Shown: positions 1 to 42,200 of the stretch, one piece after another
How positions within the stretch are numbered: position 1 is the first letter of the stretch
How the letters are laid out: every line of letters begins with the position of its first letter
IMG/VR virus record: IMGVR_UViG_3300019888_000080
Coordinates: 1-42,200 of that record
Reading direction: 5' to 3' (one strand)
DNA from: a virus
DNA length: 42,200 bases
The notes under the pieces: generated by a model
What the model was told of the DNA's origin: nothing
The model's input: the letters and a program-made list of their open reading frames with translations, nothing else
The model's database searches: none
Translations under genes and position numbers: made by a program

Positions 1-275
1 TCAATGACCCCTCGGCGACGCCTTCGTAGGTCTTCGCCTGGTGGCTTCGCCCAGCGTGACGCGGTCGCTTCGTGGATGCCGAGTCGCTCCCCGATCTGCG
101 CGAACGTCTCGCCCTGTTCGTTTAGCTCAGCGAGTGCTTGGGCGAGGGTCTGCCGGGCGTTGATCAGCGCGGCGGAGAGGTCGTACAGCTCATCTTTCGT
201 GCGTCCGGCGAGGTCGTAATCGCCGTTCACGAGACGGACCAGCGCATCCAGCACCTCTGGGGTCAGGTCCGCCAC
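1..275 (-). CDS. Helix-turn-helix DNA-binding protein, cut by the window edge
   Basis: The minus-strand frame starts at GTG 275-273 and is still open at base 1, so the C-terminus lies outside the window; at least 91 residues are visible. Residues about 15-55 are helical and charged. They are followed by a helix-turn-helix (ETFAQIGERLGIHEATASRWA, in part) and a basic run RRRRR. The layout, an N-terminal helix followed by a C-terminal HTH, matches the small regulator at 3836-4051. The start was chosen because a TAAGAT -10 box ends 7 nt before the GTG, which suggests a leaderless transcript. It is divergent from the gene at 402. It is probably a small transcriptional regulator; target and sensing are unknown. 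Confidence 0.7.
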   Translation of the reverse strand, partial: MADLTPEVLDALVRLVNGDYDLAGRTKDELYDLSAALINARQTLAQALAELNEQGETFAQIGERLGIHEATASRWAKPPGEDLRRRRRGVI

Positions 276-282
276 GTGACGG

Positions 283-288
283 ATCTTA
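283..288 (-). promoter_or_regulatory. -10 box of a probable leaderless promoter
   Basis: TAAGAT on the minus strand (288-283) fits the actinobacterial TANNNT -10. Exactly 7 nt separate it from the GTG start at 275, so transcription would begin at or near the start codon. No convincing -35 box is visible. The regulator at 4051 has the same 7-nt arrangement. Confidence 0.4.
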
Positions 289-302
289 GTTCACTACATG
301 CA

Positions 303-360
303 GGTTGCGGGGTGGCAACCCGTGGGGACAGACTAGGGCTGCTTCTTGCGAGTTAGCAAG
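303..360. promoter_or_regulatory. Paired TTGC-N6-GCAA dyads, possible operators
   Basis: Two perfect inverted repeats share the core TTGC-N6-GCAA. The first has arms 303-308 and 315-320 (6 bp). The second has arms 345-349 and 356-360 (5 bp). The cores start 41 bp apart, about four helical turns, which would put both on one DNA face. They lie between the divergent genes starting at 275 and 402, so they are plausible binding sites for the adjacent HTH protein. The binding is inferred; the symmetry is direct. Confidence 0.45.
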
Positions 361-401
361 ATGCATGAGAGAGTTGTGCCGTCACCACAGGAGGACGCAC
401 C

Positions 402-659
402 ATGAGCACCACGACCGCGACGCGCCAATCCGGCGCCGACGTCCTGAGCCTCACGTACCTGGTCGCCGGTCACGCCTGGCCCGCCACCGTCACGGTCACC
501 ATCCACGACGCGGACCCGGACGCGCCCGCCGACGGCCGACTGGTCTCGATCGACGGCCTGCACTTCGACAACCCGATGACCAGCGACGACACCACCCGAC
601 TGGCCGGACTCCTGCTGCGCGCCGTCGAGCTCACTCACACAAGGGACGTGGCGGCATGA
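402..659 (+). CDS. Small hypothetical protein, first gene of the left plus-strand operon
   Basis: This 85-residue protein starts at ATG 402, after a GGAGGA ribosome site about 8 nt upstream. The first 60 residues alternate hydrophobic and polar like beta strands and are rich in Asp. The last 20 form a likely amphipathic helix (LAGLLLRAVELTHTRD). No motif was recognised. The strand-then-helix plan, and the position opposite a divergent HTH gene, resemble the protein at 4164-4457, though sequence similarity is weak. Its stop overlaps the next ATG (ATGA), so the two are probably translationally coupled. Function unknown. Confidence 0.7.
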   Translation: MSTTTATRQSGADVLSLTYLVAGHAWPATVTVTIHDADPDAPADGRLVSIDGLHFDNPMTSDDTTRLAGLLLRAVELTHTRDVAA

Positions 660-886
660 CCAGCCCGCGCCGTAGGCCGAGCGACTTCCCGAACCTGCGC
701 AACCCGCTGCTCGCCCACACCTTCGTCGCCGAGGCGCTGGTGCGCGCCGAGCAGCTGGACACCGAGGCCGGGCGCCGCGACGAGTACGGCAACGCCATGC
801 ACGGTGCCGACGCCGGGGTGATGACCTCACGCGCCCGGCTGATCCGGGACCTGTGCACGGAGATCGCGACCGAGGCGGGGTCGTGA
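656..886 (+). CDS. Small hypothetical protein
   Basis: A 76-residue protein starting at ATG 656 in a 4-base overlap with the preceding stop. The N-terminus is basic (PRRRPSDFPNLRNPLL). The rest is mostly helical with alternating acidic and basic residues. No cysteine motif, membrane segment or known fold was recognised. It is the second gene of a tightly packed operon that leads into the left terminase pair. Confidence 0.6.
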   Translation: MTSPRRRPSDFPNLRNPLLAHTFVAEALVRAEQLDTEAGRRDEYGNAMHGADAGVMTSRARLIRDLCTEIATEAGS

Positions 887-999
887 CCGCTATGTCGCTC
901 GTCCTGTGCGATGGGTCCGGACTGATCGAGGTCTACATCTCCGGTGAGCGGGAGCTGTTCGCCTGCTGGGGATGCTCGCAGTGTCGACCGAGCAAGTGA
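883..999 (+). CDS. Very small cysteine-containing protein
   Basis: This 38-residue frame starts at GTG 883, overlapping the previous stop as GTGA, and ends at TGA 997-999, which overlaps a GTG of the next gene in the same way. The C-terminus contains CWGCSQC, a possible metal-binding cysteine cluster (three cysteines here and one at residue 9). The two flanking overlaps match the spacing used throughout this operon and are the main reason to accept so short a gene. Confidence 0.45.
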   Translation: MTAMSLVLCDGSGLIEVYISGERELFACWGCSQCRPSK

Positions 1000-1226
1000 G
1001 GCACGCCGTGATGTGGTTGGCGTTCGGGCTGTTCTATGTCGACATCGCGGCCATGATCCTGCTCCTGGTCAACCGCGCGTCACTGCCCGCCATCATTGCT
1101 ACCGTGCTGGCCGCGCCGGCCCTCATCGTGGGCGCGCATTTCGCGCGTGAGGTATGGCTCGACTCGCGGCTGCCGAATCTGGACGAGTGGAAACGGGCTC
1201 CCCGGTTCGTGCGACCGAACGACTAA
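996..1226 (+). CDS. Small protein with two predicted membrane helices
   Basis: About 76 residues with two hydrophobic stretches, roughly residues 6-25 (LAFGLFYVDIAAMILLLV) and 29-50 (a PAIIATVLAAPALIVGAHFA run), then a charged C-terminal tail. The start is uncertain. GTG 996 gives the GTGA overlap usual here; ATG 972 would add eight residues and ATG 1011 would remove five. A small two-pass inner-membrane protein of unknown role; nothing ties it to lysis. Confidence 0.6.
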   Translation: MRHAVMWLAFGLFYVDIAAMILLLVNRASLPAIIATVLAAPALIVGAHFAREVWLDSRLPNLDEWKRAPRFVRPND

Positions 1227-1253
1227 TGACCTTGGACGGAGAGTGGTGGACCC

Positions 1254-1754
1254 ATGGCAGCGAATACCGGCAACCTCCCTCACGCCGCGGCCAACCAGGC
1301 TAAGATCATTGGGCAGCAGGAACGCTGCTTTGACCTGCGCGAACAGGGCCACTCGATCCGCGAGATCGCGCGCCTGACTGAACTGTCCCGAGGCACGGTG
1401 CAGAACCGCCTCGACGACGAATGGATCAGGCGCATCGGTCCGCGCTCTGAACGACACCGGGAAACGCAGCTCGCGCAGATCGCTCAGGCCCAGGAACGGT
1501 TGATGGCCGAGAAGGACGCGATCGACATCGGTGAGAACGTGGACGCGATCGTGAAGCTGACCAACTCCCAGGCCAACCTTTGGGACAAGGAAGCGAAGCT
1601 GCTGGGTACTTACGCGCCCGAGAAGATGACCGTGTCCGGTTCCATGGCGGTGCGAATTCCCGAGCATCTAAGGGAAGCGGTCCTCGCGGCGGAGGAGAGG
1701 GCCCGTGCTGAAGCGGCTGTTCGGGAAGCCGCGGTCCGTGCCAGCGGCGGTTGA
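1254..1754 (+). CDS. Terminase small subunit-like HTH protein (left pair)
   Basis: 166 residues starting at ATG 1254 with CGGAGAG upstream. Residues about 25-55 form a helix-turn-helix (LREQGHSIREIARLTELSRG). A helical segment follows, ending in NLWDKEAKLLGTYAPEK. The LLG-x-APxK ending is common in small terminase subunits with an N-terminal HTH. The C-terminus is an Ala/Glu/Arg-rich helix. Small terminases recognise the packaging site and recruit the large subunit. The last 50 bases overlap the large terminase gene at 1705, which supports the pairing. It could instead be another HTH regulator, but length, tail motif and neighbour favour a terminase. Confidence 0.65.
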   Translation: MAANTGNLPHAAANQAKIIGQQERCFDLREQGHSIREIARLTELSRGTVQNRLDDEWIRRIGPRSERHRETQLAQIAQAQERLMAEKDAIDIGENVDAIVKLTNSQANLWDKEAKLLGTYAPEKMTVSGSMAVRIPEHLREAVLAAEERARAEAAVREAAVRASGG

Positions 1755-3264
1755 GTCCCCACCCGCGATCCGGTTCCCGCGCGGGTTCGACTCTGACTAT
1801 TACTTTGGCAAGCTGAACTCGGCCGCGCTCGAATACTCGGACGCCTACCGTCGTGATATTTGCCGCACTGACCCAATGATGTTTGGAATTTGTTATATGT
1901 CCCGGCACCTGATCTCCCCGGAGACCGGGCCGGATATCAACATCAGTCAGTTCCATCTCGACATAGCCGAGGCGGCGGTGCGCTGGATGCGTAATGACCT
2001 CGGACCCAGTGAGCTGCGGGAAGCCTGGATCGTTGCAAGAGGCGGGGCGAAGTCCACGTGGACTTTCACCATCCTGGCGTGCTGGGCCCTGGCGTTCGGG
2101 CACCGCCGGTTCATCGCCAGCTTCGGCGCGAACAACAACGCGGTGACCCGCCACTTCGCCACGCTGCGCGAAGAGTTCGCCACCAACGAGCTGCTGCGCG
2201 CCGACTTCCCCGATCTCTGCGAGCCGGCCAAGGTCGGCGGCAAGGCGCGCTCGGACAACGCCAATGCCTACATAGCCCGCTCCGGCGCGGTAATGATGGC
2301 GCACGGTATCGACTCGACCCAGCTCGGCGCGAAGGTCGGGAACATCCGGCCAGATTTGATCCTGTTCGACGACTGTGAATCTGACGAGGGCAACTACAGC
2401 CCGTATCAGAAGGACCGTCGGCTATCCACGATGACCAACGGCGTGCTAGCCATGAATCCCAACGCCGTGGTGCAACTGTGCGGGACGGTCACCATGTACG
2501 GCTCGATCACCCACGACCTGGTGCGCTGGGCGCTCAACGAACGCGACACCGCCAACCAGTGGGTCGGAGAACAGAACATCCGGCCGCGCTACTACGCGCC
2601 GATCGTGACCGACGACGCGGGCAACGAGTCTTCGTTCTGGGAGGCCCGATACTCGCTGGAGTACCTGCGATCGATACGGGGCACCACCTACTACGAGCTG
2701 AACTTCCTCAATCTGCCCCGCTCGACCAAGGACGGTCTGTGGCAGCCCTCCGACATCGTGGTGAACGAGCGGATGACGACTACCGACCGGGTCATGCGGA
2801 TCGACCCCAGCGTGTCCACCAAAGACACCAGCGACCAAACCGGCATCGGCGTGGCCGGTCTGGGGCCGATGGGCAACGTGCTGATCGAGTACGCGATCGG
2901 TGTTCGCCCGGAACCTGATGAGCTGCGCGACCTGGTCGGACGCATCACCTGGAACAACCGGAACATCCACGAGGTGCACCTAGAGACCAACCAGGGAGGC
3001 AACGTCATGGTAGCGACAATCCGGCCGGTACTGCCGCCCGGGGTGAAGCTGGTCGAGGTGTGGACGGGGGAGTCCAAGGACGCGCGGTTCTGGCGGTTCT
3101 TCGATTTTCACAAGCTCGGATGGGTCTACTACGCCGAGACATTCCCCGAGCTTCGCAAGCAGATGCTCGGCTATCCGAAGACGCGTCTCGATGACATCTT
3201 GGACGCGGTCTCTGGCGCGGCGGACCACTTCCTGAAGGGTCGGCCGCGGCCGATGATGCGTTGA
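1705..3264 (+). CDS. terL: Terminase large subunit (left copy, intact motifs)
   Basis: 519 residues, starting at GTG 1705 after a strong GGAGGAGAGG site (1691-1700). The large terminase is the ATP-driven motor that cuts the concatemer and packages DNA through the portal. The N-terminal ATPase has Walker A ARGGAKST (residues 111-118), Walker B LILFDDCE (218-225) and a coupling motif at LCGT (258-261). The C-terminal RNase H-like nuclease has Asp367 (RIDPS), Glu427 (HLETN) and an Asp pair at 496-497 (LDDILDA), the expected acidic triad. So both activities look intact. No portal or capsid gene is nearby on this strand; the structural genes lie far away beside a second, different large terminase (38696-40318). 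Confidence 0.88.
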   Translation: MLKRLFGKPRSVPAAVESPPAIRFPRGFDSDYYFGKLNSAALEYSDAYRRDICRTDPMMFGICYMSRHLISPETGPDINISQFHLDIAEAAVRWMRNDLGPSELREAWIVARGGAKSTWTFTILACWALAFGHRRFIASFGANNNAVTRHFATLREEFATNELLRADFPDLCEPAKVGGKARSDNANAYIARSGAVMMAHGIDSTQLGAKVGNIRPDLILFDDCESDEGNYSPYQKDRRLSTMTNGVLAMNPNAVVQLCGTVTMYGSITHDLVRWALNERDTANQWVGEQNIRPRYYAPIVTDDAGNESSFWEARYSLEYLRSIRGTTYYELNFLNLPRSTKDGLWQPSDIVVNERMTTTDRVMRIDPSVSTKDTSDQTGIGVAGLGPMGNVLIEYAIGVRPEPDELRDLVGRITWNNRNIHEVHLETNQGGNVMVATIRPVLPPGVKLVEVWTGESKDARFWRFFDFHKLGWVYYAETFPELRKQMLGYPKTRLDDILDAVSGAADHFLKGRPRPMMR

Positions 3265-3473
3265 TGCCCACCGCCGAACGAGATCAGCTCGCCGAGGAAC
3301 TGGCCCGCCTGGTCGGCCACCTGGCGCTGGCACGGGACCGGGGCCGGAAGGAAGGCAAGTCGTTGCTTGAGCAGAAGGCTTACCGGGAGGGGATCAGCAC
3401 GGCGATGCGGCTGATGGCCTCGAGCGCACTGCTCATGACGATCGGGCCGGAGTCCGCCAGCCTTATCGAGTAG
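3264..3473 (+). CDS. Small helical protein downstream of the left terminase
   Basis: A 69-residue protein starting at ATG 3264, which overlaps the terminase stop (TGATG). It is highly helical with a charged first half (ERDQLAEELARLVGHLALAR) and a Met/Ala-rich second half. No known domain was recognised. Coupling to the terminase stop suggests co-expression and perhaps a packaging-related role, but that is inference. It ends in the small inverted repeat at 3467-3489. Confidence 0.6.
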   Translation: MPTAERDQLAEELARLVGHLALARDRGRKEGKSLLEQKAYREGISTAMRLMASSALLMTIGPESASLIE

Positions 3474-3489
3474 CAACTAGGACTACTCG
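3467..3489. terminator. Short inverted repeat between convergent genes
   Basis: CGAGTAG (3467-3473) and CTACTCG (3483-3489) form a perfect 7-bp stem with a 9-nt loop. Each arm carries the TAG stop of one of the two converging genes. No U-tract follows on either side, so it is at best a weak two-way terminator. Confidence 0.3.
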
Positions 3490-3833
3490 CCCTTCTCTGA
3501 AACGAACTCTTCCCATGGCGTCATCCATGCCGTGCGTGTGGCGACTTTCCAGCCAGGGCGAACAGGATCGAACCGCTGCTCTGAAGCCAACGGCAGGGGA
3601 TTGTCCCAAGTTGCGCCGTCGGACTCGTCAGGGCTGACCAGGCCGTAGCTGATGTGGCCCTCGGAGGGTTCCAGTTCGCGGCGCAACGGCCAGTTGTACG
3701 CCACGATGAACGCGCGCTCACCGGGTAGCCGGAAAACTAGGGTGGAGTTGCCGTACTCGTCGCCACCGCGATAGACCAGAGGCCCCGACCAGGAACCCTT
3801 GCCGTACATCCAGAAGCGGCACGCTGACATCAC
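3483..3833 (-). CDS. Hypothetical protein, tryptophan-rich
   Basis: About 116 residues, starting at GTG 3833 or ATG 3830, just after the stop of the regulator at 3836. It is rich in aromatic residues and looks beta-stranded (SWSGPLVYRGG, FIVAYNWPL, ATRTAWMTPWEEF). No membrane segment or catalytic motif was recognised. It is the second gene of a two-gene minus-strand unit with the HTH protein, which may control its expression. Function unknown. Confidence 0.6.
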   Translation of the reverse strand: MMSACRFWMYGKGSWSGPLVYRGGDEYGNSTLVFRLPGERAFIVAYNWPLRRELEPSEGHISYGLVSPDESDGATWDNPLPLASEQRFDPVRPGWKVATRTAWMTPWEEFVSEKGE

Positions 3834-3835
3834 GA

Positions 3836-4051
3836 TCAGCTCACCGCCTTCTGCTCGAGAATCTGGGCGACGCGCTGGGGCGTGAGCCCGGCCAGGAGCG
3901 CGATCTCGCTGGGCTTGTGTGTCTCCCGGGCCGCGCGTATCAGCTCGCGCCGCTCGAGCGAGAGGTTAGCGATCTCCGTTGCGCACTGCTCCATTTTCGC
4001 CGTCAGCGCACGCACCCGGGCGGCCCACTGGGGCACCTGCAAGCTGTTCAT
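3836..4051 (-). CDS. Small helix-turn-helix regulator
   Basis: 71 residues from ATG 4051. Residues about 12-45 form a charged helix that could dimerise. Residues 45-68 contain a helix-turn-helix (PSEIALLAGLTPQRVAQIL). An upstream GTG at 4060 overlaps the -10 box and is less likely. The gene is divergent from 4164 and shares a 112-bp control region with it containing two GGGTTTAAAG copies, as expected for a self-controlling phage regulator. It could repress the plus-strand operon; that is inferred from layout only. Confidence 0.65.
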   Translation of the reverse strand: MNSLQVPQWAARVRALTAKMEQCATEIANLSLERRELIRAARETHKPSEIALLAGLTPQRVAQILEQKAVS

Positions 4052-4058
4052 GCTCAAC

Positions 4059-4064
4059 ACTCTA
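4059..4064 (-). promoter_or_regulatory. -10 box of a probable leaderless promoter
   Basis: TAGAGT on the minus strand (4064-4059) fits TANNNT and lies 7 nt before ATG 4051, the same spacing as at 283-288. This would give a transcript beginning at the start codon. No clear -35 box was found. Confidence 0.4.
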
Positions 4065-4065
4065 C

Positions 4066-4118
4066 GGGTTTAAAGGCCCCTTCACCAGCCTTGACGCGCG
4101 GACAAGGGGGGTTTAAAG
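4066..4118. promoter_or_regulatory. Two GGGTTTAAAG direct repeats in a divergent promoter region
   Basis: GGGTTTAAAG occurs at 4066-4075 and 4109-4118, 43 bp apart, each with a palindromic TTTAAA core. The first abuts the minus-strand -10 box. The second overlaps the plus-strand -10 box (4114-4119). A protein bound at both would cover both promoters, which suggests operators of the adjacent HTH regulator. Confidence 0.45.
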
Positions 4119-4119
4119 T
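4091..4119 (+). promoter_or_regulatory. Sigma70-type promoter for the gene at 4164
   Basis: TTGACG (4091-4096) and TAAAGT (4114-4119) are separated by exactly 17 nt, close to the sigma70/HrdB consensus. It is the clearest promoter seen in the window and would give a leader of about 38 nt. The -10 overlaps the second GGGTTTAAAG copy, so it is probably repressible. Confidence 0.65.
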
Positions 4120-4163
4120 AGAGCCTGCACCACTTGCAACTCCCCGACCAGGAAGACAGGCCA

Positions 4164-4457
4164 ATGACCGCCACAGTCACCGCCATCACCACATCCCTGC
4201 CCTGCGATAGCGACCCTGCAGCCTCCACGAGCCCCGGCTGGGGCCACGCCGTGATCGTCGGAGTGTTCGTGGACGACGCCACGCACATCGAGGTAGCGCG
4301 CCACGAGTCCGTGAGCGGCGTCCGCTACACCACCGTGGCGCTGCGCGCCCTCAACCACAACGGCGCCGACGTGGACCTGCGTATCGCCGACGGCCAGCTC
4401 AAAGAGCTGCTGCGCAAGCTCACGGCCGTGTTCGCGGCCGAGGCCAAGGGCGTTTGA
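4164..4457 (+). CDS. Small hypothetical protein under a strong promoter
   Basis: 97 residues from ATG 4164, with AGGAAG upstream. After a Thr/Ser/Pro-rich first 28 residues come several likely beta strands (HAVIVGVFVDD, YTTVALRALN, ADVDLRI), then a C-terminal amphipathic helix (QLKELLRKLTAVFAAEAKG). It is the first gene of a plus-strand operon running to 5031 or beyond, opposite a divergent HTH regulator. The overall plan resembles 402-659. Function unknown. Confidence 0.7.
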   Translation: MTATVTAITTSLPCDSDPAASTSPGWGHAVIVGVFVDDATHIEVARHESVSGVRYTTVALRALNHNGADVDLRIADGQLKELLRKLTAVFAAEAKGV

Positions 4458-4458
4458 C

Positions 4459-4638
4459 GTGAAGACCCCGATGGCAGCGAGCCCAGAACTGCAGCGGCTG
4501 TTGTGGTTCATGGTCGCTAGTGGGTGCGACGCTATAGAGATCGCCCGTGTAGCGGAGAAGCCGTGGTGCTACCCCGAGGAGTACGCCCTCGTCGTGATGG
4601 CCGATCGGGGCGGGCTCGTTGACGGCGACCTGACGTGA
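4459..4638 (+). CDS. Small hypothetical protein
   Basis: A 59-residue frame from GTG 4459, two bases after the previous stop. Its own stop (4636-4638) overlaps the GTG of the next gene as GTGA. Residues 10-33 (LQRLLWFMVASGCDAIEIAR) look helical, and the remainder is acidic with an aromatic patch (KPWCYPEEYALVVM). The gene fills the space between neighbours in the phase expected for this operon. Confidence 0.55.
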   Translation: MKTPMAASPELQRLLWFMVASGCDAIEIARVAEKPWCYPEEYALVVMADRGGLVDGDLT

Positions 4639-4835
4639 ACCGCCACCAGTGCGCCCATCACATCGTGTTCAGCGCCCTCACCCAAGCGCTCGCGCAGGCG
4701 TACCCGGACATCCCGGCGGCCGAGCGGCACCGGTTAGCCGAGCTGGTGTGCGTTGAGGCGGAGGTAGCGACCGCCGCCCGCCGGCCAGCACGGAACGCTG
4801 AGGCCATGCACGCCCAGAGGAGAGATTGTGCCTGA
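4635..4835 (+). CDS. Small hypothetical helical protein
   Basis: 66 residues from GTG 4635 (GTGA overlap). The sequence is helical and rich in Ala, His and Arg (HIVFSALTQALAQAYPDIP, then AAERHRLAELVCVEAEVATA). There are three cysteines but no CxxC pair. The 3' end overlaps the next gene by 8 bases. Function unknown; operon position is the main support. Confidence 0.55.
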   Translation: MNRHQCAHHIVFSALTQALAQAYPDIPAAERHRLAELVCVEAEVATAARRPARNAEAMHAQRRDCA

Positions 4836-5031
4836 ACCAACGCCCGAAGAGCTGGCCGAGATCGAGCATTACCGCCGGCTGTATGTCACTCCCAACATGC
4901 CCGCTGGGGAGTTCGCGGAACTGCTCCCGGAGCACCTTCGCCGCCCTTACTGGGCGTTGAAGCTCGACGAGATATTGGGCCCTCCAGACTCGCCCCGCTC
5001 CCATCGAGAGTCCAACAGTACCGACACCTGA
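4828..5031 (+). CDS. Small hypothetical acidic protein
   Basis: 67 residues from GTG 4828, with AGGAGAG a few bases upstream. Residues 1-50 contain PTPEELAEIEHYRRLYVTP and a second helix LLPEHLRRPYWALKLDEILG. The tail is polar. It resembles the small acidic helical proteins common in actinophage early operons, but no family could be named. Confidence 0.55.
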   Translation: MPEPTPEELAEIEHYRRLYVTPNMPAGEFAELLPEHLRRPYWALKLDEILGPPDSPRSHRESNSTDT

Positions 5032-5069
5032 CCCACTCCACACATCCCCCCTGAGAGAAGGCCACCGCG

Positions 5070-5780
5070 ATGCGCGGTAAGCACCACCTGCCCCGACGTC
5101 CGGGCTCGATCCAGCGCCTCTGGCTGCGCCGGCACTACCGGGCACGCGCGGTGCGTCAGCCCAAGCCGGCCAGGATAAAGCCCCGTGGGCGCGACGGGCT
5201 CGTCGTCAGCGGCGCCATGGCCGCCACGCTCACCGCCGTGGGAGTGGCCGCCGTGCTTACCCCCGGCGGCGCTCGCCTAGCCCCGATACTGGCCGAACCC
5301 GTTCCGCCCGCGATCGAGCCGGCCCCCGAAGCGGCGCCCTTAGTGTTCACCCCGCCAGCTGAGTATGAGTTCCCGATCGCGGTGGAGGAGACCCCGATCC
5401 CGACCCCAACGCCCACCGTGCGGTGGGTCGTCGAGAAGGAGGAGATGCACGTGCCACCCATCGAGGTAGTCGAACGCGAGCCCCGAGGCCGCCACTGGGC
5501 CCCGGACGTGGACCACTCCGATGACCGTCGCGACTCACGGCATGACGCGTGGCGCACGGACAGGCCGCGTCCTACCCCGTACCCCCGTGACCGTGACGAA
5601 CGGGACCACGGCGAGCGAGGGGGCCGGGAACGTAACGGCAGCGGCCACGACGGGCACGGGGGTCAGGGTGGCCATGACCGTGGCGAGCGCGGGGACAGTG
5701 GGGGACGCAAGGGTTCTGACGGCGGCAAGTCTCACGACCGTGGCGGCTCGGACCATGGCGGAAAGGGCAGGGGTCGGTGA
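5070..5780 (+). CDS. Single-pass membrane protein with a low-complexity charged tail
   Basis: 236 residues from ATG 5070, with a GAGAAGG site upstream. Residues 1-45 are strongly basic. Residues about 47-65 form one membrane helix (AMAATLTAVGVAAVLTP). Residues 70-135 are rich in Pro, Glu and Val and include PTPTPTV. The last 100 residues are almost entirely Asp, Arg, His, Gly and Lys in loose repeats (RDERDHGERGG, then HDRGERGDSGG and DHGGKGRGR). By the positive-inside rule the tail would be outside the cell. No catalytic motif is present. It could be an envelope-exposed polyampholyte; its function is unknown. Confidence 0.6.
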   Translation: MRGKHHLPRRPGSIQRLWLRRHYRARAVRQPKPARIKPRGRDGLVVSGAMAATLTAVGVAAVLTPGGARLAPILAEPVPPAIEPAPEAAPLVFTPPAEYEFPIAVEETPIPTPTPTVRWVVEKEEMHVPPIEVVEREPRGRHWAPDVDHSDDRRDSRHDAWRTDRPRPTPYPRDRDERDHGERGGRERNGSGHDGHGGQGGHDRGERGDSGGRKGSDGGKSHDRGGSDHGGKGRGR

Positions 5781-6154
5781 TGAGGAACGATCTCTATCAG
5801 GACGAAGTCTGGATCACCAAGGACGGGCACACGCTCCGATTGGTCGACATGACTCCGGAGCATCGACAGAACCTGCTGGCCTGGATACGGCGCAACTCTA
5901 TCCGACTAAAGCTCTCGGCCGAACTGTCGCTGTGCTACGGGCCGGAGCTGTCTGGGGACGCGGCGAACGACTGCTTTGACGCGATGTTTGACGAAGTGCT
6001 CCGGACCCCGGCGGCGCAGTGGATCGAAGAACAGCCTCTAGTCGTCCGGCTCCGCGAGCTTGTTGCGGCGGACGCACCATCTCGACGTCGCCGTGCCTTG
6101 GCCATGCCGGTCCCGGCGGGTGCGCTCGGCGACTCGGAGGGATGCGGCCGGTGA
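5780..6154 (+). CDS. Conserved-looking phage protein of unknown function
   Basis: 124 residues from ATG 5780, overlapping the previous stop (TGATG). The N-terminus DEVWITKDGHTLRLVDMT reads like a beta hairpin. A helical middle (HRQNLLAWIRRN) follows, then an acidic segment with one Cys (NDCFDAMFDEVL). The N-terminal pattern is of a kind often seen in small actinophage proteins near replication or packaging genes, but no function is established. The last 25 residues are basic and probably disordered. Confidence 0.6.
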   Translation: MRNDLYQDEVWITKDGHTLRLVDMTPEHRQNLLAWIRRNSIRLKLSAELSLCYGPELSGDAANDCFDAMFDEVLRTPAAQWIEEQPLVVRLRELVAADAPSRRRRALAMPVPAGALGDSEGCGR

Positions 6155-6187
6155 CGAACTGTCAGCCCGTGGTGAAAGGAGATGGTG

Positions 6188-6340
6188 ATGGATAACATGA
6201 CAGCCCTGCTGATCGTTACGGTGCTCTTCTCCATCACGGAGATGATCCAACTAAGGTGGCTAACGCTATTGAACCGAGAGGTTAAGGAATTGCACATACG
6301 GGTCAGGTCGACGTTGAACCTCAGCGAGGAGAAGCGATGA
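6188..6340 (+). CDS. Small single-pass membrane protein
   Basis: 50 residues from ATG 6188, with an AAAGGAG site 7-13 nt upstream, among the best in this block. Residues 4-22 (MTALLIVTVLFSITEMIQL) form one membrane helix. A charged, probably coiled segment (LNREVKELHIRVRSTLNLSEE) follows. Its stop overlaps the next ATG (ATGA). The helix plus coil plan resembles small phage membrane anchors; function unknown. Confidence 0.6.
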   Translation: MDNMTALLIVTVLFSITEMIQLRWLTLLNREVKELHIRVRSTLNLSEEKR

Positions 6341-6573
6341 TCGCCCCCGGCCACCGCTACCCGGACAAGTTACGTGGCCACCCGCTAGCCGACCACTGGC
6401 GTCCGGCGGAACCCGAGCCGACCGCCCCAGACCCCCTCCGCGCCGTCCTACGCAAGTGCATCGACGCCCTGCGCGCCGCCCAGCCGCTGCTGGCCCTGCC
6501 CCGAGACCGCGAGGTGCTCGAGGACGTGGCCCGGCGGGCGGAACAAGAGTTGAGGAAGGCCCGCGATGCTTGA
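6337..6573 (+). CDS. Small hypothetical protein
   Basis: 78 residues from ATG 6337 (ATGA overlap). The first 35 residues are Pro/His rich and probably extended. The rest is helical (RAVLRKCIDALRAAQPLLAL, then a Glu/Arg-rich helix). The 3' end overlaps the start of the next reading frame by 8 bases and carries that gene's GAGGAAGG ribosome site. Function unknown. Confidence 0.6.
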   Translation: MIAPGHRYPDKLRGHPLADHWRPAEPEPTAPDPLRAVLRKCIDALRAAQPLLALPRDREVLEDVARRAEQELRKARDA

Positions 6574-6825
6574 CCCCATGCCTGACGTACTGGCTAACCT
6601 GCGGCGAAGCTGGAGAAGGGGCGGCACCGCGAGGTCGGCGCGCTGCTGGACCTCCTAAACGAGGCCAACGCCGAAATTGCCCGTCTGTACCGGATCGAGG
6701 CCGCCGCGACCGCGCTGGTGGAGCACCGGCTCCACGGCGTCCACGACTACACCACGGGCGTGGACGAGGTAGAGGCGGACCTGTTCGACGCTCTGGCCGT
6801 CGAAGTGCGAGGTGAGCAGCGGTGA
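6566..6825 (+). pseudogene. Small helical gene interrupted by a frameshift
   Basis: ATG 6566 has a good GAGGAAGG site 7 nt upstream and reads MLDPMPDVLANL before this frame turns basic and stops at 6656-6658. From about 6598 the -1 frame reads AAKLEKGRHREVGALLDLL, stays open and ends at TGA 6823-6825, which overlaps the GTG of the next gene in the usual way. That second frame has no ATG or TTG, and only a late GTG at 6718. Joining the two near 6600 gives a plausible protein of about 87 residues. One lost G in CTG-CGG would explain it, either as a real mutation or as a sequencing error. No slippery heptamer is present. Confidence 0.55.
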
Positions 6826-7058
6826 AGACTGGCGCCGCGATACTGATCACCTTAGGCGTGTTGCTGCTCGGCGGGTCGGTCGTCGGCCTGGCCTACTCGG
6901 TCATCGGCCTCGTCACGCACAGCGGCGACTGGCGCATGACGTTGCTTAACTCCGCGATAGCCTTGGCCGCTGGCCTGTTCCTGTCTATGGGCTCGTCGAT
7001 GTTGGGTACCGCGTCCAGGGGGCGCCGCACATCGAAGCCTCGCCGCAGTGGGCGGTGA
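6822..7058 (+). CDS. Small two-helix membrane protein
   Basis: 78 residues from GTG 6822 (GTGA overlap). Residues 4-32 (ILITLGVLLLGGSVVGLAYS) and about 40-62 (LLNSAIALAAGLFLSMGSSM) are hydrophobic. The C-terminus is basic (RGRRTSKPRRSGR). Two helices, a short loop and a basic tail would suit a holin-like protein, but the gene is in the accessory block, away from the endolysin, so a lysis role is not claimed. Confidence 0.6.
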   Translation: MKTGAAILITLGVLLLGGSVVGLAYSVIGLVTHSGDWRMTLLNSAIALAAGLFLSMGSSMLGTASRGRRTSKPRRSGR

Positions 7059-7115
7059 GCAGCGATGACCACCGAACACGACCTGGGTGGCCGAACCCAC
7101 TGAGGAGGACCAGCC

Positions 7116-7409
7116 GTGAACATCCCCGACGAGGCGAACAAAGCGGCCTACGAACAGTTCGAGCTCGGCATGGCGGCATATGGGCCCCGCACGGCAGTAG
7201 GCATGGCGGTTAAAGCCGCTGCCCCGCATATCGACCGGGCCGCCCGCATCGACGAGCTCCTTGAGACCGCTGATCAAATCGCGGCGGGCAAGTTCCACTC
7301 GGCTGGCCCATCAGAGCATCTAGAGGTGGCGCAAGGAGTTGCACAGGTGATCGCGCAGCTCATGCGCTCGAAGGCAGCCCAACTTGAGTCCCTCCGTGAT
7401 GACCGTTGA
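7116..7409 (+). CDS. Small helical hypothetical protein
   Basis: 97 residues from GTG 7116, with a GAGGAGGA site upstream. It is almost wholly helical (EANKAAYEQFELGMAAYG, RIDELLETADQIAAGKF, VAQVIAQLMRSKAAQLE) and has no Cys, Trp or membrane segment. The 57 bases before it hold only a 12-codon frame (7065-7103). Function unknown. Confidence 0.6.
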   Translation: MNIPDEANKAAYEQFELGMAAYGPRTAVGMAVKAAAPHIDRAARIDELLETADQIAAGKFHSAGPSEHLEVAQGVAQVIAQLMRSKAAQLESLRDDR

Positions 7410-7417
7410 GGCGAGCG

Positions 7418-8053
7418 ATGACTGAGCAAATGCCTCCGCCGGTAGAAGACCGCTACCGGTACTGGTCCGAGCCGCCGCCCGCCCTCTCTCCCCGCTGCCT
7501 GTGGTGGCTGGGCCAGCTGAACGATAGACGGTGGACCGTCGCGGAACTGAACGCTGAGCTACCCGAAACGATCCATGGCTACGACACCACCGCCGAGCTG
7601 TACGGCGTGTACATCTGGGAGTGGTGCAACATCCTGTGGCACGTCGTGGCCCACACGCGGTACTGGACGTGGCGCAATGTGGGGAGCCCGCCACTGGACG
7701 ACTTGGTAGGCAAGTTGCCGGAGGACGCCGGCAGTAGCGGGTTCAGCGATCCGCTGAACTTGCCCGGCATCAAGCGGGGCACGATCACGATCAAGGGCCG
7801 GGCCCCAGAGGCCCGAGACGACCTGACGGACAAACTCCGACGTGAAGGCGAAGATCAGGCTGCCTTCTACGCATTCATGGGTGCTCCACCAGAGCCAGGA
7901 CAGTGCGGCGCTGGAATGTGGGACATGTACTCCGGCGCCGACCTTGTCTGTGTTGAACCCGCCGGGCATGAAGACGACCACGCCAGCCGAATCACCCCCA
8001 CCATGGGGAACAGTCCGATTACGTGGCCGCGCGGGAAACACGATGACGACTGA
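7418..8053 (+). CDS. Hypothetical protein with a C-terminal Cys/His motif
   Basis: 211 residues from ATG 7418 with GAGG 6 nt upstream. The N-terminal half is Trp-rich (residues 13-90, including RCLWWLGQLNDRRW and YIWEWCNILWHVVAH), suggesting a compact helical fold. The C-terminal segment has Cys...Cys...HEDDH (QCGAGMWDMYS, then CVEPAGHEDDHAS), a spacing seen in small zinc-binding proteins. The 3' end overlaps the next gene by 11 bases. No enzyme family recognised. Confidence 0.6.
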   Translation: MTEQMPPPVEDRYRYWSEPPPALSPRCLWWLGQLNDRRWTVAELNAELPETIHGYDTTAELYGVYIWEWCNILWHVVAHTRYWTWRNVGSPPLDDLVGKLPEDAGSSGFSDPLNLPGIKRGTITIKGRAPEARDDLTDKLRREGEDQAAFYAFMGAPPEPGQCGAGMWDMYSGADLVCVEPAGHEDDHASRITPTMGNSPITWPRGKHDDD

Positions 8054-8426
8054 CCCGGTGGAGTTCTTGCGCCGAACGTTGGCCGAGGTCAAGGCCCGCG
8101 CGGAAGCGGCCGCGAAGTACCCCGGTCGTCGGTGGATAGCCGCGAATGGGACCGTGTTCGATGACGACGGCGCTGAGCCGTTGATGTCGTTCTACAACGA
8201 GGCCAGCGAAGCTGCATTAGCCGAGCATGTGCAGTTCTGGGACCCGGCCGCCGCTCTGCGGATGGTTGCCGGGGCGGAGAAGCTGCTGAAGCTGCACTCC
8301 GAGAGACACGAGTGTGCGTTCCAATGGCCAGATGGAACCGTTGACAGCGGCTACTACGGTGGAGAATGGAAGCCCTGCCCGACGCTGGAGATCGAGGCCG
8401 AACGGTGGGGCTGGACCGATGAGTGA
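8043..8426 (+). CDS. DUF6221-like protein
   Basis: 127 residues from ATG 8043. The start DPVEFLRRTLAEVKARAEAA, the middle HVQFWDPAAALRMVAGAEKLL and the late PCPTLEIEA match, from memory, the DUF6221 family, common in actinobacteria and their phages and of unknown function. The protein ends in ERWGWTDE. The next gene ends in the almost identical ERWGWSGE, so the two may share a C-terminal binding element. It overlaps the next gene by 8 bases. Confidence 0.7.
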   Translation: MTTDPVEFLRRTLAEVKARAEAAAKYPGRRWIAANGTVFDDDGAEPLMSFYNEASEAALAEHVQFWDPAAALRMVAGAEKLLKLHSERHECAFQWPDGTVDSGYYGGEWKPCPTLEIEAERWGWTDE

Positions 8427-8697
8427 TGACCACGTTGTGTACGCGCATCACACCTTCGTTCGGCGTATCGAGCAGATCGCCGGCATAGAGATCGACCCAC
8501 CGCATTGGGAAGCATGCTGCGTCGCCTGCGGCCACGTCTACGTCACAGGTAGCAGCGAGGAAGACGCCAACCGGTGGGCCGCCGAGCACGACGCTGGGGC
8601 GCCGAGAAATGAACTGTTCGCCGGGCTTAAGCCCGGACAGACGCGGCATTTCGTTGTGGACGATGAGACCGAGAGATGGGGATGGTCCGGTGAGTGA
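8419..8697 (+). CDS. Small protein with a cysteine cluster
   Basis: 92 residues from ATG 8419. Residues 28-45 (PPHWEACCVACGHVYVTG) contain CCxxC, which could bind metal with nearby histidines. The C-terminus ETERWGWSGE repeats the ending of the DUF6221-like neighbour. The middle GLKPGQTRHFVVDDE is probably beta. It sits in a chain of overlapping genes (8 bases with each neighbour). Function unknown. Confidence 0.6.
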   Translation: MSDDHVVYAHHTFVRRIEQIAGIEIDPPHWEACCVACGHVYVTGSSEEDANRWAAEHDAGAPRNELFAGLKPGQTRHFVVDDETERWGWSGE

Positions 8698-9004
8698 GAC
8701 CACCTGTGCCCGTTGCGGTCATCAATCCGGCGGCTGCCCGAAATGTGGCCGCAACGATGAATGCATCGGATATGAAGTTGAGGGCAGGATGTACTGCAAT
8801 CTGCTAGTCAAAGGAGATCGGCGGTACCAAAAACCGACCTGCGAAGCGTGGCCGATGTGTTACTGGGCCAGGCTGAAGGACACCTCCGGCGGGCTGGGAT
8901 CGATCATCGCCAACGACAACTTCAAGGGTCCCACCACCCTGTCGATCAAGCCCGGAGACAAGGCCGTGCAGTTCTCCAACGGCTGCACCTGGACGCGGAA
9001 GTAG
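8690..9004 (+). CDS. Zinc-ribbon protein, last gene of the left block
   Basis: 104 residues from GTG 8690. The N-terminus has two CxxC knuckles in CARCG and CPKCG (residues 6-20), a clear zinc-ribbon pattern, followed by another three cysteines before residue 65. The C-terminal half is basic and beta-like (GPTTLSIKPGDKAVQFSNG). It is directly followed by the large two-way terminator at 9017-9077. A nucleic-acid or protein binding role is possible but not shown. Confidence 0.6.
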   Translation: MSETTCARCGHQSGGCPKCGRNDECIGYEVEGRMYCNLLVKGDRRYQKPTCEAWPMCYWARLKDTSGGLGSIIANDNFKGPTTLSIKPGDKAVQFSNGCTWTRK

Positions 9005-9016
9005 CCCAAACACAGA

Positions 9017-9077
9017 AAACGGCCCCGCTGCGCTCAACCCTGGGGTCGGGGGACCAGGGGAGGCAGCGGGGCCGTTT
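9017..9077. terminator. Bidirectional transcription terminator between convergent operons
   Basis: Perfect 15-bp arms at 9017-9031 (starting AAACGGCC) and 9063-9077 (ending GGCCGTTT). The 31-nt loop holds a second hairpin (CCCTGG 9038-9043 with CCAGGG 9054-9059). The arms begin with AAA and end with TTT, so it can serve both directions. It lies exactly between the end of the plus-strand block (9004) and the last late gene on the minus strand (9119). Confidence 0.85.
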
Positions 9078-9118
9078 CGTGTCCGGGACTGTATCCCGGG
9101 ACTGGGGAGCGGACGGGT

Positions 9119-9415
9119 CTAGCGGCGGAACATCTCGGGGCAGGTGCGTTCGTGTGCTCGCATCGCCGCGCGGGCCCGCTCGAGGTCTCGGGGCCCGCAG
9201 GTGGCGGTGTGCCCGCAGCCGTGGCGGCAGATCACATACTGGCTGCCGGTGTCCTCCACACCCGTCTTGCGGGTCGACATGAAACAAGCTCCTCGGTGCA
9301 AATCGCGGGCGATGGTCGCTCCGCGTCGGGTCCACGCATAGCCGATCGTGCCGCAACCGGACTCGCACGTGATCGCGTGGCTGAACATGCTGAGCGGCCA
9401 CCGGCGGGCGGTCAC
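9119..9415 (-). CDS. Cys/His-rich small protein, last gene of the late operon
   Basis: 98 residues from GTG 9415 (GTGA overlap with the previous stop; GGGAGG 8 nt upstream). Two Cys/His groups are visible: CESGCG near residue 17 and CRHGCGHTATCG near residues 67-78, plus a final CPEMFRR. It is probably a small zinc-binding protein. It follows the receptor-type fibre genes, where actinophages often keep small unassigned genes. Confidence 0.55.
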   Translation of the reverse strand: MTARRWPLSMFSHAITCESGCGTIGYAWTRRGATIARDLHRGACFMSTRKTGVEDTGSQYVICRHGCGHTATCGPRDLERARAAMRAHERTCPEMFRR

Positions 9416-9600
9416 CGGGCGACCTCCCTGATCGTCCGCCACCGCTGCAACGCGTCCGCTTCAGCCACCCGCCACTGCCGCAGCCGCTCGGCGCAGACGG
9501 CCATGTGGGTCTCCCGGGCGGCCTCGCAGGCGCGCTCGTCGGACCCGCACGTCCGCCACCCGCACGGGGCGTACGGGCAGCAGCGGTGGGAGCCCCTCAC
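9412..9600 (-). CDS. Small cysteine-rich protein
   Basis: 62 residues from GTG 9600 (GTGA overlap with the fibre gene stop). The first half has five cysteines (RCCPYAPCGWRTCGSDERAC). The second half is an amphipathic helix with Trp and Arg (RLRQWRVAEADALQRWRTI). It may bind a metal ion. Both ends overlap neighbours by 4 bases, which supports it as a real gene. Confidence 0.5.
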   Translation of the reverse strand: MRGSHRCCPYAPCGWRTCGSDERACEAARETHMAVCAERLRQWRVAEADALQRWRTIREVAR

Positions 9601-10367
9601 GCGAAGAACGGCATGAACGCCGACGTATTCGACGCGGGCGGTGGCGCTCCGGTCTCCCGGATGCGAATAATGATTCCCGGCCCGCGCGCGTTAGTGGTAG
9701 TGCCGCCCGTGGTTGCGGTGAGGACCGGTGCCGCGCTGGAGGTTCCCGAGCTGACGGGCGCCTGGACAATGAACCCACCGGAGTGGTTACCCGTGGTGAC
9801 CTTCGGCTCGCTGACTTCGGTCACCGTTCCGAAGGTGACGCCGGTGGCGCTGAGGGCCTCGAGCGTGAATGTCGCCAGGTTTGACGAGGCGCACATAGCG
9901 GCGATGACGTAGTCACCGGCCGCCATTCCCGGGTCAGAACCAAAAGTGATTGACACATCACCAGCGGTGGTGTCCTGGCCGGTGGCCCCGGTCGCCGCCG
10001 CCCAGCCGGTACCGGTACGGCTGAGCCGATGAATCTGCCCCCACGCGTTATCAGGCCCGCTGTTCGTGACGGTGAGGCTGCCCGTCTCAGTACCAGCAGC
10101 CGCTTTAATGAACCCGTAGATGGACGAGTCCCCGGTGTTGGCGCCCTGAGAACCCCCGTAACCGCCGGCATACAACAGGGACGTGACCAGGGTCCAGCCC
10201 GCCGGGGTGGAGATAGTGCCGCCGGTGGCGGGTGTGGATGGTTTGATCCCGGCGATCAGCACCAAGTAATCAGTTGACCCGATAGACGCCGGGTAGGCGC
10301 AGGTAAACGTGCCGGTCCCGTTCGTGTTTAAGCCAGCTGTGCCGGCGGACTGGTAGGTGATTGCCAC
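9597..10367 (-). CDS. Lectin-like tail or fibre protein
   Basis: 256 residues from ATG 10367. It is almost entirely Gly/Ser/Thr-rich beta sequence (TPAGWTLVTSLLYAGG, SIYGFIKAAAGTETGSLTVT, GDYVIAAMCAS), of the sort seen in jelly-roll or lectin-like tail modules. The same order of motifs (P-S/A-GW, then an AAG-T-G-TV strand) appears in the first 220 residues of the tail protein at 21543-23552. It lies downstream of the fibre genes, so binding to the cell surface is likely. There is no enzymatic motif. Confidence 0.6.
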   Translation of the reverse strand: MAITYQSAGTAGLNTNGTGTFTCAYPASIGSTDYLVLIAGIKPSTPATGGTISTPAGWTLVTSLLYAGGYGGSQGANTGDSSIYGFIKAAAGTETGSLTVTNSGPDNAWGQIHRLSRTGTGWAAATGATGQDTTAGDVSITFGSDPGMAAGDYVIAAMCASSNLATFTLEALSATGVTFGTVTEVSEPKVTTGNHSGGFIVQAPVSSGTSSAAPVLTATTGGTTTNARGPGIIIRIRETGAPPPASNTSAFMPFFA

Positions 10368-10370
10368 CGG

Positions 10371-11012
10371 TCAGTAACCCTTAGATACGGCGAGTCCGTA
10401 CCACTTGTCCGCCGTCGAGTTGTAGACGAACCCGATAAAGTCTCGCTTGTTCAAGGTGGTGGTTAATGTCGGCACCGTGACGTCGGTACCCCAGGCGTAT
10501 TTTGTGTCGTAGGCGAGAGTTCGGGAACCGGTGCCGTCCTGAATGGCCTCAATGAGAATCTTCTGGCCGTTGGTCGGGTTAGTCGGGTTCCCGAGGGTAC
10601 GGTTCCCGCCGAGAGTGACCCGGAAGTGGTTTCCGAGCGACGCATCGACCGCGATGGTGGCCGCGTCGGTAAGCGTCACCGGCGGCGTGATGATCCGTGG
10701 CGTGGTGACGGTGCCGGTGAACGTTGGGCTCGCCAGCGGCGCCTTAGCGGCCAGGTCCGAGACCAGCCCGGACACATCAGACTCGGTGATCGCCAGCGAC
10801 GTCTTGGCCTGCGCCGGGGTCCGGCTGGCCCACGCCGAGCTCGCCGCGACCATGAAGTTGTCCGTCGTCGCGGTCAGGCCGGCGATCGTGGTCAGGTCGG
10901 AGTCGAGGGGCTGCTTAGTAGCGTCGGCGGCGTCCATCTGCTGTTTCGTCGCCGCGTGCAGCGCCGAGGACCCATCGGCGGGAAGCGTGACCGCCGTCTT
11001 AAAAGCAGGCAT
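10371..11012 (-). CDS. Tail fibre / receptor-binding protein
   Basis: 213 residues from ATG 11012 (ATGA overlap with the upstream fibre gene). Residues 25-90 have a repetitive fibre-shaft pattern (QPLDSDLTTIAGLTATTDNF, AKAPLASPTFTGTVTTP). The PLASPTFTGTV element is very common in phage fibres. The C-terminal half is a beta-rich domain (GNHFRVTLGGNRTLGNPTNP, then an FIGFVYNSTADKWYGL ending) of the kind often found at fibre tips. It probably contacts the host surface. Confidence 0.75.
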   Translation of the reverse strand: MPAFKTAVTLPADGSSALHAATKQQMDAADATKQPLDSDLTTIAGLTATTDNFMVAASSAWASRTPAQAKTSLAITESDVSGLVSDLAAKAPLASPTFTGTVTTPRIITPPVTLTDAATIAVDASLGNHFRVTLGGNRTLGNPTNPTNGQKILIEAIQDGTGSRTLAYDTKYAWGTDVTVPTLTTTLNKRDFIGFVYNSTADKWYGLAVSKGY

Positions 11013-11965
11013 CAGGCCGCGATTACGACGATCCGCACTGCCGAGCTAGCCGGAGCAGTGGCGAAAGTGACCGTCACCTGTGTGGTGGAAGTAGACACCA
11101 CGTCGGCGAAGATGTGCGAGTCATCGGAGTTGAGCCGCAGGCCGACGATGACGTCCTTAGTCCCGAGCGAATGGGTAACCGCGATTGCGGTAGTGGACCC
11201 ATCCCCGATGGATGCGGCGTACCGGCGCGCGACCACGGCGGTGTCGATAGACAGCGCCGAACCGCCACCGCCGGTGAGGCCCGTACCAGCCGCACCAGTA
11301 GCGATACGCACCGCGTCAGAGACAACCTCAAGGCCAGTACCCGCGTTGACCGCCAGCACGCCGGAGGCTTCGGTAATCCCCGCGCCGGCCGCGCCGGACC
11401 CGATCCGCGCGCCCGAACCGGACTGAGACAAGGTGGAGCCATCGAGCTTGAGCCGGAACTCGGAGCCGACCAGCTCAATGCCCTGCTCGCTGGCGGTGTA
11501 GGTGCTGCCACCGCCGCCGAACTGCACGAAGACGATGTTGTGCGTGCCGATGGTGACGTTGTTCGTGGTCTGGGTGTAGGCGCGATCCGCGTTGACCGTC
11601 CCGCCCATCACAAAGACAGTCGCCGAGTTGAGCTCGGCCGTACTGTCCGCGTCGGTGGCCCGCGTCGGTGCGCCCGAGGCGTTGACCGTGTAGATGCCAT
11701 TCTCGGTCTGAGTGGTCTGGTCCTTGAGGAGGATACGGTCGTTGGTGGCCAGTGTGACCCCGTCAACCGTGTCGCCGTTCTCGTAAGCGCTGGCTAGGGT
11801 GCCATTGGTAGTGGTAGCAGCAACGACCGGATTCTTCCACCGCAGTCCGGCCAAGTTATCGTCAACATACTGTTTGTTTACGGCATCGGTCGCCGACGAC
11901 GGCGAGGCAACCGCAAGGATACGCTGCGACTGGACGTCGATCCCGGTGAAGAATTTAACCGCCAC
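11012..11965 (-). CDS. Tail fibre protein
   Basis: 317 residues from GTG 11965 with AGGAG upstream. The N-terminus (FFTGIDVQSQRILAVASPSS then ATDAVNKQYVDD) and the element RILLKDQTTQTENGIYTVN are typical of tail-fibre proteins in many phages. The latter element is also present in the fibre at 19885 as VLLKGQTDPTENG. A Gly/Ser/Ala-rich shaft follows (residues about 160-240), then a beta-rich C-terminus. It is probably trimeric and upstream of the receptor-binding protein at 10371. Confidence 0.8.
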   Translation of the reverse strand: MAVKFFTGIDVQSQRILAVASPSSATDAVNKQYVDDNLAGLRWKNPVVAATTTNGTLASAYENGDTVDGVTLATNDRILLKDQTTQTENGIYTVNASGAPTRATDADSTAELNSATVFVMGGTVNADRAYTQTTNNVTIGTHNIVFVQFGGGGSTYTASEQGIELVGSEFRLKLDGSTLSQSGSGARIGSGAAGAGITEASGVLAVNAGTGLEVVSDAVRIATGAAGTGLTGGGGSALSIDTAVVARRYAASIGDGSTTAIAVTHSLGTKDVIVGLRLNSDDSHIFADVVSTSTTQVTVTFATAPASSAVRIVVIAA

Positions 11966-11974
11966 GCGATTCTC

Positions 11975-12319
11975 CTAGCTGATGAAAGCGGACCCGGTCT
12001 TCGGATCAGCGAACGTGATAGTGGTTTGGTTAATCGAGCCGTGTGCGACGTCAGCGAATACCACGGTTTCAGCGACATCAAAAAGGGTGACGTGGACTTT
12101 CCGGTTCAGCCCGTGGTCGATGATCCAGGTAGCGGCCGGGGCGGATTGGGTGTGCACGTAGCCGTTGCCGCCGGGGGTTCCGGGGAGCCCCTGGGGTCCG
12201 GTCGGCCCGGCCACCGGGATGACCAGTAGCTCGCTGACCCGGGGGGCGTAGGTGACAGTCGGGGTCGACGGGATGACCTCGACGACATCGGGCGCGCCGA
12301 CACCGAACTCCAGCGGCAT
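11975..12319 (-). CDS. Collagen-like short fibre protein
   Basis: 114 residues from ATG 12319 (ATGA overlap). A short collagen-like stretch GPTGPQGLPGTPGGNG lies at about residues 38-54. A beta domain follows (AATWIIDHGLNRKVHVTLFD, then INQTTITFADPKTGSAFIS). The HTQSAPAATWIIDHGLNR motif is common in short phage tail proteins that follow a Gly-X-Y linker. It probably sits with the tail fibres. Confidence 0.7.
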   Translation of the reverse strand: MPLEFGVGAPDVVEVIPSTPTVTYAPRVSELLVIPVAGPTGPQGLPGTPGGNGYVHTQSAPAATWIIDHGLNRKVHVTLFDVAETVVFADVAHGSINQTTITFADPKTGSAFIS

Positions 12320-12669
12320 CAGGTCACGTCCTTGATCCGGCCCTTACCCAGGTACAGGTCCCCGATGAACCAACGTGCGGCGACGAGGGCGTTCGAGCGG
12401 AACGACGTCAGGACCGGACCGGATACGGCCTTGTCGACGTTCCAGCCCATCAGGTGGTCGTCGTCCGGGTCGATGGCCGCCGTCCAGACGATCGGCGGGT
12501 CACCGTTGGCCTTGATCCAGCGCAGCTCGATCGCCTGGTCGTCCGGCCACGGCGGGGTGGGCTGACCGGCGCTGTCGAGTGACGGGATGCGCACGTACTG
12601 CACGAAGTCGGCATCGTCGGCCAGCTTCACGGTCAACGCTTCCGGAGCGGGGCCGAACTCAATCGCCAC
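12319..12669 (-). CDS. Hypothetical tail-associated protein
   Basis: 116 residues from GTG 12669, after GGAAGG. Beta-like, with PEALTVKLADDADFVQYVRI, a Trp/Pro-rich middle (TPPWPDDQAIELRWIKA) and a final KGRIKDVT. It overlaps the collagen-like gene (ATGA) and follows the holin gene, so it belongs to the fibre group by position. No domain recognised. Confidence 0.6.
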   Translation of the reverse strand: MAIEFGPAPEALTVKLADDADFVQYVRIPSLDSAGQPTPPWPDDQAIELRWIKANGDPPIVWTAAIDPDDDHLMGWNVDKAVSGPVLTSFRSNALVAARWFIGDLYLGKGRIKDVT

Positions 12670-12670
12670 G

Positions 12671-12916
12671 TCAGTCCACCTTCCTGGCGTGCCGGCCATA
12701 GGTCAAAACCGACGGCGAGTTCGGATCGCCGAACGGCTGCGAGACGACCGAGGTCAGGATCGACAGCGCCCCGGCGCCCAGGGCCACCCCGAAGGCTGCG
12801 CGGAAATCGATGGAGAACACATTGAAAGCTCCGAGCGTCCACACCGAAAGCAAGCTCTGACAAATAGTCTTGATTGCACGTTCCGCCGAGCCATAGATGA
12901 ATGAACGGCTGAACAT
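12671..12916 (-). CDS. Holin (r1t family-like)
   Basis: 81 residues from ATG 12916, overlapping the endolysin stop (ATGA). The pattern ERAIKTICQSLLSVW, a short loop, then DFRAAFGVALGAGALSILTSV and GDPNSPSVL matches, from memory, the r1t-type phage holin family. Two hydrophobic segments (about 14-30 and 40-60) would cross the membrane, with a basic C-terminal tail (RHARKVD). Holins open the inner membrane at the set time so that endolysin reaches the wall. The position right after the endolysin supports the call. Confidence 0.8.
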   Translation of the reverse strand: MFSRSFIYGSAERAIKTICQSLLSVWTLGAFNVFSIDFRAAFGVALGAGALSILTSVVSQPFGDPNSPSVLTYGRHARKVD

Positions 12917-13845
12917 CAGATCGCCGGGTGCACGATCATCACGGCGATGTCGTGCTCACTGCTGTAGGCCGCCCCGATCGACGTGCAGCCCGCCGGCAGC
13001 GGCCAGCTGGGGCGGTCATCGGGCGCCAGGGTGAACGGGCCGGCGCCGCCCCAGCCTTCCTGCGCCGGGGTCTGGCCGGGGCCCTTGTCGCGTACGAAGG
13101 TCAGCCCCCGGAACTGGGCCGCCGAGAACGCGGTCACCATCCACAGGACGGCCGCCTTGTTTGGGTCGAAGATCGGGACCGGGATGGTGCGTTCCTGGTC
13201 GGCGCCGGCCGGCAGGACCCAGGTCATCATGGCCACGTCGGACTCCTTCGGGGGAGCGGGGGGAGGGGCGCCCGCCAGGCGCGTCTTCCAGGACTGGTAC
13301 TTGGCCATGGCGTCATCGGCGTAGCGCTCGGCCGCCGGGCCGCTGCCGTTGTAGGCGCGAAAGCCGGCCCGTAGCCCGTTGGCCTTGATGCCGGAGGCCA
13401 GGATGTCGAACCCGACCCGGACGTTGACCCGCCAGTCCCAGCACCCGCCCAGGGCGTCAGCGCGGTCCTGGAACGGGCCGTAGGTGAGCTGGCACGGGCC
13501 GACCCCTTGACGGCCAGCTCGGCCGGCTTGGACCGCTGCCTTGTAGGCCAGGTACACGGTCCTGGTGACCTCAGCGCCTTTGACGTAGGTACCGGCGGTG
13601 GCCACCGCATCGCTTCCCCAGACGTTGCGCCCCCCGCCGGATTCCTTGATCAGCAGCGTGGCGGCGGCGGCCAGGTCCAGCCCGGCGGTGGTGGCCAGCT
13701 CGACCACCTCGGCCGCCCGGAGGATGCCGCCCTGCTCGAGCACCTGCACGGCCGACGTCGGGACCGGGGCCGCGGTACGTAGCACTGGGCTCGGCGTCGG
13801 ATGCCATCGACGGGCCAGCTCGTCGAACAGTGGAGTGTCAGACAT
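12916..13845 (-). CDS. Endolysin with lysozyme/transglycosylase-like domain
   Basis: 309 residues from ATG 13845 with AAGGAAGG upstream. Residues about 45-190 look like a lysozyme-like or lytic transglycosylase domain: LLIKESGGGRNVWGSD places a likely catalytic Glu at 68, followed by GVGPCQLTYGPFQDRADALG and the repeat-like YNGSGPAAERYADDAM. A Pro-rich linker (APPPAPPK, 193-200) leads to a C-terminal beta domain of about 100 residues that may bind the wall. No signal peptide. It cleaves peptidoglycan at the end of infection and is paired with the holin at 12671. Confidence 0.78.
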   Translation of the reverse strand: MSDTPLFDELARRWHPTPSPVLRTAAPVPTSAVQVLEQGGILRAAEVVELATTAGLDLAAAATLLIKESGGGRNVWGSDAVATAGTYVKGAEVTRTVYLAYKAAVQAGRAGRQGVGPCQLTYGPFQDRADALGGCWDWRVNVRVGFDILASGIKANGLRAGFRAYNGSGPAAERYADDAMAKYQSWKTRLAGAPPPAPPKESDVAMMTWVLPAGADQERTIPVPIFDPNKAAVLWMVTAFSAAQFRGLTFVRDKGPGQTPAQEGWGGAGPFTLAPDDRPSWPLPAGCTSIGAAYSSEHDIAVMIVHPAI

Positions 13846-13911
13846 CGGGGGTACCTTCCTTCGCCGGGCGGGACGCTGCCTTCACTCGACAGGGCCAGGG
13901 AGAATGGAGCC

Positions 13912-14433
13912 GTGACCCGCGTACCCCTCCTCGCCGCCTGCGCGATCCTGACCGCCGCATGTTCGGCCGCCCCGGCTACTGCGCCCGCGCTGACCCTTAC
14001 GCACCCGGTCGGCCCCGACGTCTCCGCGAGCATCGTCAAGGTCACCGACGGCGACACCTTCCACGTCAGCACACCGACTGGCCAGGAAGCGGTGCGCGTT
14101 CTGGGCTTCAACAGTCCCGAGGTCGTGGACCCCCGCAAGCCGGTCGAGTGCGGAGGTCCCGAGGCGTCGGCCTGGGCCAAGCAACTGCTCACCAACCAGC
14201 ACGTGACCCTGGTGTCCGATCCCACGCAGGCCGACCGCGATCGTTACCAGCGCCTCCTGCGCTACGTGCGCCTGGACGACGGCCGGGACTACTCGATCGA
14301 GGCCGCCCGCGCCGGTATGGGCCGTGACTACGTCTACGGGCGCAAGCCGGTACAGGAGCAGGCCCAGATCGTCGCGGCGGAAACAGAGGCGCGGGCCGCG
14401 AAAAGGGGCCTTTGGGCGCACTGCGTGGACTGA
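13912..14433 (+). CDS. Secreted thermonuclease-like (SNase) lipoprotein
   Basis: 173 residues from GTG 13912. A short hydrophobic N-terminus ends in LTAAC (Cys17), a possible lipobox. The rest is a staphylococcal-nuclease fold with the key residues present: Asp46 and Asp48 (TDGDTF), Arg62 (RVLGF), Glu70 (NSPEV) and Arg114 (RYQRLLRYV). It would cut DNA or RNA outside the membrane. The gene lies on the plus strand inside the minus-strand late operon, beside the endolysin, and shares a short unit with 14490 that ends at its own terminator. This is the layout of a phage moron. Confidence 0.85.
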   Translation: MTRVPLLAACAILTAACSAAPATAPALTLTHPVGPDVSASIVKVTDGDTFHVSTPTGQEAVRVLGFNSPEVVDPRKPVECGGPEASAWAKQLLTNQHVTLVSDPTQADRDRYQRLLRYVRLDDGRDYSIEAARAGMGRDYVYGRKPVQEQAQIVAAETEARAAKRGLWAHCVD

Positions 14434-14489
14434 GCGCTTCCGTAACGCTATCCCGGCCTGCCACGATGAACCGCTTGAGAGGAGTCCCG

Positions 14490-14876
14490 ATGAGGATGCG
14501 GGTGTTCCGCCACGGACGCGGTAGCACCGCTGCGGCCGCCTGGCTCCTGACTGTCGGACTCTGCGCCTTCGTTGCCACGAAGCTCTGGCCACTGCTCCTG
14601 CTCGGCCTGTTCACCTTCTACTGTGCTCGCTGGTACCTGCTGCGCCAGGAGAAGATCGACAAATCGTGGTCTGAACTCCGCGAGGCGGAGACTCTCCGGC
14701 AACTAATAGCCGCCGCCGAGCCCGCCTCGCCGGCAGACGCCTTCGGCACCTGCCCGAACTGCGGCACGGCCGACGTGCACCTGGTGACCGAGGTGCGGGG
14801 CTCGGTCGCTACACGTAACTGCGCGCACTGCCTCAAGGACTGGACGGTCGATCACTCGGTGGCGGTAGACCGATGA
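14490..14876 (+). CDS. Membrane-anchored zinc-ribbon protein
   Basis: 128 residues from ATG 14490, chosen because GAGAGGAG lies 5 nt upstream; in-frame ATG 14466 lacks such a site. Residues about 13-50 hold two close hydrophobic stretches (AAAAWLLTVGLCAFVATKLW, LLLLGLFTFYCARWY). A helix follows, then a zinc ribbon CPNCG...CAHC (residues about 87-112). It is co-oriented with the nuclease gene and ends just before the terminator at 14883. Function unknown. Confidence 0.65.
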   Translation: MRMRVFRHGRGSTAAAAWLLTVGLCAFVATKLWPLLLLGLFTFYCARWYLLRQEKIDKSWSELREAETLRQLIAAAEPASPADAFGTCPNCGTADVHLVTEVRGSVATRNCAHCLKDWTVDHSVAVDR

Positions 14877-14882
14877 CATGGG

Positions 14883-14924
14883 CCGACCTGGGTCCACGAC
14901 AGGAGGCGCGCGGACCCAGGTCGG
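14883..14924. terminator. Bidirectional terminator closing the plus-strand island
   Basis: Perfect 13-bp arms CCGACCTGGGTCC (14883-14895) and GGACCCAGGTCGG (14912-14924) with a 16-nt loop. It lies between the convergent genes ending at 14876 (plus) and 14936 (minus). No long U-tract is seen, so its strength is uncertain, but the symmetry is exact. Confidence 0.75.
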
Positions 14925-14935
14925 GGATCGAGGAA

Positions 14936-15346
14936 CTACGCGGGCGGGGCGGGGACCAACGCAGCCGCCGCCGCGATATCGGCGGAGTTCTGGTCCACAG
15001 CGGCACTGAGCGCGCTCACTGTGCTAGCCAGGCCCGAGGTGTCGACACTGGCCGGCTGAGAGTCGATCCATGCCTGGATGGCAGTCACGGCGGTGGTCAG
15101 TGCGTTGTCGTCGCTGGTCACCTTCGCGGTAAGTTCCGCGAGGGCAGTAGCGGCGGCGTTGACGTCGTCCTGCACGGACATGATCGTCTCTCCTAAGTGA
15201 GTGATGTTCTGCTCGATCGCCAGGACGTGGCGGTCGATGCTTTTGAGGGTGTGTTCGACCACGGTCATTCGACGGTCGAACTCTTCGCGGGTGGCCGGCC
15301 ACCACCGCGCCGGGTCCTGACGCGGCGGCTGCGAGTGGGTGGTCAT
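14936..15346 (-). CDS. Coiled-coil protein
   Basis: 136 residues from ATG 15346 with GGAGG 10 nt upstream. Residues 20-60 form a probable coiled coil (EEFDRRMTVVEHTLKSIDRH, VLAIEQNITHLGETI). The rest is an Ala/Ser/Asp-rich helical repeat (DDVNAAATALAELTAKVTSD, then SALSAAVDQNSADIAAAAAL) ending in PAPPA. Similar helical repeats occur in small tail or lysis-region proteins of actinophages. Function unknown. Confidence 0.65.
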   Translation of the reverse strand: MTTHSQPPRQDPARWWPATREEFDRRMTVVEHTLKSIDRHVLAIEQNITHLGETIMSVQDDVNAAATALAELTAKVTSDDNALTTAVTAIQAWIDSQPASVDTSGLASTVSALSAAVDQNSADIAAAAALVPAPPA

Positions 15347-15362
15347 GACGGCGACGCCTCCT

Positions 15363-15554
15363 TTACGGGTGAAGCCGCTCCCGCGCCGCTTCGGCGCAGC
15401 GCAGCACGAAACACGGCCAGTGCTCGTCATGGGACACGCACCACGGGCCATCCACGGCGCGGCGATGGTTGGCCACGGTCTTACGGATACGCGCGGGCCG
15501 GGCCATGAAGAACCGGACGGCAATCTCGGGATCGAGATCGCCGTATGCGGTCAC
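15363..15554 (-). CDS. Small hypothetical protein
   Basis: 63 residues from GTG 15554, which overlaps the sortase stop as GTGA. The sequence YGDLDPEIAVRFFMARPARI, then VDGPWCVSHDEHWPCFVLRC, has His and Cys residues that might bind metal. Strict overlap with the gene above is the main evidence. Function unknown. Confidence 0.5.
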   Translation of the reverse strand: MTAYGDLDPEIAVRFFMARPARIRKTVANHRRAVDGPWCVSHDEHWPCFVLRCAEAARERLHP

Positions 15555-16210
15555 GTGACGAGCGAAGCGAACACGATTGTTTGCTGGACGTAGGACCTCT
15601 GGCCGTTGGGCAGTGTCTCCAGGGCTCCGGGTCCGCACGTCACGAGCCGCAGCTCTGAACCGGCAGTGTCGCTGTAGACGTCCTTAGTCGGGAACGCTTT
15701 CTTGGCGATGATCTGGACTCGATCCACTCGGAACCGCACGGTCTTGCCGTCACTGCGATCCAGCTCCACCACCGCGCCCGGCTTCACCTCGGCCAGGTGC
15801 GCGAACACCCCGTTCTTGCCACCACCGTTGACGTGGCCGAGCACGACGGCAGGCCCCCGCGCGCCAGGGATGGGGGCGCCGCAGGTCTCCTTCGTGGCCT
15901 TCCAGGTCGGGCAGTACAGGCCGAGCTTCTGCGGCGTCTTGACCGACGGCACCTCGATGGCCTGGTCCTTGTCCACGCCGACCATCTGCCAGTCGGACGC
16001 ATTGACCTTGATCGAGGGGATGCGCAGCGCGGTGGGGGTGACGCCGGGCGCGGCCGGCACGGTGGCTGGGAGCGGCTGCGCACCGCCCGGTGCTGCCAGT
16101 TCGGCCGGAACGCTCGAGTACGCCCCGCCAAGGTCGCACCCGGTGAGGACCACCGCGCTGGCCATGGCCCCGAAGAGCCATGGCCAGACACGCCGTCGCG
16201 GGGACTTCAC
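15551..16210 (-). CDS. Sortase-like lipoprotein (class E/F-type)
   Basis: 219 residues from GTG 16210. A basic start and hydrophobic stretch end in LTGC (Cys25), a strong lipobox. A Pro/Ala linker (30-60) leads to a sortase domain with the catalytic triad: His126 (VLGHVN), Cys192 (RLVTCG) and Arg205 (GQRSYV, followed by QQTIVFA). Sortases cut a sorting signal and link proteins to the wall or to each other. No LPxTG-type substrate was seen in this window. It lies in the late operon between the HNH gene and small genes. A phage sortase could act on host surface proteins or on virion proteins; which is unknown. Confidence 0.82.
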   Translation of the reverse strand: MKSPRRRVWPWLFGAMASAVVLTGCDLGGAYSSVPAELAAPGGAQPLPATVPAAPGVTPTALRIPSIKVNASDWQMVGVDKDQAIEVPSVKTPQKLGLYCPTWKATKETCGAPIPGARGPAVVLGHVNGGGKNGVFAHLAEVKPGAVVELDRSDGKTVRFRVDRVQIIAKKAFPTKDVYSDTAGSELRLVTCGPGALETLPNGQRSYVQQTIVFASLVT

Positions 16211-16431
16211 TGGACCAGTTTTAGATAATATCGATCAGATTCGCTTTGAATATCCACTGCTATGCCCCTAGCCTTAGCGTTAAGAACACTAGCTGAACCC
16301 TTATGGCACGCACGGCATCTACGCACATTATCCTTGCTGGCAACGAGATTCTCTGCTATAAACGCGTGGCCTCGTGCACAATGCGAGCGGAGCGACCGGC
16401 CCTCGACACCAAGCAGGACATATCGCCCCGC
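16207..16431 (-). pseudogene. Out-of-frame C-terminal part of the HNH endonuclease (second zinc knuckle)
   Basis: One base out of phase with the HNH gene, this frame opens after a stop at 16434-16432 and reads HCARGHAFIAENLVASKD (near 16383-16330), then RRCRACH and an ending SESDRYYLKLVQ at TGA 16209-16207. CARGH...CRAC repeats the first knuckle CPRGH...CLAC. The stop overlaps the sortase GTG as GTGA, the normal overlap here. So the original gene probably ran to 16207, and one indel between about 16384 and 16431 broke it. This part is also visibly more AT-rich than its surroundings. Confidence 0.6.
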
Positions 16432-16973
16432 TCATTCGCACGCCTCTTGTTAGAGTTAGCGCGAGCACAGGCCAGACAAGCTCGCCTACCGAGCAAGACA
16501 TCGCTGGGTACCAAGTTAGGAGCTGTAAGCTCGTGGCCCCGGGGGCAATGCGTGCGGGATGACATACCGTGCCGGCCTAGCCGAACATTATCCCGTATGT
16601 TTTCGGACCGGGTATCCCAACGGAGGTTATCCACCCGGTTGTTCTGTGGATTGCCATCCCAATGGCAACCCTCGGTATCCGGCGGGGGCGGCCCTACAAA
16701 AGTTTCGAGGACTAACTGATGTACGTACCGATCGACTATGTGCCCGACCTTCTGGAGACGAACACGAACGTGCCCGTCTCCAGAGTCGTACGGCTTCAGC
16801 ATCTGGCCCCGGAGAGTCATCCGCGCGCCGTTTGACTTTTCAATAACCCTGGGCAGACTTCGCACTTTCCCCAGATTACTGACCTCGTAGAACCCCTCGT
16901 AACCAGGGACTGGTAGCCACCGCTCCAGTTCGCGACTAACCTCTGACACGTCGACTCCTTCACAGTCGGCCAT
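16356..16973 (-). CDS. HNH homing-type endonuclease, C-terminally truncated by frameshift
   Basis: 205 residues from ATG 16973. Residues 19-60 are a NUMOD4-type module (WLPVPGYEGFYEVSNLGKVRS). Residues about 84-130 are the HNH nuclease core (His85, His104, then NPQNNRVDNLRWDT). Residues 142-170 form a zinc knuckle, CPRGH...CLAC. Free-standing HNH enzymes of this kind cut DNA and spread their own gene. The last 20 residues (SCLVSRAGRSARIVHEATRL) look out of frame: another frame just below encodes a second zinc knuckle (see 16207-16431). Whether the shortened protein is active cannot be told from the sequence. Confidence 0.78.
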   Translation of the reverse strand: MADCEGVDVSEVSRELERWLPVPGYEGFYEVSNLGKVRSLPRVIEKSNGARMTLRGQMLKPYDSGDGHVRVRLQKVGHIVDRYVHQLVLETFVGPPPPDTEGCHWDGNPQNNRVDNLRWDTRSENIRDNVRLGRHGMSSRTHCPRGHELTAPNLVPSDVLLGRRACLACARANSNKRRANERGDMSCLVSRAGRSARIVHEATRL

Positions 16974-17022
16974 GCCCCGGGCCGGTGCCAGCCGGCGCCG
17001 GGGTCCTCATCGTTACTACTCC

Positions 17023-17979
17023 CTAGCTTACTAGGTAGGTCACCCAATCGAGTAACTTGCGGAACCAACCGGGCCCCTCTCCCCCCGTATTGACACTGCC
17101 CTGGGGGATGGTCGACACCTGACCGCCGGGGGACGGTGCGGTGTACACCGGGGCCGGTGCAGCGGCCACAGGGGCGGGCGTGGTGTAGGCGACCGGGGGC
17201 GACGCAACAACGATCGTGTTGAGCGTCGTCGGCGCCTGGCACACCGTGTTCACGGTGCTGCGGGTGCGGTTGAACTGGTCGGCCAGCCGCAGCCGGTCCC
17301 GGTAGACGGTGTCGAGCTCGGCGCGGTGCAGGCGGACGAGGTCAGCGGAGCTGAACCGTCGCGTCAGGTCATTCCACCGGCCCACCGTCGCCCGATAGTC
17401 GTTGAAGATGGTCGTGACGGTGGTGCAGTTGCCGCTCTGGGTGGTGACGGTGCAGGTGCGGCGCAGGTCGTCGAACCTGCGGATCGGGTCAGCGCCGAAC
17501 ACCTGCCCGAACCGGTCCCGGAACACCAGGTTGCGGTTGACCAGGTCGTTGTAGCTGCCATAGCCGCACACGTCGAGCCGGGGCCCGCCGTCGATGATGA
17601 TGAACCGGCCATCGAAGCGGTCATGCCGAGACCCGCCGACGATCGGGCCGGAGTTCTGGCAACCGGGGATGAACGGGTTGCGATCCACCGTGCACGGCAC
17701 AGGAGTGGGCGTGGTGGTGACGGTGGTGGTCGCGGGAGGAGTCGTGACGGTGGTGGGTGTGGTGGTCTCGGTGCCGCCCAGGATGTTGTTACCCGACCCG
17801 ACGTTGCCGAGCAGGCCGCCGTTGTTCTGCGCGTTGCCGTTGTTGCCCTGCGAGTTCTGGGCCACCGGCGGCGGGGTCGGGTCCGGGGTGGGCGTGGGAG
17901 TCTCAGCACTGGCCGCCCCAGCCCCCATGATGCTGAACGCCAGGGAAGCCCCCAGCGACAGCAGGGTACGTCGGAACAT
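17023..17979 (-). CDS. Secreted protein with Thr/Pro-rich linker
   Basis: 318 residues from ATG 17979 with GGAAGG upstream. Residues 1-25 are a signal peptide (FRRTLLSLGASLAFSIMGAG, cleavage probably at ASA-ET). A long Thr/Pro and Asn/Gly-rich linker (26-95) follows, then a domain of about 150 residues with six or more cysteines, probably disulfide-bonded. The tail is Pro/Ala-rich and ends with amphipathic GWFRKLLDWVTYLVS. It has no LPxTG signal. It is expressed with the papain-like protease and sortase and is probably an envelope protein; function unknown. Confidence 0.65.
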   Translation of the reverse strand: MFRRTLLSLGASLAFSIMGAGAASAETPTPTPDPTPPPVAQNSQGNNGNAQNNGGLLGNVGSGNNILGGTETTTPTTVTTPPATTTVTTTPTPVPCTVDRNPFIPGCQNSGPIVGGSRHDRFDGRFIIIDGGPRLDVCGYGSYNDLVNRNLVFRDRFGQVFGADPIRRFDDLRRTCTVTTQSGNCTTVTTIFNDYRATVGRWNDLTRRFSSADLVRLHRAELDTVYRDRLRLADQFNRTRSTVNTVCQAPTTLNTIVVASPPVAYTTPAPVAAAPAPVYTAPSPGGQVSTIPQGSVNTGGEGPGWFRKLLDWVTYLVS

Positions 17980-18058
17980 GATCAACCTTCCGTCAGGACA
18001 CCCACCCGGAGATACCGGGAGGACGATTGAGGCCCTCAGCGGGCCGTACAGGGCGCTC

Positions 18059-18877
18059 TCAGACGGCCCAAGGCCGCGATGCGCGCCACGTGGTGAACTG
18101 GCCCGCGAAGGCGTCGAACGCGGCCACCAGGGCAGCGTCAGCGTCACTGGGAGCCGGCGGGGGAGGGGGCGGTGCGGGTGCTGCGACGGTTGGCTGCACG
18201 ACGTCGCCCTGTTGTGAGAGCAACCAACCGAGGTCGGCCGCACGAATCTTCGCCCGACCATTGATCGACCATCCGGTGCCCCAGCTGTTGGTCATGTCCG
18301 CCATGTCCGTGGCCGGGTCGTAGCCGTCGATCACATACTCGTGGCCGCCGACCACCCGGTCGCGCTTGTTGACTGGGATGACTCCCGTCGATCGGTCCGG
18401 GGTGGACATGCCCCGCAGCCAGATGGACCCGACCGCGATCGGGCCGGTCACCAGCGCGCCGAGCGCCGAGTCCAGGTCGAACGCGTGCAAGTACTCACCG
18501 ATCAGGCCGCGCGCCTGCATCGCCTTCATCAGCCACAGGCCGGATGAGCCGGTGTCGGTGGGCTCCCAGTGGCCGGGGATTTCGGAGTCGTCGAGGCGGG
18601 TCTCTTCGCGGTAAAGCTGCTGGCAGTCAAACTCGTCGTACTGCTGACCAGTGGAGAATGGCGCGGTCATCGCCAGCCCAAGCCCGGCGGTCGCGGTGCA
18701 CATCCCGAGCTGCCCCTGATCGAACACCTTGCCGTTACGGGCCCAGGAGATACGCGTGGTCGGGCGGGATCGGCGGGGGAGCGGGTAATTCCACGAGCGA
18801 GGGTCGTGCACGACGATCCGGCCCAAGCGCGGATCGACACGATCGTAGGTGTGGACGTACGGAGTGAGTACTGGCAT
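18059..18877 (-). CDS. Papain-like (C1) cysteine protease
   Basis: 272 residues from ATG 18877 with GGAG 6 nt upstream. C1 peptidase landmarks are in order: Gln54 and Cys60 (DQGQLGMCTA), His179 (VGGHEYVIDGYD) and Asn197 with NSWGTGW (197-203). A Pro-rich linker (232-243) and a short helix follow. No signal peptide is visible. Related proteins are common in the lysis or tail region of actinophages, with no firmly established role; they may cut wall cross-bridges or virion proteins. The gene is just upstream of the secreted Thr/Pro-rich protein. Confidence 0.82.
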   Translation of the reverse strand: MPVLTPYVHTYDRVDPRLGRIVVHDPRSWNYPLPRRSRPTTRISWARNGKVFDQGQLGMCTATAGLGLAMTAPFSTGQQYDEFDCQQLYREETRLDDSEIPGHWEPTDTGSSGLWLMKAMQARGLIGEYLHAFDLDSALGALVTGPIAVGSIWLRGMSTPDRSTGVIPVNKRDRVVGGHEYVIDGYDPATDMADMTNSWGTGWSINGRAKIRAADLGWLLSQQGDVVQPTVAAPAPPPPPPAPSDADAALVAAFDAFAGQFTTWRASRPWAV

Positions 18878-18885
18878 ACGAGCTC

Positions 18886-19332
18886 CTAACGAGGCACGGC
18901 CGGGGGAACGATCGGAGTGGCACATTCCAGCGTCTTGTAGGACTGGCGCATCCTGGCGAACGCGGCCTCGTACAGATCACGATCCGGGCCCGCCGGGCGA
19001 GACTCCGGGCGATAAGAACCCAGGACCAGCGCATTGAATGCACACTGCTCACGCACGGAACTTTCGAGCCGGACGTTGGTGGAACGTAGCTCGGCATTCG
19101 AGCTGAACAAAAAGATCGTGAGCGCCACGTCGAGGATCAGCCCGGCGACGGTGGCCACGATCCACCACGAGTGCTGGCTGGCCCGCTTGCTCAAGCGCTC
19201 GTTGCGGGCGGACAGGTCGGCGACCCGCTGATTTGACAGGTCCAACCGGTTGGTCAGCAGGCCGACTTGCGTAGCGAGGGTGGCCGCGCTCGCCGCGAGT
19301 TCCCTACGACGACGGTCGTCGTCTTCACTCAC
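18886..19332 (-). CDS. Membrane protein with coiled coil
   Basis: 149 residues from GTG 19332 with AGAGGAG upstream. The first 50 residues are a coiled coil (LATQVGLLTNRLDLSNQRVA, then DLSARNERLSKRAS). Residues about 55-78 are one membrane helix (WWIVATVAGLILDVALTIFL). The remaining 70 residues are soluble with two cysteines. Topology and position between fibre and lysis genes suggest a lysis accessory or virion-attached membrane protein; not proved. Confidence 0.65.
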   Translation of the reverse strand: MSEDDDRRRRELAASAATLATQVGLLTNRLDLSNQRVADLSARNERLSKRASQHSWWIVATVAGLILDVALTIFLFSSNAELRSTNVRLESSVREQCAFNALVLGSYRPESRPAGPDRDLYEAAFARMRQSYKTLECATPIVPPAVPR

Positions 19333-19495
19333 GATCGCTCCTCTTCTCGTCCAGCTCAGCGTTGAGCTCGGCCACCAAAGCGAGTAACCGTTGGGACACA
19401 TTCGATAAGATCGCGGCCGACTCGGCTAGCTCGGCCTGCACCCGCCGGGATTCCTTCAACTCCTCGGTGTCCTCTCGTCGCCAGTCCGGACTCAC
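19325..19495 (-). CDS. Small coiled-coil protein
   Basis: 56 residues from GTG 19495, overlapping the previous stop as GTGA, and overlapping the next gene by 8 bases. It is a single charged helix (WRREDTEELKESRRVQAELA, then LSNVSQRLLALVAELNAELD). It lies between two membrane genes that also have coiled coils, so the three may interact. Confidence 0.55.
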   Translation of the reverse strand: MSPDWRREDTEELKESRRVQAELAESAAILSNVSQRLLALVAELNAELDEKRSDRE

Positions 19496-19815
19496 AGCGG
19501 GTGATCCTTCCGAAGGACTTTCATGGCTTCGGTAATCGCCTCGGTCGCCTTGGTGACAGCGGGGATGGTCAGGTCCCGAGTGGTCTTGTTCAGTTCCCGC
19601 AGCTCATCCTCGGCTCGTGCGGAACGTTGCCGCTCCAAATCGAGGGTCTGCTCGAAACGCCGGAACATCACCCACGTGAACCCGAGCGAGATCAGGGCAA
19701 TGACGCCGCCGGGGCCGTAACTTTCCAGGACGCTTGGGTTCACCGGGCCCACCTGCGCCGGGGACAGGTAGCGGGCTAGGTGGACCCACGCGAGCAGCGG
19801 ATCGATACCGATCAC
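19492..19815 (-). CDS. Single-pass membrane protein with coiled coil, holin-like
   Basis: 107 residues from GTG 19815. A short N-terminal segment is followed by one membrane helix (residues about 34-52, GGVIALISLGFTWVMF), then a long charged helix (RRFEQTLDLERQRSARAEDE, ELRELNKTTRDLTIPAVTKA). The layout recalls phage holin-like or spanin-like membrane proteins. A real holin is already present at 12671, so this may be an accessory protein. Confidence 0.6.
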   Translation of the reverse strand: MIGIDPLLAWVHLARYLSPAQVGPVNPSVLESYGPGGVIALISLGFTWVMFRRFEQTLDLERQRSARAEDELRELNKTTRDLTIPAVTKATEAITEAMKVLRKDHPL

Positions 19816-19880
19816 CGGGCTCCTTCAGGGACCAGCACGTCAGTGGTGCCTCCGGCCTGAGAGACGAGCATCCCGACCAC
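19812..19880 (-). CDS. Possible 22-residue gene
   Basis: GTG 19880 to TGA 19814-19812 encodes VVGMLVSQAGGTTDVLVPEG plus two residues. The stop overlaps the GTG of the next gene as GTGA, the usual pattern here. No ribosome site is visible and the frame is very short, so it may be only a coupling element. Confidence 0.25.
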   Translation of the reverse strand: MVGMLVSQAGGTTDVLVPEGAR

Positions 19881-19884
19881 GCCG

Positions 19885-21180
19885 TCAAATATGAATAGTA
19901 CCGGGGCCGATGACATCAAGGCTGATGCGCTGCACCATTATTTCGTATTCCCCGAACGCGACCGCGGACGGTGGCCGGACAGTGCACGCGTTCAGCGAGG
20001 TGCGTTCCACCACCCACGCGCCCGGCCCGATGGTCACAAAATCCTGCGGTGACCCGGTGCGGGCGATCTGGCAGAGCAGATAGCGGCTGCCCAGACTGTG
20101 CGACACAATCCACATCCCGCCGGACGGGACCGCCGGGCAGGGTGTGGTGAACCCGGACTGCTTCCCGGGGGAGTAGATGAAGAACACCAGCGGGGTTGTG
20201 CCGAGCGTGATGGGCAGCTCACCCGCGTAGAGCGCGGTGGCACCCCCATAGGTGCCCGTCTGGATTCGTATGGGTTGCAACGCGGTGATGTCCCACCCGG
20301 TATCGAATGGCATCGCCGCCCCGGCCGCGTTCCACACCCGAGGCCCGTTCTCCGTCGGGTCGGTCTGCCCCTTCAGCAGCACCACATCTCCTACCGCGGG
20401 GGTGATGCCGTCCACCGTGGCCGGGGCCGCTGTGATCGACGTGTCGGCGGCGGCGGCAACGCGGACGCTGTAGCTTCCACCGGGAATGGGTGCCGGGGTG
20501 TATTCGAGCTCTAGCCGGCCAGCGGCGCCATTGCCGCCGGACACGTCGGTGGTCGACGTAGTGAACCCGCCCGAGCCGCCGCCGCCGTAGGTCGAACCGT
20601 TGTTGCCGTTGCCTTGGGTGGTGCGGCCGTTGCCGCCGGTACCGCCGAGCGCCGACCCCCCGCCGCCGCCCGCCGTTCCCGAACCATTGGAGCCGGCCGC
20701 CCCACTACCAGCCCCGCCGCCGCCGGCCCCGACGAACGTGGTGGTGTTGTCGTTGTTCCCGGCCGCGCCGTTGCCACCCGCGTACACGGTGTCGCCGACA
20801 CAACCCGTTGTGGAGCCGAGACCGCCGGGGCCGGGCACGTTGTCGATCGCCGGGCTGGACCCGCCCGCGCCGCCCCTGGCCAGCACGCCGGATGTGGTGT
20901 TGTCAAACCAGGTGTCGTTGCCGGTGCCGCCGTTCCCGGTGCTGCCGGACATGGTGGCGGCGACGGTGACCGTGTAGCTAACACCGGGGGTAACGGCGTA
21001 CGCGGTCTTCTCGGCGTAGCAGCCGCCTGCCCCACCGCCGCCGCACAACGACCCGGAACCCACGTTAACGGTGACCCCGGCGCCCGCGCCGCCGCCGGCC
21101 CAACACCGCGCCCACACCGTGGTCACCCCGACGGGGCACGTCCACGTGGAAGTGGAAGCGAAAACATCTGTCGTCGACAC
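19885..21180 (-). CDS. Glycine-rich tail fibre protein
   Basis: 431 residues from GTG 21180. Residues about 28-225 are a very Gly/Asn/Ala-rich domain (GGGAGAGVTVNVGSGSLCGG, then GGNGAAGNNDNTTTF and GNGNNGSTYGGGGSGG) like the glycine-rich receptor-binding domains of tail adhesins. Residues about 240-330 hold a fibre element (VGDVVLLKGQTDPTENG) also seen in the fibre at 11012. The C-terminus is a beta domain (GGMWIVSHSLGSRYLLCQIA). It probably forms host contacts. The first 20 residues resemble an attachment domain (FASTSTWTCPVGVTTVWARC). Confidence 0.75.
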   Translation of the reverse strand: MSTTDVFASTSTWTCPVGVTTVWARCWAGGGAGAGVTVNVGSGSLCGGGGAGGCYAEKTAYAVTPGVSYTVTVAATMSGSTGNGGTGNDTWFDNTTSGVLARGGAGGSSPAIDNVPGPGGLGSTTGCVGDTVYAGGNGAAGNNDNTTTFVGAGGGGAGSGAAGSNGSGTAGGGGGSALGGTGGNGRTTQGNGNNGSTYGGGGSGGFTTSTTDVSGGNGAAGRLELEYTPAPIPGGSYSVRVAAAADTSITAAPATVDGITPAVGDVVLLKGQTDPTENGPRVWNAAGAAMPFDTGWDITALQPIRIQTGTYGGATALYAGELPITLGTTPLVFFIYSPGKQSGFTTPCPAVPSGGMWIVSHSLGSRYLLCQIARTGSPQDFVTIGPGAWVVERTSLNACTVRPPSAVAFGEYEIMVQRISLDVIGPGTIHI

Positions 21181-21210
21181 GGTGAGCTCCCCTCCCGCGC
21201 TAGGTTCGGA

Positions 21211-21534
21211 TCAGGGGATAGTGATGTAGCCGGACCCCACACCGGCAACAACATGCTGACCGAGGATCACCGCGGTCTTACCGACCTGCTGAATCCAGCA
21301 CGTGTGCCCTACATGCGGCGGGTATACCGCCGAGTACGGCTGCAGGAGAGGGACCCCCGGGACCACGCTTGAGCCACCATTAATGGTCACCGAGCAGCTG
21401 GTGCCGCCCCCGCCAACCGCCTGGATGACGCCCTGGTGCATCTGTGAAACGGGCTGGGGGGATACCCGCGACAGCGAGTCCTTCCGCGCCCACAGTCGCG
21501 CCAGTTCATCGATCGACATATCGGGCATGGTCAC
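21211..21534 (-). CDS. Small tail-tip protein
   Basis: 107 residues from GTG 21534 with AGGAG 5 nt upstream (ATG 21528 possible). A short helix (MSIDELARLWARKDSLSRV) is followed by a beta-rich part with Gly (VIQAVGGGGTSCSVTINGGS, PHVGHTCWIQQVGKTAVILG), resembling OB-fold or baseplate-linker proteins. It follows the hub gene, so it is probably part of the tail tip. Confidence 0.6.
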   Translation of the reverse strand: MTMPDMSIDELARLWARKDSLSRVSPQPVSQMHQGVIQAVGGGGTSCSVTINGGSSVVPGVPLLQPYSAVYPPHVGHTCWIQQVGKTAVILGQHVVAGVGSGYITIP

Positions 21535-21542
21535 GGCGGCTC

Positions 21543-23552
21543 CTAGGTTTGACGGAAGCCGATAGCGACCTGTGCCTCGGCGGCCGAGAGCGGCGTAGTC
21601 AGCGAGTTGAGCACGTAGTTACCGTGCGCCTTGGCGTTGCCGGCGGAAACCGAGGAGATGTCGCCCGGCTCGAGCGCGGGGTTGGGCACCATCGTCAGCG
21701 CCACGGTCTCCGAGGCACCCTTGACGATGTTCAGCAGCGCGTTCGCCGCGGCCTGGGCCTGGGCCACGGTGGTGATCCCGTTGCTCTGGTAGATGTAGGG
21801 CTTGAAGCCGTACGGTCCGTAGACGTAGGTCCGCGAGGACGGGTCGTTGTCGAACGCCACGGCTTGCACGGGCGCGACGTTGTTTGCCGAGACGCCCTGG
21901 ACGATGATGTAGTTGAATGTCTGATCGTCGGTGAGGCCCCGGTCGATCGCCACGACCGTCGGGTTCGTCGTGTCGTCCAGGTCCCACACGGGCACACCCA
22001 ACTGCGGGTCCGGAGCCTGGCGCAGGGTGCAAATGCCGCGGGCATCGAAGAACAGCTCAAACCCGATCGCGTCCGCGAGTTCCTGGGCGTCTTTCCACGG
22101 GTCAGAGTCCTGGCTGGTACCAAACAGCAACAGCGGGGTGACCTGTTCGGTGGTGGCGAAGTTGTAGGCCAGGCCCGGGAGCCGGTTGTCGAGCAGCAGC
22201 TGGATGGCCGTGGCGTAGTTGGTGCCCGCCGGGATGTAGTAGACGTCCAGCCACTTGTTGCGGCTGATCTTCCCGGACAGGTCGACACCGGTGAGCTCGA
22301 TCGCCAGGCCACTACCGGAGGCCCCGCCACCGGAGCTGGTGATGCCGTCCCCCCCGCCGCCGGAGCTGCCCGAGCTGCCGGAGTTCCCTCCGGACTCGGT
22401 CATCCGCACACCGTTGATCATGAACACGCCGAGCGAGACCATCTCGTCGGTGCCCGAGTCGAACGACCCGAGCAGCTCGAGCGAGGCCACCCGCGGCGTC
22501 GGGTCGGTCTTCAGAGCCCGGGTGAGCGTGACCCGCGACATGACCGCGGTCGCGGTGGTGTTCCCGTAGCGCAGGTTCGGGATGGGCCCGTTGTTGGTGG
22601 CGGCCTGCCAGGTGACCCCGCCGTCGATGCTGGTCTCCACCAGCACCGAGGAGCCAGCCGCGAAGGTGCGTGCGCTCCACTTGACCCGCGACGCGGTGAG
22701 CGGAGTGCCCGGCAACGTGATCGGTTCGCTGATCCGGTATCCAGTGAGCGGGGAGAAGACCTGCCCCGCCGTGTCGACCTCGGTGACCGCGGTACCGATG
22801 GACCGGGTAACCAGAGCCTGCAAGGAAGGGGTGACCGCGTTCGCGGTGTCAGCCTCGGTGGTGGTGACCCCGATGGTGGCGGTGATATCGGGATTGGTGC
22901 GCAGGCCGATACGGAATCCGTAAGCCAAGGACGTCGTGAGCGCCGGTTGGACCGCGACCGTCGGTAGTGCCCCGGCTCCGGCTACGGACTTCCCGCACAG
23001 GATGTACCCAAGTTGAGTGCTGGGCGTGTCTCCGGCGTAGTGGCTGCCTGAATTATCCGCGGAGGTTATCTCCGTGTACCCAGAGGGCAGCCCGATAGCG
23101 TTCTGGAAGGTATTAAAGAATACCAGATCAACGCCGGGACCCGTCGCGGTGATGCCGGGAAGCGCCACGGAACTGGTACTCCCCCCGCTCCCGAAGAAAC
23201 TATTCGGGGAGAGAGTTGTTTGAGAAGGGTAAAAGTTGCGTACGGTGACGGCCGTGTACTGCCCATTGAGCATGAGACTGGATACGGTCGCGGTTCCGCC
23301 TGTCGCGCCCGCGGCGAGGAGCCTGAACAAGATCACGAGGTACGCGTCGGAGCTACCGGCGGACCCGCCCGCCTCGCTCAGTTTCGACCACCCGGAGGGC
23401 ACCGTGATGCTGGGAGGCGGGTTGGAGTTCCACGACGAGTAGAAAATGATTCGCGCGTCGCCAGGCTGCCAGTTAGCCCCCAGGTTGACGGGGAACGAGG
23501 TAGTGCTCAGTTCCCCATGTTCCATGTCCAGGAACTGCAGCGGATAGGGCAC
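21543..23552 (-). CDS. Tail hub protein, C-terminal part fused to a lectin-like module
   Basis: 669 residues from GTG 23552. Residues 1-220 are a lectin-like beta module (VPSGWSKLSEAGGSAGSSDA, GGTATVSSLML) similar to the protein at 9597. Residues about 265-365 are a beta module that in relatives follows GELILGW (FSPLTGYRISEPITLPG, SSVLVETSIDGGVTWQAATN). Residues about 370-669 match the C-terminal part of the actinophage tail family I know as DUF5047 (MVSLGVFMING, DVYYIPAGTNYATAIQLLLD, GICTLRQAPDP). The matching N-terminal part is the separate gene at 24067-24450. It is likely the tail-tip hub around which fibres assemble. Confidence 0.7.
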   Translation of the reverse strand: MPYPLQFLDMEHGELSTTSFPVNLGANWQPGDARIIFYSSWNSNPPPSITVPSGWSKLSEAGGSAGSSDAYLVILFRLLAAGATGGTATVSSLMLNGQYTAVTVRNFYPSQTTLSPNSFFGSGGSTSSVALPGITATGPGVDLVFFNTFQNAIGLPSGYTEITSADNSGSHYAGDTPSTQLGYILCGKSVAGAGALPTVAVQPALTTSLAYGFRIGLRTNPDITATIGVTTTEADTANAVTPSLQALVTRSIGTAVTEVDTAGQVFSPLTGYRISEPITLPGTPLTASRVKWSARTFAAGSSVLVETSIDGGVTWQAATNNGPIPNLRYGNTTATAVMSRVTLTRALKTDPTPRVASLELLGSFDSGTDEMVSLGVFMINGVRMTESGGNSGSSGSSGGGGDGITSSGGGASGSGLAIELTGVDLSGKISRNKWLDVYYIPAGTNYATAIQLLLDNRLPGLAYNFATTEQVTPLLLFGTSQDSDPWKDAQELADAIGFELFFDARGICTLRQAPDPQLGVPVWDLDDTTNPTVVAIDRGLTDDQTFNYIIVQGVSANNVAPVQAVAFDNDPSSRTYVYGPYGFKPYIYQSNGITTVAQAQAAANALLNIVKGASETVALTMVPNPALEPGDISSVSAGNAKAHGNYVLNSLTTPLSAAEAQVAIGFRQT

Positions 23553-23553
23553 G

Positions 23554-24009
23554 TTAGCTGGCCAGCGCCAGGCCCGACCCCGAGACCTGTCCCAGAAGGT
23601 CGGACCCGGTCGTGGTGGCCGAGAAATCGTGGTAGGTCAGTGGTAGGCACGCGGAATCGAGCGACCCGGAGGTGGGCCGGTAGGCGACGACGAGCTTGCC
23701 CAGGGTGTTGTTCACCGCCCCGCCCGCGGCGGCCCAAGTCGGGTTAGAGAACGTGATCGTCTGCTTGCTGTTGGTCGTATCCGTGGTGATCGTGACCCCG
23801 CCCGATATCACCTTGCGGGCATAGTTAGTGAAATCCGCCTCGGTGTTCGAGGCCAGCATGGCGGCAACCGTCTGATAGTTCCGCAGCGTCGTGTCCGCCT
23901 GCAGGCCGGTGGACTTCAGCAGGATCAACAACAAGGCGTCCGTGCCCAAGGGGAACTTAACCTTCTCCACGAAGCATCCACGGGCGTACGTGAATACGTT
24001 ATTGGCCAT
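23554..24009 (-). CDS. Minor tail protein
   Basis: 151 residues from ATG 24009 with GGGAG upstream. It starts ANNVFTYARGCFVEKVKFPL, then DALLLILLKSTGLQADTTLR, and has a beta-rich second half (KQTITFSNPTWAAAGGAVNN). Similar proteins are frequent in actinophage tail modules as small structural components of unknown role. Here it lies within the break of the tail hub gene (24067-24450 and 21543-23552). Confidence 0.6.
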   Translation of the reverse strand: MANNVFTYARGCFVEKVKFPLGTDALLLILLKSTGLQADTTLRNYQTVAAMLASNTEADFTNYARKVISGGVTITTDTTNSKQTITFSNPTWAAAGGAVNNTLGKLVVAYRPTSGSLDSACLPLTYHDFSATTTGSDLLGQVSGSGLALAS

Positions 24010-24066
24010 GATCAACTCCCGCACGCGCGCAGGGCAAAAGAACGCCCGGTGATGGGACAGGTGGGC

Positions 24067-24450
24067 CTAGACCCAGCCGAGAATCAATTCACCCGTCGCC
24101 GGGTCGGTGGACGTGCCGTTGTTCGTGCCGTCCGCCCATGAGGCAACGTCGTTGTCCAGGTCCGAGACGGTCTGGATATTCTCGATACGGACGCCACGCC
24201 ACAGCTGCACCGAATTCCCGAACGGCGCGAGCGCGTCAGCCATCGTGGCCGGCGTGAGCGTGCCGTCCGGATCGGCGATCATGGCGGTGAACCGGCGCAT
24301 CTGCCCGGCGGTGCGGTCCGCGGTCACCGACCCGTCGTGCACCGGGATAGTCATGATCACCTGGCCGTTGGGGCCGATCACGTCCATCTCGCACATGGCG
24401 GTATGCGATCGCCTGACCGCGTCCTGGAAAGCGAGTGATACGCCGAGCAC
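24067..24450 (-). CDS. N-terminal half of the tail hub protein (DUF5047-like)
   Basis: 127 residues from GTG 24450 with GGGAGG upstream. VSLAFQDAVRRSHTAMCEMD, TIPVHDGSVTADRTAGQMRR and LAPFGNSVQLWRGVRIEN match the start of DUF5047-type tail proteins, where the chain continues into the part now found at residues 265-669 of the gene at 21543-23552. This protein stops after GELILGWV, exactly where relatives continue. It is a separate protein here, so the hub may assemble from two chains, or one half may be relic. Confidence 0.65.
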   Translation of the reverse strand: MLGVSLAFQDAVRRSHTAMCEMDVIGPNGQVIMTIPVHDGSVTADRTAGQMRRFTAMIADPDGTLTPATMADALAPFGNSVQLWRGVRIENIQTVSDLDNDVASWADGTNNGTSTDPATGELILGWV

Positions 24451-24462
24451 GGCCCCTCCCGC

Positions 24463-26091
24463 CTACGTTGTGATCGGGGGGGCGGCGGTCTCGGTGTACG
24501 AGACGGTGAGCTTGCGGTACTTGACCTGGTTGGTGCCCGGGATGATGTCCCACATCCAGGTCTTGTCTGAGCCGGAGGCGCCGGGGCCCAGGGCGATGTA
24601 GTGCTGTTCGCCGGTCGGGCTCTGCAGCAGCAAGATGTGCCGGGAAGACTCCAGCGCTTGGAAGGCGGCGAACAGGTCGCCGGCCTGCTTGTGGTGGAAG
24701 ATCAGGTTCAGGGTGCCTTCGATGCCGTACATCGGACCGTTGACCACGATCTTCTGCGCGAACGCGCCCCCGGAAAGCGGCTCGAAGGTGCCCTGCACCT
24801 TCTTCTGGACCACCGTGTCGCCCAGGTACAACACCGGTAGCGGCGAGTTCAGCAGCGGGTTCAGCGGGTCCTTGAGCCAGTGCCCCTCAGAGAAAGGGGT
24901 CACTGACAGGGTCGAGGAAAACGCCGAGGCGGGGAACAGCAGTGACCCGGTCTGCCCGTAGGACAGCACCCGGTACTGGGACGCCTGATTTAGTGGCGCT
25001 TCGTGGTCATACAGGGTCAGCGGGGTCATCCCGGTGGCGGCGATGAGCAGCCCACCGCGCACCGGCCCCCACGTGGCACCCAGGTCCCGGGACACCTGCA
25101 CCGCGTACGCATAGGTGGTCGGGCTCGACGAGGACGGCAGCATGACCAGCTGCACCCGGTTGTACGTGGCGTCGAACGCGGCAGTCTGCAACACCGCGAC
25201 CGGGGCGCCCGAGATGGACTGGGTCCAGTTAGTTGAGGCGACCCCGGACACGAAGCTGCCCGGCCCGGTCCACTGCTGGGAGACCTGTACGTAGGCGTAG
25301 TAGCTGCCGTTGACGAGGTCGGCGGCCAGGGTCCACTGCAGACTCTCCCCCAGCACCCAGCCCGATTGCTGCAGCGGCGGGGTGACAAACGCCTGGAACC
25401 CACCCGCGGCCACCTGCGCCGCCGTGTAGACCGCCACCTGCGAGGCGGCTTGGGGCAACGAGTCCGGGCTGGCGTAGGTCCAGGTGGCGGTCGGGCGGCA
25501 GGTGGCGGTGATCGTGCCGGTCGGAGCCGTGACGGTGATCGTGGACTGCTGGATGTAGGTGACGTCGATGTACACCTCGGAAATCCGCAGGGGATTGGCG
25601 TTGGTGTCGTCCCGGCCCAGGTCGTAGTAGAAGGGGCTGAAGCTCCCGGCCACAGTCCACGGGTTGCCGTTCGGGTCGGTCAGCTGCGCGGGCAGCGTCT
25701 CCTCGATCCACACCGAGGTGGGCTGCTGCGGGCAGCGGGACCAGAAGAAGAACCGCAGCAGGTCCACGACCAGCGTGGTGACCAGACCGACCAGGCTGGG
25801 GCTGTTACACCGGAACCAGTGGCTGCACTGCGGTTGCGGCGCCGGCGGCACCACGGTCTGAACCCGACGGCGCACCGCGACCGAGAAAATCTGCGCCCCG
25901 GCCGGGGGCGTCGGGGCCGGGAACCCGACGCGCAGCACCTGGTCGTTGGTTCGACACCGCGGGACCAGCTGCACATAGGTGGTGTCCGTGTTGTCTGACA
26001 GCGCGGTGTGCGCGTTGGCGGCGCCGACCACCGTCCATGAGCCGAGTTGCTGGGTCGAGTTGGGGCGCAGGGTGACGGTCGTCCCCGGCAT
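24463..26091 (-). CDS. Distal tail / minor tail protein
   Basis: 542 residues from ATG 26091. It is beta-rich with Trp/Tyr-rich strands (QLGSWTVVGAANAHTALSDN, ITVTAPTGTITATCRPTATW, YAYVQVSQQWTGPGSF), a fibronectin-III-like pattern. The C-terminal third (LYLGDTVVQKKVQGTFEPLS, LNLIFHHKQAGDLFAAFQAL, LLLQSPTGEQHYIALG) fits the core of distal-tail proteins. The gene follows the tape measure directly, the expected place for a distal tail protein. Confidence 0.7.
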   Translation of the reverse strand: MPGTTVTLRPNSTQQLGSWTVVGAANAHTALSDNTDTTYVQLVPRCRTNDQVLRVGFPAPTPPAGAQIFSVAVRRRVQTVVPPAPQPQCSHWFRCNSPSLVGLVTTLVVDLLRFFFWSRCPQQPTSVWIEETLPAQLTDPNGNPWTVAGSFSPFYYDLGRDDTNANPLRISEVYIDVTYIQQSTITVTAPTGTITATCRPTATWTYASPDSLPQAASQVAVYTAAQVAAGGFQAFVTPPLQQSGWVLGESLQWTLAADLVNGSYYAYVQVSQQWTGPGSFVSGVASTNWTQSISGAPVAVLQTAAFDATYNRVQLVMLPSSSSPTTYAYAVQVSRDLGATWGPVRGGLLIAATGMTPLTLYDHEAPLNQASQYRVLSYGQTGSLLFPASAFSSTLSVTPFSEGHWLKDPLNPLLNSPLPVLYLGDTVVQKKVQGTFEPLSGGAFAQKIVVNGPMYGIEGTLNLIFHHKQAGDLFAAFQALESSRHILLLQSPTGEQHYIALGPGASGSDKTWMWDIIPGTNQVKYRKLTVSYTETAAPPITT

Positions 26092-29000
26092 CTACCGCTG
26101 CCCTCGGTAGGAGTGCGCGAGCTGCTCGTTGTTCCGCCGAATCTCGTACTTGATCCGCTGCTCGACCCCGTCGATATAGCACTTGACGTGCACCTGGTTG
26201 TTCGAGTTCGAGCCCGAGGTGGCGGCCGGAATCGTGACCACCTGCATGCCCGGCAACGTGGACGCGCCCGACCCGGCGACCCCGGTCAGTCCCATCCGGG
26301 CCAGGGTGTTGGTGGCCTCCAGGGACGCGGCCGTGGCCAACCCCGCGGCGGTGGCCTGCACGACCCCGAACCCACGCTTGATCCCATTCGCCAGGGAGGT
26401 GGCGAACAGCTCGCCGGTCTTCTCCGCGCCGGTCGCCATGGCGTGGGCCGCCGAGTCAACCGCGCCCTTACCGGTCCGCTCGGCGCTGTAGAACACCAGC
26501 GTCCCGGCGGCGAGGATGCCCGCGGCGACACCGTGATCCAAGTTCTCGCCGGCCGCGTGACCGAATACCGACGGGGACGCGTTGCCCAGGCCCTTGTTGA
26601 ACGCGTCCACGGTTGCCTTCGCAACCTTCGCCGCGGCGGCCGGCGGCTCGTAGCCCTTCTCCTGGATGCCATCAGCGACGCCCTGGGACAAGTTCTCGCC
26701 GGCCTGCTTCATCGGGGGAGCCGCCTGCTCCACCGTGGATTGACACTCCTGCATGGCCTGCTGCATCGGCGGCGGAATCTGCTGGGCGCCCTGCTCGACC
26801 GCGCTCTGCACGCCCTGCATGCCCTGCTGCATGGACCCCTGCATCCCCTGGGCGCCCTGATCGACCGCGCTCTTCGCCTCCTGCATGGCCTGATTGATCG
26901 GCTGCGAAATCTGCTGGGGAGCCTGCCGGGCGGCGTTGGCCATGCCCTGGACGCCGGCCTTGAACGACGTCCCCATCTGCTGGGCGGCCGAGCCGATCTT
27001 CCCGGCGTCCTGCTGAGTGGTGCTGGCCAGTTGATCAATACTGCGGGCCGCCTTCGGCGCTTCCTGACCAAGCTCCCCGAGGAGGCGTTTCGCGTTCCCC
27101 GTGGCGTTGCGCAGTTGATCCAAGCCCGGCCCGGCACCGGTCGCGGCCTTCCCGACCGAATCGACGCCCTTGCTGGCCTCCTGTCCCTTCTGGCCGAGCT
27201 CGCCGAGGATGCGCGCGGCGTTGCCGGCGGGGGCGCGGAGCTGGTCGATCGCCGGGCCGGCGCCCGTGGCGGCCTTGCCCAGCTGCTCGATGCCCCGCGC
27301 GCCCTGCTGGGCACCCTGACCGGCCTGCTGGGCGGCCTTGCCCAAGCTCTGCAGGCCTCCGGTCGAGCCCTGCGCGGCTTGCCCGGCGCGCTGGGCGCTC
27401 TGACCCAGTTTGTCCATCTCGGCGGACGCCTTGCGCAGATCGCCCGGCAGCGGCGCGAGCTTTGGCGGAATCTCACGCAGCTTGTCGCCGAAGCCTTTCA
27501 GCTTGTCGCCGTTGTTCTGAGCTTTCCCCCCGAAGTCGTCGAGGTCCTTACCGGTGCCCTTGAGCTGGTTGCTGAGGCCCTTCAGGTCCTTGACCTTGTC
27601 CTGCAGCTCCTTGTCCAGCTTCGGCAGCGTGTCATCGGCCAGCTTCTGGGCGACCAGACCCAGTACCGCCATGTTCTGGGCCGCGTTCCCGGCGTTGTCG
27701 CTGAGACCCTTCATCCCGGCTGAGGCCTTCGCCAGCGCCTCGGCCAGCTTCTGCGCGTCCTGCGCCGCGCCCGCCAGCGCCTTCTTGAGCGCGTCGGCGA
27801 CCCCAGTGGCCGCCTGCTGCAACGCCTTCATCGCGTCAGAGACGGCCTTGAGCTTCTCCGCCAGGCCGTTGAGGGCCTGGCTCAGCGCGGCCATGTCGGT
27901 CACGAACTTGGAGAACGTGTTCCCCATCTGCCCCAGGGCGGTGACGAAGTCTTTGAAGTCCTTGACGAACTGCGTCCAGATCGCGGCGATGGCCTTGAGG
28001 TTTGTGGCGAACGTGGTGAAGTCCTTCACAAACTGCGTCCACACCGTGGCAATGCCCTTGAGCTGGGCGGCGAAGGTGGTGAAGTCCTTCACGAACTGCG
28101 CCCACTGGGTCAGCTGCGCCAGCGCCTGGGCGAAGGCCTGGAAGTCCTTCACGAACTGTGCCCACTGGGTCAGCTGCCTGACCTGATCCGCGAACAGCTT
28201 GAAAGCGTCCGCGAATGCCTTGAACGGCGCATTGAGGGTCTGGATGTTGGTGCCGAGGTTCTTGAAGTCGGTGACCAGCTTCTCCAGCGGCGTGGCCGCC
28301 GCGGCGAACTTCTCCCCGAGGGCCTGGAAGTCGGAGCCCAACGTGGTGACCGCGCTGGTGAGCTGGGACCCCATCGCGGTCTTGAGCTTGTCCAGGTCGG
28401 TGGTCATGCCCTTGACCGAGGTGTCCGCGCCGTCCTTGGCGGTCTGGAAACCCTTGGTGACGTCCTGGCCCATCTTCCCGGCGGACTGGCCAGCACTGTC
28501 CATCGGCGGTTTGGTGGCATCGGCAGACTTGTTCATCGCGTCGATGTGCGGAGCGGCGTCCTGGGCGGATTTTCCCGCCCCGTCGATCTTGGGAGCCGCG
28601 TCTTTGGCGGCGTCGCCTAGTCCCCGGGTCGGGGGGGTCGCGCCCTGGGCGGATTTCCCCGCCTCGTCGAGGTCCTTATCCAGCTGCTCGATCGGCGGCG
28701 CCATGTCCTGGACGCCGTTCTTCAGGTCGTTGCCCGCGTCCTTGGCGCCGGTAAAGCCCGCGATCCAAGAACGGACCGAATCCCCAGTCCTGCTCGCCCA
28801 GTTATTGAACTCCTGCAGTTTGTTGCTGACCCAGGTAAGGCCCTCGATGAGCCCGCCGATGCCGGTGACAACGATGTCGATGGCCTTACCGAGCAGGATG
28901 AGCGTGCTGATCACGGCCTTGAGGACCGTGGTGATTTCGGGGGCGTGCGCACTCACGGAATCGGCGAGCTGCTTGAACTCCGGCTCGGCTTCCCCCACCG

Positions 29001-30756
29001 CGGTCACGAAGGACGTGCCCAGGGTTCCCGCGATCTTGGTGACCGATACGATTTCGCCGCGGATGTTGGAGGACTGGCTGGACACGGTCGTCGCAAACTT
29101 CTTGATCTCTTCGCTGCTCTGGCCGACCGCGTCCAGCACGGCGTTGAGCAAGTCGGTGAACGCCTGCATCGCGGGCTTGATCGCGGGCTTCAGCTGCTCG
29201 GCCATGCTGGTGGCGTGCTGGACGATCGAGTCAAGCTGCTTGATGAGCGGGGTGATGTTCTCCGCGCCGATCTGCAACAGCTTCGCGCCGAACTCACCGA
29301 TCGAGGTCATCAGGCCCTTGAACGCCGGCACGGCATCCTTCGCGGCCTTGTCCGCGAGCTTCCCGAACTCCTGCGACATCCGCTCGATCGGCGCGATTCC
29401 CGCACTGACCAGGGCGGGGAGGTTCTTGAAGAACGACGCGAACGCGGGGGCCAGATCATGGGTGATCCGCTGGAATGCGGTAGCCAACTCCTTGGCGGAT
29501 GCGATGATCGGGTCGATCGCGGTCTTGGCCACCCCGGCGATCTCCTGGAACGCCTTCTTCAGCGGCGCCGAGATTTCCGGCATGGCCTTGAGGAACTCGG
29601 CCTTGAACTGGGTAATGACGTCGTGCAGCGGCTTGGTGATATCCGCTACCTCGACCTTCATCTGAATCGCCCACTTCTTGTCCTCGAGCTGGTGCAGATG
29701 GGTGTTCAGTTCCAGCAGCTTCGCCTGAGCGGCCTCGGTGTCCGCTTGTACCTTCGGCGTCCACGGCTGCTTGGTGAGCGCCGCCAGCTTCGCCTGGGTC
29801 TGGTCGATCTGGGCGTGCGTGGTGGCGAAGTCGGCGTTGAGCTTGTCCATCTCGTCGTGGGCATTGGCCACCGATTCGGTGAGCCCGATGATTCCCGCGC
29901 CGGCGGCGAGCATGACCCCGCCAAAGCCGGCGAACGAGGCGACCGACACCACGCCCAGCGCGCCCACCGCGGCGGTGAGGATGCCCATCCCGGCGGCCGA
30001 GTAGGCGGCGGCCTGCGTGACGGCCCCGATCGCCTGGGTGACCACACCAACCGCGCCGGAGGCCTGCCCCATGCCGCTGGAGACGCTGGACCCAGCCTCC
30101 GTGGCCGCGCCTCCGAGCTTGCCGAACTCGGATACGGCCCCCGCCGCCCCCGCCTCGAGGAGTTTGATGTTCGCGGCGGCGGAGTCGACATCGACGTCGA
30201 TGTGAATCTTCTTACCGACTAGCTCCTCAACGGCCTTAAGCTCCGTCAGCGCGGCGATGGCGGTCCCGACGTCGGCGTCGGCCTTGATGTGGATGGTCTT
30301 GCCGACTTCGGCCTCGAGGCCCTTGAGCAGCTCGAAGTCGATTTTGGCCTGCTGGGTGTCCGCCTCGACCTTGGCGTGGACGGTCTTGGCTACCTCGTCC
30401 TCGCGCGCCTTGACCTCGGTCAGCTCGGCCTTCGCCGCCGCGACGCCGGTCGTATCAATGTCGATCTTGACGGAGCCGGCGACCTTCTTCTCCTCTTCCT
30501 CGACCCGCTCCAGCTCGGTCTCGGCGGCCGTGACGCCGGTCGTGTCAATGTCGATCTTCGCGGTGCCCGCGACCTCCCGCTTGGCCTCCTCGACCCGATC
30601 CAGCTCAGCCTTGGCGGCCTCGACGCCGGAGGTGTCGACCTCGATCTTGACCGTCTGATCGTTGAGTCCGGCCAGCTCCTCCTTGAGCGCCTTGATCATC
30701 GCAATGGCTTCCGCGGCCTGCGCATCGATCTTGATCGTCAGGCCGGAATCAGCCAT
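26092..30756 (-). CDS. Tape measure protein
   Basis: 1554 residues from ATG 30756, which overlaps the stop of the frameshifted chaperone by 8 bases. It sets tail length and is threaded through the tail tube. Residues 35-205 are tandem repeats of about 32 residues (VKIEVDTSGVEAAKAEL type). A hydrophobic region of about 45 residues near 255-300 could insert in a membrane. Helical repeats follow, including tandem copies of about 21 residues around FVKDF (27955-28175) and paired repeats near the C-terminus (KAATGAGPAIDQLRAPAGNA). It ends with a basic tail. Length and repeats are typical of this family. Confidence 0.95.
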   Translation of the reverse strand: MADSGLTIKIDAQAAEAIAMIKALKEELAGLNDQTVKIEVDTSGVEAAKAELDRVEEAKREVAGTAKIDIDTTGVTAAETELERVEEEEKKVAGSVKIDIDTTGVAAAKAELTEVKAREDEVAKTVHAKVEADTQQAKIDFELLKGLEAEVGKTIHIKADADVGTAIAALTELKAVEELVGKKIHIDVDVDSAAANIKLLEAGAAGAVSEFGKLGGAATEAGSSVSSGMGQASGAVGVVTQAIGAVTQAAAYSAAGMGILTAAVGALGVVSVASFAGFGGVMLAAGAGIIGLTESVANAHDEMDKLNADFATTHAQIDQTQAKLAALTKQPWTPKVQADTEAAQAKLLELNTHLHQLEDKKWAIQMKVEVADITKPLHDVITQFKAEFLKAMPEISAPLKKAFQEIAGVAKTAIDPIIASAKELATAFQRITHDLAPAFASFFKNLPALVSAGIAPIERMSQEFGKLADKAAKDAVPAFKGLMTSIGEFGAKLLQIGAENITPLIKQLDSIVQHATSMAEQLKPAIKPAMQAFTDLLNAVLDAVGQSSEEIKKFATTVSSQSSNIRGEIVSVTKIAGTLGTSFVTAVGEAEPEFKQLADSVSAHAPEITTVLKAVISTLILLGKAIDIVVTGIGGLIEGLTWVSNKLQEFNNWASRTGDSVRSWIAGFTGAKDAGNDLKNGVQDMAPPIEQLDKDLDEAGKSAQGATPPTRGLGDAAKDAAPKIDGAGKSAQDAAPHIDAMNKSADATKPPMDSAGQSAGKMGQDVTKGFQTAKDGADTSVKGMTTDLDKLKTAMGSQLTSAVTTLGSDFQALGEKFAAAATPLEKLVTDFKNLGTNIQTLNAPFKAFADAFKLFADQVRQLTQWAQFVKDFQAFAQALAQLTQWAQFVKDFTTFAAQLKGIATVWTQFVKDFTTFATNLKAIAAIWTQFVKDFKDFVTALGQMGNTFSKFVTDMAALSQALNGLAEKLKAVSDAMKALQQAATGVADALKKALAGAAQDAQKLAEALAKASAGMKGLSDNAGNAAQNMAVLGLVAQKLADDTLPKLDKELQDKVKDLKGLSNQLKGTGKDLDDFGGKAQNNGDKLKGFGDKLREIPPKLAPLPGDLRKASAEMDKLGQSAQRAGQAAQGSTGGLQSLGKAAQQAGQGAQQGARGIEQLGKAATGAGPAIDQLRAPAGNAARILGELGQKGQEASKGVDSVGKAATGAGPGLDQLRNATGNAKRLLGELGQEAPKAARSIDQLASTTQQDAGKIGSAAQQMGTSFKAGVQGMANAARQAPQQISQPINQAMQEAKSAVDQGAQGMQGSMQQGMQGVQSAVEQGAQQIPPPMQQAMQECQSTVEQAAPPMKQAGENLSQGVADGIQEKGYEPPAAAAKVAKATVDAFNKGLGNASPSVFGHAAGENLDHGVAAGILAAGTLVFYSAERTGKGAVDSAAHAMATGAEKTGELFATSLANGIKRGFGVVQATAAGLATAASLEATNTLARMGLTGVAGSGASTLPGMQVVTIPAATSGSNSNNQVHVKCYIDGVEQRIKYEIRRNNEQLAHSYRGQR
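27955..28175 (-). repeat. Tandem 63/60-bp repeats inside the tape measure gene
   Basis: GAAGTCCTT on the plus strand begins copies at 27955, 28018, 28081 and 28141, spacing 63, 63 and 60 bp. The protein repeats WxQFVKDFxxFxxxL of 20-21 residues. In-frame gain or loss of a copy would change the tape measure length and so the tail length. Confidence 0.8.
30141..30651 (-). repeat. N-terminal degenerate repeats of the tape measure gene
   Basis: About six protein-level repeats of 31-33 residues: KIEVDTSGV, KIDIDTTGV (twice), HAKVEADTQ, HIKADADVG and HIDVDVDSA, each followed by an AxxELxxVE-type helix. The first three are the most alike in DNA. They read as repeated beta-strand plus helix units. 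Confidence 0.7.
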
Positions 30757-31419
30757 AGAAGTCCCACACCTCCTCGTCCTGATCGGATTGCGTGCCGTGG
30801 GGGATCACAAAGCTCGACAGATCAAGGTCAGGGCTGTCCTCGCCGCGATAGGGCGCGATCATGTGCATGGCCAGCCACGCGACGTCCAGGTCGGTGCGGG
30901 CGTGCCCGATCGGGCCCTGGACGCGCTCGTAGGCGGTCCAGAACGCGAACTCGGACGCCGGCAGCCTCAGGAGCTCAGTGCGAGACTTTCCGAGGGCGAG
31001 GGCGAGTCGTCCTTGGAGCTGGAGGTCGGGCCGGCTCCGGATTTTCCCTCAAGGTCCTTGGCGTCGTCGTCGGAGAGCTTCGAGAGCCGCCGCGCCACCT
31101 TCGCCAGCACTTCCAGCCCACCCGAGGGCTTCTTGCCCAGCTCCGCGACGCCGCGCTCGAGGTTGGGATAGAGCCGGTTGCCGTTGGCGTCGCGCAGCGC
31201 GAAAGTGAGCAGCCGCAGGGTGTTGTTCTTCATCGACAGGGTCAGGTCGGTCTTGTCGATGACGTACATGCCCTCGCGGTAGGCGTCCAACTCCTCACCG
31301 GTGAGCTCCTGCACATTCACCCGCTGCTTCCACGAGTGAACGGTGACCAGCTCGCTGACCACGCCGCCGCCAAGTTCGGACGCTGAGCCGACAACGGGAT
31401 AGTCGAATTCGTCAGACAC
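30749..31419 (-). CDS. Tail assembly chaperone, long frameshifted form
   Basis: Translation starting at GTG 31419 and slipping -1 at GGGAAAA (31048-31042) reads on in the -1 frame to TGA 30751-30749, giving about 223 residues. After the slip the protein reads IRSRPDLQLQGRLALALGKS, then RTELLRLPASEFAFWTAYER and ends in EEVWDFYG. LALALGKSRTELL and FAFW are the signature of the second-frame domain of tail assembly chaperones. These bind the tape measure protein and help the tail tube polymerise. The -1 frame has no own start codon and overlaps the tape measure start, as in related phages. It is a join of 31419-31042 and 31042-30749. Confidence 0.88.
30967..31419 (-). CDS. Tail assembly chaperone, short form
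   Basis: 150 residues from GTG 31419 with AGGAGGAAAT upstream. It is the unshifted product, ending SESLALSS at 30967. The core (VQELTGEELDAYREGMYVID, NNTLRLLTFALRDANGNRL) is the usual first chaperone domain. Gene order (major tail protein, chaperones, tape measure) is canonical. The longer form shares residues 1-126. Confidence 0.88.
   Translation of the reverse strand: MSDEFDYPVVGSASELGGGVVSELVTVHSWKQRVNVQELTGEELDAYREGMYVIDKTDLTLSMKNNTLRLLTFALRDANGNRLYPNLERGVAELGKKPSGGLEVLAKVARRLSKLSDDDAKDLEGKSGAGPTSSSKDDSPSPSESLALSS
31042..31048 (-). promoter_or_regulatory. Slippery heptamer GGGAAAA for -1 frameshifting
   Basis: On the minus strand the heptamer is G GGA AAA in the zero frame (codons GAG GGA AAA TCC). 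After the shift the -1 frame begins ATC CGG and stays open to 30749. GGGAAAA is a standard X XXY YYZ slip site for this gene pair. No downstream structure was worked out. Confidence 0.85.
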
Positions 31420-31452
31420 GTATTTCCTCCTGTAACCAGGCCGAACTGACGC

Positions 31453-31887
31453 TCAGCCTTCGATCTTGCGGTTGATTTCGGCCTTAGCTGCCTCGGCGGC
31501 CGGGCCAACGCCCGCGTCGAAAGCCCTTTGCACGTAGTGTGTGGCTGGAATGTGGACTTCCCGGGCCATGATCCAGCGCCCGTCGATCTGGAAATGCATG
31601 AACGGGCCATTGCGGGGAATGTTCACCCCGCCCTTGTTCTGGATGTTGTTGTAGACCGTATTTCCGGTGATCGTCCAGCCGTCCCCATCGCGGTGTTTGT
31701 CGATCGAGGAGGCCAGTCGGCCCGTCCGGCGCGGGGCCATCGCGCGCATCGACTCGACGAACACGTCCGCGCCCGCGCCCAACGATTCGGGAAGCGAGGG
31801 CGGCTCGATCGCGTCCTGGATGCGGCGGACCGCTTCCTTGACGCGATCGAGCCCCTCGAACTCGACCGAAATACGGACTTCGGCCAC
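31453..31887 (-). CDS. HK97 gp10-like head-tail connector or tail component
   Basis: 144 residues from GTG 31887. FEGLDRVKEAVRRIQDAIEP, a MAPRRTGRLASSI motif and VYNNIQNKGGVNIPRNGPFM are typical of the HK97 gp10-like (tail component) family: MAPxxTGxL followed by a His/Arg-rich part. It lies just after the major tail protein and before the chaperones. Such proteins help in neck or tail completion. Confidence 0.75.
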   Translation of the reverse strand: MAEVRISVEFEGLDRVKEAVRRIQDAIEPPSLPESLGAGADVFVESMRAMAPRRTGRLASSIDKHRDGDGWTITGNTVYNNIQNKGGVNIPRNGPFMHFQIDGRWIMAREVHIPATHYVQRAFDAGVGPAAEAAKAEINRKIEG

Positions 31888-31902
31888 AGGGCCCGCCCCA
31901 GA

Positions 31903-32667
31903 TCAGCTGTAGGTGACGTTCCGGGAGAACCCGCACAGCGCGGTGAACGCGCCGCCGGTGCCGGTGACGGTCCAGTTGGCCCGGATGTATGCCGGCACGC
32001 TGAAACCGATGCCCTGGGTGATCCGCTGCGCGGTGAGCGTGGTGGCGGTGGTGAAGCCGCCGCCGGTCAGGTCGGTCCAGGTGGTGCCGTCCGGGGAGCC
32101 CTGCAGTTTCACCGCGAGGCTCGGGGAAGTCCCGGCCATGGTGATCACGTGCAGCTGGGCGGCGAAGCCGCTGGTCGTCGCGCCGCCGGGGTTGGGGTTG
32201 TTCGGGTCAGTGGACGTGTTCGTGCCGGTCAGCAGTGGCACGTTGGGGCTGAGCAGGATCGACCCGTCATCCACCGCGCCACGCGCCATGGCAAGGACGT
32301 CACACTCGACGGCGCCCTTGAGCTTGGCGTCCAGGTCGTACTTGGTGATCACCGAGGGCTGCAGGATCACCGGGCCGAACAGCGGCCACCCGGCCGGGGC
32401 CAGCGCGGCCACACCGTCGGAGTCCTGCCCGAACCGCTGGTTGATGACCTGGTCGTAGTTGTTGGCCCCGGGAATGTAGAAGCCCTTCCATTCGATCGAC
32501 GCCTTCTGGATGCCAGCCAGGTCGTAGCTGAACCGCTGCCCGAAGGTGGTCGCGTCGATGGTGGCCGCGTCGCGCTTGGCCTTGAACTCGTGGTTGGCCG
32601 TGGAGATGTCGAACTGGTCGATGGCCATTGCGCCATTCCGACCAACAATAGGCCTAGTGATTGCCAT
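31903..32667 (-). CDS. Major tail protein
   Basis: 254 residues from ATG 32667. The N-terminal domain (FDISTANHEFKAKRDAATID, then GIQKASIEWKGFYIPGANNY) has the pattern of tail-tube proteins, followed by an extra C-terminal beta domain (SLAVKLQGSPDGTTWTDLTG) that may decorate the tail surface. It is the only gene of suitable size between the tail terminator and the chaperones. It forms the tail tube by hexamer stacking. Confidence 0.78.
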   Translation of the reverse strand: MAITRPIVGRNGAMAIDQFDISTANHEFKAKRDAATIDATTFGQRFSYDLAGIQKASIEWKGFYIPGANNYDQVINQRFGQDSDGVAALAPAGWPLFGPVILQPSVITKYDLDAKLKGAVECDVLAMARGAVDDGSILLSPNVPLLTGTNTSTDPNNPNPGGATTSGFAAQLHVITMAGTSPSLAVKLQGSPDGTTWTDLTGGGFTTATTLTAQRITQGIGFSVPAYIRANWTVTGTGGAFTALCGFSRNVTYS

Positions 32668-32669
32668 GC

Positions 32670-32867
32670 TTACTTGCTCCCATCATTGCCGGGTTGGCTG
32701 GACCCGGCAGGGGCCGGGACAATCAGTTGCCATTCGAGGTACTGCTCGATGTCGTCGCCGTCGTATGGCTCAAGACACTCGTACCGGCGGTTTTCCTTGG
32801 TGATCGGGTCAACCCGGTCGAACGGCCGATTGACGACATACGAGTCCACGGATGCCTTCGGGGGCAT
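32670..32867 (-). CDS. Small hypothetical protein between tail genes
   Basis: 65 residues from ATG 32867 with GGGAG upstream. VDSYVVNRPFDRVDPITKEN, then RRYECLEPYDGDDIEQYLEW. It is mostly strand-like in the first half, acidic in the second, with a disordered tail. It lies in the neck/tail module between the tail terminator and major tail genes. Unknown. Confidence 0.6.
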   Translation of the reverse strand: MPPKASVDSYVVNRPFDRVDPITKENRRYECLEPYDGDDIEQYLEWQLIVPAPAGSSQPGNDGSK

Positions 32868-32894
32868 AAGGAGTTCTCCCTGGGGGAAGGGGAT

Positions 32895-33320
32895 TCAGGA
32901 GGTGAAACAGATCGACAGTTCGACCCCGAAGTACTGGGTGCCGCCGACCGGGTGGAGGCCGTAGCGCGAGGCCTCGGTGACCACGACGGAGCGATTCGTC
33001 AGTTCCGCGAACGCGTCCTGGATCGAGTCGTCCTGCAGGCCGGAGACCAGCGGGCCGTCCGGTTCGATGTATTCGTCGAGGGCAACCTGCGCGGCCTCGA
33101 TGTCCACCCGGTTGGTCAGAATCTTGATGACGAAGTGCCACTCGGCCAGCCCGGACCGGAAGGCCTGCTGGTAGTCGATGACCGGGCGGGCCGGCTCGAT
33201 CCAGGCACACGGCACGTTCGCCGAGTCGGGGATCAGCGCGGTGACGGTGAGCTGCGGATCGTTCATGGAGGTCTCGATCCGGGCCTTGAGCGCCTCGCGC
33301 AGGACCATGATCTGGCCCAT
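32895..33320 (-). CDS. Tail terminator protein
   Basis: 141 residues from ATG 33320 (overlap TGATG with the connector gene). LREALKARIETSMNDPQLTV, a middle with WIEPARPVIDYQQAFRSGLA and VIKILTNRVDIEAAQVALDE, then a Gly-Leu-Asp-rich turn. The fold pattern fits tail terminators, which cap the tail tube and join it to the neck. Position before the major tail protein agrees. Confidence 0.65.
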   Translation of the reverse strand: MGQIMVLREALKARIETSMNDPQLTVTALIPDSANVPCAWIEPARPVIDYQQAFRSGLAEWHFVIKILTNRVDIEAAQVALDEYIEPDGPLVSGLQDDSIQDAFAELTNRSVVVTEASRYGLHPVGGTQYFGVELSICFTS

Positions 33321-34021
33321 CAGGCGATCACGACGTCCCGCAGCCCGCACAGCAGCGAGCGGGCCATCGGGTTGAACCCCGCGAGGGTCACCTTGGCCTC
33401 GGAGTGCCCGCCGAACGCGGTCACCGACAGGCCCGCCGAACCGGCCGCGCCGTTGGTGATGTCCTTGGACTTGTAGTGATCAATCGCCAGGATTTGACAT
33501 GCCTGCTGGACCTGCACCGGCACCGTCGGCCAGCCCCACCGGGCGATGACCTTCACCCGGGCCCGCTGCGAACGTGGGTAACCGTTCGGGCCATAGCCCC
33601 AGATCGTGTTGGTGAACCCGTAGCCGTAACCAAAGAACGGATCACGCATCGAGCCCGGGAAGAAGATCGCCCCGAGCGTCTCGATCTGGTTATAGGGCCA
33701 CCCCGGGCGCCGGTCGATCGGCTCGGCTTGCCAGTCGTTGGCCGCCAACGTGGTCTCGAAGACCCCGTCGTCGTCGGCATCCAACTGGATCGTCGTGGAC
33801 GCGGTGTCCAGGAACGACCCGACGAACAGCGACCGGGCGTAGTCCGGGCGGAACAGCCGGGCCACCGGCGCGGCCTCGAGCCAGAACTGGTCGTTGCAGT
33901 ACTCGTCGATCTGCCGGCTGGCTGAGTCAATCGCCAGCTGCAGCGCGTCGTCGAGGGTGCCGGTGCGGATGTTCAGGACGTCCTTGAGCTGATCGATGTC
34001 CAGATAGCTCGTGGCGGCCAT
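33320..34021 (-). CDS. Head-tail connector protein
   Basis: 233 residues from ATG 34021. The N-terminus SYLDIDQLKDVLNIRTGTLD, then DDALQLAIDSASRQIDEYCN, is the classical start of connector proteins related to HK97 gp6. The C-terminus (VQQACQILAIDHYKSKDITN) is the last helix of the same fold, and the middle is a beta insertion with aromatic residues. It forms a ring under the portal. Confidence 0.8.
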   Translation of the reverse strand: MAATSYLDIDQLKDVLNIRTGTLDDALQLAIDSASRQIDEYCNDQFWLEAAPVARLFRPDYARSLFVGSFLDTASTTIQLDADDDGVFETTLAANDWQAEPIDRRPGWPYNQIETLGAIFFPGSMRDPFFGYGYGFTNTIWGYGPNGYPRSQRARVKVIARWGWPTVPVQVQQACQILAIDHYKSKDITNGAAGSAGLSVTAFGGHSEAKVTLAGFNPMARSLLCGLRDVVIA

Positions 34022-34025
34022 CGGG

Positions 34026-34211
34026 TCAGCGCGTCTCGACGCCGGGGCGGCCGCGGGTCTTGCGCGCCACGCGCTCCGGCGTCTCGGGCTGCTCGACCCC
34101 AACGAGCTCGGCCTTGCCGGAGAAGACCCACTGCTGGGCGACCTCGGCATCGGCCTCGACAACGGTTCCGGGGCGGTCACCCTCCAGGAGTCGCGCCCTC
34201 ACCGTGGCCAC
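34026..34211 (-). CDS. Small hypothetical head protein
   Basis: 61 residues from GTG 34211, two bases after the preceding stop. VRARLLEGDRPGTVVEADAE, VAQQWVFSGKAELVGVEQPE, then a basic tail. Such short proteins with a QQWVFSGKAELV-type strand are common between capsid and connector genes of actinophages. Possibly a head-completion or decoration factor. Confidence 0.6.
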   Translation of the reverse strand: MATVRARLLEGDRPGTVVEADAEVAQQWVFSGKAELVGVEQPETPERVARKTRGRPGVETR

Positions 34212-34213
34212 GA

Positions 34214-34633
34214 TCAGAGCCCGCCCGGGATGGCCAGGACCAGCGCCGAGCAGGCGTATGCCTCGGTGCCGGAATTGGTCGCCCGCAGTCGCAGCCACGG
34301 GCGGGACGGGTCGTAGGCGAACCCGATGACAGCCACCGTGTCGCCCGCGACCGCGGCGGGAAACGCATCGACGCTGACGGCGGTAACCGGCGTCCCGATT
34401 GAACCGGCGTTGTCCGGGGCGTCCTGCGCCGAGAAGGAGATGTTGCTCGTCGCCGCGGCGGCGGTGGCCCGAAGGACGATGACGATGCGCTCGCTGGAGC
34501 GCAGTCCCAAGTTCGTCGCCTTCAAATCGGCCGGAGAGCCGAAGTTGAAGTTGGTCGTGGTGGCGGTACTGATCGCCAGCTTGGAGGTTGCCAGGACCCG
34601 AACCTCGGCCCCGATCCGTTCACGTGCACCCAT
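34214..34633 (-). CDS. Capsid decoration-like protein
   Basis: 139 residues from ATG 34633, with GGAAAGG upstream. Beta-rich and without long helices (KLAISTATTTNFNFGSPADL, SERIVIVLRATAAAATSNIS, AVAGDTVAVIGFAYDPSRPW). It lies right after the major capsid gene, separated only by a terminator. Position and fold suggest a head decoration protein. No direct family motif. Confidence 0.55.
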   Translation of the reverse strand: MGARERIGAEVRVLATSKLAISTATTTNFNFGSPADLKATNLGLRSSERIVIVLRATAAAATSNISFSAQDAPDNAGSIGTPVTAVSVDAFPAAVAGDTVAVIGFAYDPSRPWLRLRATNSGTEAYACSALVLAIPGGL

Positions 34634-34663
34634 TGTTGGGTTTCCTTTCCGGGGAACAGAAAA

Positions 34664-34700
34664 CCCCAAAGCTGGAGTAGGGAGCACCCCAGCTTTGGGG
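34664..34700 (-). terminator. Intrinsic terminator after the capsid gene
   Basis: Arms CCCCAAAGCTGG (34664-34675) and CCAGCTTTGGGG (34689-34700) give a perfect 12-bp stem with a 13-nt loop. On the minus strand the stem is followed by TTTTCTGTTC. A partial terminator here would give more capsid mRNA than downstream mRNA, a common strategy in phages. Confidence 0.85.
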
Positions 34701-34722
34701 CTTGCCGAAGGGGGTCGACGGA

Positions 34723-35997
34723 TCAGGTGGCGAGGACGAGGGCCTTGACAGCGTTGGCGTCATCCGGAACCGCGTCCAGCCGCATGAAGCCGAAGAACCC
34801 GACCTGCAGCATTTCGGCGTACCGCTCCGCGAGCCGCACCATCTGCACATCCAGCACCTGGCGCACGATGTACCCGGCGTTGAAGTCGCCGAACAGCAGA
34901 GGCTTGGCACCCGTGACCAGCGTCCCGGAAGGCATTGCCTGGTCAATCGAATACGGCTGGCCGTTGATGGTGGAAGGCTGACCAGGGACCGGAACCGGAA
35001 GCCACAGGGGACGGTTCTGGGAGTCCTTCACCTTCCGCAGGCGGGACAGCGCGTTGTCGCTGAGCAGGAAGCGACAGTTGCCCATCTGCCGATAGGCCGG
35101 GTCAATCGAGTGCTCCAGGTCGATGATGTAGTTGTACAGCGCCGCGTCCGCGGCGGTACCCGGCGTGTTCCAGTTTGCGAGCGACCCAGTCCCCGGAGCA
35201 GAACCGGACACAGCGGTCGGCAGGATGCCAAACGGCATCGTGGTGCCGGTGCCGTTGACCAGGTGGTCCGCCACGGCTCGGCCGATGCGTTCACCGAGCT
35301 TGCGCGGCAGCCAGGAGTCCAGGTTGAACGCGGAGTCCTGCAGCAGCTGCAGCGAGACCCGCACCAACTTACTGGTGTAGGTGAACGCGCCGATGGACTT
35401 GGTCCCGATCGTCACACCCAGCTCGCCGATCGCGGTGTTCTCCGCCAGGATCGCGCCGACGTTGCCGGTGTCGTCGTTGGACGGCCACTGCAGGTTGTTA
35501 CCCGTACTGGTGGAGATGACGTTGGCGTAGCTGATCAGGCCGCCGTAGGCCTTCAGCGCCTCGGTCATCACCGCGCGGTAGCCCGGAGGGACGAGGAAGC
35601 CACCGTCGGCCGGCACACCGACACCCTGGGGCGAGGCGCGGTTCTCCAGCATCAGGCCGCGCTGCTCGTCGGTCAGGGCCCGCATGCCACCCCGCAAGAA
35701 ACCGCCGAAGGCGGCCTCGTGCGCCGCGGCGCGCTGCTCGGCGGGCTGCTCCGGGGTTTCCCCCGACTCACCGGTCTGGATGACCTGCCGGTAGTCGACC
35801 GAATCCAGCCTCGCCGAACGCTCCAGGCGCTCGATGTCGGCCGAGACCTCGTTGATGCGCGTTTCGGCGGAGTCCCAGTTGGTCCGCTCCTCGGCGGTCC
35901 AGTCCCGGTCCTCCTCCTCGGCGACGCGCTGAATCTCCTGCATGCGGTTGAAGAGCTTGTTCTGCTCCTCCACCAGCCGCTTGAGGTGATCACTCAT
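34723..35997 (-). CDS. Major capsid protein (HK97 fold)
   Basis: 424 residues from ATG 35997. Residues 1-70 are a charged coiled-coil delta domain (RLVEEQNKLFNRMQEIQRVA, WTAEERTNWDSAETRINEVS). Residues from about 130 match the HK97 capsid core: ADGGFLVPPGYRAVMTEALK, a P-domain helix (YTSKLVRVSLQLLQDSAFNL), and the late FGDFNAGYIVRQVLDVQMVR. The protease gene is just upstream. It forms the icosahedral shell; the delta domain is probably removed by the protease. Confidence 0.93.
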   Translation of the reverse strand: MSDHLKRLVEEQNKLFNRMQEIQRVAEEEDRDWTAEERTNWDSAETRINEVSADIERLERSARLDSVDYRQVIQTGESGETPEQPAEQRAAAHEAAFGGFLRGGMRALTDEQRGLMLENRASPQGVGVPADGGFLVPPGYRAVMTEALKAYGGLISYANVISTSTGNNLQWPSNDDTGNVGAILAENTAIGELGVTIGTKSIGAFTYTSKLVRVSLQLLQDSAFNLDSWLPRKLGERIGRAVADHLVNGTGTTMPFGILPTAVSGSAPGTGSLANWNTPGTAADAALYNYIIDLEHSIDPAYRQMGNCRFLLSDNALSRLRKVKDSQNRPLWLPVPVPGQPSTINGQPYSIDQAMPSGTLVTGAKPLLFGDFNAGYIVRQVLDVQMVRLAERYAEMLQVGFFGFMRLDAVPDDANAVKALVLAT

Positions 35998-36029
35998 GGT
36001 TTGCCGCGTCCTTTCTAGGGCACGCCGAA

Positions 36030-36059
36030 CACCCCCTGACCGCGTCGCGGGAGGGGGTG
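36030..36059 (-). promoter_or_regulatory. Hairpin in the capsid leader
   Basis: CACCCCC (36030-36036) pairs with GGGGGTG (36053-36059), with an inner CCG...CGG pair. It lies in the 78-bp gap before the capsid gene. No U-tract follows, so it is more likely an mRNA-stability or processing hairpin than a terminator. Confidence 0.4.
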
Positions 36060-36075
36060 AGGGGTAGTTGAGGGG

Positions 36076-37257
36076 TTAGGCGGCCGCGCGGAGCAGCGCG
36101 CGAAGGCGCTTCAGCTCTGCCTTGGCCAATTCGTGGCGCGACGGGGCATTCCGAGTGGACGCGGCCGGCTCGGGGGTCTCGTCTTCAACACGCGCTTGCT
36201 GCTGAGTGGTCTCGGCCGGCTCATCAGCTGACTTGCTTTCATCGGAAATCTCGATGCCGAACTTCTTGCAGGCGGCTTTGATCCGCCCCTTGATCGCCTT
36301 GAGCTGCTCAGCGCTGTAGCCGCTGGCATTCCCAGCCTGATTTATGTAGCTCCAAGCCGCCTTGGCGTGTTCCTTCGTGTTGATCGGATACCGCTTCTTC
36401 CCGTCCGACTTATAGCCGGGATCAGCGTAGGAAACATCCCCGTACGGCTTCTTGGGGTCGCGCTCCTCGAACGGCTCCATAGCGCTGCCCTCGGCGGTGA
36501 TCGGGGTGTCGTGACCGAGCACTTCGCCCGGCAGGCCCTCGATCTCGTGCTTGATCCGCTCCAGCGACTCCTTGAGCGCAAGGTCGATGTGCACGGGCCG
36601 CCGCTGCGGGTCGTAGTCCAGCAACGGCGCGAGCTCCGGGCGGAACGAGCACGCGCGCGCGATCGCATCCGGGTCACCCCGGTGCCGCAGCGCCGGCACC
36701 AGCGAGTACCGCAGCCCGGCGTCGGTCTCCTCGTAGGCGGGGAAGGTGACCGCCGAGACCTCGATCAGCTTGACCTCGCGGATGGTGCGCAGCTCCACCT
36801 CGGCGGGCTGCCCGTCCGCGCCGCGGCCCTCCTCCGAGGTCCAGTCGTCCTTGACCACCTGGAAGCCGAACGACATCCCTCGGATGTTGCCGTTGTCCAG
36901 GTTCGCGATCAGGTCGTTGACGTAGGACAGGCGGGTGTCGAGCGTGGAGTTCGTGAGCAGCCCGAGCCCGTCCTGGGACAGGTTCAGCGTGCCCGCCGAG
37001 GCGCGGGACACCACGTGGTAGGAGGAGTGGTCGATCAGGAACCGGGCGTCGGCCTCGTCGATCGTCTTGGTGAAAGCCCCCGGCGCGACCTGCTCATAGA
37101 AGCCGCCCTTGAGCGGGTTCCCGATCGTGGTGCGCCGGTCGAACATCGCCGCGTGACCGATGAACCGCTGCGCACCGGTGTCGGCCTTGACATTGACGCC
37201 GGCATCCACCAGGGACAGATCGCGGCGCTCTTCACCAGTCGGCAGACTACGAAGCAT
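36076..37257 (-). CDS. Prohead protease fused to a DUF6582-like domain
   Basis: 393 residues from ATG 37257, chosen because GAGAGGAT lies just upstream; GTG 37275 is in frame. The first 190 residues are an HK97-type (S78) prohead protease: RFIGHAAMFDRRT, His77 (LIDHSS), Ser129 (GMSFGF) and Glu167 (IEVSAVTFPAY). Residues about 260-335 (KKPYGDVSYADPGYK, YPINTKEHAKAAWSYINQ, IKGRIKAACKKFG) fit a DUF6582-like segment. A disordered tail rich in Glu/Pro follows. The protease matures the capsid; the extra domain may bind or guide it during head assembly. Confidence 0.9.
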   Translation of the reverse strand: MLRSLPTGEERRDLSLVDAGVNVKADTGAQRFIGHAAMFDRRTTIGNPLKGGFYEQVAPGAFTKTIDEADARFLIDHSSYHVVSRASAGTLNLSQDGLGLLTNSTLDTRLSYVNDLIANLDNGNIRGMSFGFQVVKDDWTSEEGRGADGQPAEVELRTIREVKLIEVSAVTFPAYEETDAGLRYSLVPALRHRGDPDAIARACSFRPELAPLLDYDPQRRPVHIDLALKESLERIKHEIEGLPGEVLGHDTPITAEGSAMEPFEERDPKKPYGDVSYADPGYKSDGKKRYPINTKEHAKAAWSYINQAGNASGYSAEQLKAIKGRIKAACKKFGIEISDESKSADEPAETTQQQARVEDETPEPAASTRNAPSRHELAKAELKRLRALLRAAA

Positions 37258-37275
37258 CGCCGATCCTCTCTTCAC

Positions 37276-38523
37276 TTAGTTGCCCGCGTCCGACGGACCG
37301 AGCGACGAACCGCCGAGGACCTTGTCGGTGCCCAGTGGCGAGTCCACCGCCCCGCCCGGGAGCGGTTCCATGTAGTCGTCGCCACCCTCGCGCGGCGGCA
37401 GGTCTTCGCGCTCCCGAATCTCGTTCGCGCTGAAGGCGCCCATCTCGTACATGACCCGGTAGTACTCGGCGCGGGCGATCGAGTCGCCGCGCATCAGGTC
37501 ATCGACGCTGTAGCGGGCCTCGAGGGTCACCGGCAGCAGCTCCTTGGTGATCCGCTGCTCGGTCGGCGCCAGCCAACGCGGGTGCAGGTCGAACTTCACG
37601 AACCCGGTGCTCTGCTGCTCCAGGCCCGTGCCCCAGGATGTGGTCTTTTCGGTCTGCATCATCAGATACGGCGGGATTCCGAGGAACCTGGCCAACTCCG
37701 TGATCTGAAAGTCGCGGCTTTCCAGCAGTTGAGCATCGTCGTTGGGCATGGTGAGCGACTGAAATTTCGCCCCGGCGTCGATGATCGCCACCTTGTGGGC
37801 GTTGTCGATACCGCCGATCTTCTCCTGCCAGCGCCGCTGCAGCGACTCGGCCTGCGGCTGGGTCAGCTTCTGCTCGGTCTGCAAGATGCCCGACTGCAGG
37901 TTCCCCGACCCGAACAGCTTCGCCCCGTACTTCTCCGCCGCGATCGACAGACCCACCGCCTGCGCGGCGGCGCGGACCGGGGAGATACCGCACAACCCAT
38001 CCATCGACAGGAACGGCACATGGAAGACCTCGTTCGAGGTCAGCGCGTGGGTTTTGCCGTCACGATCGGTGACCTGAAAGACCTTCCCCGACGGGTTGGC
38101 CTCGGTGGACTTGGCCCGACCGACCGCGACCCCGGCGGGGTCGAACGGCATCAGCGACTTGATCCGCCCCGGCCGGCTGTAGACCTTCTGGGCGTAGAAG
38201 TTGCCCCACAGCGCCCGGTGCACGGCCGAAAGGCCCCAGAACTCCACCGGGGTCATCTCCGGGTGTGGATCGTCGATCAGCGGGTGCGAGGACTCTTCCT
38301 TGGTCCCCTTGACCACCACGTCGATCGGCAGCGCCCCGCACATGGCCGAGATCAGCGAGACACCCCGGAAGACCGCGGACATCCGCATCGAGGTCTGCTC
38401 GTTGACCGGGACACCCGAATCGGTGGGCAGCCCCCCGAGCACGCCGAGCAGGGACAGATCAGTCAGCGGGATCGCCGGGTTCTCCAGGCTGGCACGGCGA
38501 TCGAACAGACCGAACAGACTCAC
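37276..38523 (-). CDS. Portal protein (HK97 type)
   Basis: 415 residues from GTG 38523 (GTGA overlap). Typical signals: SMRMSAVFRGVSLISAMCGA, HPLIDDPHPEMTPVEFWGLS, WGNFYAQKVYS, the EVFHVPFLSMDGLCGISPVR stretch, a middle AIIDAGAKFQSLTMPNDDAQ, then LARFLGIPPYLM. It builds the 12-mer ring through which DNA enters and leaves. It is downstream of the large terminase at 38696 with one small membrane gene between them. Confidence 0.93.
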   Translation of the reverse strand: MSLFGLFDRRASLENPAIPLTDLSLLGVLGGLPTDSGVPVNEQTSMRMSAVFRGVSLISAMCGALPIDVVVKGTKEESSHPLIDDPHPEMTPVEFWGLSAVHRALWGNFYAQKVYSRPGRIKSLMPFDPAGVAVGRAKSTEANPSGKVFQVTDRDGKTHALTSNEVFHVPFLSMDGLCGISPVRAAAQAVGLSIAAEKYGAKLFGSGNLQSGILQTEQKLTQPQAESLQRRWQEKIGGIDNAHKVAIIDAGAKFQSLTMPNDDAQLLESRDFQITELARFLGIPPYLMMQTEKTTSWGTGLEQQSTGFVKFDLHPRWLAPTEQRITKELLPVTLEARYSVDDLMRGDSIARAEYYRVMYEMGAFSANEIREREDLPPREGGDDYMEPLPGGAVDSPLGTDKVLGGSSLGPSDAGN

Positions 38524-38684
38524 TGGGCCGCCTTCTCGCGCCACATGGCCGCGTCCGCCTTCTCACAGGCCCAGATACCGCAGGCACCGGCCACGATCAG
38601 CGCGGCCGGCACGTAGACCAGGGCGACGCCGGCTACCAGCAGGCCGAGGCACACCAGCTCGAGGATGACAAGGAGCCGCGGCAT
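38520..38684 (-). CDS. Small two-helix membrane protein between terminase and portal
   Basis: 54 residues from ATG 38684 with GAGAGGAG upstream. Two hydrophobic stretches (LLVILELVCLGLLVAGVALV and YVPAALIVAGACGIWACEKA) then a charged end MWREKAAQ. A membrane protein at this site is uncommon and its purpose is unknown. It overlaps the portal start (GTGA). Confidence 0.6.
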   Translation of the reverse strand: MPRLLVILELVCLGLLVAGVALVYVPAALIVAGACGIWACEKADAAMWREKAAQ

Positions 38685-38695
38685 GGGGACTCCTC

Positions 38696-40318
38696 TCACC
38701 AGATGCTGGGGATCAGCTCTTCGGCCATGGCCCCGTGCTCCAGGGCCCATCCGCGGGCCTCGTAGGCCAGCAGGGCGGCGACGAACGCGCTGATCGACTG
38801 GGCGTGGCTCTTGCGGACCACACGCTGGTAGTGCTCGGGGGTGCCGGGGTCGCGTTCCTCGGCGGCGGGACGTTTCTTGCCGGGAGCCAGCGCGGCGGCC
38901 GAGGCGTGCAGGGTCAAGATTTCCGACCCGTCGTGCGTGATCTCGTTGCCCCGGTGCGCGGTGACGAACCGCTCGACGAGCTGATCCATCCGCATCTCGG
39001 AGTTGAGCCAGATTTCCAGGACCTTCGAGGTTTCCTCGTAGCGGTCCCCGTGGTTCTGATACATCCCGGCCCAGGTGTTGACCTCGTCCTGCCAGCCGTG
39101 CGGGCTGCACATCATGGCCACCACGTCATAGGCCACGTGCGCGTGCTCCACGGCCTCGTGGACCTCGCGGCGGGGGGTCGCCCAGTCGTCCTCGTCGAGG
39201 GGTCGTTCCCAGGTCCGCAGGTGGAACAGGCGACCATCGGACAGGCGCGAGGCGCACAGGCTGGTGGCATCCCGGGTCAACGCGCCGTGGAAGCCGAGGG
39301 TGATCCGGTCACCGGGCTCCAACCGATCGCCGGGGACCGCTTGCGCGTCCCAGGCCAGCATGTTGACCGCGTCCTTGGAGCCGACCGTCACGGTGTTGAG
39401 GTAGTAGCGGCGGACTTCGCCCTCAGAATGCGCCGGGTTCTGACACTCGCGCGCGATCCGGGTGAGCCGCACCCAACCGCCGCGCTCGGTCGAGCTGTCC
39501 CCGTAGGCGTGCCGCAGTTCCTTCAGGAGCGCGTCATCGTTGTGCAGGTCGACACGCTCGTCACGGGGCTTGCGGTAGTCGAGGTAGACGTGCGGGTCCT
39601 TGGCCTCGAACGTCCGCTGCGCCACCGACGCCTCGGCCGGGTCCCAGGCGTTGCTGATCTCGATCCAGCGGCCATCCATGCCGCCCAGGTTCCGCTTGAG
39701 CGTGCGGGCGAGCTTCAGGCCACCGGAAGTCTCAACCATCAGTTGAGACTCGGTCATCGAGACGTAGGTCACCCGCGCGCCCTGTCGAGCCCTACTTGAG
39801 GACGTCACCGGCTCGATCCGGCCACCGCTCGGCAAGTTGACGCGGGTCTCCCCGACGTCCAGCCCCGGGGTGCGCGCCAGCGGCCCTTCGCGCAGCATCG
39901 TGACCAGCGGGCGGAAAGTGTTCGCCGTCTGCTCCTCGGCGTTGCCGGCGCACTGGATGTGCGGAGTCGGCCACGGCTGGCCCACCGGCTCACCCCGGGC
40001 GTCCCAACCAGCGAACCGGACGGGGCCCATGGCCTCGGCGCAGATGATCGAAGCGGCGAATGGGTCCTTGCCCCATTTCTGGGGCCGCACCAACAGCGCG
40101 CCGCTGTACTCGAACGCGTCCGAGCCCTCCCCGTCACGAGCGTTCGGCACCAGCCGATAGGCGTGCAGCAGGTGCCGGTACTGCTCGTCGGTCAAAATGT
40201 AGGGCGCGCCCATCCGTTCCCCGTCGGGGATGATGACGTTCGCCTCGATCCACGCGGCGACCTCGTGCCCAAGGGTGGGCCACTGGTCACCAGCAGGGTC
40301 AGGACCACGCCAGGGCAT
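38696..40318 (-). CDS. terL: Terminase large subunit (right copy, atypical active sites)
   Basis: 540 residues from ATG 40318. It matches the actinophage large terminase family in overall order: Walker A region VRPQKWGKDP (78-86), ATPase core to about 240, nuclease after about 330. Substitutions are seen where the family has acidic residues: YVSMTES at 185-191 where Walker B Asp-Glu is expected, GFHG at 342-345 where GFDG is usual, and CSPHGW at 404-409 where a DP-type motif is usual. HDG at 462-464 is kept. It sits before the portal, the normal terminase site, with TerS at 41683. It may be an altered motor; the left copy at 1705 keeps its acidic residues. Confidence 0.88.
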   Translation of the reverse strand: MPWRGPDPAGDQWPTLGHEVAAWIEANVIIPDGERMGAPYILTDEQYRHLLHAYRLVPNARDGEGSDAFEYSGALLVRPQKWGKDPFAASIICAEAMGPVRFAGWDARGEPVGQPWPTPHIQCAGNAEEQTANTFRPLVTMLREGPLARTPGLDVGETRVNLPSGGRIEPVTSSSRARQGARVTYVSMTESQLMVETSGGLKLARTLKRNLGGMDGRWIEISNAWDPAEASVAQRTFEAKDPHVYLDYRKPRDERVDLHNDDALLKELRHAYGDSSTERGGWVRLTRIARECQNPAHSEGEVRRYYLNTVTVGSKDAVNMLAWDAQAVPGDRLEPGDRITLGFHGALTRDATSLCASRLSDGRLFHLRTWERPLDEDDWATPRREVHEAVEHAHVAYDVVAMMCSPHGWQDEVNTWAGMYQNHGDRYEETSKVLEIWLNSEMRMDQLVERFVTAHRGNEITHDGSEILTLHASAAALAPGKKRPAAEERDPGTPEHYQRVVRKSHAQSISAFVAALLAYEARGWALEHGAMAEELIPSIW

Positions 40319-40662
40319 TACGCGACCGGCTCGTCAACCGCCGCATGCCAGCCCCATTGCAGTCGCGGATGTAGGCCCTGGTCGAACTGAATAGCCAGGG
40401 TGTGCAGCGCGTCAGGTAAGCGGGCGCTGCTCCGGCGGGTGCACGGAACGTTTCGGTAAGTCCAGGTGACGATCCCGGAATCCGTGTAAACCTGGACGCC
40501 GGCCAAGGCTGGGTGCGCCTGTCGCAGGTACGCCGCAATCGCGCAAAGGGTCCGTGTCCGGGGATACCCGGCCACCCCGAGATCGACCAGGTGATCGGCG
40601 ATCTGGGCCGGGTGGCCATGAGTCGCCAGCTTGTCCAGCAGCTCGGGGACTGTTGATGTCAT
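40318..40662 (-). CDS. Hypothetical protein upstream of the right terminase
   Basis: 114 residues from ATG 40662 (GTG 40668 possible), with TAATG overlap to the terminase. LLDKLATHGHPAQIADHLVD, a helical middle TLCAIAAYLRQAHPALAGVQ, then a beta part TDSGIVTWTYRNVP and basic helix. No domain recognised. Conserved position suggests a packaging or head accessory role. Confidence 0.55.
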   Translation of the reverse strand: MTSTVPELLDKLATHGHPAQIADHLVDLGVAGYPRTRTLCAIAAYLRQAHPALAGVQVYTDSGIVTWTYRNVPCTRRSSARLPDALHTLAIQFDQGLHPRLQWGWHAAVDEPVA

Positions 40663-40680
40663 GCTCACCGCCCAGCCAGC

Positions 40681-41409
40681 TCAGATGACGTCGGGCGCGA
40701 ACTTGGCGAAGGTACGGGTGATCGTCATCGCCACGCTCGAAGCAGTCGCGCTGGCCGCCGACGAGATCGTCACGGTGGTTCCGTTCGTGACCGAGACAAT
40801 GGTCGCCCCAATGGGGAGCCCGGCGCTGGAGATGTTCGCGCCCACGTCACCGGCAGCGAACGCGGCGGTGGCCGAGGTGACCGTCGTGGAGGCACTGGTG
40901 GTGGTTCCGTCGGTGACGGTGCGGCCCATCGAGGTGACCGGAACAACCTGGTAGTTGCCGTAGTTATAGCCCAGCCAGTCGGTCGGGTTCACCGCCAGCA
41001 CGCCGCTATTGGGGGTGATCACGATCCCGACGGTGGGAGCGGCGACGGTGGCCAGCACCTGGACGGAGGCGAGCGACGGGATATCCGCCTGGTACACGTT
41101 CTGGAACGCGGTGAGCGCGTTCGCGTTCGTCCTCGTGATCGTCAGCGAGATACTGGACCCAGTGCCCGTCGAGTTTCCCGAGGTCACCACGGTGGTGGCG
41201 TTGGTGACCGAGGTGATGGTCGCACCACCGGGGATGTTGGTCCCGGAGATCGTCGCCCCCACGTCCAACGAGGTGAACGCGGCCGTCGCTGAGGTGACCG
41301 TCGTGGAGGCGTTGGTGGTGGCACCGTCAGCGACGGTGCGCGCCGCCGCTGGGTACTGGCTGAACGCGTACCGCTTGATGTCCGGGACCGCTAGAAACTC
41401 AGTAGCCAT
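40681..41409 (-). CDS. Repeat beta protein between the terminase genes
   Basis: 242 residues from ATG 41409, with a GGAGAG site. Two copies of a 70-residue Thr/Ser/Ala-rich beta repeat (about residues 24-93 and 166-235) each start RTV-DG-TT-ASTTVTSATAAF. Between them is a different piece (ALTAFQNVYQADIPSLASVQ, GIVITPNSGVLAVNPTDWLG). The plus-strand DNA near 40890-40925 and 41278-41345 is visibly repeated. It looks like a virion surface or fibre-type protein, out of place between TerS and TerL. Confidence 0.65.
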   Translation of the reverse strand: MATEFLAVPDIKRYAFSQYPAAARTVADGATTNASTTVTSATAAFTSLDVGATISGTNIPGGATITSVTNATTVVTSGNSTGTGSSISLTITRTNANALTAFQNVYQADIPSLASVQVLATVAAPTVGIVITPNSGVLAVNPTDWLGYNYGNYQVVPVTSMGRTVTDGTTTSASTTVTSATAAFAAGDVGANISSAGLPIGATIVSVTNGTTVTISSAASATASSVAMTITRTFAKFAPDVI

Positions 41410-41422
41410 GGGGAGGTCTCTC

Positions 41423-41683
41423 CTACGGGACGGGGAACGGGGCCGGCGGGTTCGGCAAGGTCACTTCGCGGTGCACGGTGATCGGCTCGCCGCCGCGCTC
41501 GCCGTCCTCCAGCCACACGATCTTGAAATCTCCCGGCGCGTCACGGCGCTCCACCCAGTGGGTGAGCAGCACCTCGGACGGGTCGATGCCATGCTGGGAG
41601 AACCAGTCCTGCCACAACGTCACGTGCGCGGGGCTATCGTGCTGGATGTCCTCGCGGAAGTAGTCGCGGACGTTGTAGGCCAT
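41423..41683 (-). CDS. Small hypothetical protein next to TerS
   Basis: 86 residues from ATG 41683 (ATGA overlap with TerS). AYNVRDYFREDIQHDSPAHV, then TLWQDWFSQHGIDPSEVLLT and IVWLEDGERGGEPITVHREV, ending in a Pro-rich tail. It has the compact alpha-beta look of small conserved phage proteins with unknown function. Confidence 0.6.
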   Translation of the reverse strand: MAYNVRDYFREDIQHDSPAHVTLWQDWFSQHGIDPSEVLLTHWVERRDAPGDFKIVWLEDGERGGEPITVHREVTLPNPPAPFPVP

Positions 41684-42135
41684 CAGGCCGATTCCTCGGT
41701 GTCCACGGCCTTGAGCCGGCGCCGCTGGGGCTTCTCGGGCTCGCGGCGGTCCTCGAGCTCGTCAGCCACGACTTCCCATTCCAAGCGCTTGAGCGCCTGC
41801 GGGTTCAGTCCGAGACGGTCCTCGAGCTGGCGGGCCTCGCCGTGCACGTTGGACAGGGCCACGGACATCTTGGACTCGAGCTGCTCGGCCAGCAAAGCGG
41901 TCCGGATGTACCGCGCGATCATAAAATCAATATGCATCCGGACCCACTGAGCGGCCTGCGGCGTACGCCAAAGCCGTTCCCAGCGGTACAGCTCCATCTC
42001 CGACGCCTCATCGAGGGGCCAGTCAGGGAATGGGCCGTCATAGCCGTCAATGGGCAACAGGACCTTTGCATTGGTCGGGTTCTGTCGCCGACGGGCGGAT
42101 GGGTCCTTTGAAAGGGGACCTCGACTTCCACTCAC
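41683..42135 (-). CDS. Terminase small subunit (right pair)
   Basis: 150 residues from GTG 42135, chosen because CGGAGG (42147-42142) sits 6 nt upstream. The N-terminus GSRGPLSKDPSARRRQNPTN, a middle PDWPLDEASEMELYRWERLW, TPQAAQWVRMHIDFMIARYI and helical C-terminus correspond to small terminase subunits next to actinophage large terminases. It starts the late operon and is followed by the repeat protein and the large terminase. Distinct in sequence from the left small subunit at 1254. Confidence 0.75.
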   Translation of the reverse strand: MSGSRGPLSKDPSARRRQNPTNAKVLLPIDGYDGPFPDWPLDEASEMELYRWERLWRTPQAAQWVRMHIDFMIARYIRTALLAEQLESKMSVALSNVHGEARQLEDRLGLNPQALKRLEWEVVADELEDRREPEKPQRRRLKAVDTEESA

Positions 42136-42200
42136 GGGCCACCTCCGTTTGTCAATAGCGATTAGTAGGGAACCCGTAGACACCGCGAATAACCGGGGAC
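42136..42200 (-). other. Leader of the late operon
   Basis: 65 bases upstream of TerS that include the CGGAGG ribosome site. No clear promoter or cos-like feature is visible; an apparent TTGACA at 42156-42151 is too close to the gene to be a -35 box for it. Confidence 0.4.

Follow-up and report, generated by a model that had tools for sequence, protein, structure and literature searches.

The large terminase subunit (TerL), close to universal in tailed phages, is thought to need both an ATPase and a nuclease, and the field has yet to explain how a single TerL switches from cutting to pumping and back. In HK97 TerL the nuclease residues are D302, D388 and D471 (PMC9410871), and the C-terminal region of TerL has been implicated in portal docking in other phages (PMC5727402). 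Phage phi29 packages unit-length, protein-capped genomes without a small subunit (TerS), using a gp16-type ATPase with a vestigial nuclease whose fold is kept but inactive (PMC9410871, PMC7672431). Our study infers a similar state for one of two TerLs in a family of soil actinobacteria phages; unlike in phi29, the motor here is a TerL of HK97 type that has a TerS, and a second terminase accompanies it. The window analysed, an IMG/VR virus record of 42,200 bases that is linear and incomplete, is one member of this family, which carries two complete DNA-packaging terminases. Since relatives with both terminases span 62-71 kb, the window is without its early/replication arm. An initial annotation had proposed two terminase pairs; both are real, the large subunits being confirmed by profile, model and fold search. 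The features are listed below, the left pair being called solo and the right pair canonical.

972..1226, plus strand: small membrane protein, 5' of the solo TerS; weak matches among W_4, G4_92, G45r_11 and C94_44
1254..1754, plus strand: solo (left) TerS, HTH; HTH/sigma70_r4-like domain and homology to HTH genes 5' of TerL
1705..3264, plus strand: solo (left) TerL, 519 aa; phrog_38 match, 9.5e-47, with model, fold search and motifs
3264..9004, plus strand: mostly small rightward genes, forming an accessory block that separates the solo TerL from the converging late operon; gene calls
9597..33320, minus strand: 3' part of the late operon (tail and other virion genes); synteny with G003, G004, G045 and G082
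34723..35997, minus strand: major capsid protein; PF05065, 6.7e-59
36076..37275, minus strand: prohead protease; PF04586, 1.1e-35
37276..38544, minus strand: portal protein; PF04860, 7.6e-78
38696..40318, minus strand: canonical (right) TerL, HK97-type; phrog_19179/phrog_9, fold search match to 6z6d at 6e-20, residues H344, S405 and S510
41683..42183, minus strand: canonical (right) TerS, start uncertain; tblastn to annotated TerS, Terminase_7 at 0.001, below the cut-off

The canonical TerL (38696-40318, minus strand) was correctly placed before the portal in the initial annotation; protease and capsid genes follow the portal. Its TerS is placed here at 41683-42183, with an uncertain start (41683-42135 in the initial annotation). 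Homologues of this TerS are annotated as terminase small subunit in Arthrobacter and Gordonia phages (tblastn). The TerL matched phrog_19179/phrog_9, and its closest solved structure in the fold search was HK97 TerL (6z6d, 6e-20). By profile, model and fold search it is an intact two-domain TerL with the HK97-type fold and ATPase motifs like those of its relatives. What the initial annotation missed, and what changes the likely meaning of the second pair, is that this protein is without the nuclease residues. H344, S405 and S510 stand in place of HK97 D302, D388 and D471. The pairing of S405 with D388 comes from a profile alignment, and that of H344 and S510 rests on order, conservation and position in the model, where H344 lies at the end of beta1, S405 at the end of beta4 and S510 at the start of the last helix. 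All three RNase H-type aspartates are missing, with varied replacements, from 22/22 right TerLs of the clade (the sequences at ≥60% identity), and D-D-D is kept in all 88 right-TerL relatives outside it. The Walker motifs are alike in the two groups. The canonical TerL thus does not have the three catalytic aspartates of a nuclease-competent HK97-type TerL and is predicted to be nuclease-dead with its ATPase motifs kept. The ratio of nuclease-domain to ATPase divergence was 1.14 in nuclease-dead and 1.09 in intact relatives; the domain is therefore about as conserved as in intact relatives, which suggests that its fold is still needed, as in phi29.

The solo open reading frames exist where they were first reported (1254-1754 and 1705-3264, plus strand) and encode an HTH TerS and a TerL. 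The TerL starts with GTG, 3' of a GGAGGAGAGG ribosome site, and matched the phrog_38 terminase large subunit in a PHROG search (9.5e-47); a Pfam search matched no family. Structure prediction had been suggested as a check on this protein, and the AlphaFold model (pLDDT 89.4, pTM 0.86) matched the solved TerLs 8dgc, D6E, T4 gp17 and Sf6 in a fold search. Profile, model and fold search show an intact two-domain TerL, with an ASCE ATPase bearing Walker A and B motifs and an RNase H-like nuclease. The quoted Walker A motifs, ARGGAKST on the left and RPQKWGKD on the right, are correct, and the two large subunits are indeed unrelated, the left belonging to the phrog_38 lineage and the right being HK97-type. 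The left HTH frame is 60% identical to the C94 TerS and 65% to that of G080, and no match to it was found among isolate phages. Its profile matches the HTH gene 5' of TerL in many portal-linked relatives, and by this homology it is identified as a TerS. As the initial annotation had observed, the adjacent portal and capsid cassette is absent; no portal was found near the solo pair in G045, C94, G080, G082, G083 or the left arm of the window.

The nuclease residues of the solo TerL are conserved in 7/7 sequences and the ATPase residues are also kept. Its dN/dS of ~0.12 (G004/G045) and ~0.25 (C94/G080) is similar to that of the portal, capsid and right TerL, and the solo TerL is under purifying selection. 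Portal-linked TerLs have at least 28 residues past the last nuclease motif and usually end near a Tyr, whereas the solo tails are 22-26 residues long in six of seven cases and none has the Tyr; the exception in length, G083, has 33 residues. The terminal Tyr is also absent from 27/107 linked TerLs. A Gly-to-Ala change in Walker A fitted four sequences as a solo-TerL signature and was dropped, as G082 and G083 have Gly.

The initial annotation had proposed looking for the two-pair layout in related phages, and it was found in four other, separately assembled phages of 62-71 kb (G004, G045, G082 and G083). The second TerS-TerL is encoded on the other strand from the canonical TerL, at a distance of ~32-40 kb, with early/integrase genes on one side and the converging late operon on the other. 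G045 (68.7 kb) matches the window in order and strands with no permutation, its left TerL lying at 6.8-8.3 kb and its right TerL at 44.6-46.2 kb, and G004 (62 kb), with both TerLs, shows synteny with the window when the map is taken as circular. The layout recurs in G082 and G083, although much of the G083 tail module differs. Two fragments, G080 and C94, the latter a contig of a Streptosporangiaceae MAG, carry the solo pair together with early and integrase genes that adjoin it. The product of 972..1226 is weakly similar to neighbour genes in G004, G045 and C94, and W_11 and W_17 of the 3264..9004 block match C94 and G080 genes in the same block. Across the locus, early genes run leftward and a divergent block runs rightward, converging with the late operon at the latter's 3' end; in G004 and C94 this block comprises a repressor-like HTH gene, a tyrosine integrase, an excisionase-like HTH gene, small genes, TerS and TerL. 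In G045 and G080 the tyrosine integrase is replaced by serine recombinases, and a tie to a single integrase type was dropped for this reason.

G003, which is without the solo pair, has SpdB-like and FtsK-like genes in that region. SpdB-like and FtsK/SpoIIIE-like genes, which are typical of actinobacterial conjugative elements, are found in G003 (L087:5181-8082) and G080 (reverse strand, 18746-20182), in the block on the integrase side. FtsK was considered as an alternative occupant of the locus, but an FtsK-like frame and a solo TerL occur together in G080 and are both missing from G081, and the idea was dropped. In G081 the region holds a match to the PHROG 850 'RNA-binding protein' (L320:13416-15002, minus strand, 1.9e-52), presumably a Ro/TROVE-like protein, in the accessory region where others have the solo terminase. 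Between the canonical TerL and TerS the window encodes a Thr/Ala/Ser-rich protein of 242 aa with two internal repeats (40681-41409, minus strand), without a match in the family search; in G004 the corresponding interval holds a SASA-esterase/arabinofuranosidase-like virion protein (L084:13118-15049, minus strand) that is absent from the window. Adjoining the late operon of G045 is a gene for a Ku-like DNA-end-binding protein (L263:16285-17067, minus strand), beside a RuvB-like ATPase, with Ku-like homologues in G004 (39845-40636) and G003 (51760-52554). These two proteins may represent unusual DNA-end handling with a bearing on packaging ends. One sample yielded both IMGVR_UViG_3300044691_000392 (G080), with the solo pair, and 3300044691_000021 (L290), with a nuclease-dead canonical TerL, and the two contigs may be halves of one phage.

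The nearest named relatives of the solo TerL are in Microbacterium and Streptomyces phages and the Streptomyces satellites MiniFlayer and Mulchroom, and sequence comparison places it in the siphophage/satellite lineage of Isperia, PHTowN and MiniFlayer. Used as the sole query, the window's left TerL gave no match in viral contigs; its relatives came from alignment- and relative-based scans, and an integrase-based scan found nothing. All but two of 101 scanned loci with a related TerL have a matching portal gene, nearly always just downstream, and both exceptions belong to the window's clade; in this family TerL and portal usually travel together. Separate trees of the large subunits, also suggested at the outset, placed the seven portal-less TerLs in one clade (support 99/92), which points to an old monophyletic group rather than a recent accident. 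An integrated capsid-forming satellite was ruled out, there being no portal or capsid gene near the solo pair. Of the satellite or past-recombination origin proposed in the initial annotation, the derivation from another phage or satellite lineage stands, with MiniFlayer and Mulchroom near, but the age of the clade and purifying selection argue against a recent event.

Among records >40 kb, 5 of the 7 nuclease-dead phages carried the solo TerL and none of the 23 nuclease-intact ones did (Fisher 1.5e-4, a value that overstates the association, as phylogeny makes it close to one event). The solo terminase was thus restricted to nuclease-dead phages, but a nuclease-dead motor is not always accompanied by it: in G003 and G081 the TerL is nuclease-dead and the late genes are intact, but the solo TerL is absent, and no substitute nuclease common to the two was found. 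In the right-TerL tree G082, a carrier, branches first and the two non-carriers sit inside the clade, so the simplest history would be presence of the solo pair in the clade's ancestor and two losses. The solo TerLs of G004 and G045 are 91% identical though their right TerLs are not sisters; the solo and right TerL trees are not congruent, and the cassette has also been exchanged between phages.

The best explanation we can offer, a tentative one, is that two terminases divide the labour of packaging in a clade of temperate actinobacteriophages. On the right the motor is kept and the nuclease lost, and on the solo side the nuclease is kept and the portal-linked tail lost; the functions are complementary, so that each terminase would do what the other no longer can. 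In its specific form, which is possible but more doubtful, this would be a natural two-part terminase, with a portal-docked, nuclease-dead HK97-type translocase and a portal-free TerS-TerL that cuts in trans. The canonical TerL would dock on the portal and pump DNA, like the phi29 ATPase with its vestigial nuclease. The solo TerS, an HTH protein, would recognise the packaging site and recruit the solo TerL, which would cut the concatemer in trans for the canonical motor and perhaps also end packaging. The solo pair was probably in the clade's ancestor around the time of the canonical nuclease loss. The strongest objection is that G003 and G081 do without the solo pair, and a search for a substitute nuclease in them found none. 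Also counting against it are the position of the solo genes in the integrase-side block, outside the late operon, the incongruent TerL trees, the 33-residue tail of G083 and the 27/107 linked TerLs without a terminal Tyr.

In the main rival the solo pair is an anti-competitor accessory made by the prophage from its lysogeny region: TerS would recognise competitors' packaging sites and TerL would cut or tie up their DNA, the targets being other phages or satellites of the solo TerL family, and the canonical nuclease loss would be unrelated. The pair adjoins repressor-like and integrase genes, a usual place for prophage exclusion genes; it is without a portal and a portal-linked tail; and, as accessory genes do, it is missing from some members and has moved between phages. 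Satellites with this TerL family exist (PMC10690885). However, this reading leaves unexplained why the pair is confined to the nuclease-dead clade and traces to its ancestor, and no known exclusion system of such a kind was found in the literature searched; we regard it as somewhat unlikely. Another conserved role for a solo motor in the temperate cycle, such as concatemer resolution or moving phage DNA in the lysogen, seems unlikely. The FtsK/SpdB-like genes of G003 and the FtsK-like frame of G080 put translocases in the same block, and Ku, RuvB-like and Prim-Pol genes hint at unusual DNA handling, but the presence of both solo TerL and FtsK-like frame in G080 and of neither in G081 shows that they are not simple alternatives. 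A complete solo TerS-TerL with ATPase and nuclease motifs could also dock on the phage's own portal and package other DNA or generate other ends; this we consider quite improbable, given that the pair is without a cognate portal, in a family where TerL and portal usually travel together, and without the C-terminal peptide of portal-linked relatives. An assembly chimera, raised in the initial annotation, or a dead relic is very unlikely indeed even for a linear, incomplete record, as order and strands are repeated in four contigs of other IMG/VR records (G004, G045, G082 and G083), left-arm genes are matched in C94 and G080, and the conserved motifs and purifying selection in pairs of relatives rule out a relic.

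If the division of labour is true, evolution has here pulled apart packaging and cleavage, which one protein normally combines, and the clade would allow the two activities, seemingly housed in two unrelated terminases, to be studied separately in nature. The clade also shows how a phage can take over a terminase from another phage or satellite lineage. Even if the trans-cutting model is wrong, a dead-nuclease HK97-type TerS/TerL and a conserved portal-less terminase need explaining, and classification based on TerL may meet two conflicting markers in one genome.

Compared with known systems, the right pair resembles HK97-type TerS/TerL in fold, in ATPase motifs and in its gene order relative to portal, protease and capsid, but differs by the loss of the three nuclease aspartates. 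MiniFlayer, Mulchroom (PMC10690885), Isperia, PHTowN and Zuko have a TerL of the left pair's family, preceded by an HTH TerS; in them TerL is followed by portal and capsid, whereas the solo pair has neither these nor the C-terminal peptide. Capsid-forming PICIs, like the solo pair, have their own TerS and TerL (PMC10690885), but also encode portal and capsid, and the solo locus encodes neither. Two TerL annotations per genome occur, as here, in phiPDS1 (PMC10773633) and in XaC1 and XbC2 (PMC11273794). However, phiPDS1 has a single TerL split into two domains and XaC1/XbC2 have tandem TerL homologues without TerS, so in neither case is there a second TerS-TerL pair from another lineage. The open-access literature searched yielded no report of a second pair of this kind, and as far as that literature shows, the arrangement is new while all of its parts belong to known protein families.
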